NCBI GenBank assembly: GCA_964036195.1
Contig: OZ038457.1
Location: 4,064,635 to 4,128,634 of the forward strand
Direction: 5' to 3'
From: Sphaerolaimus hirsutus
Lineage: Eukaryota; Nematoda; Chromadorea; Monhysterida; Sphaerolaimidae
Length of the DNA: 64,000 nucleotides
The position numbers were made by a program, and so were the translations under genes. The number at the start of each line of letters is the position of its first letter. Position 1 is the first letter of the stretch. Positions 1 through 64,000 of the stretch are shown one piece after another. The notes under the pieces are model-generated. The model saw only the letters and a program-made list of their open reading frames with translations. It was not told the DNA's origin and searched no databases.

Positions 1-3000
1 GATCCAGGCTTTTATTCCAGATCCATCCAGGATCCAAAATATAACTAGTCATTTTTAAAATGTTCAGTATTTCCTGTTTTTGTTCAAATCACACGCGGAA
101 ATTATTTCCCGAAAGACATATTGCTTAACATTTTGACGGTTCCATTAACAGTGATTTTCATTGACATAAAAGCTAAATATTTTTAACTAGTAAACTTAAA
201 AATATCACTAGTAAACCTATGTATTTTTAGAAGCATCCTTGAAAACACATTGATTGCACTGGTGTTTGCAAATGGCAATTATCTCAAGTAAAATAATATA
301 AATACCTACCCCGGTTATTTAAGTGCGGTTTGAGATTTTTCTCAAGATCACAATTCAACTAGCTGCGAGCTGAAATTTTGGAGTGAAGCTATTTTCGTGC
401 GACTTACGCACTTTCTATAAATTCAATAATAATACTCATGTATCTAGGGCGAAGCGGGTTATATTCTGCCGAAAATGTCCCAAATCTAAAGGTGCACGGA
501 ATGGATGGGGAATCCACACTTAACTCGATTTACATGGATTTAGGTGCTTATGTACCTTTGGGATGAAACCCTTGAAATATTCTTCCAGAATATTTTGTCT
601 CAAAAGGATGAAACGTGCTCATACGCACGTAACAACTTTACATCCTTATTCGCAAATATATAAATTTTATGGAAGATATACCTTAAATATGGAAAAACTT
701 TTTAAAATTTCGAAAATAAGTTCTAATACAAAATAAATATAAATGAACCAAAACGGAATCACTAAGGCACATCTGCAAACGGATATTGCAGGACACTTTC
801 AGCCGCAGTAAACAACTAAAGGAACGGAAATACAAGACCGACTCTTTTATATCAAAATTAACTGTGTAATTTCGCGCACTCACCTTGTGAAGGTTTTGAT
901 TAAATCGTCCTCAATTTAATTAATCTAATAAATTATCCAACGCGCTATAAGTAGCAACGAATACAACTGAGTTTGATATTAGATGGCCGGCCCTTTAGCT
1001 CTAAATAAATGTCGACAATTAATTAATTAGGCCGCTGCAACTTCAAATTAACACACTGCCTTCCCGTTGCGAGCCTGCAATTAATCAAAAGAGGGTAAAA
1101 TGGGGGGTGCTAGGGTGAAAACGCCAAAAATAAAACAAAAAATAATCACAGCGACAAGTGGAATATTCTAGAATATCGAATTCTCTAGCAGTAAACTAAT
1201 TAAATGCTACTTGAAAGAGCCATTGAGACCCCAAACAAATATATTAATAGCAGGATACCTGAATGTAAATGCCCGCGCTTATTTCAATATCACCGATAAG
1301 TGCATAAGCTACAGCAAGCAATAAGTGAAGGTGTTTCACAGGTGCCGCCGGCTCCCACTTAAAACTTTATGAAGTACTAGCCGGATTCGAACCAGGACCT
1401 TCGGTCCGGTTTTGCAGTATTCCACAATTTCACACACACACTACCATGGACATGCTTTATGGGAACTGATCATTTCCTAGAAACAATAGTAGTGAAGTGA
1501 TTGGGACCCGGTTTGTGCAATTATTTTATTTTTTTTTGTTTTGAACATAAACAATTTTTGAAGTGAACTTTGGATTTGAATTTACCTAAAAACTTTAACC
1601 ATATGCATTTTTTCTGCTTCACATGCTCTACTTTTCTGCAACACCAGTGATCATCACAATTTTTACCCATTGGGCCTACACACACTAGTTTAAATTACTC
1701 TGGAGGGGAATGAAAATTGATTAAAATTTAAAAAAACGATTTCACATTTTTTTCGTCCGGGTCTTTACCAACATGAAATGCTCGACCATTTTGGTAAACT
1801 GCTTTGACAAAGCATTACGAAACACTGTACAGAGTTGTACGGTGTTTCGTAGTGTTTTGTCAAAACAGTTTACCAAAATGGTCGAGTATTTCATATTGGT
1901 AAACTAGTGTGTGTGTTGGCATTAAGCCAAACAACCATTAAGTCGACAGATGCAGCTTAAGGCCGCACAATATTAGGTAGATGCGTTTTCGCAAATGTCC
2001 CTCTTTGGCAAATATCAATCAATGAATATTTATTAAAATACAAAAACAGAAGGATTCGCTTCAGTACACAAGTACACAGAATTTGGATTAGGTGGCAGGT
2101 AAGCCCTTATTTTAGCCCTTGAAGGTAGGAAACATATAAACATACACATTTAGATTGCAGTGCTGCACTTTAATTAGATTAGGAGAAATTGCGAAGCTTC
2201 GGATTTATGTTTACGTTTGATGAAACTAGTCTCAACATGCAATAAGTGCTAAATCTCGAAAAAATCCTATCTTGAATTCACAAATACATCTCAACAATAA
2301 TTTAGGTAGATAAGTTGTCTATCAACTAAGAGGCAGGGGCAACCAAAAGTCATGTTCCGTTTAAAATGTCGCCATACCACCGTATCATATCACAACATTT
2401 TCCAGAAACCAATCCCGTACTCTGTTAAGTTTCAAATTTACCCACGAAGTGTCGTCTAGAAAGTTTCAAATTTCGTGTCAGGAATTGTTTCAGGTAAAAT
2501 GCCTAACAATCCTGTGCAAATATTTCAACGACACTTATTCTGACACTTGATCCGAAATTTGTCACTTTACAGGGCACTTTACAAAGCGGGGCAGCAATCA
2601 GAGCAGCGCCAGACGGGGGAAAACAAGTGAATTTCGTGATAAAAGCGCCGCTTCACACAGGCCAAATGGCACCGCAGCGGGCAATCGCTTGGGATGGCAA
2701 AGAAAAATTATTTTTGGAGTGTCCGAATTATTATTCCTCTACGAAAAAAACTCTACATAAAAATCTATCCTAATGACTTTTCCCAAAAAAAAAAATTAAA
2801 AAATCGTAAATTATTCGTGTAAAATAAATGGAATATCCTAGTGGAAATAAATTCGACCAATCGAAAAGTATCCAAAACCAATCATTAAAAAAATTTTTTT
2901 TCAAAATTAAAAAAAATCTCAAAAATTTCTAATTTTTGCTTGCCATCGCTACAAAATCGCGACAGCAGGGGGGGGGGCAGCGGCGGCAGCTGGGCACACA

Positions 3001-3370
3001 TGGCGGCCGGCGGCAACTGATACAGGCAGCGCGGCGACGCCTAAAGCTACGCCCGCGCCGCCGCGCCCGCCATTTTATTTATCTATGTATCAGTTATATT
3101 TATATTCCCAATGCGCATGCGGGACATTCGACTGAAAGACAACAGATTTGATATTTTATGAAAACGATAAATTTTATGAATACGGCCAGATAAATAGGTG
3201 GATTATTTAATTATCTTAAAGTATGCAATGTAATTTCGCGAAAATTGTTGTTGTTTTTTGGAGTGAATTGAAAAATTGAGCAAAGCGAGCGCTGCAATGC
3301 AAATTAGAAGTGATAAATACATAATGTACATTGCATACAAGATGTACATTATTCCGCAGGTTGGTGTTTC
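1..3370. other. AT-rich DNA without gene
   Basis: Apart from the foldback element at 1673-1920, nothing is recognisable. A small GC-rich patch with a run of G lies at 2965-3070. At 1379-1400 a T-arm-like stretch (GGATTCGAACCAGGACC) is not part of a complete tRNA. Confidence 0.7.
1673..1920. mobile_element. Foldback element, ends CACACACTAGTTT
   Basis: Outer ends ACACACACTAGTTTAA and AAACTAGTGTGTGTGT enclose a long hairpin at 1765-1902. Its 66-base arms match at about nine of ten positions. The ends resemble those of the hairpin at 31456-31617. Confidence 0.8.
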
Positions 3371-3462
3371 GAGGGGGGGGGGTCATTTCCCCAGCCCTTT
3401 TTAGGAGGGGGGTTAATTCGAGGGGGTTAATTCAACGGGGGATAATTCGAGGTAATACGGTA
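3371..3462. mobile_element. Right part of a CCGTATT element
   Basis: Words GGGGGTTAATTCGAGG lead to a typical right end ATTCGAGGTAATACGGTA; the left end is missing. Confidence 0.65.
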
Positions 3463-3529
3463 ATCGTTAGTATTTGCACCCATACATATAGGTAAATATA
3501 TATCTATGTATCAGCTAATAAATGGGTAT

Positions 3530-3663
3530 TGGTGATGGAATGGCGCCATAGTGCTGGCGCCCTTTTAAGGCCGCCGGCGCCTTGGCCTCATTTACTCTGG
3601 CGCCAGGCGCCTTTTTTTGGACGGCGCCATGGCGCCATTTTTCCTGGCACTTTACCATCACTA
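3530..3663. mobile_element. Short hAT-like element with GGCGCC words
   Basis: The ends read TGGTGATGGAATGGCGCC and TTTACCATCACTA. The flanks ATGGGTAT (3522-3529) and ATGGGTAC (3664-3671) agree at 7 of 8. The whole 134 bases is a GGCGCC word array, a minimal relative of the element at 54651-57299. Confidence 0.8.
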
Positions 3664-4510
3664 ATGGGTACACAAGAAAGCAATGCTCCAACGAATTTTA
3701 ACAGTGATCCATTGTATGTAGCCAGGTAAACACGATACAGGTGGGCTTATCAACACAAATCAACAACAGTGCAACTATTATCAGGGCAGTTCGAAAAGTT
3801 TCGAGAGCACCTAAGTTTTTTTACATGTAAAACACACACATGTTTACGTATGTGTGCATGCAGTAAAATTTCAAATTTATCTGGTAATTTGTTTATGGAG
3901 CATTTCATGCTTTACCTGTCAGGCGACATGGAATTTGGAACTTGATTTGGAATTTGTCACTTGACATGGCATTTGACATGTTGCTGGATTGGTACCTGGT
4001 TTATGTACACATAATTGGGACAATTCAATGTAAATCGTATTTATGTAGTCCCTCACCCTCAAACTAATTCCGAAATACATTAAAAACTTATTAAAAGCGA
4101 TAAATATCGACATTTTGGTCATTGATTGATAAATTACCACACAGTAGATGGTATAAATGAATGCTACCCGCTGTCAAATTTCGATAAATCAAAACACAAA
4201 CACATACAAAAGAAATCTAAACAACCACGATGCCATGTAAAAATACACATTAACAGTTCCATACTGATAACGACGCAAATAGGCGGCTAACACACGCTGA
4301 AAACTATTTTCGCAGCCGGCGGCACAGTGGATTAATTTTGTAAATGTAACTAGACAAAGTGTAGATAACTAAGCATGCGCCCGCATGCAAATGCAGCCTT
4401 TCAAAGCTCGCGATAACATTTCATAACACAAAACGTAGCGAGGCAATTCGATACTCAACTGTTTGTTAGCCGCCACTGATAAAAGCTATGGCGCGTATCA
4501 GGGGAAAGCT

Positions 4511-5042
4511 CAGAATCCAAACAGCGCATAATCCAAACAGCATAATCCAAACGAAAATGAGGCAAAATCCAAACGAAAATGAGGCATAATCCAAACACTT
4601 TTTTGTGCCCCAAACTGCAGCATAATCCAAACAGAAATGAGGCAAAATCCAAACAAAAATGAAGCATAATCCAAACATTCACTTTGCCTATTCTCATGCA
4701 TTCATGTATTTACATATGATGTTGCCATTTTGACAACCACTGACCTGAAATTGCAATAATGGCAAATACCATCCATTGGTTGGTCGGTCACTTCAAAGCT
4801 ACTAATCAAGTCATTTTCCCATTAAATCTGCCCCTTAAATGTCAGGTGGTGTTCACTTTGATGGAGTGCTTGGACGAGTGTTTGGATTATGCCTCATTTT
4901 TGTTTGGATTTTGCCTCATTTTTGTTTGGATTATGCTGCAGTTTGGGGCACAAAAAGTGTTTGGATTATGCCTCATTTTCGTTTGGATTATGCCTCATTT
5001 TTGTTTGGATTATGCTGTTTGGATTATGCGCTGTTTGGATTT
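4511..5042. mobile_element. Foldback with GTTTGGATTATGCC words
   Basis: Left arm 4511-4685 carries words of CATAATCCAAACGAAAATGAG; right arm 4877-5042 carries the inverse TTTGGATTATGCCTCATTTT. The word alternates ATGC and TTGC. About 190 bases of unique DNA lie between the arms. Confidence 0.88.
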
Positions 5043-5045
5043 TGA

Positions 5046-6240
5046 TGCAGACTCGCGTATCAGAATGCTGCAACGAGGTTCCAGGCTTGTGAACGAAGTT
5101 TGTCAAAAGGGCCCTCTCTTCTGAGCACTTTGCGCTGTAAAGTGCCACTTTAGGCCAACTTCAGGCAAAGTTTCATATTGAGGGTAGGATTTTTAGGGGG
5201 GGGGGGGACTTACAGGGTACTTAAGCCTCACTTAAGAAGCCACTTACTTGTGTGGAGCCGTATTTTGCGCTATATTTGAGTCAGTAGAAAAAGTTACAGC
5301 AGCTTACAGCACGTGCTGCGGTGATCCACCTGAGATTGTTCCTGACAAGTGACAAATTTCCCACAAAGTTTCAAATTATCGCATGAATGATATAGGGTTT
5401 CAAATTCCCAGTCGACACTTCACCAGGGACCATAAATTTAAAGTTTTCTTTCGAAATTGACCACGTAACGACGTTGAAAATTTGCTCAAGCCAGTGCTGT
5501 TAATTAAAAATGCCACAACTGCACTAGCCAGTTGACAAGTAATTAAAACTATTACAAAGTTTTCCGCGGTAATTTGAAAACTTGTCAGAAACCCGTCACT
5601 TGACACGATACTTGACAGAGAGCTGTCAACGGCAATCAGCTAGCTGCCCACCCGCGATCGCGTCTGCGCGTCGCAGCCGCACCTGCCGCTCACAACTTCG
5701 TAAAGCCTTCGCGCGGCGCGCCCATAATTCATATCATGGGAAAAATGGCACCGTCGCTGAAATAAAGGCCCGGCTTATCATGTCGCGGCGGATTAATTCC
5801 AAAGTAGGCAAGGTGCCAGAAAACCCGGCGAAAGTCGCAGAATTCGCAAGACCCAGAATTACGAAAGTCCGGCTATTCGGATAAGAGCGGGGAGAGGGGG
5901 GGGGCGAGCAGCGACTTTGCGACAATGAACTTGCACTTGACAATGGCGTCGTGTGCATGAGTTTGTGTCGCAACGAGCACACGCGCGCAGTCCGGCCGCC
6001 ATCCGCCCAACTTTATTGTGCAGCGCGGCCGGTGAAGCATCTGCCCGTGCCGCGCGGCCGATTGTCGATAGTCGGCCAGTTTTTCGGGCTAACCGAGCAT
6101 AAAGGTCGCCCCGTCAATCAGCTCTCGTCCATGCGTCGATATGCATGCGTGCGACCGCTCAACCAACTACCTACTCGATTCCGTTGGGTGTTGGGCAATG
6201 GCTCTTTAAAAAGTATTTTTGATTTTTTTTATCATTGAAA
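5046..6240. other. Intergenic DNA with TTGACA words and a CpG-rich patch
   Basis: Words such as CACTTGACA and TTGACAAGTGAC recur at 5340-5620. The stretch 5640-6180 is CpG-rich. No exon could be supported. Confidence 0.6.
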
Positions 6241-6279
6241 TATCAAATATTTATATATATATAATATATATTATAGATT

Positions 6280-6310
<31 letters not shown>

Positions 6311-6720
6311 GATAAATATAATTTTTTGTTTATATTATTCACATATGGGTAAGATTTGTAATTGACATTGAGATGATTTTTGAAAAGAGATACATATAAA
6401 CATTCTTAGTCTATAAATATGTATATTCATAATAAAAAACAAACATTGTAAATAAAAAAATAAAAAATAAATGAGTATAATCTAATATAAATCAAATATT
6501 ATATTTATAATAAATATAATTTTAATAGTTAGAAAATACTCAATTTCATAATTTATTTCATGTATTATCCTTTTTGAAATAATTATCATAAAAATATGTA
6601 TGATAATTTTCATATTGATAGATGTCAGATGCAACCAAAACAATTATATTTAATAAATTTATTGATTCATTAAATATTTATTTTAAATATAATATTATCA
6701 AATTCAATGACAATTAAAAT
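6241..6720. repeat. AT-only stretch with (TA)n
   Basis: About 480 bases almost free of G and C, with a long (TA)n run near 6285-6310. Nothing else is seen in it. Confidence 0.95.
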
Positions 6721-7299
6721 AATTGAAAAATTTCATTCTCAGCAAACCTGGGGGCTATTTCCAATCACTAGCACCATCATACACCTGCACACGGCTATGC
6801 ATGGTGATTTGCAGGACGAAAAAGTGAAAAAGCGTGCTCGCAGCCGCAGATGACTCCATGCTGCACAAACACAGGTGATTGTAGGGCGCATGGGCGGAAA
6901 AACTACACTTTTTACATTTATGTTGCTCCAATAAGTTGGAAGTAGGGTATCAGATGGCAGCGAAACATAAAAGATGCCGGAAAAGCGGAAACGGAAATTT
7001 TCGAGTTGACAGTGAAAATCATTTTTCAAGGTAGTTTTAGTTGAGCTTAGGCAGGATTAGACTTCAGCTTTTTCCTCATTCATACGTCAGCTTGACAAGT
7101 GACATCATATAATGAAACAAGTTATGTTCTCAAAAATGTTATTAGTAATCAAAAGCGGCCAATTTCAAATAATATTGCCAATCCAAAAACTCCGTCATCA
7201 AAAACACATCACATTTCTCTTAACACTTGACATGAAATTTTGCTCGATCCTTGACATTTGTCACTTGTCACTTGACAAGAATCTTGAAATGGCATGGAA

Positions 7300-9850
7300 T
7301 TGTGAGGAAATACAAAAAAATTCCCCGCCGCACGGCAGTTTGGCGAATTGGCGGCACTCGGCAGTCAGCCGGGCGGCGCGACGAACGAAAAACTTTGATC
7401 AGAAGCGAAATTCCGCCCCCACTTTGACAATCTCCAAATAGCGGGGCAGGTGAAATCGAAAGTAATGGCCGTTTCACATGCGCCGATACAAATATTAGCG
7501 GGGGTGCGCTCGGGGCGGCGAAATTCGACTCTGTACAGATCGCCGGGGCACCAGCCAGCGGCATCCCGGGCACCGGTGATTTGATTGGGACGTGTGGGCG
7601 GGGCGCCCCGCCGCTCGGCCGACAAACGCTCGTGCACCGCGCCGCGCGACATCAGCTGGGCGGCGGCGGCGGGCGACGCCCGGTCGCTTCGCGTCCTACC
7701 CTATGCAGCCGCGGCTGAAACAACCAAAGTGGCCTAGCCCGCCGCCGCCCGCCTGATAGGGAACACTGGCGAATACAATGCGGCGGCCGCGCGGCACTGT
7801 GCAGCGGCACCGTGTGATAACGCGTGTGCTGCCGCGGCGGCGACGTTTGCCACGGCCGCTCTCAGGTGGCAATGGGCGGCGGCGGCAGCCGGCGGCGACA
7901 GCGTCCGGCCGAGTGAACGGGCATGGAGCGACGCGCGTGCGTGCCTTGTCATATCTCGCGTGCGCGGCGTTGTATCGTCGCGCAGACCATTTCACATGCG
8001 CGCCGCTGCGCGTAATCAGCGGGCGGTTGGCGGGCAGCGGTTTTGGGTGCAAAACTGGTTTTCGCTGCCGCCGCGGCGCAGAGTGGCGGGCGACAGCTGG
8101 CAGGGCGGCTTAGAGGCCGCGCAGCACATGTTGCGTGAGCAGAGCGGCAGCACCGACGAGCCGACGCCGCACCGCCAGTGGGGGCACCGGGCTGCCGCTG
8201 CACAAATATCACGAGAACATAATAATGGCGGCGGGCGTGCGTCATGGATCCGTTCCGCCGCCGCCATTAGTCACCATCGGAAGGCGGTGCAGCGCGGCGT
8301 GCACTGCGGCGGCAGCGGATAAGTCGGGCGGCCGCCGCTGCCGTGTAAACAGCGGGGCGGCTGGCGGCGGCGGGCGCGCGGCCGTATCACGACCGCCCGA
8401 GATTCAACCATCAGCCTTTGGTATCTGCACAAAGGCGCGGTGCACCTGCATTTTTATATTTACGTAGGTATTTGCTTAACGGACTTCCACTGGCGCGGCG
8501 CATTTACGAAATTACAAAAGTCCGGGCCCCGGCAGTTTCGGGAGTAACGCCACCATTGTATTTACTTTGTTGTATTTGAGTGGATGCAGATGGGAAGTGG
8601 GGAAATGATGAACATCGAATAATTTTAGAAATTTCGATCTAGTACCTATAACTATGTAAATATTATAGCCATGGGTAAGTGAAAAACCGATGATAAAAAA
8701 TCGGTCAGTTGGCAGCGAGGCTTCACAAGAACAGTAACAAAAGCAGAAACAGGTAACAAGGTGGGAAACGGGTGAAACAACGCACTGAACTGTAACACCG
8801 AATGATGGATGAAAGTGGGATTTGCGAGCACAGGTAAAATAAGCGAAGCTGACAAAAAGTGCGGCGCGGCGCGGCGACACGACGATCATCGGGCATCATC
8901 AGATACGTGACGCGTTGACGGCAATTAACGCACGCGTCGCGCATGAGCTCGCGCAGCTAACTGCAGCTGCAGTCGTGCCCTACATTCGGGGCCCAGCCCG
9001 CGACCGAATCACGCGCTGCGAGTGCGCTCGACGAGTTTCGCACGCCGTGTGCAGCTAAAAGCACTCGGCGACGAAACGCGCCGCCGCCCGGTCGGGATGA
9101 TCCGCCTCTCTGCCGCCGGCTGCCGCGGCGACAGCAGTTGCCGCTGTAGCGGCTGCAAACCAGAGCGCCGTTTGCATTCAACGCCCGGCCGGGCGATCGC
9201 AATCAAATCAAGGCCATGCACGTGCATGTGCACACTTTCGCTTGGGGGGAATAAGCGTTCGCGCCACGCGCGTAAACGCGTCGCCGCGGCGGGGAAGCGC
9301 CGTGTAAACTGCGCCGGCGAATGACCATCACGCAGCCTCCAATCCCGAGTTTCCATGCGAAAAGTGCTAACGACGAGCGCATGGAGGGGGGGGGGGCGGC
9401 GGTGAAACGTGGACGCATTCCGCTGCGGGGGCTAATCGCGGCATGAGCGCGCGCGCGCTCGCCACACTCGAGTATTATAAATACGACGCGAAATCTAGCA
9501 TAGGTGCGTGTGAAATGCTTGAAACTGGTTTGCACGCATCCAGACCGCGGCGGCCGCACGTGATGGCCGGCTGCGCTCGGGCGGCGCGGCGGCGACAATC
9601 AACAACTCTTCATTTGTGCAGCCGCGCACGTCCACCATTAGCGAAGATGCGCACGCGTTAGCTGGGCTGCGCACGCAAACCGGTTGCACCTGTGCGAAGT
9701 TTTGTGCAGCCGACGCGGCCGGCGGCCATGCGACAAACGGTCGTCATTACGTAAACGAGCGGCGTATCTGCCGCGCGATCTACCTGTAGACATTCGCCTG
9801 TAGCGGCTGCGGCGACCCACTGCGCAGTACGGTTGTACGAGCGCGAGCAA
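7300..9850. other. CpG-rich region without recognisable gene
   Basis: G and C dominate and CpG is frequent, with many GCGGCGG stretches, in contrast to the AT-rich surroundings. Open frames of 100-130 residues occur on both strands but overlap each other, are rich in Arg, Ala and Gly, and show no family resemblance. The region could be a promoter or first exon of a gene outside the window, or simply unmethylated DNA. AT-rich DNA interrupts it at about 8540-8720. Confidence 0.6.
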
Positions 9851-12800
9851 GCAAAGATAATTGGACAGGTGAGCACCAGCGACAACTGGGCTACCTCTGC
9901 AGCCTGAACATGCAGATCAATACAACATTTTAAAAACGCTGGTATTCGATAGAAATGCACAGAAAACTGCAGAGATTCACAAATATATTATTCAATTTTG
10001 AAAAGTTTATCAATTGCATACTTCACAACGTTGACATTGACAAATGCGGTGGATTTATGGCGGTTGCGAAAATGGTCCGGGTGTGAAATGGGGCAGCCGA
10101 GTCAAATGGAAATGATGCGGCCATAGGTTTCAAGCCGGTCGAAGGGCAGCACCAAGTAAAAAATTCAACACTCCCGACGCCACTTTCGGGCAGCCCGTTT
10201 TGTTGTTTCATAAATTATCAATATAAGTCGACAGAATAAATAAATTCAATCATAGAACAAGCCATTGTCGTCGCACTAATTGTGAGATTTTAAATTTTAG
10301 TGAACTCATCAATCAGCCTTGAACGCATTTGAGTTTACTGGAATGAATTCTTTTTACTTTCCGTCAACTGTAGTTGATTGCAGTAATCTCAAATGCCAGT
10401 TGATTTACGAGTTTACTGGCAGTGTGTGCAGCGTCATTTGAACACACCCCCAATTAAAAAATCACTGCAAAATATGTAAATAACATCCACATATCAAAAT
10501 ACCTAAACAATAAATCGGGCTGCCCGACAAAATCTTATCGGGCAAACTAAATCCCGCCCAACATCAGCGGCGAGCGCGACTGCAGCACGCCCGACGGGCT
10601 ATTTGTGTCAAACACGTGATTGGCCGTCGATCCGCGCCGGGCCAAAGTACACGCACTCGGGCGTGATTTTCAATTTTGGGCAACCGCGTCGCCGCCGGGC
10701 CGAAAGTGAAAGTCACGATCGCAAAAAATCGCGTCGCCGCGTCGCTGACAAAAATCGCGTCGCGGCGGCGCGGCAAATTCGGATCGGGGCGGGGATGGGC
10801 GGCAGAAAAATCATCGTCCATTTTAGTGCGAAATGCACTGGAAAAGCCGGTGGATTTGATTTGAGGGATTTGACGCTGTCGCAACGCTGCGCGGTAAAAT
10901 CGACGCGATTTCGTCGATAACCGGGGCCACACGATGCGAGATAAAACAAAGTAAACACAGGGCTGGGAACCCTTTCAAATTCGCTATGGGTGCGCACTTT
11001 TCGGCACCTGTGTGTGTATGTGCGAGTGAGTGTTAGCGAAACCGCTGCCAGTACAGAAATGTGTACAGATTCCGTAGTTAGACAGATGGGCGATAAGACA
11101 TCAGGTTTGAGTTTGCACCTGTTGAGTGACAAGAAATGTGACAAGTATTGGGAGATTGGGAACAAAATGTCAACAAAAATGCATTTCACAGTTCAGCCCA
11201 ATTTTTGTTTATTTGTCAGAATATTTGTAGGCTTTCTTAATTCTTGATCTTGACACTTTTTCACTGGGTAAGGTGTTTAATGATACCCATCAGTGCAATG
11301 TTTTGAATAAGTTGTATAATAAAAATGATAAAATCTTATTACGAATATTTTACTCAAATTACATCAATAGTGAGAGCAATGTAATGTGAAGATTAGTGAT
11401 GTAAAATCACCATGGTGATGGCACCTACCGCCAGCACCAAAGGAAAAAGTGCCTTGGTGCTTGGTGCTAATGCTGATGATAAAAGCGCCATGGTGCATTT
11501 GGCACTGATACCATTTTGCTGTGGCACCATTGGAATTTGGCACCAAAAGTTAGAAAAGCACCATGGCACTTTTGGCTCTTGGAGCCAAAGTGCTGGTGCA
11601 TTTTACATTACGAGTGAAGTGCCACAAAAATTCTTGGCACTACGATTCAGACATAATATAGTAGATTCCATTGTAAAGTGCCCAATCCCTAGACAAGAGT
11701 CCCAACAACAGATGTCTAACGAACGCATGTCCAACGGACAATGATAAAGCCAAACCTGCTCAGTTGCGGCCGGTCGCAAGTGCCCGGTGACTGGACGCGG
11801 CAGGCAGAGCAAAGTCACCACCGCGACGCGTATATATTTGTGCCCCCGTTTTTATTGACAAGGCAGATGACAGTAAAATGGGGGGGGGGTCCGCCCGGCG
11901 TGTATTCAATCCCGCATGCGGCAGCGCCGCGGCTCAATAAAGTAAATAGTACAAAACTTGTGTAAACAAGACAGGTAGCTCAGGTAAGATCGTCGGAGCC
12001 CCGGTCGCCGCTGAGCATACACACACGAGTCTTAATGGAAGGAAGGCAATGTCTAAGAGTCGGTAGGAATCGACTGCAGTTTGGACTGAGGATTGTGAAA
12101 TGCGCACAGAGTTATGGTGATAAAGCAATGGATAAATGCCATTTGGTCGACTCGACAGGCGCCAGTGATCTAAATTTCTCAATTTTAGAGCACCGTGAGA
12201 TTATTAAGCGAATGTTTACGAAAAACGGGTGCAGCGCGGAAGCTGGCACGGCGATACTAATGGACTACTTATGTGATTGTCAAACCGAAAGCCGCGGGGC
12301 TGCAAATATCATCACACACAGCGGCGCGGCGGCACACATTGGCAGCAGCTGCGTCGCGGCGCCGGCCGCCATCACCGAGCTGCACGGCCATTCCAACCCC
12401 CCCCCCCCCTTGGAGGGGAGTTCACAGCGCGCGAAATAAGTAGAAGCGGGCACTGATTTCTCGTCTCAGCGTCTGCGCGCGCCGCGGCGGCTGTTAGCTC
12501 AGGCGGCAGCGCGGCCGCTCTGCACAGCCGCTTAACTGTTGTAGAAGCGGGCCGCAGCGAGAGTTGCTTACAGCGCGGGCCCCGCTAACTATAAGCGGTC
12601 GCGTGGGCGGCGGGCAGACGCGCCGCCGGCAACTGGGCAAGGCGGGGAGAGCTATCGTCAAATCGTCATTGAACGATTCGTCACTTCCGCAATGGTCACT
12701 TCCTAGATCGCGTTCATGCCGTTGTGCACGCACCTGGACGGAGGTCTTATTTGCACACTTCTAATCAAAGAATGTGTAGCGCGTGCAATTTTTATCAGTT

Positions 12801-13548
12801 ATCTTAATTTCTATAAATTAAACTTTTATGAAGGTGTGCAATGCGGCTGACGATGCTGCGGCATAAACTAGTTTTACTGGCAAGGTGTAAAAATATTCAG
12901 CAATATATGATTATCATTTCTGTAAATGTGACATGAATTTTGATGATATGGATTATTCAGTCAACTGACCAATCATCACATGACCATTCAAAACATGACC
13001 ACTTGATTCGTGACGAATAAGGAAAACAACTCCTAGAGAGAGAGCCGAGTTATGATTGCACATCAGGGCCGCATCGAGCTAACAGCAGCGGCAGCCCGAA
13101 CGCCTGTTGTAACGCGCGCCGCACAGCAATCACAGTGACAGCGGCGCTTCTCCCCCCCCCCCCCCTGCCGAGGCGGCGCAGCAGATGCGAATATAATAAA
13201 GTCTGGGTGGAAAGTGATGCGGCGCGACTGCTGCCGCCCCGTGTAGCCGAAATATCACTGCACAAATCACGGGGGCCATAAACCTTTGTGCCGCGGCGGC
13301 GCCAGAGCGGCCAAATGAAAGTGTCCTGGTAGGGCGCGCATCACACGGCGCTGGGCAGAAGTGATGACTGGGGTTTGAGCGGAAAAAGATGTGATAAACA
13401 ATTATCACCGACCAGTTTGCTTCCATGAGCTATCAATTTATACCTCAAATATGGCACAAAATTTCAAATTCGAAAATATTGGCTTATCATTTTCCTACTA
13501 CCACTTTATCGGCAGTGCCCTACGAAGCCCTACACACTGCGGGGGACA
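9851..13548. other. Intergenic DNA with several CpG-rich patches
   Basis: It holds the hAT-like element 11394-11613, a TCGGGC dyad at 10512-10552, CpG-rich patches at 10560-10920, 12200-12760 and 13050-13350, and G or C runs at 11880, 12400 and 13150. No gene is seen. Confidence 0.6.
11394..11613. mobile_element. hAT-like element with GGCACC/CCATGGTG words
   Basis: The ends are TAGTGATGTAAAATCACC and GGTGCATTTTACATTACGA. The flanks GTGAAGAT and GTGAAGTG agree at 6 of 8. Its words use CACC and GGTGC where the sister elements use CGCC and GGCGC, the form expected if CpG sites had decayed or if the word drifted. Confidence 0.75.
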
Positions 13549-13556
13549 GGAGGGCA

Positions 13557-14252
13557 TAGGGTTGGCCGATGTTTTTTTTTAAACGTTTTTTTTTAAAACG
13601 TTTTTTTATTAAAAAAAACATGACATCCGAAATGTTTTTTTAAAAAAAAAAACATCGGCCAAAATTTTGAGTACTAAGCACTAGGTATTTTGCAAAATTT
13701 TTGCGCGCAAGCGCGCAATTTCACACACAAATTGACATTGGTGGTTGTTTTCATTGGTTTTGTTGCATTTTTAGTATCAAAACATCCATTTCTCTGTGCT
13801 ACCATGGGTGAATAAGCCGACATATGTTGCTGTAATATATAACATTGAGGTAATGTGCTTCCATGTACCTCCACAGTGTGTAACTTCACTCCCAAAGTAA
13901 CAACCTCCTTTTATAACCTTGTTTGATCACTATTCCATGCCAAACTTTACCTGAAGTCACGAACATTCGACTATAAGGCGATATACGAACGATATGTCGA
14001 CAAAAAATGGATATTTTTGACACAAATCACCACTTATAATGCTATCCCATGGCTCCACAGCCATTATATGGCCATATTTAACATCACAGAGTATTGCCAC
14101 TGTCTGATATACCTATATATGTTGACACTAGGTCATATCTGGGAGCTTTTAAAAAAAACGTTTTTTATTTTAAAAAAACATCGAGTTAAAAAAAAACGTT
14201 TTTTTTAAAAAAAAACAACGAGTTAAAAAAAAACGTTTTTTTTCCAACCCTA
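13557..14252. mobile_element. hAT-like element with AAACGTTTTTTTT words
   Basis: The termini are TAGGGTTGG and CCAACCCTA, with a perfect target duplication GGAGGGCA (13549-13556 and 14253-14260). Words of AAAACGTTTTTTTT and their complements lie at both ends (13568-13650 and 14148-14242). The middle is unique and non-coding. The terminal repeats resemble those of the GAACC element but the word is different. Confidence 0.92.
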
Positions 14253-14295
14253 GGAGGGCATCATAAAATATAAATCTTATCAAACCCTAGATCGG

Positions 14296-14553
14296 TAGTG
14301 TTCCAAAAATCTGGGGAGCATTATTGTTTCAAGTAAAAGAAATATTAAAAAAATATTATAATTATTTAGATTTTCTCCAGGTTTTTCCAGAGAAATTAAA
14401 TTATATTCTATTTATAAGAAGAAAATACAACAAATAAATACATGTCACTTATATTTTTTTGCTTTTTATTAAATATTTAACTATATTTTTGTGAGATTTT
14501 CTGAGGTTATATTCACTTACATTTTCCGAAAATCACCCATTTTTGGAACGCTA
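14296..14553. mobile_element. TAGTGTTCCAAAA element
   Basis: The ends are TAGTGTTCCAAAAATCTG and ATTTTTGGAACGCTA, with AT-rich words similar to those at 51851-52114. No target duplication is recognisable. It lies 43 bases right of another element. Confidence 0.65.
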
Positions 14554-15781
14554 CATGCCCTATTCAATCCGCACCAGCCCAGCCCTAGAGATGCATCCAA
14601 AATTTTGAGTTAAACCCAGCCGATTTGAGAGAAAGAGTGTTCAACATTTGGCCGCGGCCGCAAAAGCATGAGTGCCTTGCCGCCCAAACGCACATGTGCT
14701 GTAAAGATGGGCACTATTTACGTGTAAACACAAAGAAATCAGGGTACACAGGGAATATACAACACAAAAATACATAAATACATAAGAGCTGCCGATCAGT
14801 GGGAAAAGTACCCTACAGCGACGCATTACCAGTCGCTTGTATTGAGTTACTCATCTTGGACAAATCACAACAATAACAGTAAACAACAAACATCCGCTGC
14901 GCCCAAAGAAGACAGTTGTCTTGGTATATAAATAAGTCATCAATTATTTGGACTCTGCATCACTTCACAACTTTGACAGTTGACAACTAGAGAAAACATG
15001 ACAGTTCACAACTAGAAATATGAAACTTCACAAGTGCTAATACCACACTTGACAACCAGATCCAACCAAATATTTGCGCTCACTTGACAACTAAATATTC
15101 CAACCTTCACAAGTAAAGTATCAAATTCACGCTCACTTCACAACCAACATATTATTTATATTCCAACGTTCACAAGTAACAATATGATATCCACGCTCAC
15201 TTGACGAGTTCATATTTATGTTATTCCAACTTTCATGAGTAAATGACCCCTACAACTATGTAACAGATGCCACATGCACACGTCTGTTTTCATTAATTGT
15301 GCAAACATTGTAGCAGTATCAAAGGCAACTCCCAATATGTACAATCTATAATGCACACAATGTTATGTGCCACATGCGATGCAAGATCATTTCCTGTCTT
15401 GTCAATTTGGTTTCAATCAAATATGTCAATCAATCAGGCGACAAAAAACGCATTAAGATTTCTGAATTTTCAACTTGGTATGATGTGCTATTGAGAATCA
15501 TTTGCATATTTGGTCATGATGGCTGAAGGTTTTGGTAGAATCGATGAGCTTTTGCAAGGCTTGTTGACCAAGAACAAGCCAGTGCTTTTCTCAAAAGTAA
15601 CAGTCATGTCGCTCATGACACATCCCTATAGGACAAAAAAGCCACACGTCTGCACACGATTTCCAGCGCAACGCCCCGCGCACACTATGGATCTGTCTGC
15701 AACTATCGCGGATGCTATTGCTTTATAGAATGCACCTTTCTTCTGTAGTCATGCACCTTTTCTACTGTACACATATTTATT

Positions 15782-17110
15782 TACCATATTTGCTCGAATA
15801 ATCCCCCTGGGGGATTTTTATTTCGTCAAACATTTTTGAGGGGGGAACTATTTGAGGGGGGAATTATTCAAGGGCGGAATTATTATTTTGCCAAAATTTC
15901 GCCAAAACATACCGACATTCGAGTGAAATTTCACCAATTTCAGGGTGGACATTAGGGTTCAAACGGGATTGACTTTTCGGGATCGGGATCGGGATTCACT
16001 TTTTGAGCTTTCGGGATCGGGATCGGGATTGGGGTTTCGGGATCGGGATCGGGATTGGTTTTTTGAGATTTCGGGATCGGGATCGGGATTGGCCGGGATT
16101 GGGGTCACGGGATCGGGATTGGGATTGGCATTTTTCCGGGATCGGGATTGGGTTCTAGGGATAGATTTTGGCCATTTTTCTGGCATTCACAGTTGTTCAT
16201 AAAGGTCTCAAAACACTGTTGGATGCCAGAAAAGTGGCATAAAATTGACGCTGGGGGTTTGCATGCACATTTTTGCATGCAAAAACGTCATTATTTCACT
16301 TTTTATAATTTCCACTAATTTTTCTGGGATCGGGATCCCGGACTTGGGAGTTTCTCGGGATCGGGATCGGGATTTGAAAATTTTCGGGATCGGGATCGGG
16401 ATTGGTATTTTTGGATTTCGGGATCGGGATCGGGATTGGGGTTTCGGGATCGGGATCGGGACTGGTAAATCCCGGAATTTCATGGGATCCGGGTTCGGGA
16501 TCGGGATCCCGTTTGAACCCTAGTGGACATACCGATATTTGAGTGATTTTTTTTTCTTCAAAAATTGGTGTCTGTATCTAGGGAACAGGGTGAGATATCG
16601 AGAAAATTTTTTTTTTTATGAAGAACTATATATGCTTATATCAGACCTGCACCATAGGTGGCGTAAGTGCTTGTGCGCTTGTGAATGTCACAAGCAGAAT
16701 TTTTGGTGTCACAAGTGGAAATGTCACTGTCACATTGTGACATTCACAAGCATGTATTTTAAAAATGAGAATGAAATCTCAAAATCAGCTCAAAATCGCT
16801 ATAATTTGCTCCATTTTGTCAATTTTCACCTATATAGTCACTATTGTCATCTATTTAGATGGTTATATACCATACTTTAGCCAATTTTTTTCTTATTTAT
16901 AGCAATTTTGAAATTTTTGGCTCTCTGCCAACTTCACATAGGGGCTCCAATAAAAAGGTGTCACAAGGAGAAATTTTGGCTAATGTGAATGTCACAAGCA
17001 CAAATTGGGACCTTGCGCCGCCTATGACCTGCACCTAACTCATTTTTTGTCACTTTGGTTTTTACCGACAGTCGGAACTAGATGCCTCAACTATTCAAGC
17101 AAATACGGTA
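15782..17110. mobile_element. CCGTATT element with GGGGGGAATTATT words, split by a hAT-like element
   Basis: The ends are TACCATATTTGCTCGAATAA and TTCAAGCAAATACGGTA, and the words GAGGGGGGAACTATTTGAGG and similar lie near the left end. It is interrupted by the GGGATC element 15953-16522 with target duplication GTGGACAT. The right half (16523-17060) is unique DNA with CACAAG/GTGACA words. Confidence 0.85.
15953..16522. mobile_element. hAT-like element with GGGATC word arrays
   Basis: The termini are TAGGGTTCAAACGGGATT and GTTTGAACCCTA, with a perfect target duplication GTGGACAT (15945-15952 and 16523-16530). Arrays of GGGATCGGGATCGGGATT occupy 15968-16155 and 16325-16515, the same strand on both sides. 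The terminal repeats match those of the GGTCCC element at 35905-36664 but the internal word differs. It is inserted into a CCGTATT element. Confidence 0.95.
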
Positions 17111-17583
17111 TATGTTTATATATTTAAGCACTAATGTAGCATGCAAATAATGAATGTGATACTATATGAAAGTAATTGTCAAAGTTGTCAAGTGAACGTG
17201 GATATCATTTTTTACTTGTGAAAATTGGAACATAATATGAAGTAATTGCAACATAATATGAAGTTGTAAGTGAGCGTAAATATGATACTTTACTTGTGAA
17301 GGTTGGAATATTAAGTTGTCAAGTGAGCGCAAATATTTGGTTGTGACCCACTTGTCAAGTGAGCGGAATCACTTGTGAAGTTTCATATTTCTAGTTGTGA
17401 ACTGTCATGTTTTCTCTAGTTGTCAACTGTCAAAGTTGTGAAGTGAGCATGGCCCATTATTTGTGTTTTTTTGATCAAATATTCATAAAAATCACGGATG
17501 ATAAAGATTGAAGGCTCTTAAAATATTTATGTACAAAACGTTGAACGAGTAAAAGACGTAGAAAAACTGGTGGCACTCCCACA

Positions 17584-17720
17584 CCCTGTAAAATGTCAAA
17601 TGTCATGCAAAGTGTCAAAAGTCACGGAAAATGCCCTGCAAAATGGCAACTCGGTTGCCATTTTGCAGGGCATTTTCCATGACTTTTGACACTTTGCATG
17701 ACATTCGACATTTTACAGGG
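17584..17720. mobile_element. Near-perfect 67-base-arm hairpin
   Basis: Arms 17584-17650 and 17654-17720 differ at two of 67 positions, with a loop of three bases (TCG). The ends CCCTGTAAAATGTCA also start fragments at about 30485-30560 (WDR55 intron 8), 34676-34794 and 37877-37998 (duplicated blocks) and 62280-62700. Confidence 0.9.
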
Positions 17721-18073
17721 CTTTTTACAGGGTCTGAGATTGGCGCCTGGTGTTATACAGCCGCAAAAAAAGCGCCAGTGATAAATAAATATGCATAATC
17801 GTTTTGACGCATTACACGTGTACAGTGCCCGCGGGCGACCGGATACAAAAATAAAGGAACCGACAAAAATAAATGCCTAAAATAAAAAGCGAACATCTTT
17901 GATTAACAGCGGCGGGCACAAAAGTGTGCGCCATTTTGCCTGGCGCTTTTTACAAGCGCGGCTGTAAAGCTAAAGTCGACTTCGAGATAGGCCACAAAGC
18001 AGCGCCGCTCTTTTAGGTTACCTTCAAGAAAGTACTCAAAAATGACACTCAATCTCAACGTACAGAAAGTGAA

Positions 18074-18833
18074 TACCGTATTCCCTCGAATAAAGCCCGG
18101 GGGAGTTAATCGAGTGAGAGGGGTGGGTCAGGGGTTTAGTAGGGGGGGGGGGTTACCCCCACCCCCCAAATCCGCCAGCTATCTATCTATCCCAGAGGCA
18201 AATTTTTTGGCTACTATCCCCTAACCCCCCCCCAAATCGTCCAGCTATCTATCTATCTAGAGCGATTTTTGAAAAATTTTTTCGCTCAAAATCGCTAATT
18301 TTGTACCTTTTTATAGCTTTTCACCTCCAAAATCGCTAGTTCATGTTCATTATCGCCTATTTTGGCTATATATGTGCTTCTATACTTATTTTTAGCCATT
18401 TTTCACCTACTTTTAGCGATCTTTCCCCCTTTTCTTCCTTCTATACCTCGGAAAACCCTATATATTGAACCCCCGCGAACCCCCCCCCCTCAGAAAATTT
18501 TTCAGCTATCTATCTCTCCGGAGGAGCGATTTGCTATCTATATGAACCCCCGCGGGGGTCCAAATCTACAAAACCCCTGGGGTGGGTGGGTACAAGTCAG
18601 TTTATAATCAGAATTCTAGATGGACTTTCAATTGATTGTACATAACTGGAATGGATTTTTGAAAGGATATTCCAATATAAAAAACCACACCTTAACATAA
18701 ATTAATTAAACTAAACCTAAATACCTAAACATAAATTAAATTCCAGTTCATCAGCAGACAGAGATCAATCTTTGTCCTCAGTTAAGTGATAAGACAGGCG
18801 TTTTAAAGGGGTCTTATTCGAGGTGATACGGTA
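18074..18833. mobile_element. CCGTATT element with CAGCTATCTATCTATC words
   Basis: The ends are TACCGTATTCCCTCGAATAA and TTATTCGAGGTGATACGGTA. It contains GGGGGGGG/CCCCCCC tracts and four blocks of CAGCTATCTATCTATC. Similar TATC-word blocks occur at about 31010-31165 and 41280-41620, in introns of WDR55 and EFHD. Confidence 0.8.
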
Positions 18834-19837
18834 ACGCGAACGTCACCAATTTCACACCTACGCCTTGTCACATGACAAAACTCACACGACAAGCCCAAAA
18901 ATTTCAATTTTATCACGGCGTCGATAAAATCGAGGGGAGCGAGCGGGTGATAAAAAAAACGCCCTAAACAATGGTTTTTAAGGCGCGCGTCGGTTTATCA
19001 CCGTAAATACGAGACACGCAGGCATGCAAGGGAACGCAGATAAAGAAAGGAACCCTACACATCACACAGCCTACATTATGCATGTGCTCGGCGCGGCGGC
19101 GTGTTAACACTGCCGCACCGCTGCAATAAGTGCCGCTGCGGCGGGGGGGGGGGGGGGGCGACGCCTCAGCGGGGGTCGCGTCGTATCCGCAAATTGCATT
19201 CGAATATTCAATCAGACACAATCGATAAGCAAGTGCGCATGCGTAATCAGATTCTGACTGTATTCATGCTTGGAACCTTGGGCTGCAGACAGGTGTTTTG
19301 AATTTGGATAGCTCAAATTTTGCCGCTTAATCATGAGAATGAAGGGGCGGCACAAATTCACGAGATAGCCGCAGCTGTCGCCGCGCCGCGGCGCATTTTT
19401 GCTGATTCACATTTGTCCATTTTTTTTGTCACTCTTCAAAATTCCACAAATAAGCTTCAAAATAGACAATAAAATCTACAATAAAGTGTAATGAGTCACG
19501 GGGAACGGGCACGGTGAGCGGAAGTGAGTCACTAAGAAATGAATGTGATTACAGCGCGGTGCATTGAAATAAACTGCTCAAAAAACGCGACATTTTCATT
19601 TACAGCATAATATTTTCATGGTGAAATGATCGCAAGTAAAGGGCGGCAAGCGGCAAGCTGCAAGTTGGCAACGCGGCACAATGGAAGACGTCAAAGCGGC
19701 TGGGTTGGGACAGTGCTGGCACATGACTGAGTATGGATGGAAAGTGGGAAAATTGAGAAGAAAAAACTTTTCGATTTTTTTATTTTTTTCAGTGTTTCTG
19801 CACTACGACTGATGATCGAGGTGTGATAGTGACTAGC

Positions 19838-20106
19838 ATTGAAAAAATCATCAATTTTTGGAAAATATATCTAAATATAATCTCAAAAAATATAATTAAA
19901 TCTCTCTCAAAAACCCTGGTAAAAATATAAATAAATATAAATACCAGAATTTGAGAGATTTTCTGATATTTTTAAAAATCTCAGAAAATCTCTCAAAAAG
20001 AAAATATACTCTCTGGAAAATCGTGGAAAAAATATAAATCTCAGAAAATCTTATATTTTCTGAGAGTTTTTGAATATAACTTTCGCAGAAAATTTTTCAA
20101 TGCTGA
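19838..20106. mobile_element. AT-rich element with TCTCAGAAAATC words
   Basis: Inverted ends AGCATTGAAAAAAT and ATTTTTCAATGCT enclose repeats of TCTCAGAAAATCTCTCAAA-like words in both orientations. The words match the elements at 14296-14553 and 51851-52114, but the outermost bases differ. Confidence 0.6.
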
Positions 20107-20856
20107 TAGTGACCGATGGTGACGATTTAAACGTACGGAAATTCAATTATCAAAATTATTTTCCGAGGAATGGCCGAAAAAAATAAGGAGCGCCTCACCA
20201 AAAAAGGTAAACGTGAAAACGTAAACAAATAAAATCAAAACGAAAAAAAACAAACAATAAAACAACCGATAAAAATTCCAAAAACCCAAAATCCAGCCCC
20301 CAAAACACCACACAAAAACCCCCCAAAAAGCTCCCAAAACTTTCCCACCAACAACCCACAGTCGGGGGGGGGGGGGGCTATCGAAGTCCCATTGTCTCAC
20401 GGCGGCGACAAAACAAAGTAAAGTACGGCCGGCCCCGGGCCCGGTGCTAAAGCGATTTGCAGCGGACATGCCAACGCGCGGGACAGAGCAAACAGGCGCT
20501 CAGGTAGGGCGCCATATCAAATTATCCAGCGGGCCGAGTGCCCGGGAACCATTGTGCCTCGGTGGCGTTTGGCACGGCGCCAATCCGCGCCAGAATGGAG
20601 TTTTTTAGTTTGGAGTGTGTGTGGGGCTTGTTGATAGAAGTGGAAAGGAACTTTTGATATGTCATGTATTTATATTACAGTCTAGGGTGACTGGGGTTTT
20701 TGCAAATTAACTGAATAAAAACAATGCTCATGATGAAACGTTTAGTGAAAATATTGGGCCAAGCTCCCGATTCTAAAACTTTTTTTCAAACATTTTCAGT
20801 GGATGATGTTTTTTGAGTGCAGCATATCTTCATCAGTACTGACTGCTTTACTGTAT

Positions 20857-21092
20857 ACTCCATGGACAACACGCGATGCATTTTTCTGAATGAAACACTT
20901 CACCATGATGTCATCATCAATGAAATAAAAATTGTTCAAAAAAAGATGACAAGTATGAAGGATGTGTTGGTTGTAATTGTCTCAAACTTTATCTTTTTTT
21001 TGTGAAAATGTTTGCAAAAATAAAACATTGGTGACTTGGCACATAAAACATAAGTATCTGCCAATGCACACTGTGCTGTCCATGGAGTATAT
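20857..21092. mobile_element. Short TIR element, TATACTCCATGGACA ends
   Basis: Inverted ends TATACTCCATGGACA and TGTCCATGGAGTATATA flank 205 bases. The inner sequence after the left end resembles 27633-27735, which starts TACACTCAGTGGAC. The ends and TA flanks recall Tc1/mariner elements; there is no transposase frame. Confidence 0.55.
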
Positions 21093-21234
21093 ACACTTTT
21101 TTATCACACAGCCTTTTTCTAAAATGCAGTCATATACGAAATTTTCACACAAATGCAAAATGATAACAACAAAAAATGGCGCGTGCCCACCTCTAGGGGG
21201 TCATCGGGTCGAGCGACTGTAGTGTGCAAAGGGT

Positions 21235-22015
21235 GTGTTCCTGAATCGTCACTCAGTGAATTGTCACTTTTTGAATGGTCACTTACTGAATGATCACTCG
21301 CCTTAATGAACACAGATCTGTATTGTCAAAAACCGTATGAACATTTGCACGAATGGTCACAACATATTTGTGGGTATCGCATGCGTATGCGAGTGCTTTG
21401 TGTTTCACACCTGCCTAATAAAGTACTTCCACCAGCCCACTGTGCTTTCAGCGTGGGCACCTTTGTACATTGGAGATTAATTTTAAGTATTTCCACTTTG
21501 CCACTAAACAAAAGATTATCCTTATTTTCAACCGGGGTCATAAAAAAACGTTATTTTTTCACAAATTATAATTGGGGTTGTTAAAAATTAAATGGTTAAA
21601 GGGTTGTTTTTTGTTGTTGTAATTTCCAAAAATCAGAATTGTTAAAAAACGTTTTACCATAGTTTATACAAATACATACATTTTTTACTGAGAATTTATT
21701 TATTCTCTCTATGTTTACAATAAAATATGTTTACAAATAAAAAAGTAGAATATAAGGAACACTGTTTTCACTGAATCTGAAATGCAGTGATAATCAATTT
21801 TTCAATACTAAAAAAGCATGCCGCAAAACGTAAATACATTGTGTGCACATGGCAGGCGGCATTTCCTTTAATGACCAGTGACAATTCTTGACCATTCATA
21901 CATTGACAACTCAGTCCATGTGCATACAACAACAATTGCGGCTCAGTACACATGCGGAACAGGCAGTGACGATTCAGGAACTGACAATTCAGGTAGTGAC
22001 GATTCATGCACAAAC
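21235..22015. repeat. Inverted GAATNGTCACT / AGTGACNATTC word blocks
   Basis: Left block (21235-21362): GAATCGTCACT, GAATTGTCACT, GAATGGTCACT, GAATGATCACT. Right block (21870-22010): AGTGACAATTC, AGTGACGATTC and similar, inverted. The DNA between is unique. It is probably a decayed foldback element. Confidence 0.65.
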
Positions 22016-22800
22016 CGTGCAAAGAACCCGTTATCTGTATGCGCGTGTATGCACGTGGGTCCACTGATCACACAAAAAAACGTACAGTGTCCCCCATCCC
22101 AATGGCGCAACATTAAACAAAGGTGCGATCTAAATCTGCTATACCACACCGAATAAATGCATATTTACATAATGCGAAAAAATGGCTGGGGTATGGTATA
22201 TGAAAATACGGTGGTGAGCGCGTATGTGATAAGGGGAGGGAAAGGATTCAGACTTATCTTTTTGATAAAACTCGGGATTAAAAAACTAGCTAGAATATTT
22301 AATGCGATAAAATAATGATAAATAAAAATTGGTTAAAGCGGTGGCAAGCAAAAGTGCTAACGCAAGCTAAATAGAATATTAATTTTCATTGCGTATGCAA
22401 ATCAAAAGTTGTAAAAGTACAGGGGGTTTGGTAGTTTTTAGACTTTTTAGTGAATAGATAATATAATAAGCTCTCTTCTATCAAACGTTTTTTGGTGTCT
22501 AAAGGGCTCAAACTGAAAACTCTTTTTACACAGTAATGACTTTCCATACTATTTCCCACCACCAATCACCCACAGTTATGACTTTGCAGACGTTCTTACA
22601 CAAGCCAATAGCTGCTTATCGGGTCAGTAAATGAATGCATCGGCGCGCCCGACACGCCCCAAAAACAGCTACCCGAGAAGCGACAGGAAGCGGTCCGGCA
22701 CCGGCAAATGCCAAAGCATAAAACAATACATCATCTAAACAACCACGTGCCAGCCTTCTTAACCCGGCGTCTTGCGAACGCGCGTCGGGTGCCAAAAATG

Positions 22801-22953
22801 ACTTGCCCGACAAGTTTTTGTCGGGCAACCCGATTCATTGCGTAAAATATGAACCTAATCGTATGTGTATTCGCTGTTCGAGCGAAGTTCAATTTCAGAC
22901 CCAATGAATCGGGTCGCCCGACAAAACCCGCCTTTTGTCGGGCAAATCAAATT
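22801..22953. repeat. Pair of TCGGGC dyad motifs
   Basis: Two copies in opposite orientation of a dispersed motif of about 45 bases. It consists of TTGCCCGACAA, a spacer, TTGTCGGGCAACCCGATTCA (22801-22840) and the reverse at 22903-22953. Other copies are at 10512-10552, 25412-25450, 26022-26066, 33914-33959, 44657-44687, 44791-44832 and 53070-53122. Confidence 0.75.
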
Positions 22954-25461
22954 CCAGGGCAGCGCCGCTAGCGGATGGATGGATAGAATTTTCAAAATTC
23001 AGCGCCGGTCCCGCGGTCTTAACGGGTAGTTCCCACGACCAAAATATCATGTAGTGCAAAATGGGGTGCAAAATGCCTAAGACAATAGCGGGGGGGGGGG
23101 GGGGGAATGTGATCAGTTTACATGAGGTCGATTTGTGCGCTCCGGTGGGACTTTGTCCACGGGCACTAATGCATGTGATGTATTTGAGTTAACAGGTAAC
23201 AGGCATGTGATAGACGAGACGGGCGGCGCAATTTTCGGCCAGTCAACTGCGGTCAGTCAATTAGTTATGTCACTCAAATGCATTCTAACGATGGATTTGA
23301 GGGCGGCGGCGGGGAAGTAACAGGGGAAGATTTTCCGCACTTTACACCGGAGAATGGCGTTTTGGGGGAATGGAAAATCAACAAAATATATGTTCATATC
23401 ACCTTCACGCGAATTCTTTCGCCAGAAAAATTCAAACGTCTAACAGCATTAAATATCACCACATGGCGCGCGAGTTTTTCAAACTGGCGTCAGAAATTCG
23501 GCACGCAGTTCACTTCCGCCCCTAACTATTTAAAAGGTATACCATACATTTCCCCCCCCCCCCCCCCAAGGCTATCGAATGATGCGACGCCAGTAGATAT
23601 CTAGTGGCAAAACGGGGCGGCAGCTGGCGCTAACTATCTGTGCAGCACAACATTCAAATTCAAGGTTACTCGTGCCAATTTGGGCCGCTTAGCGCCGCCG
23701 CGCCGCCGCTGCTGTTGCCGCTGCTGTGGTGGGTGACAGTTGACAGATTGGTGCAACTGACAACCAGATGGATTGTTCGCAACTGGGTGAAGTTTGATTG
23801 GATTCTGGATTGGATTGGTCAAAGTTGGTTGTGACAGGAATTTTATGCCGCTGGATTTTGCTCAACATGCTTTGAATCAAATCCACATTGATTTGAGTTA
23901 GCATTTTTCATGATGCAGTAAATTGCACCGTCTCGAGAATGCATCAAGCCAAAACTTTTGACACTTTTATCCTGGATGTTGAAATAGATAAGTTCACTCC
24001 ATCCTTGCCAATAATCGAGTGCAAGTAAAACTTGAAAACAATTGTAACACTTGAACAGATCCTACGGAAAAAAACTGCATGGAACATAGCATCAGTGATA
24101 GAAAGTGACAAGCAAAGCATTGGATAAAAAGAAAAGTTACACCAACTTTCCTATTTGTTACATAATTTACAAAACTAAACTTGACACTTTGTTACTTACA
24201 AACTCACTTGACACTCAATCAATCACCTACACTTAACACTTTCCTCACAACCTAAAAAAGGCGAAAAATCAAGAATTGTAAAATCAGGTTGTAAAAGTCA
24301 CACAATGTGAAAGTCGCCCGCGCGCGGCGGCACGCGGCGCAAAACGCACATGTGCGGCGGCGGCCGCAGCGGCGTCAGGTGTTAACAAAATTTCCAATCA
24401 ATTCTGCCCGCGAGAAGCGGGCGCCGCTAATGTGCCCCTGGTAACGATGAGAAATCCGGGCCGCAAAAACAAAGAAAACCGACCGACCGATTTACGAGCG
24501 CCAGTAAAATGGTGCCAACTGGCGGTCGATTACGGGCGTTCGGGAATTTGGGGGGGGGGGGGGCCGCAAAAATCACCATGAGAAAAGTAAATAAAAATGG
24601 TGCAAAATGGTCGTAAGCACAATGGGGGAGTGGCCGTTTCTCACATGAATGGAAGACAACAGAAAGAGATCAAATATCACCGGAGCTGGGTGCGACCGAA
24701 TGAGGATTAAGTTTATCCGCAATCATATCGGTGCCATGGACCAGATTACGGTTTCGGTAAACCAGACGCCCGGTGGGAAAGTGTTTCGGTGTTTAAAACG
24801 TGACGCAGCACAATGTCAAGTATGGGATTTTAAGTGTAAAATGACTCTGTTGTGAGTATCATCTGCAAGCGGGCGACAGAAGTTAAACAGACATGAAGCC
24901 TACGAAGCAGTGTTCGTTTTTTTAAAATGTCAATTGAAATATTAAGTTATTGTATTAAAATATGTTATCGGCACAAAAATACCTATGCGGGTTTCACCAA
25001 CAGGATTATACAGTCTCTACCGACTATCTCTGAAAATTGGCACTGAAAATTACCATATCTCATTTGAATCATAAAATTTTGAAATATTCCCATCTTTATC
25101 ATAATGCACTGCTTTAACTACAGCAGCATTAACTACAGAATTTATCACACCAAATTACTTTATTCGTGCAAAATATGGTGATATTTTTTGCAAAGCGTAT
25201 ACATAGTTCCTCAGTATACGCTATTTACTGTTGTTCGCCGCATAATTCCTGTTTCCGGGTGTCAGTTGTCGAAATCATTTTAAGAGCTCACTGTGCATCA
25301 TCATCATCACAGTCCACATCAATAAACATCAAATCTAGTGAATCCAGAATTCCACATATTTACAACCTATGTAAGCAAATCACTCCAAGCAGCCACAAAA
25401 TTCGATTGACCCGACAATTTTTTTGGGGCAGCCCGATTAATTCAATCGGAAATACTCACGG

Positions 25462-25960
25462 CAGAGTTGTAAAAAGTACCAAACTTTTTTCAAAGTATAC
25501 GTAAACGTAAAGACTTTCTTGTTTATTCACCCCTGAGTACAGAAAACGTAAAGTTTTTTTTTTCACTTTTACTCACGAGTAAACGTGAGTAAATGTACTT
25601 TATTCCCAGAAAACGTAAAAGTGAGCTTCTTTGAAAAATTTTGGCCAGATTTTCGATCAAAATCACTGATTTTCATAACTTTTTCCCTATTTTCAGAATT
25701 TTTGGTGTATGTATGTGTGTATCTATTTTCGACTATGTATCCATATTTTTAACCTATTTTTGTTATTTTTCCTTTCATTGCCTTTAAAAATCCACATAAA
25801 ACGTTATGATCTGAAATACTTTTTCTGTACTCGCGTACATTCAAAAAGTATATGTAAAAGCGAATACAGGAACTTTTTTCGGAGGAAACGTAAACGTATT
25901 TACTCTGTACTCGGGTAAACGTATTCATCAAGTAAACGTAAATACGTTTTAACAACTATC
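25462..25960. mobile_element. CAGAGTTG element with GTAAACG words
   Basis: The ends are CAGAGTTGTAAAAAGTACC and TTTTAACAACTATC, flanked by ACTCACGG and CATCACGG (6 of 8). Words of AAACGTAAACGTA and GTACTCGCGTAC type occur at both ends. It is related to 45689-46123. Confidence 0.75.
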
Positions 25961-26509
25961 CATCACGGCCCTTTCCGAACGCAACGATCGGGCATCGGTC
26001 ACTCCAAAACCTCCTCTACAATAAATCGGGCAGCCCGACAGAAACCACGTCGGGCCAATTAAATTTCTCTCCTGGTAAGAAAGATGGGGGGGGGGGCACA
26101 CGTGAAGCTAATCACCGGCGCAGCTGCCGCGGCGCGCAAATTCAACGTGCGTTTCGGTTTACAGCCTGATATCGTTTACAGCGCGAGCGGCACAAAGGTA
26201 AACCCGAAACAGATGCCGCCGTCGCTTTACTTTGAGCCGTGATATGCTTACCATTGGGGGGGGGGGGGGTCGTAAATATTTCATATTTGATTGAGGAGCG
26301 AGTGTGAGGGAACTTTTTTGATTGGCCGCCGAACTTTTGGGGGCGTTGGAATACAAACATGAAGGCCTATGGTGTATGTTTGAATAAGTCCAGCGGGGGA
26401 ATTATTCCAGGGGAATTGTACTTTTTTATCATAACTCACAGATTCAAGTACTCCAAAACAAACTACTATACTATGCAAAAGCAAAACTTTTATGGCAGGT
26501 AAATATAAC

Positions 26510-26693
26510 TACCGTATTTTCTTGAATAGTCCCCCTTGACTAATTCCCCCTGAAATGATTTGATCGAAACAGGCCCGAAAATTTTGATGAAATAATAGTT
26601 CCCCCTCTAGTAACTCCCCACCTCGAATAGTCCCCCCTCAAAAATATGAGGAAATGATAATCCCCCAGGGGGATTATTCCAGCAAATACGGTA
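26510..26693. mobile_element. CCGTATT element, CCCCCT/TCGAATAG words
   Basis: The ends are TACCGTATTTTCTTGAATAG and TTCCAGCAAATACGGTA. The interior is a run of words like AATAGTCCCCCCTCAAAAA with no unique core. Confidence 0.85.
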
Positions 26694-27631
26694 GGTAGTA
26701 TGCGTAAACAGAGTGAAATGAGTGGATAAATACGGCTTCGATCCCAGATCCCAGACCACGAGCAAGGACAAAACAAAAAGGACTGTCGAAAATAAAACCT
26801 ATCTAGAAAAATGTTTAGACCACATCAGAAACCTGTCGGGCAAAACAAATTTCAAAGCGGGTCCACCATTTACAAGGAATCGATGCTCACCTGCACGCAA
26901 ATCAGTCAGTAGTCACTAGTCACTTTGGTGGATATGCGCACGAGTGCAAACATGCAGCGGCGGCATCACTACGACAGCCATTTGACTACTTTCACAGAGT
27001 TGTCACTGCTTTCAGTACAACTACCTAGATGGGAGCCAGGAAAAATGACCAGGGGCTTGTTGGGAAGCTTGTTAAGTGACACGTCAAGTTGGGAAAGTGG
27101 CAGGAAAGTGGTAAGGTGAAGTGACAAGAAAAGCCGCAAATGACACGAAAAGCGACAAATTCCGCCGGCTCACCCATTCATACCTTATCACAAACCACGT
27201 GCCACTTCAAACTTGACTTGTCACAACCGACTTGACACAGCCTCCAATCAGCCCCAGACCGCGCTAGCCAACTGAATCTCCCCTCAATCTGCACCCCGGC
27301 GGTAGGGGGAAAACGGCAGCGGCCGCTTTGATACGGCGGCGCACCTGCCGCCGCGCCGCCAGTGTTTATCCCGAACAAACAAGCCGAATTCTGTGCAGCC
27401 TGCGCAGCGGACAATTGAGCCGCGCGGCAGTGACTTGCGCGCGAAATGTGCAGCGCTAAGCAGGGCTGTCGGTGGGGGTTTTTTTTTTTTTGGGGGGGGG
27501 GGGGGTGGGAGGTTTATCAATTTGTTCTTATAAGATGTACAGTGAGTTTACAGTTGACCCCAGATAGATCCCACCAGGATTTCTGGCTCTAGCATCAGTG
27601 TAAATAAATAGAAATTTGGGCTGATCAATTT

Positions 27632-27930
27632 CTGTACACTCAGTGGACCGAATGCTGTGCATTTTTCTGGAGGAAGCACTCCATCATGACGTCATTGTTA
27701 ATAGAATAAAAATTGTGCTAAAACGTTTCAGGACAAAACATTTACTGTATAGCAGACTGCGCCTTTTCTTCTATGTATTTTTAGTGAAAAGCAGCACATA
27801 AGTATCATGCTTGCACGTATCAACTAGTAATTTTGGATGCATACTTTGCAGTCTGCTGAATATCAGTTTTTTGAGAGAAAAAAGCTTTCAGCAAAAAGCT
27901 ATATTTATGTAAGGTACACTGAGTGGACAA
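27632..27930. mobile_element. Tc1/mariner-like remnant
   Basis: It contains TACACTCAGTGGAC at 27636 and TACACTGAGTGGACAAACAT at 27915, the latter very like the outer end of Tc1-type elements. The segment between shares words with 20857-21092. It is decayed and non-coding. Confidence 0.5.
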
Positions 27931-28310
27931 ACATTGGGACATAGGTTATCCAGTATTTAATGTCAAACCGAAATAAGACATCACTCATAATCATGACCAA
28001 ATAAACTGGAGATACTGGAAAACAAAACTAAATCTCAACACAATGAACATGTATAAAAAGCTCACAACCCAACAGAGTTGCAGCAGCATCCAGCAACGCA
28101 CAAAAAACACAATCACATTTTTAAATTAGAAACAGTACCCCCAAAGTACCACGTCTGTGCGCACAGAAGCACTCAACACCGATGTACTGATACGCAGATA
28201 GCCCAAACGCACCCAGGGCTGCACGGAAATCTCACAGCACAGGCAGCACAGAAGGCTAGAGACAACTCAGACAGATGAACACATTCATAGGTTATGGTAG
28301 TAGACTTACC

Positions 28311-29189
28311 TAGGGTTAGCTGGCGTCTTTTTTAACAGATTTTTTTAAAAGATATATTTTAGATTTCGTTCATCTCAAAGACATTTTCAAAAAATGCTAA
28401 CGCAGCTGCCTTAAAAAAGATGTCAGCCAAATTTTTTTAGTACTTATTCACCAGGTACGTAGCATTTTTTTGCAAATAAGTTTGCAATATCAAGCACAAA
28501 TTAATATTGGTGGTTTTGATTGGTCGTGTTTTTAGTGACAAAACTTCTATTTCTGCATGGTATATATCAATGTAATGACGAGCCATGATAAATATTTTAA
28601 TGTAGCCAAGTCAACATAAACACCATCCCATGGCTTCAAAGCCATTGTAAATACAGCGATATGTAACATCACAAAGTACCGTATTTCTTCGATCATATTG
28701 ACCGCCAATGTATTGTTTCATAAGCGGTTTTGGGGGGTCAATGTAATCGAGCACGGCAATGTAAACGAGCACGGCAATATATTTTTCAGATCGTATTCAT
28801 GATTTAAGCGCAATTAGTGACATAAGTGCAAATCATTGTCATTTTGTGACATAACGCTGCACAATACCGTATGAGTAGATAGCAAAAGCAAAACATAGGC
28901 AGAACAGACGGTGTGCATATGTATGGCGGCGAACATCAAAACATAAATCGGATTATGCACCGTCAATCTATCTCACACGGCAATGTATTCGAGCATGGCA
29001 ATGTATTTTTCAGATGCTCTATAGACCCGCCAAAGTAATCGAGCAAGCCAATGTGAATGAACACGTCAATAAGATCGAAGAAATACGGTACTGCCTGTTG
29101 ACGCATAACCAGCTTTTTGAAAAACTGCTTTTTTAAACGAGTCTTTTTAAAAAACAACAGGATCGCCAAAAACGTCTTTTCCATCCCTA
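28311..29189. mobile_element. hAT-like element with a nested CCGTATT element
   Basis: The termini are TAGGGTTAGCTGGCG and CCATCCCTA. The target duplication is GACTTACC (28303-28310) and GACTCACC (29190-29197), 7 of 8. Subterminal words of CTTTTTTAAAAGA type lie at 28328-28440 and 29111-29180. The interior is interrupted at 28677-29090 by a CCGTATT element. Confidence 0.8.
28677..29090. mobile_element. CCGTATT element carrying CAATGTA words
   Basis: Flanked by TA and ending in CCGTATTTCTTCGAT and ATCGAAGAAATACGG. Inside, words such as CGAGCACGGCAATGTA and CATGGCAATGTATTTT recur at both ends. It belongs with the CCGTATT family by its ends but has none of the runs of C or G seen in most copies. 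Confidence 0.85.
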
Positions 29190-30003
29190 GACTCACCTAC
29201 CTATATTTATATGTTAAATATATCTATTTACCTATGCATCTGTGTGTACACATTGAAAATACAGTCTGCAAAAGCATATCAGCCAAGACAGTTAAAATAT
29301 CCGGGTGGCAGGCACTAACAGGCGCCGCCCCCCCCCCCCCCCCCCCAAATGCGCATTTACTGCAGCACAGCAAAAGTGAGGCGACAAACTGCAGTCGAGC
29401 TATTTTCACCTGAGATTGGCATATTGACATTTTGACATTCTGAGAAAGGAGGGACTGGGATGCAGGGGAGATTGAAATCGGGATTGTCATTGATGGAAAT
29501 TATCGATTTGGATAAATTTAGTGCTGCTAGAAGTTTGGGAAATTTCTTTGACTTGTGCGGAATTCATGTACTGACTCCGCCCACAGGGATAAAGATTACC
29601 TACCTAGGTATTTAAGATAGACAACGAAAAAGCGAGGAGAAAGTGAATGGCAAAAATGAAAAATTGTAAAATGAACCAATATGTCAGACTTCCAGAAGCA
29701 GCGAAAGTTGGAAATATACCAAAATACCGATACAGCCCGCGGCAAAATAGAAACAGAATAAAATTGGCAATGAACTTAAATACGCATAAAAAGCATAAAA
29801 AGAAAATGCAAATATATATAGGTATACGTTAACAGAAAATATATAGGTATTACATCCTGTTTATGTAAACATTGCATTTGTGTTGTCCAAGCAGGCCCAC
29901 TTCCACAAATTTACTAAATAAATATATCGACAATTCAACATCAACCACGTAGACAAAAAGTCATTGCAATTCAATGACAAATAACAACACGCAGACCCAC
30001 TTT

Positions 30004-33000
30004 TCACTCTGATGAAGTGCCATCACTTGACGCATCACTTAAATGTCCTTCACTTGCTGTACTATCACTTTTGTCACCTCCAGAAACGTGAGATTTGGTC
30101 AACCCGGAGAAAAAAGCCAGTTTTGAATCCATCTTATCGGCGTTCGTTTGTCGGGCACGTTTTTTGGCTCGGCGCCCGACGCCCGACACGGGTTGCCCAC
30201 CGCCGGAAAAATAGACATCGAGTAGCCGGTCGATTGACCTGCGGTTTCGAATTAAAAAGTTATTTTGTTTTTTCGTTGATGTTTTTAGCCCTGTCGCTGT
30301 GATGAAGGTATCAGAAAAAAATCACCTGTTATGTACAAGTATGTACACGATGTAAACACATTTACCGCAAATCCTCGAATAAGCCACCCCCGAATAACTC
30401 ACCAGGAGAGAGAGGGTAAGATAACACCCTCCCCTCGAATAACTCCCTCCTCTTTGATGGGTAGGAAAAATGTCAATGTATTAAAAATGTTGCCATTTTC
30501 CAGGGCATTTTCCATGACCTTTGACACGTTGCATGACATTTTACATTTTACAGGGTCTGGGAGTGGACCATGGTGCCAGTTCCGCAAATTGAGACCTAAA
30601 ATGGCAAATGCGAAGTGAATTGAGAAGAAAATTGGCAAGAGCTAAGTGAAATGGCAAATAAATTGGCAAAAGCGAAGTAAATAAAAAGAAAAAGTAATTT
30701 CTCTTCGCTTCTGCCAATTTCCTTCTCATTTCACTTCGCATTTGCCATTTTACTTATCACTTCTCAATTTGCGGAACTGGCCCCAGTAGTACTACGTCAT
30801 CAATCAGTAAACTGGCACCCAAGCCCCAAACCGACCACAACTTGATGGTGTCGTCCAGGCAAATGGCCGCGAGCGAGCAGCCGTCGGGCGACACGGCCAG
30901 CTCGGCCACGCCCTCCAACGAGTCGCCACCGGGCTCCCAGCACAGCGAGCCCACGCTGAGGGGGTCAAGGGAAATAAGACACGGATTAGACTGTGGCGCA
31001 TGGGTAGGAAATGGGTTGAGGGGAGCCCCCCAGCTATCTATCTATCGCGGAAGCCGCTCAGCTATCTATCTATCCCTGAGGCAAAATTTTGGTCTAGTAT
31101 ACCTTACCCCCCCGCCCCCAAAAAAAAAAATCGGCCAGCTATCTACCTATCTGGATAAACCACCCAACACCTACAGCCATGAAAAGATTTGTGAATAAAG
31201 CCTAGGTAATCCTGGCATCACTGGCGAAAACTAGGTTCACACTTTTCAGTTGGACACATTTCCAGCGAACACTGACCGTTTGTTCGGCGAGAGTCGTAGC
31301 AGCCGCAATTTCGACTCTGCATACGATGAACACACCAACGCGTCCTCTCTGAAGAACGTGAAATACCGTGATTTTTAACGGAAACATGTGATTGCACCTT
31401 GGGACATTTTCACAAATTTGACAAATGTTTGACAAATTGTGTCAAATGTGTCAATGGCCACACACACGCTAGTTGACATCGACACCAAATGTCAACTGGT
31501 GCCGTTCCTAATTCAAAGATTGTGTTTGAACGTCGTTCTTACACTCTTCAGCAAGCTTAGAATCGGGATCGGCACCAGTTGACATTTGGTGTCGATGTCA
31601 ACTAGCGTGTGTGGGCCCAATCGTGCAAACTGAATTTCGTTCCTGATGGGGACAAACCTCAGTGCGCGTATGCAGTCGACGCCATCGGAGTGGCCGCAGC
31701 GTATCCTTTCCACCAGGTTGCCCCATTGATCTGGGTGCACAAATTGGGCTGAGACTACTGATGTAAAAGCGCCATTTCTTTGTGACGCAACTAGGGTTGA
31801 CAAGCGATTTTTCATCGAGTTTTTAAAAAATCTGGGTGCTTAAAAAAATCGATTTTCCAACCCTAGGCGAAAGCATGGCGCTTATGGTACATGATACCTA
31901 TCATATTTATATTTCCGTTGGCCCCAGTCCAAAACCCGAACTTTCACCCCCCCCACCCCAGGTGGAACCCCCCCCCCCCCCAATGCACCCCTATTGAACA
32001 CTTCCACATAGCCGTCGGCGGCAGCAGCGTAAGCCCTTCCATTGTAGGCTATCGCAAGCGAGTTCAGAGCGGCGTGCATGCGCTCAGAGCGTAGCAAAAG
32101 ACGTGCGGCGCGAGTGTCGTAAGCGACCGGCGGCCAATTCCACAAGTGGACAAGTGACAGGACAAGTGGTAAGTGGTATGGATAAGTGTGAGTTTATGGA
32201 ATGTCAAGTGGGGAGTAGATTTATCAGTTGGGCTGCAACGATTAAGATGGGGAAAAATCAATTTTTAGGCTGCTTTTGTTTTTCTTTCCTTTAGAAAAGA
32301 AATAATTCATTTTAAATAGCCTAAAAGTTTACGGTTGTTCACTTACAGTTTACGACATATTATAGCTGACTATTATAAAATGCATAAATGTACCTGGTTT
32401 GTGCACTCAACAACCTCGCAAAATCAGTGAAAACAACATCCGCTGTTAAATTGTATTTATGTGACAAATGTGCCTGTGCACCAAAAAATAAGCAACACAC
32501 ATATTTAACTTGCGAATTTCTATCAAAAATTATTGTTTTATCTACATTTTCCCCTAAATCTAACCCCTATGATGTATCGTTGCAACCCTTTGTCTGACTT
32601 ACAAACCTTCCACCATAACCTGACTTTCATCATCCCCTCATGACCTACCTTTCATCCTTTCACTTAGCACTTACCACTTTGCCTGTCACTTGACCACTTT
32701 TGGCATTGGCACCAGCGTGCCGTCTGCGCCCGTCGACAACACTGTGGCTGCATGGCTGCACGCAGCCAAGTCCGTCACGTCGTCGCCGTGCCCGCCGGAC
32801 TTGAACGAGCAGATCTGTGAGCAGGCCGCAGTTGGGTAGGCTGGTATTTAAATGGATATGGGAAAAGTTTTGGAGGGGTATTTTTCAGGTATTTTCGAAC
32901 TTTCCACGATTTTTGTAAATAAATACTACCAACAAGGCGAACTTAATTCTTTGCAAAATTTATTGTAGAAATTATTAAAACTTTACTATGTAATTTTTCC

Positions 33001-35010
33001 CATTTATATATTTTTTTATGCTATTCACAAAATACCGTATTTCCGCGAAATACCCCCAGCGGGTTGATTTTTCCAGAGTGAGAATTTTGAGGGGTGGGGG
33101 TTCGAACGGGGGGTATTTCGAGGGGGGGTTAATTCGAACGGTTTTTTCAAGGAAATACGGTAAATGCTTAAGTTTTTGTTGGCGCGAATCAAGGACGTAG
33201 CCAGGGGGGGCGGGGGGGGGGGGAGCGGCCGCCCCCCCCCCTTCCCGGGCCGGACCAAAAAATGTGCCAGAAATGGCACTTTCAGAGGACGATTTTGTCG
33301 ACAGTTTGAAAAAAATTTGCGCGCCCGCGCGCATGTTCACTTCACAACATATATTTTTGGCTGACCGTTCTCCGCGGCCTCAAAGCCAGTGAAAAGGGAC
33401 TCAATTACAATCCATGTCGCACTATATGCCTGTAAAATACAGACGTATACTGTTGCTTTGGCGCCAATGCCAACGCCAGTGGCGCCATGGCGTGGCGCCT
33501 ACGAATGACGCCAGCGCCATGGCGCCATTCCTCTACTAGAGGGGTAAAATTTGAGGGGGGGCGCAGCCCCCCCCGTTCGCCTGGCTCCGTATACAATCCG
33601 CCCCCCCCCGCTCAAAAACCTTGGCGCGAATGTCAAAAGATCAATGTAAATAAAATTTGAAAATCACAAATTGAGTCGCGAATAGTCAACTGGATAAGGA
33701 CACAACCCGCCGCGACGGGCACACATCCACAACCCACACCGAAACAAACAACACATGCACCTACCCTGGCCTTATCAGCCCTCAAATCCCACAGCGACAC
33801 GATGCCAGCCTGGTCGCCGGCGGCGAGTGTGGCGCCCGCGTCGCCCGACTGCAGCGACGTCATCGCGGTGGGCTTGGTGCCCGTCGCGGCGCCGATGCAC
33901 CTGGGATGAAGTTCAATTTGCCTACCCGATGTTAATCGGGCAACCCGATTCATTGCGTTTCTGAAATTATTTTGACGCTGCTCAATTTCACTAGAGCATC
34001 AAACGACCCTGTGCCTCTCGTCATGTAAATCCGCTCATCATATAGACCCGGCCGTCATGTATTTTAGGGGGTATTAGCATGGCACAGGGGTTAGCGGCAG
34101 CGAGTTTACATAAAAAAGTAGAGTACATAGCGTGGGCTGACCCGGGTGTGCACTCGCATTGTTTTTGTCACTATTTTGCTGACTGACACATGATGGCCGG
34201 GTCTACATGACGAGTGGGTTCAAATGACAAACAGGCCTGCGTCCGCCCGAAAACACGGGCACACTGATAAACTTGAAAAACCCTTAAAAACTCCTCACCT
34301 AACCCGTCTACCAGCGGCCGCATCAAACGCACACAAAGCCCGATTCGATCCCAAAGTGTACACGAGCTGGCCGCCGTCGCTGCAGCGCACGCAACGCACG
34401 GCGGCACGCAATTTGTGCCGCCGCTTGCGCGACAACTGCACGGTGCTGCGGCGGGTTCGGAAAGTGTTAAGTGTGATTGAAAGGGTGGTTTGATATTGGA
34501 TGGGTGATTGAAGTTGGCTTTTCATGGAGTTGGATTTAGGAGTATAAGCATGGGCAGCAGCAGATTGAGAACTTTTGGCCATTCTATCTACTCGAAATGG
34601 ATATTTATCACTCAGCCAACCAGAATCAGGATCTATGAAAGGTGTAATTACCGCCAACAAATTTCTGGTGCAAGTCACAGATCCTGTAAATTGTCATGCA
34701 GTGTCAAAGGCATCTTACGTTTCAAATTTTCATTCATTTTTACTGGTCGTTTGATATTTTAAGTTTATTAACACTGCACATTTTACGGGGTCTGGAACAT
34801 TGGTCACAAACAGACGCAACAGCTGAAAAACACGAACCATCAAAAACTAACAAACCCATTTTCTGCACGCGTGGCAGAAATCAATCTGACACTGCCATCA
34901 AGTTGGCCGACTGCCAAAACGCCGGGCGGGTCGCAGCCGCGCACCCAGTCCACGCTGACGGGCGTCTCCTTGAACGTGTAATCGCACACCGGCGCAGGCC
35001 CGCTGGGCAT
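30004..35010 (-). CDS. WDR55: WDR55-like WD-repeat protein, complete, 9 exons
   Basis: Exons in transcript order: 35010-34856, 34445-34299, 33900-33765, 32814-32695, 32082-31989, 31730-31658, 31348-31277, 30955-30836, 30238-30004. They join in phase to 1152 bases, i.e. 383 residues plus stop, close to the usual WDR55 length. WD-type blades follow in order: AVGQLDGSV (exon 1), YTLGSNRALCAFD (exon 2), GDQAGIVSLWDLR (exon 3), STGADGTLV (exon 4), AAADGYVEVFN (exon 5), GHSDGVDCIRAL (exon 6), PDGCSLAAICLDDTIKLW (exon 8). The C-terminus has the family layout: a basic stretch RRAKKRARQ, then FFSGL, then a Ser/Asp-rich acidic tail. WDR55 (related to yeast Jip5) is a nucleolar WD-repeat protein linked to ribosomal RNA production. 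The ATG at 35010 is the first good one, but an upstream exon cannot be excluded. The exon 4 donor is the least certain junction (GTG|gtcaag; alternatives lie within 10 bases). Confidence 0.9.
30361..30460. mobile_element. Left part of a CCGTATT-type element in WDR55 intron 8
   Basis: A weak left end TACCGCAAATCCTCGAATAA is followed by CCCCCGAATAACTC words. No right end was found. Confidence 0.5.
30571..30787. mobile_element. GCCAGTTCCGCAA foldback with AAGTGAAATGGCAAAT words, in WDR55 intron 8
   Basis: The ends are GTGCCAGTTCCGCAAATTGA and TCAATTTGCGGAACTGGC. The arms are built from GCGAAGTGAAATGGCAAAT-like words in inverted orientation. The right end lies 48 bases from the exon 8 donor. Confidence 0.88.
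31456..31617. mobile_element. Foldback element in WDR55 intron 6
   Basis: Arms of about 48 bases starting GGCCACACACACGCTAGTTG are near-perfect inverted copies (right arm ending AACTAGCGTGTGTGGGCC), with a loop of about 65 bases. It makes up half of the intron. Confidence 0.85.
31792..31865. mobile_element. Very short TAGGGTTG element in WDR55 intron 5
   Basis: 74 bases ending in TAGGGTTGACAAGCGATTTT and AATCGATTTTCCAACCCTA. Flanks GACGCAAC and GGCGAAAG agree at only five of eight bases. It appears to be nested in an older TAGTGATG-type remnant whose ends are at about 31757 (TACTGATGTAAAAGCGCC) and 31895. Confidence 0.55.
32137..32700. repeat. Inverted CAAGTGGTAAGTG words filling WDR55 intron 4
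   Basis: CAAGTGGACAAGTGACAGG and CAAGTGGTAAGTGGTA at 32142-32178 are answered by CACTTACCACTTTGCCTGTC near 32670-32690. The block spans almost exactly the intron. On the minus strand the region before the exon 5 acceptor has no AG for over 100 bases. Confidence 0.6.
33033..33162. mobile_element. CCGTATT element in WDR55 intron 3
   Basis: 130 bases between TACCGTATTTCCGCGAAATA and TCAAGGAAATACGGTA, with GGGGGG/TATTTCG words inside. It lies 27 bases left of the hAT-like element at 33190-33623. Confidence 0.85.
33190..33623. mobile_element. Second CAGGGACG-type element, in WDR55 intron 3
   Basis: This is the reverse-orientation relative of 39909-40333. The left end is CAAGGACGTAGCCAGG; the right end has been shortened to CCTTG. 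A perfect target duplication GCGCGAAT (33182-33189 and 33624-33631) still frames it. It shares the G and C runs, the GGCGCC block and the Arg-rich-looking GCGCGC patch with its relative. Confidence 0.9.
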
Positions 35011-36699
35011 CTTGGCGCTGATCGGATGCGCAGCGGGAGGATTTGATTGTGCCTACGCGCGCTGTTTAGTTGACAACTGATACTTAAAACATCGATTTTG
35101 AACACTATATAGTTTGCAATAATAAATTACTCCGGTAAATTCAAATGTTTTCAAAGGTAAAAATTATTTCAGTTCCATTGCCTGGCGCAGGGCTGTTGTT
35201 ATACATAGCACGTGCACATGGCCCAGTCAAGCAAGCGTCACAAAGCGCCACAAAGCGACAAGTACCTAAACTTATTAGCAAGTGTTTTCACTTAGGTAGT
35301 AATTTCATGTCATTTGAAATTTGCTGCTGTTTTTACATACAGGTAAATTTTGCCCTCAAATTTACCTTAAATACCGGTGTTAATTCAATGCGTTTGGCAG
35401 CTGTACAGCTATGTATATTGCCATACTGCTTTCTACAGCGTTCGAATGAAAATAAAATTGACTCTTGGCCAAAATCATGTTGAAATTGTTCAAAACACCG
35501 TTGTCCGTTTTATGACATCATAATCGTGTAACATCGTGAGTTGTCTTCATTGCGGCATCAATTTAAAAACGTATAAAATGGTTATAAATTCGGTCTAAGC
35601 ATAAATATTCACAATTTATCATTAATCCGAGGGGGGAAACCCGTACAAAAAAGAAAGCAGAAAAAGGTAGGCCACAAACGAATGAAAGAACTGCATTGCA
35701 AACTGGAAAATTTGAAAATGGAAAACGTGTTAGAAAACCTCCGAAAAAAAATGTGATTGAAGTGAAGAATTCAAACTCGCAAGCTCTCAACACAACCAAA
35801 ATCAATTTCATGAGCAAATAACATCGCACCTGACAAGAAAACCACCGCCCTAATGCCAAACAGCTAATTCCGCTATAAAACAATTCAATTATCTAGATGA
35901 TAGCTAGGGTTCAAACGGGACCGCGGTCCCGGTACATGGTTCGGCAAAAAGCCGGGACTGGGGCGGTCCCGGTCCCGGTCCCGGTCCCGGTCCCGACAAT
36001 TGAAAAAAGCCAGTCCCGGTCCCGGTCCCGGTCCCGACCACCCAGTCCCGGTCCCGGTCCCGGTCCCGGAATTTTTCAGCGGTCCCGATAAGAAAAATTG
36101 ACCAGACTGGATCCAAATTTTGCCTTTTAAATACTTGTAAAATTCGAAAAAATTCGCGCCAGTCGGCGCATTCTCATTCCGTCGACAAATTTTTGACGTT
36201 TTTTTTGGTGAGTTCCAAACATTCTCATTCATGTTCGACATCAGAGAAGGCTGAAAAATTTATTTTCCTTCAGAAAGCACTGCGCCAGCTTATGTATCAA
36301 TACTCACTGTCATAATTATCATGCATTATGTCCTTTTTTGTGACTGAATTGAATTTTGTGACTTTTATTATATTTTTGATGACAATTTTGATTGAATGAA
36401 GTGTGAAAATCGTATGAAACTTCTGAAAATATGCATTCAAATGGTTATCGGTCCCGATAGGGCTCAAAAGGGGGCTGTGGTCCTGGTACCTGGTTCGGCA
36501 AATCCTGGTCCCGGTCCGGATGCCCCAGTCCCGGTCCCGACAATTGAAAAATGCCAGTCCCGGTCCCGGTCCCGGTCCCGACCACCTAGTCCCGGTCCCG
36601 ATAAGAAAAATTTCTGGTCCCGGTCCCGGTCCCGGTCCGAAAAACTGGTCCCGTTTGAACCCTAATGATAGCCACATAAATAAATACAAGGGGGTCATA
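34591..36699. repeat. Duplicated block, copy A
   Basis: This block matches 37793-39357 almost base for base, starting at CTCGAAATGG and ending at GGGGGTCATA where the gap begins. It holds WDR55 exon 1, part of intron 1 and about 1.7 kb upstream. It differs by scattered substitutions, a few short indels and one insertion: the GGTCCC-word element at 35905-36664, absent from copy B. Confidence 0.95.
35905..36664. mobile_element. hAT-like element with GGTCCC word arrays
   Basis: The termini are TAGGGTTCAAACGGGACC and GTTTGAACCCTA, with a perfect target duplication ATGATAGC (35897-35904 and 36665-36672). Two arrays of GGTCCC (35936-36090 and 36448-36650) flank about 350 bases of unique AT-rich DNA. 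The duplicated block copy B shows the empty site at 39323-39330. Three-base periodic frames in the array (Ser/Arg and Gly/Pro repeats) are artefacts. Confidence 0.95.
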
Positions 36700-36899
36700 N
36701 NNNNNNNNNNNNNNNNNNNNNNNNNNNNNNNNNNNNNNNNNNNNNNNNNNNNNNNNNNNNNNNNNNNNNNNNNNNNNNNNNNNNNNNNNNNNNNNNNNNN
36801 NNNNNNNNNNNNNNNNNNNNNNNNNNNNNNNNNNNNNNNNNNNNNNNNNNNNNNNNNNNNNNNNNNNNNNNNNNNNNNNNNNNNNNNNNNNNNNNNNNN
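36700..36899. other. Assembly gap (200 N)
   Basis: A run of N of exactly 200 bases. The left-hand contig ends inside a block that is repeated 1.1 kb further on, and the right-hand contig starts at the very edge of an inverted repeat, so both sides are repeat-limited. Confidence 1.
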
Positions 36900-37101
36900 C
36901 CGAGCGTGCGTAATTAAGTGGCAGTTCGCGGCTCTGGCAATTACATGTTGCCAGTGCCATAATCTTTTAATTGATCCCTGCCAACCGCGAACTGCATTTG
37001 CAATAATTGCGCGAACTGCACGTAATTGCTGGTTAATGGCCGGACAAGGGCAACATGTAATTGCCAGAGCCGCAAACTGCCACTTAATTACGCACGCTCG
37101 G
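36900..37101. mobile_element. Foldback at the edge of the assembly gap
   Basis: Arms of about 54 bases starting CCGAGCGTGCGTAATTAAGT pair with the stretch ending TAATTACGCACGCTCGG. The left arm begins on the first base after the gap, so the element may extend into it. Confidence 0.85.
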
Positions 37102-37605
37102 GGGGGGGGGGCAGTTGCACTTGAGTGGCACTACGCAATTGACAGCATAATATGCATGTCTTTTGCATGTGCCACACACGTGAATAAGAGGGATCGATAA
37201 TCGATCAAGTAAAAAACGTCAATACCACCCTTATCACTCACATGAAATCGTGAACACACAGATCTTTACATCTGGGGCACTGTAAATTGACTTTCAGGTG
37301 GGTTGAATCTGGGTAGTTGGGGGTGGGAATCGATTATAAAGGGGTTAGTATCGACCATGAAATTGAGAAATTTTACGTAGCTCATTTTCTCATTGTTTTC
37401 ATTGTCCATTAAGTGTAGACCATTGTCAGCCAGCCGATGCCGCCGCTTGTTGTTTGCTGCATGGGGGGGGGTGATTGAAAACACTTGAAACAATTGAAAC
37501 ATTTTTTGTTGCGACCGTAAGCGGTAAGCGCGGCTGCTCGCCCCCCCCCCCCCCGGGCCGCGCTTGGTAACATCACATGTGCGGACTGCGGGGGGGGGAT
37601 ACCTA

Positions 37606-37767
37606 GCCCATTCCGCATTTTTGCCCATCCCGCAAATGTGCCCATTCCGCAAATGTGCCCATTCCGCAAATGGCCCATCCCGCAAGTTGCATCACCTGTT
37701 TGCGGAATGGGCACATTTGCGGGATGGGTCACATAATTTGCGGGATGGGCAAAAATGCGGAATGGGC
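37606..37767. mobile_element. Foldback with CATTCCGCAAATGTGCC words
   Basis: Four words of GCCCATTCCGCAAATGTG type on the left are answered by inverted GCGGAATGGGCACATTTG words on the right. It ends 25 bases before the start of the duplicated block copy B. Confidence 0.85.
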
Positions 37768-38060
37768 TTTTTTGCGGAATGCTACACTGTCGCTCGAAAT
37801 GGATATTTATCACTCAGCCAACCAGAATCAGGATCTATGAAAGGTGTAATTACCGCCAACAAATTTCTGGTGCAAGTGACAGATCCTGTAAAATGTCATG
37901 CAGTGTCAAAGGCATCTTAAGTTTCAAATTTTCATTCATTTTTACTGGTCGTTTGATATTTTAAGTTTATTAACACTGCACGACATTTTACGTGGTCTGG
38001 AACATTGGTCACAAACAGACGCAACAGCTGAAAAACACGAACCATTAAAAACTAACAAAC

Positions 38061-38215
38061 CCATTTTCTGCACGCGTGGCAGAAATCAATCTGACACTGC
38101 CATCAAGTTGGCCGACTGCCAAAACGCCGGGCGGGTCGCAGCCGCGCACCCAGTCCACGCTGACGGGCGTCTCCTTGAACGTGTAATCGCACACCGGCGC
38201 AGGCCCGCTGGGCAT
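38061..38215 (-). pseudogene. Second copy of WDR55 exon 1 (duplicate or second haplotype)
   Basis: These 155 bases appear identical by eye to WDR55 exon 1 at 34856-35010, with the same ATG context and the same donor (AATGG|gtttg). They lie in the repeated block 37793-39357. No second copy of exons 2-9 is present in the window, so this copy can only be a first exon. It is either an alternative or dead promoter and first exon made by a duplication, or the other allele placed in tandem by the assembler. Only one copy is needed to make the complete protein. Confidence 0.85.
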
Positions 38216-38717
38216 CTTGGCGCTGATCGGATGCGCAGCGGGAGGATTTGATTGTGCCTACGCGCGCTGTTTAGTTGACAACTGATACTTTAAACATCGA
38301 TTTTTGAACACTATATAGTTTGCAATAATAAATTACTCCGGTAAATTCAAATGTTTTCAAAATTGAAAATTATTTCAGTTCCATTGCCTGGCGCAGGGCT
38401 GTTGTTATACATAGCACGTGCACATGGCCCAGTCAAGCGAGCGTCACAAAGCGACAAGTAAACTTATTAGCAAGTGTTTTCACTTAGAAAGTAATTTCAT
38501 GTCATTTGAAATTTGCTGCTGTTTTTACATACAGGTAAATTTTGCCCTCAAATTTACTCTAAATCCCGGTGTTAATTCAACGCGTTTGGCAGCTGTACAG
38601 CTATGTATATTGCCATACTGCTTTCTACAGCGTTCGAATGAAAATAAAATTGACTCTTGGCCAAAATCATGTTGAAATTGTTCAAAAACACTGTTGTCTG
38701 TTTTATGTCATCATAAT

Positions 38718-38941
38718 GGGGCAGGCCTGACACGCACATCTGCCGATACGCACATTTGCCCGTTTTTTTCACTTGACACTTTTTCAAGTGATTTTCAGAT
38801 GAGTGAAGTGAAAAAAGTTGCGCAATGACATACGTGAACTTTTTTCACTTCACTCATATCTGAAAATCACTTGAAAAAGTGTCAAGTGAAAAAAACGGGC
38901 AAATGTGCATATCGGGCAGATGTGCGTAACAGTGCACCCCC
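38718..38941. mobile_element. Foldback insertion present only in duplicated block copy B
   Basis: 224 bases framed by a perfect 8-base duplication ATCATAAT (38710-38717 and 38942-38949). Two arms of about 100 bases pair with each other (CGCACATCTGCC, CACATTTGCCCG, GTGAAAAAAGTT and so on). Copy A has the empty target at 35517-35524. Confidence 0.93.
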
Positions 38942-39908
38942 ATCATAATCGTGTAACATCGTGAGTTGTCTTCATTGCGGCATTAATTTAAAAACGTATA
39001 TAAAATGGTTATAAATTCGGTCTAAGCATAAATATTCACATATTTATCATTAATTCGAGTGGGGAAACCCGTACAAAAAAGAAAGCAGTAAAAGGTAGGC
39101 CACAAACGAATGAAAGAACTGCATTGCAAATTGGAAAATTTGAAAATGGAAAACGTGTTAGAAAAACTCCAAAAAAATGTGATTGAAGTGAAGAATTCAA
39201 ACTCGCAAGCTCTCAACACAACCAAAATGAATTTCATGAGCAAATAACATCGCACCTGACAAGAAAACCACCGCCCTAATGCCAAACAGCTAATTCCGCT
39301 ATAAATCAATTCAATTATCTAGATGATAGCCACATAAATAAATACAAGGGGGTCATATTATCCAATAAGAAGCTACTCTCACATCGACATGAAAAGATGA
39401 AAAATGTTACGATGATTTCGAATTTCTTGCATACATATGTACATTTTTTTACTTATGAAATGGTTGTAGCAAAACACACTGTAAAACAGTCTCAATGCCT
39501 TTGAAATGTGGATTAAATCAGAATAGGGATCCCGCAAACTCTGAAGTGACAAATTTCAGATAAACCTTCAAGTTCCCAGTGAAAAGTCTATACGGCACCA
39601 AAACTTAACCAGTCACTTGACAGGGCATTTGAAAATTTTACGCAGTTGACAATGAATTCAATCTAAAAAATGACACTTTGGAGAAAATTTCAAGTGCCTT
39701 GATTAGTGCCAGAATAAATAACACAAGCAACCTTCAAGTCATAGAGTTAAAGGAAGTTTTAGGCCATTGCTAATGTGTCAAAAACAATTATTTAATTTCA
39801 AATACCACGACAAGTGTTATATAAACTTACAAATGCGACATCAAGTTTAAACTCTGCCAAAAAAACACTCCACAGATTGAAGGGATACCCCCCACACATA
39901 CCCCCCAA

Positions 39909-40333
39909 CAGGGACGTATCCAGGATTTTTGAGCGGGGGGGCTGCTTGTTTACGGAGCCCGGCGAGGGGGGGGCTCAGCCCCCCCCCCTAAAATTCTAGC
40001 TACATAGTGGCGGAATGGCACCATGGCGCTGGCGCCATTAGTAAGCGCCACGCCATGGCGCCATTGGCGTTGTCGTCAGCGCCATGGAACGCTGTATATG
40101 CATGTAAATATACATACCAAACAGCAAAAAGCACAACATTTTTAATGATTTGCGGCCACATGGAGCAAATCTGATGATAATACCCTATATCTGGTGAAGA
40201 ATGCGCGCTCGCGCGCAAAATTTTTTTCGCTGACGTTGAAAAAGTCGCATTTTCTGGTCACTTTCTGGTCTCGCCCCGGGAGGGGGGGGGGGGGCTGCAG
40301 CCCCCCCCCCCGCCCTCCCTGGATACGGCCCTG
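39909..40333. mobile_element. hAT-like element CAGGGACGTATCCAGG, next to EFHD stop
   Basis: The ends are CAGGGACGTATCCAGG and CCTGGATACGGCCCTG, with a perfect target duplication CCCCCCAA (39901-39908 and 40334-40341). It contains long G and C runs and a GGCGCC-word block at 40011-40095. Its target duplication ends two bases before the EFHD stop codon, so the EFHD 3' untranslated region must consist largely of this element. It is homologous in reverse orientation to 33190-33623. Confidence 0.93.
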
Positions 40334-40343
40334 CCCCCCAAAA

Positions 40344-43274
40344 TCACGCGAAATTCGCCTTAGTAGCCAAAAACTGTTCCTTCCTATTCCTCCTATCAAT
40401 TTCCATCTGTTTCCTAGACTCCTGTTCAGCCTTAATCTCCTCCTCAAAGGAGCTCCCTTTGGCAACTCGTTCAATTTTGGCCTGAAAAAAGTTCCTGGCG
40501 CCCAAAACTCCGGTGGCGGACACGTCGACTTCGGCGAGGGAGGCGAGCTCGGCCATGCCGCCCTGGTCGATGCACAGGTCGCCCGCGGCCGCCTTGCGCA
40601 CGATCATAAGGAACTGAGGGGGGGGGGGGGGTAAATTGAGGGGTCTTTTGGGGGGGGGGGGGTAAATTGAGGGGGGGTTTTTTGGGGTGGGGTAAATTGA
40701 GGGGTCTTTTTTTGGGGGGGGTGAGATTGAGATGTACTGAGATTGTGGGAGATTTTGTGTGATCGAAAGGAGAGCGTCACCAGAAAAACTGGACATCGAG
40801 TCGACAAAAATTGAAGTTTTTTTCAAGATGTAGAAAGCAGAGAATGGGTATCATCTTGGGCGAAAACTGGAGCAAAATTTTCAAAAAATCCCTCCAAATA
40901 GATGTGTAGATTTCTCGCACAAACAAGTCACTTCTCAAACTTTTTCATCTTTCGCTCTGAAACTTGACGACTTTTTGTCGAAATCGGGACCGTGGGCTAA
41001 AATGGACCCTCAAACCTACACCCCCCTCAAAAGTAAACCCCTCACCTCTCTCATGGACACTCTATTATCATGATCATCATCCACCTGCTTAATCATCTCC
41101 TTGAGCGCCAGATGAGTTTGGGGGGCGCCCAATTTCTCCATAAGCAGCTTTAGGTCGTTGAAGTCCAGGAACCCGTCGCTGTCAGAGTCGTAGCTGAAAG
41201 GGGGGGGGGGTAGATTCAGTGAGAGATATTGAGCATTGGGAGGTTGAAGTTACATATAAGTATGAACAGGGATCTTTAATGGGGGCTGGGGGTAGACCCC
41301 CTCCCAATCGGCCAGCTATCTATCTACCCCGGAGGCTCGCTATCTTTTGAGCGATTTTTCTCCAATTTTCACTCAAAACCGATTAATTTTTGTCCAATTT
41401 TCACCTTCAAAATCGCTATTTTCGGCTGTATACCTTGTTTTACTTATACCTATTTTTGTACATTGCCATTTTTAGCTACCTAATTTGGTACCATATGTGC
41501 TTTTTTATATACCCATTTCTCACATATTTTAGCGATTTTCCCCCGTTTTCTGCCTTGAAAAACCCACCCCCAATTTCAGAGGGTTTGCTACCTATCCAAC
41601 CCCGGAGGTCAAAGCGCCAATACCACTGCTACAAACTCTGATCAAAATTTTATGACCGTTACCTGTTGAACGTATCCTCAAACTGTTTGATTTGCTTCCG
41701 CGAGAATTCGTTAAATTCGCTGTATATGCCGCGCTGGGGCGGCGGCGCTGACGGGACGGGTTTACCTGCAGAAATTTTATGCAAGGCCGTAAATTTTTGG
41801 CACCGTTTTATCCATTTCAAATACATATAATAGGGAACCGGCCAAAAACCAAACCCCAAGTATCAAATTAGTTGGTGGATAACAAAATCAAATCTTGGAT
41901 ACCACTGGGGCCAGCACAATATCATGCAAAATGCCATGTAGCATGAAATTTGTCAGGTAAAATGGCCGTTCAAATGTGTGATAAATTTTGAATAAAGTTT
42001 TACACTTTATAAATATGACGTTGACCAATGTTGACCGAGAATTTCGAATTTTGTCAAGTGTTTCCTACGTGATAACTTGTGAGTCTTCCAAGATAAGTCA
42101 AGTAGAGTGTTAACACAAAAGAGAAATACCTGTCCCCCACAAGTTTACTGCTCACTTGACATCACTCGCAAACAACCTTACCCCTCACATTAGGGTTGGG
42201 GAACCGAACCGACCCGAACCGAACCGAACCGAGAACCGAGCACTATTTTGGAACCGAGAACCGGAACCGAGCTTGAGAACCGAACCGGAACCGGCACTTA
42301 TACCCGGAACCGAAGTAAATACCCGAAAGAACCGAAATTTTCTAGGAAACTTAAAGTTTTTAAACAGCGTTTTCAACACCTACATCTAAGCCTTTAAACA
42401 GCAGCTGAACATCTTGGTGCGTGTTCAGAATTGCAAAATTCATCTGTTTGCAAAATGATTGCGCGGGAGCGTGTAATTTCACATATACTCCAGCGACATT
42501 ACACCTTACAATGAAATCTACCATATCCCACCTGAATAAAAGAACAAACATAACAAAATTTCATTATATTTATCAAATCGCGTACTACATAAATACATTA
42601 AGTTTCCTCCAGAAAAAAATACCAGTACTCATTTACTCGTGTACTTTTTGAAAGTACGCGAGTACAGAAAACGTATATGTTTGCTTTTACACTTTTTTAA
42701 ATATTAGTATTATTATAACAACGCTGAATTCTGCATTCTACCATGAAATAATAAGCTGTGATATGCTCCTGTAGTATGAAATTTCCAACCAATGTAATGT
42801 ACTTACACATGTAAACTTGGGTATATTGTTTTTCTGTTGTTCAGCCGATTTTTACCCGATACCCGGTAATTTTATTACCCGGAACCGAAATTTTGATCAT
42901 TTTAGAACCGAAAGAACCGAACCGGAACCGAGTTTAAGAACCGAACCGAGAACCGGAACCGAAAATTTTCAGGAACCGAGAACCGATACCCGAACCGAAA
43001 TCTTTTGGAACCGAGAAGCGGAACCGAAAATTTTGAAATTCCCAACCCTACCTCACATTAAACCCCAAAACGCGCAACCCCCCCCCCCAAACCGACCCTC
43101 ATTGATATCCTGCCGCCTATGCAGTCTATCCTTCAACTCATCGCTGGCGGCACGATCAAACGACTCAATTTCCGCCGCCGCGGCGCCCGGCTGCAGTTCG
43201 TTCTCCCGCCGCTCGTCCATCTCGGCGGCGAGTTGGCGCCGCGCCAACTTGCTCATCAACTCCGCGTCCGCCAT
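40344..43274 (-). CDS. EFHD2: EFHD1/EFHD2 (swiprosin)-like EF-hand protein, complete, 4 exons
   Basis: Exons in transcript order: 43274-43097, 41765-41663, 41193-41046, 40613-40344; 699 bases, 232 residues plus stop. All junctions keep phase (GAGG|gtcggt, AACAG|gtaacg, GAGAG|gtgagg; acceptors tgcag, ttcag, ctcag). Family landmarks are the N-terminal LHRRQDINEG, then FNEFSRKQIKQFEDTF, EF-hand loop 1 DSDSDGFLDFND (residues 96-107), the linker MEKLGAPQTHLALKEMIK, EF-hand loop 2 DDDHDNRVSMRE (132-143), FLMIVRKAAAGDL, and the C-terminal helix FEEEIKAEQESRKQMEIDRR. Swiprosins bind calcium and actin (EFHD2) or act at mitochondria (EFHD1); one ancestral gene is usual in invertebrates, so the EFHD1/2 split may not apply. 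Position 12 of loop 1 is Asp rather than Glu. A hAT-like element starts 10 bases beyond the stop codon. Confidence 0.95.
40617..40735. repeat. Tandem GGTAAATTGAGGGGTCTTTT array in EFHD intron 3
   Basis: Four to five units of GGGGGGTAAATTGAGGGGTC with variable G runs lie directly after the exon 4 acceptor on the plus-strand map. The array reads as Pro-rich frames that are not genes. Confidence 0.8.
42191..43050. mobile_element. hAT-like element with GAACC word arrays, in EFHD intron 1
   Basis: The termini are TAGGGTTGGG and CCCAACCCTA, with a perfect target duplication CCTCACAT (42183-42190 and 43051-43058). GAACCGAACCGAGAACCG-type words fill 42202-42330 and 42885-43030; the middle is AT-rich. 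It accounts for most of EFHD intron 1. Confidence 0.95.
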
Positions 43275-46200
43275 GCGAGAATAGAAGCGCACTGGGGTTG
43301 GTGCAATTGGCACTGGGTTGGTGGTTGGGTGATATTTAGATGGGTGGATGGGTAATATTTAGTGGGTGGATTTATAGAATGCGCGCGTGTGGAAAAGTGG
43401 CATGAAGTGGTAAGTGGTAAGTGAAACTAAGTGACAAATAAACTTATATTGACAAATTGTTATTATTTAGGAATCTACTTTACTGTATGCGTTTGTAGGA
43501 CAGCTGAAGGGCCTTCAAGAAGAGATAAGTGATGAAAACAGTTGGAAGCTGAAAAAATATATACAAGCTAACAAAAAAATGTTTGACAAGTAGTCGTTTT
43601 CACCCAAATTTCGCATACCGTACGAGAAAAATAAAAATGGCGCGACGGCTAACGAGATAGACAGCTGAAAATGTCCATATTTTTGCGAATAGAAAATTCA
43701 GAAGATTCAAAAATTTCAGCACAATACCTATCTATCGTTAAAAGGGTACCGGGTACCCGGTACCCTACTGAACCCTAAACAAATGCCCAGCTGGCAAATA
43801 TCTCAAATTCTCGTCAACTCGAGAACGCGCTCTCAAAAGCAAATAAAACGAAATATTCAACTAGCGCAGGTAGACAAGAGACAACAAAACAGCGAATAGC
43901 GGTCATTCGCACTGGGGCGACGCGGCGGCCGCTAGTGACGCAACGGCGGCACGAAAATGCGCCGCGGCGGCGCGAGCAAATAGACGAGCGGCCGGGCGGC
44001 ACGAACGAGCGCCCGAGCGACACTTCAGCGCGGCATAGACTGATAAAACAATCAGAGCGTGGCAGCGCCGCTGCGAACGATGGAACGCCGGTGGCGGAGA
44101 ATATTGGACTGTTTTGAAATTTTTTGTTTTTTTAAGAGTTGGCAGCTTTCCAAGGTAGTGAAAGACATAAAATGGTGTCGATAGACATGCAGCAATGATT
44201 GTGTTGTTTCGCGTTCGCAAAAGATTTTAAAAGCCGCAGCCAAACTGCTAGTTGGCTGGCAGCGATAAAAACACGGATTACGAATTGAATCAGAGCATTC
44301 TATGCAGTCATAACATGGATTCCTACTGTGTAAATGTAGTGATGTCTAAACAAATAAAGCAGTCAGAATATTATTTACCTGCAATATAGCAGCGCGATTT
44401 GAAAATTTCATAGCGAGCATTGCAATTTACAAGGTGTGGACATTAAATACGGCCGATTCCATAATGGCGCCACGAATACCAGAATTTTGGGAAACTCATA
44501 AATCTATTTTCGACACATTTGAGTTTACTAGAATGAGGAGTTTGTCAACTACTATTGACGAAGTTTGAAAATGATTCATTAGTTAAACTCAAGTGTGTTT
44601 ATCAGTTTGCGAAGTTTCTACGCGTAAACTAGTTTTGCGAGACGGAAGTTTTCTAGCCCGACACTTATTTCGGGTAGCCCGAATGCCTATATATCGTCTC
44701 GGGAATTATAGTTTGCCAACACACATTTTAAAATCACATAAATTCGGGCAGAATATAACTCCCAATGACATCAATAGACATGAAATGACAAACTGCCCGA
44801 AAAAAAGCGTCGGGCAAATTAAATTCAATCGTTTTCGATCATTTTCAACGCTACAAATCACTTTTTTTGAGCGCAACATCGATAAAACGTCGCATGATCG
44901 AGTGATAAATATTTTCGGGTCGGGTCAAGTCACGCGGCGACCGCTGAATCAACAAGTGGGAGCGTATTACGCAGTGAATCACGTGCAAAATTCCCTATTG
45001 CGGTGTTTTAGCGGCAGCTGAGTCAGCCGGCGGCCGGGTTTTTTTTTGCCGCGCGTCGAAAATTGCCATTTGCGCTGCGCAAATAAATATCATAATCACA
45101 GGGAAACGGACAAACAAAGGGGAAATGTCGTCAGAAAGTACCGCTGGTGGTGAAAATGAGAGTGAAAATGGTGTCTTTGATTACCCCCCCCCCCAATTGA
45201 ATGTTGAGCGTGTTCTTTTTCGCACAAAAACGTCATAAAAAACGTGGTGTGTCCCAAAAGACAAAAATAAATTTATTATGAATTTTACTGAAAACTCTGA
45301 TATAATAACAAAAAACTCCTCCCCTTGAAAAATCCCCGGTCAGAAAGATCTGACCGAAAAGAACTTCGCTGGGGACTTAGGTAATTACTCGATTAACTAT
45401 GAAGTGTTAACCAAAGTCCCCCAAAATGTTCCCAAAAAAACTCCCCCATCAAAATCGTTTTACAGAAAATTTTCAACACCAACACCATATCCCTATCAAT
45501 CCACTACCACTTTCACCCAAAAATCACAAGAAACCGACGCATTTAATCAATTAAAATGACACACATTTTGAAACGATTGAGAACACATCAAATTGAAAAA
45601 ATTCTTAAGTACGCTGCGATAGCTGCGCACCGCACCTGGTCCCAAATTCGATTGGAACATTAGGCGCACAGTTAAGGCGCCAGACGAGCAGAGTTGTTAA
45701 AAGTACTAAACTTTTCAAAAGTAAACCTAAACGTAAAGTATTTGTTTTTACACACAGGTGAGTCCAGAAAACGTAAAGTATTTATTTTGTACTTTTACTC
45801 ATGACCAGGGTTGGCAAGATCCAAGAAAAAATAATAACAATAGTTTTCGAAATTGTTCAGCATCAAATTCGCTAGTTAATGTGTGTTTGCCTATTTTTAT
45901 GCTATTTTGGATATTTTGTCTATATTTTTAGCTTTTCTCTCATTTTATTACCTTTATGCTTTGAAAAAAAACGATGAAAAAGCCTGTTTGAAATACGTTT
46001 TCTGTACTCGCGTACTTTCAAGCGAGTACCGGTATTTTTTTCGGGAGGAAACGTAAACGTACTTACGCAGTACTCGAGTATCCGTATTTATCGAGTAAAC
46101 GTAAATACGTTTTAACAACTGTGCAGACGAGCGAGTGAGCGGACGAAATGACACTAGTTTTCAACCGGAAATTCTCTGAGTCATAAATCAGCTTTGAACA

Positions 46201-46419
46201 CATGAGTTTTCTAGAATGAGTCATTTTTCATCTCCGTCAACTGTAATTGACGGGCAACTCATTTCAGAAGACTCAAATGCATTCAAAGCTAATTTATGAG
46301 TTGACGAATTTTCGGTGGAAAACTAGCACAATTGACTACTCGCCTGCCGGGCGCCCTACGCGCCCTACGTTCCAATAGAATCCGGTCCCTGGACAGAGTA
46401 TAGCTGAGCGTGCGGCGAC
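43275..46419. other. Intergenic DNA between EFHD and the PMP3-like gene
   Basis: It holds a CpG-rich patch at 43910-44100 (possibly the EFHD promoter region, about 650 bases upstream), two TCGGGC dyads (44657-44687, 44791-44832), a GGTACC-word remnant at 43745-43775 and the element 45689-46123. The two genes are divergent, so this interval should hold both promoters. Confidence 0.55.
45689..46123. mobile_element. hAT-like CAGAGTTGTTAAAA element with GTAAACG words
   Basis: The ends are CAGAGTTGTTAAAAGTAC and GTTTTAACAACTGTG, with a perfect target duplication CAGACGAG (45681-45688 and 46124-46131). Words such as AAACGTAAAGTATTT and GAGTAAACGTAAATACG lie at both ends. Related copies are at 25462-25960 and about 47278-47580, and a fragment with the same words at about 42600-42700. 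Confidence 0.92.
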
Positions 46420-47951
46420 ATGCCCGCCCCATTCGGCAAGGAGCTGCCCCTCGGGGTGCTTATATGCACTTTTTTCATCCCTGTGGGTTTACTGGTAATT
46501 GGTTATGTATAGCGCCATGGCGCTGCCGCCATTTTAGGGCGCTTCTATGGCGCTTTTCAATAACTAGCTGGGTTGTAAATAAATATTGAGTAGAGTGTCG
46601 AATAGTTTGGGCAAGTTTCGTATCACTGGTGGGTGAGTGAATTCGAGCGTGAAAGTTATTTCAGAAAATGCATTCTCTCTGTCTCTAGCTGTCTGTCTTA
46701 TCCAGCGACGATAAGACTTTTGTGTAAATATACGAAAAATTGAAACGCCGACAACTGAAATATGTAAATATGACGCGTTGTGGATTGTGTGCGGGATGGG
46801 AGCCAGATGCGGGTTGCGAAATGCATTTTTACCCCCTGCCCCCGTTTACCCCCTTTACAACAGCAATGAAGAAGCCGATTAATGGTATTCCCCATATTCC
46901 CTGGAATAACCCCCTGAATAACTCCCTCTGTTAAACCGCCAGTATGTAGGCAAATTAGGTATACTCGGCGGACAGCACACATACATAGTATGAAAACCTA
47001 CCATAACCCATCTGAATAATGAACCAAAAATTTTAGTTTTTTCATCGTAATATTTTGTTTTTTACTATGGAATAATTAATAACGAAATTTATCACAAAGT
47101 TTTTACCGTATTACCTCGAAATACCCCCAGGGGGTATTTCGAGGGGGGGGGGTTAATTCAAGGGGGGGGGGGTTATTCGAGGTAATACGGTATTCATTAA
47201 ATTATGGTAGGTTTTCATACTAGGTGTGTGCATACATTGAACGCAAATTTTTTCCATCTGCTGTCTTTTTTGCATGTGGTTGTTAAAACGTATTTATATT
47301 TACCCGAAAAATACAGATACTTGAGTACTGCTTAAAAAGGTTGAGTGCTGAACTTGCTGAGATACTTGAGTGCTGAACGAAAGTACCCATACTTCTCAAA
47401 ATTTCTCAAAAATACTAACTTTTACATTTTCCGTGTAAAAAGTATTTTTCTCATGTATGTGTACTCACGAGTAAAAGTAAAAAATCACGTTACGTTTTCT
47501 GTACTCGAAAGTGAGTTAAAAACAAACACGTCACGTTTACATACACTTTGAAAAAACTTAATTACTTTTAACAACTGTGCTCTTTTCACACACCACACGC
47601 AGCCACTGGGCCTGTACCTGCACACAAATAAATGCGAGCAGGTGCCGGTTCCGCAAGTGGAAAAGTTAAGAGTAAAGGATTAAGAGTTGAGTAAAATGAT
47701 AAATGATAAGTTAAGAGTAAAGTTAAAAGTTAAGAGTTGAGTAAAATCATTTGTCGTGTTACTCAACTCTTAACTCTTATCTTTACTCATAACTTGTCAT
47801 TTGTCATTTTACTCAACTCTTAAGTTTTAACTCTCAACTTTTCCACTTGCGGAACTGGCCCCAGAAAGAGCTCCTGTGCCTGCTGCTCTACTTCCTGGCG
47901 TGGGGGCCCGGCTTGGTCTACGGCTGCATGGTGCTCCATGACAAGATTTGA
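46420..47951 (+). CDS. PMP3/UPF0057-like two-helix membrane peptide, 2 exons
   Basis: Exons 46420-46506 and 47865-47951 give 57 residues with a stop, the size of PMP3/UPF0057 proteolipids (about 50-60). Exon 1 encodes a polar start followed by a hydrophobic helix (LGVLICTFFIPVGLLVIGY). Exon 2 encodes KELL followed by a second helix with the family-like AWGPGLVYGCMVL. The family places a Pro in helix 1 and a PG pair in helix 2, both seen here. Such peptides sit in the plasma membrane and are linked to ion homeostasis and stress in fungi, plants and nematodes. The donor could instead be 46494 (GTAATT), giving 53 residues, and the loop between helices is shorter than usual, so a small middle exon may be missing. 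The exon 2 acceptor is formed by the end of a foldback element. Confidence 0.5.
46508..46564. mobile_element. Degenerate GCGCCATGGCGC element in PMP3-like intron
   Basis: A 57-base stretch from TATAGCGCCATGGCGCTG to GCGCTTTTCAATAACTAG that resembles the ends of the TAGTGATG elements. It lies directly after the exon 1 donor of the PMP3-like gene. No target duplication could be seen. Confidence 0.45.
47104..47192. mobile_element. 89-base CCGTATT element in the PMP3-like intron
   Basis: The ends are TACCGTATTACCTCGAAATA and TTATTCGAGGTAATACGGTA. Only two or three GGGGGGGTTAATTC words lie between, the smallest complete copy seen. Confidence 0.85.
47278..47580. mobile_element. CAGAGTTG-type element in the PMP3-like intron
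   Basis: A third copy with the ends GGTTGTTAAAACGTATTTA and TTTTAACAACTGTG and the same GTAAAAGTAAAAAAT words inside. The left end is damaged and I see no target duplication. Confidence 0.65.
47640..47862. mobile_element. GCCAGTTCCGCAA foldback with AAGAGTTGAGTAAAATGA words, touching PMP3-like exon 2
   Basis: The ends are GTGCCGGTTCCGCAAGTGG and CCACTTGCGGAACTGGC, the same as at 30571-30787. The internal word AGTTAAGAGTTGAGTAAAA is different. The final CCCCAG serves as the exon 2 acceptor of the PMP3-like gene. Confidence 0.88.
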
Positions 47952-48488
47952 TTTGAAATTGTCAAAATTTCGCTGCACACGCCAAGTTTAATGATGAAAT
48001 TGTGCAAATTTTGTGAGTACATGAATCAGCTTTGAACTCATTTGAGGTTACCGGAATGCATCGTTTTTATTTTATTTCAGTCACCTCATTATGGTGAACT
48101 CAAATGCTTTCAAGGCCGATTTATGAGTTTTCGAAAGTTTTCAGTTAAATGAGAATAACTTGGTGTGCACAGCGTCAATAGACATTCAAACTGACGCTAA
48201 GTTATTGTTATGATTACTTCCGATCAAAATACACGATTAAAAACAGGCTGATGAATCTCTCTCAATCTGGAAATTATCTGGACAGTTAATAAACCACTGT
48301 TGTATTAGTTGTGACCAGGGAAAGTTTTCCAGGGAAGTATTTTACTCACATTTACTCATGAGTAAAGGTAAAAAATTTACGTTACGTTTTCTGTATTTGC
48401 CGGCTGTGTGAAGTGTCGCGAAGTAAAGGTATGAAGTAACTTAACGATTGTTCACCAGGCATCACACACGCATCTATCCCTGTGATGT

Positions 48489-49134
48489 AATTGAGGCGTC
48501 TAATTCTAAAAGTCGACAAGTCCACAAAACGCGATTTTGAGTAAACCGCATTTTAAGTTTCAGACTTAATTCCAGGCCCATGGTGCGTGTCCAGTTTGGC
48601 TCTCTCATGCTTTCCATTAAGTTCCATATGTTGACAATTAAGTGTCAAATTTTCAGCCCCTGCTCTCAACGTATATGTGAAAAATGGGGTGTCCATAAAA
48701 CTCCATTCGGTCAATGCAACACTGTTTTGGGGAGGGAAATGGACTTGTCGATTTCTTGCACGCGAGAACGTTTTCGTTCCCACCGAAGACGACGCTGCCT
48801 TATGAGAAATTATGGACTAGTCGACTTTTAGAAATCGGTTTCCACGGTGGACTTATCACTATTCTTGCGTTTTTCCCATTAAAAAAGGATGCGGAGGATG
48901 GACTTGTTGACTTTTCGCCCAAAACAAAGTGGACTTGTCGACTTCATGCCTATTTTTTTGCATTTTTCCCCAAAAATGTCAAATTTGGCACTATGCCATA
49001 TGGGTATGTGAGGTCAAAAAATTTATCGAAAATAATGAAAAATGTGCAGACGTAGCTCCAGATGACGTTTCCGGGCTTAACTCGAAATTATCATATTTTG
49101 GACTTGTCGACTTTTAGAATTGGACGCCTCAATT
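48489..49134. mobile_element. TIR element with GGACTTGTCGAC words
   Basis: The ends are AATTGAGGCGTCTAATTC and GAATTGGACGCCTCAATT, with 36-base inverted repeats reaching into AAAAGTCGACAAGTCCA. The word GGACTTGTCGACTT recurs at about 48739, 48811, 48899, 48931 and 49099. No clear target duplication is visible. Confidence 0.85.
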
Positions 49135-49696
49135 GTGTGCCTCCGTTCTGCTACCCAGTTAATAATTAGACCCGAATAACTTGCCAACAGTGCTTCATCA
49201 ATTCAAATCGACACTTCCCCATTGATCGACGTTTTCATATATTTCAAAAGTTACAAACAGGGCGAGACGAAATGTGAAAATCCAGGCTGCACGCGCCGCT
49301 CGCGACGAACAATCAAAAAGCGAAATATTGATGAAGTGTCCACTTAAAACTTTCGGGCAAACCAGAAATCGGCCCGCCCAGAAAATGCAATTCGTGTAGA
49401 ATATTTATTTGCATTCGCGCGCTGACAAATGGACGTGAAGATCGGAATTCTGACATGACGAGTGCAAACAGCATAGATAAATAAAACAAAGTTTGCGCAA
49501 TCCGTTCGACGGTGTCACAGCAATGACTGCGATTTTTGTTAAATGAAATGGGCTGAGTAGTGGATGGTGCTGTTAAATATACATTTGAATTTCATTAAGT
49601 TTCTGTGTTTTTGCTGATTTTGCAAAAGTAAGTACATGCTCCCGGAGGATCGGTCAGAATTTCCCTACAAAATCGAAGTTTCATTCCAGAAGTACA

Positions 49697-50124
49697 TACC
49701 GTATTACCTCGAAATACCCCCAGGGGGTTTATTATTTCGCCAGCAAAATTTTAGGGGGGGATAATTCGAGGGGGGGGTTTATTCGAGGGGGGGGTCTATT
49801 ATTTCGCCAGAAATTTTCGGAAATTCCCCATACTCAGACATAGAAAAATCAAACAATTACATAGATAGATATGTGGTTATAGGCATATATAACTGTTTAT
49901 ACACAATAACCCTATCCTAAAATCACTCAATCATCAGTTTTAACGTGTGTTCTGCATTGTACAGATCACAAACTGCGGTATTTGTCATGTACGTTCCCTT
50001 TACACTCAATTTTAGGGGGGGTATTTCGAGGGGGGGGTTTATTATTTCCTCAGCCGAATTTTAGGGGGGGTATTTCGAGGGGGGGGTTAATTCAAGGGGG
50101 GGGATAATTCGAGGTAATACGGTA
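49697..50124. mobile_element. CCGTATT element
   Basis: The ends are TACCGTATTACCTCGAAATA and ATTCGAGGTAATACGGTA. Words of GGGGGGTTTATTTCG type lie at both sides of about 190 bases of unique AT-rich DNA. Confidence 0.85.
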
Positions 50125-50822
50125 ATGCATTTCCAAATGTGTTGAGAGATATTTTTCATTTGGGTGCATCTAAAAATAAGAAAATCAAGGTTAGGGTTAT
50201 TTTCAACATGGGCTTTTCAATAGTGAGTGTATTACTCCATGTAAACCACCCCCGTTGTGCACAACCCCCTGGGTGTTACAAAGCTTTATAGCACCCCAGG
50301 CTATATAGTGCTGTGCTAGGTTTCAAAAACATGTGCTTGATTTTAATCATGTGAATATTGTTCCTGGCGCCGCTGCTTGTAATGCCGTTGCATGCACATT
50401 AGCTGCACGCTGGGAACAAAAACATGGGCATTTTTACACTTAATTTTTTTGCTGTTTAGCAAGCTTTTGCAAGTTTCCATGTATACAAGGGTGTTTTACA
50501 AGGTCTAAAAATTTGCTTAAAAGCGCCTCAATTTTGTATAACACCTGCGTGGTTTACAATAAGAAATATGGTAGTTAGTTTTGCATTAGGTTGTTCCATC
50601 AAGTGGTTGTTACCCTTTGAATTTCAGAACATCCATTTGTTTACCAAAAATGCAATATCTGGGTATGAAATATGATATGAAATAACACATCAACTACATT
50701 CATAATTTTTTTTAAAAAAACCCATAAAAATGTAGACAACAGTTTTAAGTATCTGAAAGTGTGGGGCAAGCTTTGTCACTTGAGCATGTCAAAATGTGAT
50801 TTTTTAAATAAAAATTGGTGCA

Positions 50823-51247
50823 TACCATATTTCCTTGAAATACCCCCCCCCCCTTGTTTGACCCCCCCCCTCCCTCTCAAGACCACTATAAAACAATCAC
50901 CCCCCTCGAAATACCCCCGCCCCAGATTGAGTGTAAAGAGAACGTACATGACAAATGCTGCAGTTTGTGTTCTGCATAGTGCAGAACACGCGTTCAAACA
51001 ATGTCGGAATCACGTGAGAGCAGTGTTTATACCATCTACGTATAATATTAGTATACAGGAGTCTATACATGTCAGTTATTGATGCATTTTTCTACCCCAG
51101 CGCACATCACAAACAACGATTCTGTACCACCATTTCAAAAAATTTCTGGCGAAATAATAACCCTCCCCTTGTTTAACCCCCCCCCCCCTCTCGGGAGCAC
51201 TATGGAACAATCACCCCCCCCAGGGGGTATTTCAAGGAAATATGGTA
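50823..51247. mobile_element. CCGTATT element with CCCCCC words
   Basis: The ends are TACCATATTTCCTTGAAATA and TATTTCAAGGAAATATGGTA. Runs of C with TCGAAATACCCCC words occur near both ends; the middle is unique and shares words with 49,940-50,000. Confidence 0.8.
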
Positions 51248-51601
51248 TATGTATATTTTGGATTGAGATTTGTTTGGACCTTTACAACAACTCCAATTGT
51301 ACGAGTATAAAAACACTTTCTACTGCAGCGTTATCATGTAAAAAACAGCAATAAATGGACAGAACTGCAAAACACAGAAATTATTCCAAAATACTTTAAC
51401 ATCATCCATTGCAGTCTCTCCCAAACGCACAATTTCTCACAAACACCGGAAAATCGTGTAATAAAAACTAGTCCCCGGGACGTGATAGGTTGTAGGTAGG
51501 GCGAAGTGTCTCAACGGAACGAGATAATGATTTATAGGGGTCACATTTAGTGGCTGCGACTCAGTGAAGCCTGGAAATTGTTTAAATCGACACTGTGCGG
51601 C

Positions 51602-54378
51602 ATGGACAAGTATCTGTTGGTGCTGATTGGCTTGAGCGCCCTCGGCACCGCCAAAGCAGTTGGTTTAGTTTTAGTTAATGAGATAATTTTAGTCTTGAAT
51701 GTTTAAAATTTTGGAATAAATTTTAGATTTTGGGTTATATTCGAAGAGTTAAGGTCGAAAAATTTGAAATTACGAATTTTATTTTTTAAAATTGAATTCA
51801 TGGGAGAACCCTGTTGACCATGTTTGACCAATTTTACCTTGCAATGTGAATAGCGTTCCAAAAATCTCTGGGAGATTTATATTTTAAAGATATCAGAAAA
51901 TATAAAAAATCTTATATTTATTTAGATTTTCTCCTGGTTTTCCCAGAGAGATTAAATTATATTTATTTTATTGGAATAAATTTTTTTAAATAGCTCATTT
52001 ATATTTTCTCGGCGTTTTTTTCAGAAAGATTGAATTTTTTTTTATTTTTCGACTGATTTTCTGTAATGATATTTAATTATATATTCTGAAAAAGACCCGT
52101 ATTTTGGAAGGCTAAGTGTGAACAAAAAATAATGAAGAAATTTGAATTACAGTCAAATGAAGTAGATGGCATAGCCGAAATCCTGCTGCGCTACGCCAAC
52201 GACGATGCAGTAAAAACACAGGTGGCTGAGGCGGCGGAAAAGTTGAAAGAGGTGTTTTTCTGTGTTTCAAACGTTTTAAGGATGCCGTCTACACCAACAT
52301 CAAAGTTGAAAATCAGTGACAAAAGCTTCTAAGTTAAAAGGTCCCCAAATGTAAGGAATGACACACTAATAGAACTGATAAAAACGGAAAAAATTCATTT
52401 AAACTACCTAAATATAAATCTACCACTATCCAATAAAATACAGAGAAAAATACATTTATCACTAACCTAATAAAAAAAACACAGGAAAATTCAACCGAAA
52501 CAGATTCAGAGGACCCCGAAACAGAGTGTGGGTTAATAATCGAGGCAGTGAAAAACCCATGGGGGCATATCCCAGCGCTTGATGATCTATGGTGCAGGGT
52601 GCTACCCAGACTGCCAAAATGCCTCAAAATAAAAGAGAAACAACAAATGTGCCTGGATGAACTCAGGCAAAACAGGTGTGAGGTTTGATTGAGTTTGGTG
52701 AATGTGGAAACACTGATTTGAGAAGTCAAAGGGTATTTACCTATTTCACCTATTCTGTCAAGGAAATATGCAATAGAATTGCATCGAATATATAGTTAAC
52801 TGAAGTTAAAATATTTATATCTGAAAAAAACAGCGACGTAAATTTTTATGTGTCCTTCTAACAATCGGAATTTTCAATGCAATCAAATACAATGCTCAAA
52901 TTCAGTTTGAACATTCACTTTTCGCGACTGGCAGAAGCGAAAGCTCCGCGAAACATCTTTCAGAACAAAAATCAAAATCTAACTACCGATTCATCGTTTG
53001 CATCATAAATATTTACGATTCCCCATTATGCGTGTTTCCGATTGTCAACTTCAATCCTCTAAAAACCGACAATCAATCGGGCAACCCGACAAAACCAAAA
53101 TCGGGCCAGATCAACCCGCACCCGCAGGACACAATCTCTGGGCGGCGAGAACGGCACCGACCTGTTGACCACCACCACCGCGGGCCCGCCCACAACCACA
53201 AAGTTTAGGTCCATTTTTGACCACTATAACGAGTGGTGGTCCGCGTGGAAACAGACTCCGCCCCCAAAGACGACTACTGTGAGGACTAGGAAACCTGAGG
53301 TTTGGTTTGGAGGGATACCGAGTTTTTGTATGTGGGTGAAGGCGCCGGTCATGTAGGGCTTATGTAGGGGGGGGTCAAAAACGTTAAGTAAAGCAAAAAT
53401 TTCGTCACTTTTAACTTGAAGAAAAAGACACCACGCACTAATTGCGCCAATCAATTAAAAGCCATTTCAAACACAACAAAGCCTTCACTCGAACAAAACT
53501 ATACCCAATCCCCGCTCACAGCCAACCACAGCACCAGCTACAACAGAACCGGCGCCAACTACGACACCACCGGAGGAAGAAACAACGCAAACAGAAGCGA
53601 CAGAGGAAGCAGAATTAACAACGGAACCATTCGAAATCGCACTTGAAACCACCGTGGCTGAGGAGATCGTGGAGGTTGACAACGCGACGACGAGTGGGCA
53701 ACCTGAGGAGGGTGTAGGTACCGATGCGCAGCCTCTGGAGGTTGTCGAGGTTGAGAGTGGAGAGCAGAGAGGCAATTCTACGTGAGTTTGTAGACAGTGA
53801 GATCGAGTTTGCTGGTGAGAACGGTTGTGGAATGCACATTTTGACACTTTTGGGACAATTAGGAACACATAATAAAAAATTACCAGCGATAAGTTGATAA
53901 GTCCATGCTGTATCCAGCAAAAGGTCGATAAGTTCACTTTTTTGTGAGAAAAATAGTAATAAATGTTTCACTCTACGGCCATGCGGGATTCAAAAAGTTA
54001 ATCAGTGCATGGAACAATCATTTAGTCGCAGGGAAGGAGTATATAAGTATACATTTTACAAAACTTCTTACCGGATGCTTTTTTGTTCATGTCCATATTG
54101 AGGGGGTATTTCGAGAGGGGTTAAATTATTCATAGGACCCATTTTGAGGACGGTATTTCGAGGGAGGTATTTCGAGGAAATACGGTACTTATGTTTGTCT
54201 CAAGTTGGAGCTGGGCCTTGATCTTCCGCAGGATTTAATCGATGAAAATTACGGCTTTTTATTTGACTTATTTAAATCATAAATGTTTTTTTTTACCTAA
54301 TATATTTTCAGGGTTAATTCTTCGAGCAAAGAGAAGAAAGACAAGAAAGACAATGGCAGCAAGGAAGTGAAATCATGA
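51602..54378 (+). CDS. Secreted acidic, Thr-rich protein of unknown family, complete, 6 exons
   Basis: Exons 51602-51658, 52153-52251, 52485-52675, 53128-53278, 53522-53781 and 54312-54378 join in phase to 825 bases, 274 residues plus stop. Exon 1 is exactly a signal peptide (MDKYLLVLIGLSALGTAKA) with an AKA cleavage context. Exon 2 looks helical. Exon 3 carries four cysteines (67, 89, 98, 108) in a compact unit with PWGHIPALDDLWCRVLP. Exon 4 has an NGT glycosylation site, a TTTTAGPPTTT stretch and an aromatic patch FDHYNEWWSAW. Exon 5 is rich in Thr, Pro and Glu. Exon 6 ends in a Lys/Asp-rich tail. Donors such as AC|gtgagt and ACT|gtgagg are near consensus. I recognise no family. An extracellular or cell-surface role follows from the signal peptide and the mucin-like segments, with no further evidence. 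Confidence 0.7.
51851..52114. mobile_element. hAT-like TAGCGTTCCAAAA element in an intron
   Basis: The ends are TAGCGTTCCAAAAATCTC and TATTTTGGAAGGCTA. The flanks AATGTGAA and AGTGTGAA agree at 7 of 8. AT-rich words of the type AGATTTTCTGAGA occur throughout. It fills intron 1 of the secreted-protein gene and ends 38 bases before exon 2. Related copies are at 14296-14553 and about 19838-20106. Confidence 0.8.
54098..54187. mobile_element. Right part of a CCGTATT element in intron 5 of the secreted-protein gene
   Basis: GGGGGTATTTCGAGAGGGG words run to the right end TTTCGAGGAAATACGGTA; the left end is missing. Confidence 0.65.
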
Positions 54379-54906
54379 AATGACTGATTTCAGGTTTCAA
54401 AATCCTGTGATGTTAATTGGTCCCGTGTCGGGCTAAAATTCCCATGTTCTCAACGTTTATATGAACTTATATTAGGTATTTATTATCTATTTAAATTAAG
54501 TAGGTACATTACATTTGTCCCTTGCATTGTCTTTGAATCGTGCACTGAAGTATTTTATATGTTCTCCGTTTATGAAAAAACAACAACTGTGAACAAGCTC
54601 AACGATGTAGATTCATGTAAAAACTCGACCGGCAAGAAACGAGTCAGTACTAGTGATGGAAAAGCGCCAGGAAAAATGGCGCCAGGCGCCAATGGCGCCA
54701 TGGCGCCATTCAAAATAATGGCGCCAGCGGCAAGATGGCGCCAGAGAAAATGGCGCCAGGCGCCAATGGCGCCACGGCGCCATCTGAAAAAATGGCGCCA
54801 GAAACAATGGCGCCGGGCGCCAAAATGGCGCCAACAATAAAAGTCACCATTTTAGCATGTATATTCTAACATGAGCATTTTTTTGTTAAGGACAATATGT
54901 TATAAC

Positions 54907-56425
54907 TAGTGATGTAAAAAGCGCCATGGCGCTTTTGGCATGCGAGCGCCAAGCGCCAATGGCGCCACAGCAAAATAGCGCCAAGCGCCAAAAGCGCCAT
55001 GGCGCTTTTCTGGACAATGGCGCCAAGCGCCAATGGCGCCAGAGGATGTTGGCGCCAAGCGCCAATAGCGCCAGCGCCAAAAAGTTTTGCTGCTCATAAA
55101 GTGCAACCATGCTAATGCAGTGCTAGTTACATATTTGTGTGAGAAGCAAGATAAAAATAAGTCAAATCGAGTTAACTTTTCTTTATCTGATGTTATTTTA
55201 CATCTGAGAGTTGGGTATTTCTTCTAATAGAATCGCATACCTCCAAAAGAACTACACCTACAATAGAACGGCAGGCTTTAGCACGTTTGCGTGCCCAAGA
55301 AAACAACAAAATGGCACCCCCCTCAATATAACGGCAGGTAGAAATTACCGTATTTGCTTGAATAGTACCCCCCCTTGAATAATTCCCCCCTCGAATAATT
55401 CCCCCCTGTAAGACGAGTGAGGAAATAATAATACCCCCCCCCCCTCGAATAATCCCCCCTTAAGAGATTTCCTCAATTTATTGTTCCCAATTTGAACAAA
55501 AATGGCACGTTTTTGTGTGAATAAAGCATATTTCATCAAATAAGTTGATAGAAACATGGTTGAAATTGTTGACGAAATAATAATTCCCCCCTCGAATAAT
55601 TCCCCCCCTCGATTAGTTCCCCCCTCAAAAAAGTCTGACGAAATAATAATCCCCCAGGGGGATTATTCAAGCAAATACGGTACGTTGGAAGATTCATGGT
55701 TGTTTTCACATTTGGTTTTGTTTGAATTGATTCTGTGATGTTGAATGTTGTTTATGTTTCATAAAAACACTATGTTCAAATGAAGAATGTGTGAAAAATA
55801 TTGGTGAAAAAGTAGAATGGCAGCCTCCAACAAAAAGGCACCTCCAATAGAATGCCATGTAAAAAAGTTGATGAAAACATAGAATGACGCTTTTCTATTC
55901 AAAGAAATACGGTAACAATGGCGCAAGCCATCTCGAAAAAAGTGCTTAGATTTTTATAGATATTTTACGTCGAACGTGCATTTAAACATCGTTCGTCAGC
56001 TCGTGAGCAAGCTTTGAATTGGGATGGGAATCATTAGGCCCATTATTCCGGAAAAGTTTTGGATATCCTTGCACGGAAATGGTTTACAAAATAAGCAAGT
56101 ACGTAGATTTGTTCTTCCTGGAATACGCTTAAACACATTTACTCATGTAAATTATGCACACAAGGTCTTTTTACATAAAATAATGATATATATTTTTGAA
56201 CCACTGGGCGCTTTTTTGGCGCTTTTTCAAATGCTAGCGCCAAGCGCCAATGGCGCCACGGCATCATAGCGCCAAGCGCCAAAAGCGCCATGGCGCTTTT
56301 CCGTACCACAGCGCCAAGCGCCAATGGCGCCACAGCAAAAAGGCGCCAAGCGCCAAAAGCGCCATGGCGCTTTTTGCTTTGGCGCTAGCGCCAGGCGCCA
56401 GCGCCATGGCGCTTTTACATCACTA
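54907..56425. mobile_element. Inner hAT-like element with GCGCCATGGCGC words
   Basis: The termini are TAGTGATGTAAAAAGCGCC and GGCGCTTTTACATCACTA, with a perfect target duplication GTTATAAC (54899-54906 and 56426-56433). Words of the type GCGCCAAAAGCGCCATGGCG fill 54917-55082 and 56205-56417. The middle is unique except for a CCGTATT element at 55346-55682. It is nested in the outer TAGTGATGG element, giving three levels. Confidence 0.93.
55346..55682. mobile_element. CCGTATT element nested in the inner TAGTGATG element
   Basis: The ends are TACCGTATTTGCTTGAATAG and TTCAAGCAAATACGGTA. CCCCCC/TCGAATAATT words lie at both ends, with about 100 unique bases in the middle. It is the innermost of three nested elements. 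Confidence 0.85.
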
Positions 56426-57349
56426 GTTATAACAGTTACCTAATGAATAAAAACAACAACATCATAATCAAGGAACCTATAGAATACATTTATCAAGTCA
56501 AATGTCATTTGTGGTTATAAACAATTTACAATTGACCCTGAAGTGACATGAGACAGCATTGAATTGGTGATTTGTACAGAAAATCTATTTTATGTTGAGT
56601 TGCCACATATTTACACCACCTTCAAATGAAAATTTTGTGACATGTAAAAATGAAATTAGATAGGGTAGTGTTTAGAGTAGGACAGAAGACAATAAGAATG
56701 CATTGAGAATGATGTTTCATATTTTGTATTTTGTATAGAAAGAAAATTGACTAGTTGTTTATCTGCTACTACCATTATCACAGATTATTACATGCTAGCA
56801 AGCATAGATGGAAGTTATCACACTAGAGTGTAACAAAACTGGTGTAAATGCACTAGTGTCATTTTTTTGCCATGCCAAATGAAAACATTCTGGTGCTAAT
56901 CTCAGCGTGGGGGCATAGTGTTGCTGTTTATGTGGAATAAAAACAATGAAAAGCAAGCCAAACTTGTAATTCAAGCAAAACAATGACATGGTTGAATATG
57001 CTAAATAATAAAATGATGTCAATCAGCAGATAAGGTACTTGTATATGGAATAATGTAAGCATTCATCGCGGCATTTTGGCGCCATTTCTGGCACCATGAA
57101 AAACAATGGCGCCGGGCGCCAAATTGGCGCCAGCAAAAATGGCGCCAAGCGCCAAGGGCGCCATGGCGCCATTCGAAATGATGGCGCCAGCGCCAAGAGG
57201 GCGCCAGAGAAAATGGCGCCAGGCGCCAATGGCGCCATGGCGCTGGCGCCCTTTGGCGCCATTATATGGCGCCAGCGTCATGGCGCCATTCCATCACTAG
57301 TCAGTACTCAGTGATTCTGGCGAAAAAACTATTAATTGCACGAAAAGTT

Positions 57350-57432
57350 CTGACGAAATAATCACCCAACCCTCGAATAAGCCACTCTGAAAAAATAAAC
57401 CCCCTGGGGGGTATTTCGAGGAAATACGGTAT
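57350..57432. mobile_element. Right part of a CCGTATT element
   Basis: The sequence has CCCTCGAATAAGCC and CCCCTGGGGGGTATTTCG words, ending in GAGGAAATACGGTA. No left end is visible. It lies between the TAGTGATGG element and the possible kelch-side exon. Confidence 0.6.
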
Positions 57433-57435
57433 GTA

Positions 57436-57614
57436 CCAGAGACCACGATTTCAATATGGTTATGATTATTCAGATGCAATTTTAGTAAGGGATAGCTGCA
57501 GTCCTTATATTCAATAGATCCCACTGAGTAAACCATTGAATCAAGCCCCTGCAATCTGATAATGATTTGGGCATTGAGGAACCTCTGTATGTGGCCCAAA
57601 TACTGAATGGTCCC
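57436..57614 (-). other. Possible further exon downstream of the kelch-like gene
   Basis: Between a plausible acceptor (tgtatag at about 57615) and a plausible donor (TCTG|gtacat at about 57436) an open frame of about 59 residues reads through GHIQRFLNAQIIIRLQGLD and SMVYSVGSIEYKDCSYPLL. It lacks the low-complexity look of the surrounding elements. It lies beyond the stop codon of the kelch-like gene, so it would be an alternative last exon, an exon of another gene, or chance. The donor lies just outside the remains of a CCGTATT element. Confidence 0.25.
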
Positions 57615-57754
57615 AGCATTGCTATACATTCAGCAAAAATAAGAATAACTAAAAGGAGGATTCATACATGCACACTAATATAACCAGTGCATAGCATAGC
57701 ATTATGCTAGCTATTTGTCTGTTAAATCAAATTATTCTTGATCAACTTGTTCAC

Positions 57755-59190
57755 TCATTCAATTGGAATCACAGCCCTGAAGAACTGGGCAGAAACCATG
57801 GATGTGTTCAAAAGTTCCCACTGAGCTTTTCCTTGTGAATTCTCATTCAAAACTTGGACATTAAGCCCTTCTTTGCTGGATCCATCACTATGAATGTACT
57901 CTCCATCAAACCAATACAGAGTGTTGTTCAATGTGACCATATTTCCTGCTCTACCAGGCCTCACCAGGGAGTAGGGTGTCAAAAATTTTTTTTTATGGAA
58001 AACGGAAAACGGAAAGGTAAAATTTTTTCACTTTATGGAAAACGGAAAACGGAAAGGTAAAAAAATTTCAAGTGCAAAAGTGAACTTTGATGTAACTGAA
58101 CAGTAAAAAGTATACTCAGCGGACTGCTAAGTACGTGTCCAAAATTACTTTTTTTGTGTTTTAAAAACTACTTAATTACATTTTTGTGTTTTTTTGCAGA
58201 TTTGGATACAGATAAAAATTATGAACGACACAAGAACCTGGTAGTTAAAAACACCATAGTGGAAAAAGATAAATACAGATTGGAAAAAATAATGGAAAAA
58301 TGCCAGAAAACTGAAAATCGAGCCAGAAAATGGAAAAATGGCCTGGAAAAATGGAAATGGAAAGGTAAAAAATTTTCAGCCGGAAAACGGAAAAATGGGC
58401 CGGAAAAACGGAAACGATAGGTAAAAAATTTTCAGCTGCCGGAAAACGGAAAACGGAAAGGTAAAATTTTTTCGACTGCCGGAAAACGGAAAACGGAAAG
58501 GTAAAAAAATCTCAGCTGCCGGAAAACGGAAAACGGAAAGGTAAAGATTTTTCCTGCGGAAAGGCGGAAACGGAAAACGGAAACAGAAATTTGACACCCT
58601 ACCAGGGAGTAAGTCACAGTATCCCATGCATTGGATGTAGGATTGAATCTGCATGCAAGCAGCCTCAATTAGTGGCTGTCATTCATGGATTCTTTTAAAA
58701 AAAGCAAAAGATCCAACAATGTTTGTTTTTGGAAGGGGGTATACCTAATTTAAAAAAATAGTCTGAATATGTGTGCAATGAAAAACCACATACAGATATG
58801 CTAGAATCGCATATTTCCAAATCATTTGTTATCATTTTTTTGTGGTTTGGTACTGTCAAAGTCATGTGCTGGCGGACTTTTTGATAATATATCCTAGGTA
58901 TATGAATTTTACGTCACCTATTTTGCACAATTTTGCTGTCACTTCAGTCATGTAAATGAAAATGTAGTGAAACAGCCTCACATGTCATGCAACAGGTCAA
59001 AAGTAGTTGCAAAATGTCAGTGGTGGTATTTAAACTGACTTTACACAGCTGCTGTACATCTTCCCATTGAAGATTCCACCGCAGAGTATCAGCTGACCCC
59101 TGTGCACAGCACATTTTGCCTGTACCCTGCCTTCTGGCAGAAATGTTTCAGTTTGCCAGGTCCATTCTGTGCCCATTGACTCAACAGATG
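57755..59190 (-). pseudogene. 3' part of a kelch-like gene, last exon split by a transposon
   Basis: Exon A, 59190-59058, reads through LPEGRVQAKCAVHRGQ and LILCGGIFNGK, a kelch-type strand with the GG pair. It ends in phase with exon B, which starts at 58663 (CRFNPTSNAWDTVTYSLV, the NxWxxV part of a kelch blade). Exon B is interrupted at 58601-57972 by a hAT-like element. It resumes at 57971 and continues with RPGRAGNMVTLNNTLYWFDG and further sequence to the stop at 57755-57757. Removing the element and one copy of the 8-base target duplication restores the frame exactly. Earlier exons lie outside the window or were not found. As assembled the allele would end inside the element, or would need it spliced out. 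Kelch propellers mediate protein-protein contacts, often in ubiquitin ligase adaptors; no BTB domain is visible here. Confidence 0.6.
57972..58601. mobile_element. hAT-like element with AAAACGG word array, inside a kelch exon
   Basis: The termini are TAGGGTGTCAAA and TTTGACACCCTA. The 8-base target duplication CCAGGGAG (57964-57971 and 58602-58609) is perfect. Inside both ends lie repeats of GGAAAACGG followed by AAAGGTAAAATTTT, about 25 bases per unit. The layout recalls maize Ac/Ds, whose TAGGGATGAAA ends are followed by AAACGG transposase-binding repeats. There is no transposase, so it is non-autonomous. It sits in coding sequence, which suggests a young insertion. Confidence 0.93.
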
Positions 59191-59329
59191 CTGTGTTAGT
59201 TCAGTAAATTTTCAACTGGATACTAAACAGCGGACACGCCAGGTCCGGCACCTAATTTCTGAGTCAGTGCAGGACGCCATATCTTCAGCTGTAGTGGGTG
59301 GATTTATTTGAAATTTTGAGATTATATAC

Positions 59330-60161
59330 CAGAGTTGTTAAAATACCGGTATTTTTGGAAAGCGTAAGCGTAAGCGTAAATACACTTTCCAAATTTTGAG
59401 TATGGATACTAAAAGCGTAAGGTATTTTTAAAATACCTAGGAAAGCGTAAAAAAAGCGTAAGCGTAAAAATTTTCTAGAAAGTGCTCCTGCTGTTGAGCA
59501 TGGGGAAACACCCTAGCTTTCACTTTTAGACGACTTTGTATATCATTTCCATTCATTTTTTCACATAATTTCATCAACACGATCACCACATAACAACACA
59601 ACTTCATCTAACTGGAACCCACTGTATTACCTTGAATTATCCAGCCCCCTTGAATTAACCCCATCCCCCCGCCCCCTCAAAATTGGCTCGGGAAATAATA
59701 AAACCCCCTCGAATAAGCCTCCCTCGAATTAACCCCACTAAAATTTTGCTGGCAAAATAATAAACCCCCACAGGGGTATTTCGAGGTAATACGGTAAGTG
59801 CTGTTGACGGAATCCATCGTCACCCCCAAAAATTCCTAGTGTGACGCCACGATATTGCAGGCGTCAGAATTTTAGCACAATTTGTACATGTGCCACCATT
59901 TTCAGTGTGTTTATGCACACACGCAGTAATTTTTTTGGTACGCATTGTCGTTCATATTGTTTTTTGTAGTTTCACGCTTTTTGAAAACCGTAAAACTGGG
60001 CCGTGTGAAAAGATTTTTACGCTTTTAGTACCCGGGTAATTCGGCCGGGAAAGCGTAATAAAGCGTACAGGTATTTTATGAAAGCGTAAGCGTAAGCGTA
60101 AGTATAAATACCCATTTACACGGGTATGTCGGGTAAGCGTAAATACGCTTTTCCAACTCTG
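59330..60161. mobile_element. CAGAGTTG element with AAGCGTA words
   Basis: The ends are CAGAGTTGTTAAAATACC and TTTTCCAACTCTG, with a perfect target duplication TTATATAC (59322-59329 and 60162-60169). The word is AAGCGTAAGCGTAAATAC rather than the AAACGTAAACGTA of its relatives. A CCGTATT element is nested at 59631-59796. Confidence 0.92.
59631..59796. mobile_element. CCGTATT element nested in a CAGAGTTG element
   Basis: The left end ACTGTATTACCTTGAATTAT is slightly decayed; the right end is TTTCGAGGTAATACGGTA. Words of CCCCCTCGAATAAGC type fill the interior. Confidence 0.8.
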
Positions 60162-60301
60162 TTATATACTCGACATCCCCCTACTATTTTTTAGGGGCTG
60201 GGGAAGGTCGACGACCCACCTGAGTGTGGACCGCCGTATACATGAATATTATTTTTTGAAAAAATCGGCGTCCACGCGAGGTCCGGCACCCCGTGTTTTT
60301 A

Positions 60302-61652
60302 CAGTATAACGCGCTGCCAATTTAAAACTGTTGGGGGGAATTGATCGAAATTTTGAGGGGGTGTACACGACACCCCCCACTACTTTTCACGGAAGGTTGA
60401 GCCCCCTGGCGACCCCACCTGAGAGTGGACCGCCAGAAAATAAACAGATATTTTTGAGAATTCACTGTCCAGGTTTGGCACTGGACAGAAAAAAAAAATT
60501 TCATTAGAATGTCCCTTAGAGGACTATGTATACCACTGTAAAAAGTGTGTATTAAAAAAGCAAATTCCAGACTAAATTTAGATTTAAGTCAAATCTTAAA
60601 TACACACTTTTAAAGCTTGTTTACGATGTCCTCTAGGAGATGATTAAAGGTAAAAATTCGCAAAAACAACATTGCCCCAAAAATAAACCATTGAGGACAT
60701 TTGATGGGGGTCAACACAAAAGCTGTCCCACAAGGCGAATTTTGTTCCTGGAATGACATCATCGATGACATCATTACAGTGACCCCCATTGAAACTCCAC
60801 TATGGTTGATTTTTGGGGCAACGTTGTTTACACAAATTTTTACCTTTAATCATCTCCTAGAGGACATCGTAAACCAAAAGTGTAAAGTGTGTATTACCGT
60901 ATTTCTCCGTGTAAACTGCCCGGGCATTATACAAAACCGAGGCACTTCTCGGTAACTTTTTTTAAAAACTTGTATAACGCCCGGGCGTTAAATCATTGCG
61001 AGGGGGGCATTATGCAAGGAAGATTTTTGCTTAAATATTTACATACTTTGTGTTCCCTCCCCGTGTGCACCGAATTCAATGGAAAAACGTGCATTCCGTA
61101 GAATAACAATGCGTGCCGCAAGGCACAACGTTCAAATAGTTCAAACCAAGTGGACCTTTCATTACCGTTCAGCTTGATTTGTCCTGAAAATATTTTCACT
61201 TTGCTAATGTTTTTGGAACCAAGCATAGCCATGGGGCGCTATACAGCTGTATAACGCCCCAGGCGTTGTGCACATGGGGGCAGTTTACACAGAGAAATAC
61301 GGTAATGATTTGACTAAAATCGAAATTTGATCTGGAACTTGTGTATGGGTGATGAATACATGTTCGTACCAGATAAAATTTTTGTTTTAAAATTTGCTTT
61401 TTTAATACACACGTTTTACAGTGGTAAACATTGTCCTCTAATGAACATTCTAATGTAATTTTTATTTTTGATGTCCAGTGCCAAATCTGGACAGTGAATT
61501 CTCAAAAATATCAGTTTATTTCCCAGCGGTCCACTCTCGTTGCCAAAGGGCTCGACCTTCCGTGAAAAGTATTGGAGGGTGTCGTGTACACCCCCTCAAA
61601 ATTTCTGTCAATTCATCCCAACAGTTTTAGATTAGCAGCCCGTTATACTGTT
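60302..61652. mobile_element. Large inverted repeat, arms about 260 bases
   Basis: The left arm (60302-60575, GTATAACGCGCTGCCAATTT onward) is answered by 61390-61652 in reverse. Both include GTGTACACGACACCCCC, AGAATTCACTGTCCAG and AAAGTGTGTATTAAAAAAGC. Inside lies a second inverted pair (60618-60680 and 60806-60877) and the CCGTATT element 60895-61304. Confidence 0.85.
60895..61304. mobile_element. CCGTATT element with GCCCGGGCGTTATA words
   Basis: The ends are TACCGTATTTCTCCGTGTAA and CACAGAGAAATACGGTA. It carries AACTGCCCGGGCATTATA and ATAACGCCCCAGGCGTT words instead of plain C runs. A distant relative is at about 50225-50580 (ACTCCATGTAAACCACCCC to GTGGTTTACAATAAG). It interrupts the large inverted repeat 60302-61652. 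Confidence 0.8.
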
Positions 61653-61654
61653 AA

Positions 61655-61914
61655 TACCGTATTTCCTCGAAATACCCCCCGGGGGTTTATTTTTTCAGAG
61701 TGAAAATTTTGAGAGAAAAACGTGAAAAATGCAACAATAACCACCATTTATAAGTTTTTACAGCCTTATATAAGGATGTAGATGGTATAAACGATGTTCA
61801 AACGTAACACAATAAGTGTTTTGAACGTTTGTTATGCATTTCCCAAACCACAAATTCATAGTGCCCATTTTGAGGGGGGTATTTCGAGGCGGGGTATTTA
61901 GAGGAAATACGGTA
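61655..61914. mobile_element. CCGTATT element
   Basis: The ends are TACCGTATTTCCTCGAAATA and TTAGAGGAAATACGGTA, with GGGGGGTATTTCGAGG words near both ends and an AT-rich middle. It starts three bases right of the inverted repeat 60302-61652. Confidence 0.85.
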
Positions 61915-62279
61915 GATGGGGTGCTGGATCTCTCGTGGACAGGGTTGGTTTTATAAAAATTATTTGTATACAAATTGTATAAAAATTTATTTTATTCTTG
62001 TTTCATTTTATTTTTTTAAATTTTATTCCAAAATGTTAATAAAATAATAAAATGGCCCATTTTACAAAAATGTTACAAAATTTTTACAAAAAATCAGAAT
62101 CTTGCATGCAAGGCCAGAAAAATCTTATAATTAGACCTAAACATGAAAAACGTATGACAAATTTTTCCATTACTTTGCAGAAGTTGCATGCAGTAGGTAT
62201 TGTTAGCTAGTTGCAACTTGCAAGTGTTAAGTTACAATTATTGATATGAATGTTTTGCATTGTCAGTGGAAGTACTACT

Positions 62280-62700
62280 AGTGTGCTGGCACATTTGTAA
62301 AAATAACATGCAAGGTGTTAATTGTCATGGCAAATGTAAAGTAGAGTCAATTGACATCTCAAATGTCAAGCAAAGTGTCAATTGCCATGACAAATGTCAT
62401 GCAAAGTATAAATTGTGTATCCAAATCTTATGTTCTGGTATCCAAATATTACATTTTTTGTATCAAAACGTTCACATAAGATTTGATACAAAAACAACAT
62501 CAAGATTTGGATACAAAACATAAGATTTGGATACAATTTGCTTGACAGTTGCCACTATAAGATAATTTATATTTGTCATGACAATTGACACCTTACTTAA
62601 CATTTGTCATGACGATTGACACCTTACTTAACATTTGTCATGACAATTGACACTTTGGATGACATTTGATATGACATTTGACACTTTATAGGGCTTGGGA
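62280..62700. mobile_element. Foldback with TGTCATGACAAATGTC words
   Basis: Words of GTGTCAATTGCCATGACAAA on the left pair with CATTTGTCATGACAATTGAC on the right. In the centre is a smaller palindrome based on ATCCAAATCTTATG and CATAAGATTTGGAT. The right end GACACTTTATAGGGC resembles the CCCTGTAAAATGTCA hairpins. Confidence 0.75.
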
Positions 62701-62863
62701 CTGCCCCAGTTCCGCAAATATACAGGTTGAACCCCAAGCAACACAATAAAATTTTTTACAAAAAAGATGAATTTTTATACAATTTTTACAAAAAAATGAA
62801 TTTGTATACAATTTTACAATAATTTTACATTTAAAATTTATAAATTTTATAAAATTTGAATTC

Positions 62864-63846
62864 ACTAGCGCAGCTCAGTGAATGGCTGTGCATTGCCATG
62901 CAGGCCCTGTTGACTACAAAAAGTCTCCAAAATACCTGAGGGGGTTTATTCGAGTTTTAGTTTACAAAAATACTGTAGTTTACGTCATGTGAATTATTAT
63001 TGCATTTGGCTGTCTAAAAATTTTTGGGCGGTGTTTTCCCATTGTTAAAATGCTCTTACAATCCACCAGCCATTGCGGATTACCCCTTGGCTAAACCACT
63101 GAGGCGTATCCGGTGATTATTTTTACGAGCACATGCACAAATTTTTGCAATAACAAGTTGAGAACGGAATGGGAGCTAATTAGTTGTCCTCTCACCTTGC
63201 GCCACATGGAATGTAGTTTACATTTGGGCTAGAAATAACTTAGCTAAGCTTTACTTGAAATAGAACACTTTAATACGAAAAGTTGATGGGGGTAGGGAAC
63301 AAAAATGTGATGAGCACTACAACCGCGAAAACATGGGAAACTAGGTATGCCAGTGTAGCGGCGTCGATCTTGCTGTGCAGTGCTCTATTGGGGCCTAGCG
63401 CAGCTCAGTGAATGGCTGCGCATTGCCATGCAGGCCCTGTTGACTACGAAAAGTCGCCAAAATACCTGAGGGGGTTTATTCGAGTTTTAGTTTACAAAAA
63501 TACTGTAGTTTACGTCATGTGAATTATTAATGCATTTGGCTGTCTAAAAATTTGTGGGCGGTGTTTTCCCATTGTTAAAATGCTCTTACAATCCACCAGC
63601 CATTGCGGTTTACCCCTTGGCTAAACCACTGAGGCGTATCCGGTGATTATTTTTACAAGCGCATGCACAAATTTTTGTCAGATATTAAAGTTTTTCACCT
63701 TTTTCAAAATTTGAAAAAGTGCCTCTTTGAATGCAAAAATGGCTTGTGTGTATTTTGCAATTGAAAATCAAATTCCACAGCGTGGTTGGCAATTGCACAA
63801 ATGCAATAACAGGTTGAGAACGGAATGGGAGCTAATTAGTTGCCCT
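62864..63846. repeat. Tandem duplication (about 320 and 450 bases)
   Basis: 62864-63187 and 63395-63846 both start CTAGCGCAGCTCAGTGAATG and end GGAATGGGAGCTAATTAGTT. They are nearly identical except for about 125 extra bases at 63678-63805 in the second copy. Each contains a decayed CCGTATT-like segment (TACCTGAGGGGGTTTATTCG). The 207 bases between the copies are unique. Confidence 0.9.
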
Positions 63847-64000
63847 GCTTTTTGTGGCCGGGATTTCGTGTTGGAGTTACCGATTGAGTTTTCTAGGTAT
63901 TTTTTGGGAACATTTTTTGTGTTTTCCATTTCTTTGTTACTCTTTTCTTCAAAAATTATTTTTATTCAGAAAAGTGCCAATTTTGAACGGTCAACTGGGG

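Follow-up and report, generated by a model that had tools for sequence, protein, structure and literature searches.

Subterminal repeats are described as a defining feature of hAT transposons (PMC4890040), and hAT transposases are reported to bind them (PMC3143072, PMC3260210, PMC4890040; all papers are cited here from parts of their text). In maize, the Ac/Ds elements have C/TAGGGATGAAA tips and 8-bp target site duplications, and their transposase binds a repeated hexamer, AAACGG or, read on the opposite strand, CGGTTT, situated at most 200 bp from both ends (PMC3260210). Hermes of the house fly carries 17 and 14 AAG[TC] repeats over its ends, those beyond 50 bp at the left end being judged dispensable; it needs about 220 bp per end, compared to 200 and 150 bp in Tol2, 200 bp in Ac and about 100 bp in Tag1 (PMC10368747). 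The two ends of goldfish Tgf2 contain 17 and 18 subterminal repeats (PMC4890040). The duplication consensus is nTnnnnAn for Hermes (PMC10368747, PMC10512250) and nnnTAnnn for Buster (PMC3517528).

The window, that is, the whole analysed stretch of 64 kb, contains twelve elements listed in an earlier note, and eleven of these are most plausibly hAT elements of the non-autonomous kind, the one at 38718 being unclear. Overall, these are probably non-autonomous hAT elements of several families with putative transposase-docking arrays homogenised by direct-repeat exchange. They resemble Ac/Ds in the tips and the 8-bp duplications, and the non-autonomous Ds1, Ds-l4 and Mar in being short and having hAT tips, 8-bp duplications and no working transposase. 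On the other hand, a switch of word between copies that share their tips, as observed here, is not reported for Ds1, Ds-l4 and Mar in the available parts of PMC3260210 and PMC3517528. The type of element is already known, but the pattern of word switches between closely matching elements is informative.

Target site duplications, tips and coding capacity

The perfect 8-base duplications claimed in the earlier note are exact at all twelve positions, ten of them being recovered by a tip scan and two (38718 and 45689) checked separately. The scan required YARNG at both tips with the first five bases identical, the length of 150–3000 bp and an exact abutting duplication. It yielded 20 duplications of 4 bp, two of 5 bp, one of 6 bp, none of 7 bp, eleven of 8 bp and none of 9–12 bp. 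When the right flank was slid by 1–12 bp in either direction, each of the 24 controls produced zero or one exact 8-bp duplication. As the slid flanks and the other lengths in the range of 7–12 bp yield 0–1, the chance origin of the duplications is ruled out. The eleven 8-bp matches are ten of the twelve listed elements and a new one, 18129–18579; the latter and the element at 16653 are two additions to the list.

With one mismatch tolerated, there are 12 duplications against 0–4 in the slid controls, and with two mismatches, 26 against 6–21. Since these counts are near the controls, the further matches at seven of eight (three elements) and six of eight positions (two elements) suggested earlier carry little weight. 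The loci that can be assigned to them are 11394 (six of eight) and, at about 47264–47579, what may be a decayed copy related to 45689.

YARNG is the consensus of hAT tips. It is present at both ends of the eleven scanned elements, as TAGGG, TAGTG, CAGAG, CAGGG or CAAGG. Thus most ends fit hAT, as the earlier note had it, with the exception of 38718 (GGGG) and the right tip of 45689 (CACAG); the tips of 16653 (CATAG) deviate as well.

Over twelve duplications (eleven of the previously listed elements and 18129), T as the second base or A as the seventh occupies 14 of 24 sites, versus 0.289 expected (P 0.0024). Taken apart, A7 is present in nine and T2 in five duplications, only four match nTnnnnAn in full, and the Buster-type T4/A5 occupy 5 of 24 sites. 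The duplication length is that of Hermes, and the composition shows a bias towards the Hermes preference (PMC10368747). When the left end of 45689 is aligned with the left end of Tgf2, 19 of the 22 columns, which include one gap, agree (a raw count; PMC4890040).

The segments 34591–35904 and 37793–39330 align at 96.0 and 96.7% identity, forming a duplicated segment (about 96%). Element 35905 is absent at 39316, and element 38718 is absent at 35516. Insertion of both is proven by these empty sites within the window.

No transposase was found in the window: none of the 81 stop-to-stop open reading frames of at least 100 amino acids matches a Pfam family above the curated cut-off, and with the E limit set at 0.1 or 1 none of them hits a hAT or BED family. 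Open reading frames of at least 150 amino acids with a start codon number five in 64 kb. The elements are 220–2649 bp long, the largest value including a nested element, and, as is characteristic of MITEs and other non-autonomous elements, are short and do not encode a transposase, judging by frames of at least 100 amino acids. A candidate parallel, PMC2872659, was rejected, as the available part of this paper concerns piggyBac-like MITEs. Six pattern scans of viral contigs produced no matches in four cases and, for two tip patterns, 5 and 13 matches, none of them with a word array.

The elements and their words

Word arrays are present in nine of the eleven listed hAT-like elements. The words are 5–7 bp long and form short clusters recurring every few tens of bp in the terminal 85–220 bp or so of each end; in seven elements the tandem structure has two levels. 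In all ten element/word pairs the word count lies above the highest value seen in 300 first-order Markov sequences, for instance, 35 versus 7 in 15953, 31 versus 5 in 35905 and 28 versus 4 in 42191, the weakest excess being that of 45689 (7 versus 4). Within the window, each word is nearly confined to its family, its copies concentrating in a single element or in the 54651/54907 pair. This rules out random sharing of words among families, which would have contradicted the earlier note. The exceptions are GGCGCC, common to 54651 and 54907 with four copies in 33190 and two in 39909, and stray copies in 42191 and 54907.

In eight elements the extent of the arms was measured, the split being at the largest word-free gap. 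The arms start 10–41 bp from the tips, 15 of 16 end by 84–223 bp (one at 507 bp), and the core between them is 182–839 bp. Both ends carry the array in all eight, with just two and five copies in 45689. Subterminal repeats are thus observed in these eight elements and, by the word count, in 13557, and the earlier statement about subterminal placement is correct at about 200 bp per end. The statement that most elements have arrays holds for nine, whereas 33190, 39909 and also 18129 have no comparable array. Since these three have hAT-like tips and 8-bp duplications, arrays are not required by every family.

The hAT-like element at 13557..14252 (tips TAGGGTTGG, duplication GGAGGGCA) has a palindromic word, AAACGTTT, with ten copies of AACGTTT. 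In 15953..16522 (plus strand, duplication GTGGACAT), also hAT-like, the tips TAGGGTTCAAACGGGA form a perfect inverted repeat, the word CGGGAT occurs 35 times, and the arms reach 196 and 192 bp, leaving a 182-bp core without words. The hAT-like element 35905..36664 (minus strand, duplication ATGATAGC) has the same 16-bp tips, 31 copies of CGGGAC (GGTCCC on the plus strand) and arms of 183 and 214 bp.

The hAT-like element at 42191..43050 (minus strand, tips TAGGGTTGGG, duplication CCTCACAT) contains 28 copies of CGGTTC (GAACC[G] on the plus strand), in arms reaching 143 and 169 bp. It sits between predicted exons 1 and 2 of an EFHD-like gene, whose homologues are from animals, with 41–60% identity among the matches listed (120 of 159). 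The hAT-like element at 57972..58601 (plus strand, tips TAGGGTGTCAAA, duplication CCAGGGAG) has 14 copies of ACGGAAA in 40-bp units. The trinucleotide CGG, as in the Ac/Ds hexamer, is present in the words of four of five TAGGG elements (CGGGAT, CGGGAC, CGGTTC and ACGGAAA), the fifth being 13557 with AACGTTT. Unlike in Ac/Ds, the words vary by family and are clustered at 5–7 bp spacing.

The hAT-like element 45689..46123 (plus strand, tips CAGAGTTGTTAAAA and CACAGTTGTTAAAA, duplication CAGACGAG) has the word AAACGTA, with seven copies of AACGTA, and the hAT-like element 59330..60161 (plus strand, tips CAGAGTTG, duplication TTATATAC) has 16 copies of AAGCGT, the arms reaching 136 and 188 bp. While these words are AAACGTA or AAGCGTA, the printed 50-bp Tgf2 end mixes AAGTA and TACTT (PMC4890040). 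Further, 54651..57299 (hAT-like, tips TAGTGATGGAA, duplication GTCAGTAC, word GGCGCCA) is split by the nested hAT-like element 54907..56425 (tips TAGTGATGTAAAA, duplication GTTATAAC, word AGCGCCA). A probable decayed relative of the latter is 11394..11613, with eight copies of GCACCA, the left tip TAGTGATGTAAAAT and flanks matching at six of eight positions.

Three hAT-like elements have no word array. Element 33190..33623 (tips CAAGG, duplication GCGCGAAT) is related to 39909..40333 (tips CAGGG[AC]CGTATCCAGG, duplication CCCCCCAA), in the opposite orientation, and 18129..18579 (tips CAGGGGTTT, duplication GGGTGGGT) contains CTATCTA and C/G runs. Two more are inverted-repeat elements. The one at 16653..17026 has the tips CATAGG[TC]GGCG, the duplication ACCTGCAC and the word CACAAG. 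The superfamily of 38718..38941 is uncertain: it is not clearly hAT, because it has GGGG tips and the duplication ATCATAAT of 8 or 9 bp.

One-base word switches and the strand of the words

Where elements have tips in common, almost all of their words are set apart by a single transition. There are 35 CGGGAT and one CGGGAC in 15953, and 31 CGGGAC and no CGGGAT in 35905. Similarly, 45689 contains seven AAACGT and no AAGCGT, and 59330 contains 16 AAGCGT, no AAACGT and one AACCGT. In the 54651/54907 pair the GGCGCCA:AGCGCCA ratio is 49:4 versus 14:28, that is, graded and not clean. The word copies within one element are not independent, so Fisher P values on words overstate the evidence. In 15953 and 35905, the words are nearly uniform while the intervening spacers visibly vary. 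After masking of the words, the spacers of these two elements share three 10-mers (shuffle mean 0.19, maximum 3), six 9-mers (0.8 and 5) and ten 8-mers (3.0 and 11), a weak excess over the shuffles. The earlier suggestion that the arrays are amplified and drift is borne out by these switches. In the available part of the openly licensed literature we found no report of words switching by one base or of same-strand arrays.

In five elements the words lie on one strand through both arms, despite the inverted tips. The 12-mers of the right arm occur in the left arm at the same versus opposite strand 62:0 times in 15953, 65:2 in 35905, 41:0 in 42191, 69:0 in 57972, 12:5 in 59330, 82:30 in 54907 and 58:14 in 54651. 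The pattern is missing in 13557 (12:21) and 45689 (0:0). Since the matches are mainly same-strand in seven of nine elements, the arms are not plain long inverted repeats. Same-strand arms would not be expected of simple mirror-image binding sites, and suggest exchange between direct repeats. This orientation also suggests that the uniform words arose through homogenisation of the array rather than stepwise co-evolution of each site. Repeats with fully inverted arms exist elsewhere in the window, e.g. at 4510–5045.

Function of the arrays

The elements are probably miniature hAT transposons mobilised in trans, with the transposase genes lying elsewhere. The inverted tips would serve as cleavage sites, and the array is most likely a docking platform for the BED zinc fingers of the transposase. 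Binding by the transposase is favoured because all but one of the 16 arms end by 223 bp, near the approximately 100–220 bp per end needed by Tag1, Tol2, Ac and Hermes. The internal repeats need not be essential, since the Hermes mutant LEmut2, with putative left-end BED sites changed, retains about 70% of activity (PMC10368747). The arrays here are dense to about 200 bp, unlike the left-end Hermes repeats, whose inner copies were judged dispensable. Alternatively, the arrays could be neutral, that is, short tandem repeats grown by slippage in non-autonomous elements and hitch-hiking with the tips, with no transposase binding. The same-strand words in both arms and the two-level tandem structure of seven elements are what slippage produces, and three otherwise similar elements have no arrays at all; yet unguided slippage would hardly repeat, across unrelated families, an array at both ends of all eight measured elements, the stop by 223 bp and the word-free core, nor does it sit well with the near-uniform words amid varying spacers in 15953 and 35905. 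We consider this explanation unlikely.

Even less probable is binding of the words by a host protein, such as a repressor with zinc fingers or a factor that bends DNA: it would take a different protein for each private word, and it is the hAT transposases that are reported to bind subterminal repeats, even if Hermes transposition is suggested to involve a cellular factor yet to be identified (PMC10368747). As regards the superfamily, the 8-bp duplications, the YARNG tips, the T2/A7 bias and the Tgf2-like left end of 45689 uphold the hAT affiliation proposed earlier. Hence it is highly improbable that the elements belong to another superfamily that duplicates 8 bp of target (P, Merlin or one not yet described) with tips convergent on those of hAT, although no transposase is available to compare, and 38718, with its GGGG tips and 8- or 9-bp duplication, may be Merlin- or MULE-like.

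Direct-repeat exchange, by slippage or by template switching in the repair of the gap left after excision, would keep one word uniform across both arms; therefore a single mutated word could supplant nearly all others, the tips being unchanged. Such a switch could found a new pairing of element and transposase. Tentatively, the recognition code may be the word array evolving as a unit: with the tips fixed, nearly all of about 30 words in both arms of about 200 bp would be replaced by a one-base variant via direct-repeat exchange, so that elements with the same tips split into separate transposase clienteles. If so, the pairs 15953/35905 and 45689/59330 would represent, in one window, a stepwise path to new transposon/transposase specificity. 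Pairs such as 15953/35905, with identical 16-bp tips and words one base apart, form a natural allelic series that would ask whether the words rather than the tips determine which transposase moves which element.

Finally, a CpG is present in every word save those of 11394 and 16653. Its reading in terms of methylation is rejected, because the window has no CpG depletion, the observed-to-expected ratio being 1.04.

Element boundaries and hAT affiliation

The elements are best read as non-autonomous hAT transposons with subterminal repeat arrays, and as such are ordinary in kind; what goes beyond the ordinary is that shared tips (terminal inverted repeats), private words (short motifs repeated in the arms), arrays in which almost all words have switched by one base, and arms whose words keep to one strand are seen side by side.

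Boundaries were scanned in the window for pairs of YARNG tips with identical first five bases, 150–3000 bp apart, the tips being fixed before target site duplications were counted. The scan yielded eleven exact abutting duplications of 8 bp and none of 7 or 9–12 bp, and controls with the right flank slid by 1–12 bp gave 0–1 exact 8-bp duplications. With one mismatch allowed there were 12 duplications against 0–4 in the slid controls, and with two, 26 against 6–21, that is, the signal fades once mismatches are allowed. The eleven elements comprise ten of the twelve for which the earlier note had claimed perfect 8-base duplications, and 18129–18579; the other two, 45689–46123 (tips CAGAG/CACAG) and 38718–38941 (tips GGGG), lie outside the scan set and also match at 8/8, so that the claim holds throughout. 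An additional element, 16653–17026, has CATAGG tips and an 8/8 duplication. The element E11 (54907–56425) is nested inside E10 (54651–57299), each having its own duplication.

In 12 duplications (those of eleven of the note's elements and of 18129–18579), T at position 2 or A at position 7 occupies 14 of 24 sites (P 0.0024), T4/A5 occupies 5 of 24, and four duplications agree in full with nTnnnnAn. The latter is the consensus described for Hermes (PMC10368747, PMC10512250), that for Buster being nnnTAnnn (PMC3517528). Since PMC10512250 sets nTnnnnAn against Ac, the bias is a hint of the Hermes type rather than a general Ac signature. The left end of 45689–46123 matches the end of Tgf2 at 19 of 22 columns, and PMC4890040 treats subterminal repeats as a defining feature of hAT. 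No transposase was detected: none of the 81 stop-to-stop ORFs of at least 100 aa in the window had a match above a curated Pfam cut-off.

Word arrays, word switches and orientation

Counted on both strands, the words are CGGGAT in E3 (15953–16522; 35 copies), CGGGAC in E5 (35905–36664; 31), CGGTTC in E8 (42191–43050; 28), ACGGAAA in E12 (57972–58601; 14), AAGCGT in E13 (59330–60161; 16), AACGTA in E9 (45689–46123; 7), GGCGCC (30) and GCGCCA (53) in E10, GCGCCA in E11 (43), AACGTTT in E2 (13557–14252; 10) and GCACCA in E1 (11394–11613; 8). Every count exceeds the maximum of its own Markov null (300 runs; maxima 3–7). The element-by-word cross-table is nearly diagonal, and the density of these words outside the elements is 0.09–0.55 per kb. 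Tandem Repeats Finder detected arrays in E2, E3, E5, E8, E10, E11 and E12, and none in E9 or E13; where resolved, the arrays have two levels, with 5–6 bp words within units of 26–40 and 57–80 bp.

In eight elements, each divided at its largest word-free gap, the arms begin 10–41 bp from the tips and end at 84–223 bp in 15 of 16 arms, the exception being the right arm of E11 (507), with a word-free core of 182–839 bp between them. This extent is close to the DNA needed per end according to PMC10368747 (Hermes about 220 bp, Tol2 200 and 150, Ac 200, Tag1 about 100). Judging from position, extent and precedent, the arrays are putative transposase-binding sites, as the earlier note had suggested.

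E3 and E5 have perfect 16-bp tips in common, similar cluster spacing and a few common spacer fragments. At the same time, E3 contains 35 CGGGAT and one CGGGAC, whereas E5 contains 31 CGGGAC and no CGGGAT, and the difference extends to the copy starting 11 bp inside each tip. E9 and E13 share the left tip CAGAGTTGTTAAAA, the right tips being CACAGTTGTTAAAA and CAGAGTTGGAAAAG, respectively; the counts are 7:0 for AAACGT in E9 versus 16:0 for AAGCGT in E13, plus one AACCGT. E10 and E11 share TAGTGATG, and the ratio of GGCGCCA to AGCGCCA is 49 to 4 in E10 and 14 to 28 in E11, a difference of degree. These counts show that the words move together; they are no test of independent mutations, because copies inside one element are not independent.

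Orientation was assessed by forward:reverse word counts in the left and then the right half of the element. Despite the inverted tips, the words keep to one strand through both arms in E3 (18:0, 14:3), E5 (2:15, 0:14), E8 (0:14, 0:14), E12 (CGGAAA, 4:0, 17:0) and E13 (AGCGTA, 7:0, 6:2); the AACGTA copies of E9 (2:0, 3:2) are too few for a call. Among the opposite-strand copies listed for E3, E5 and E13, one per element is 11 bp from a tip. For right-arm 12-mers that recur in the left arm, same-strand matches outnumber opposite-strand ones in seven of nine elements, an excess not seen in E2 (12:21, palindromic word) or E9 (0:0). The longest same-strand blocks between arms are 46 bp in E3, 34 in E5, 33 in E12, 38 in E10 and 36 in E11. 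Since exchange between inverted arms would yield the opposite strand pattern, we infer that same-strand arms arose by direct-repeat exchange, which could proceed, for example, via template switching during gap repair following excision. Counting E3/E5 as one case leaves about four non-palindromic families that are independent of each other: E3/E5, E8, E12 and E13.

Empty sites and the EFHD-like gene

The segments 34591–35904 and 37793–39357 form a segmental duplication with identity 96.0–96.7%, usable as an internal empty-site control. The empty site of the 35905 element is at 39316 and that of the 38718 element at 35516, each in the other copy, which proves both insertions. An apparent coding exon is present in both copies. 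The neighbouring ORF 33636–33998 (minus strand) has weak WD40-type matches below the cut-off, and a 200 N assembly gap (36700–36899) adjoins the 35905 element.

An EFHD-like EF-hand gene lies on the minus strand at 40344–43300, its four predicted exons running from about 43290 to 40344. Its protein has 159 homologues; among the 120 listed, identity is 41–60% and all species-named ones are animals. By this homology, the window is animal genomic DNA. E8 sits between predicted exons 1 and 2, and the element E7 (39909–40333) ends 10 bases from the stop codon. E7 and E4 (33190–33623), in opposite orientation, share 310 identities over 467 aligned columns and are diverged relatives within a single hAT-like family; neither has word arrays.

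Other repeats in the window

Inverted-repeat structures at 4510–5045, 30587–30763 and 37609–37781 have arms made of tandem arrays of 22-, 31- and 17-bp units; unlike in the hAT-like elements, these arms are inverted. By eye, a larger element is seen at about 14957–17452: its ends (TCACTTCACAACTTTGACAG) are long and inverted, and its words resemble TTCACAACT; it has GCA at either flank and contains the 15953 and 16653 elements. A possible element at 21225–22015 shows, also by eye, inverted clusters of TGAATNGTCACT-like words, and arrays were detected there too. A recurrent ACCGTATTTNCTCGAATA-like unit with G/C-run stretches (ATTCGAGGGGGG), seen by eye at about 15794, 33041, 47109, 54180, 55347, 57430 and 59790, is apparently another abundant repeat family.
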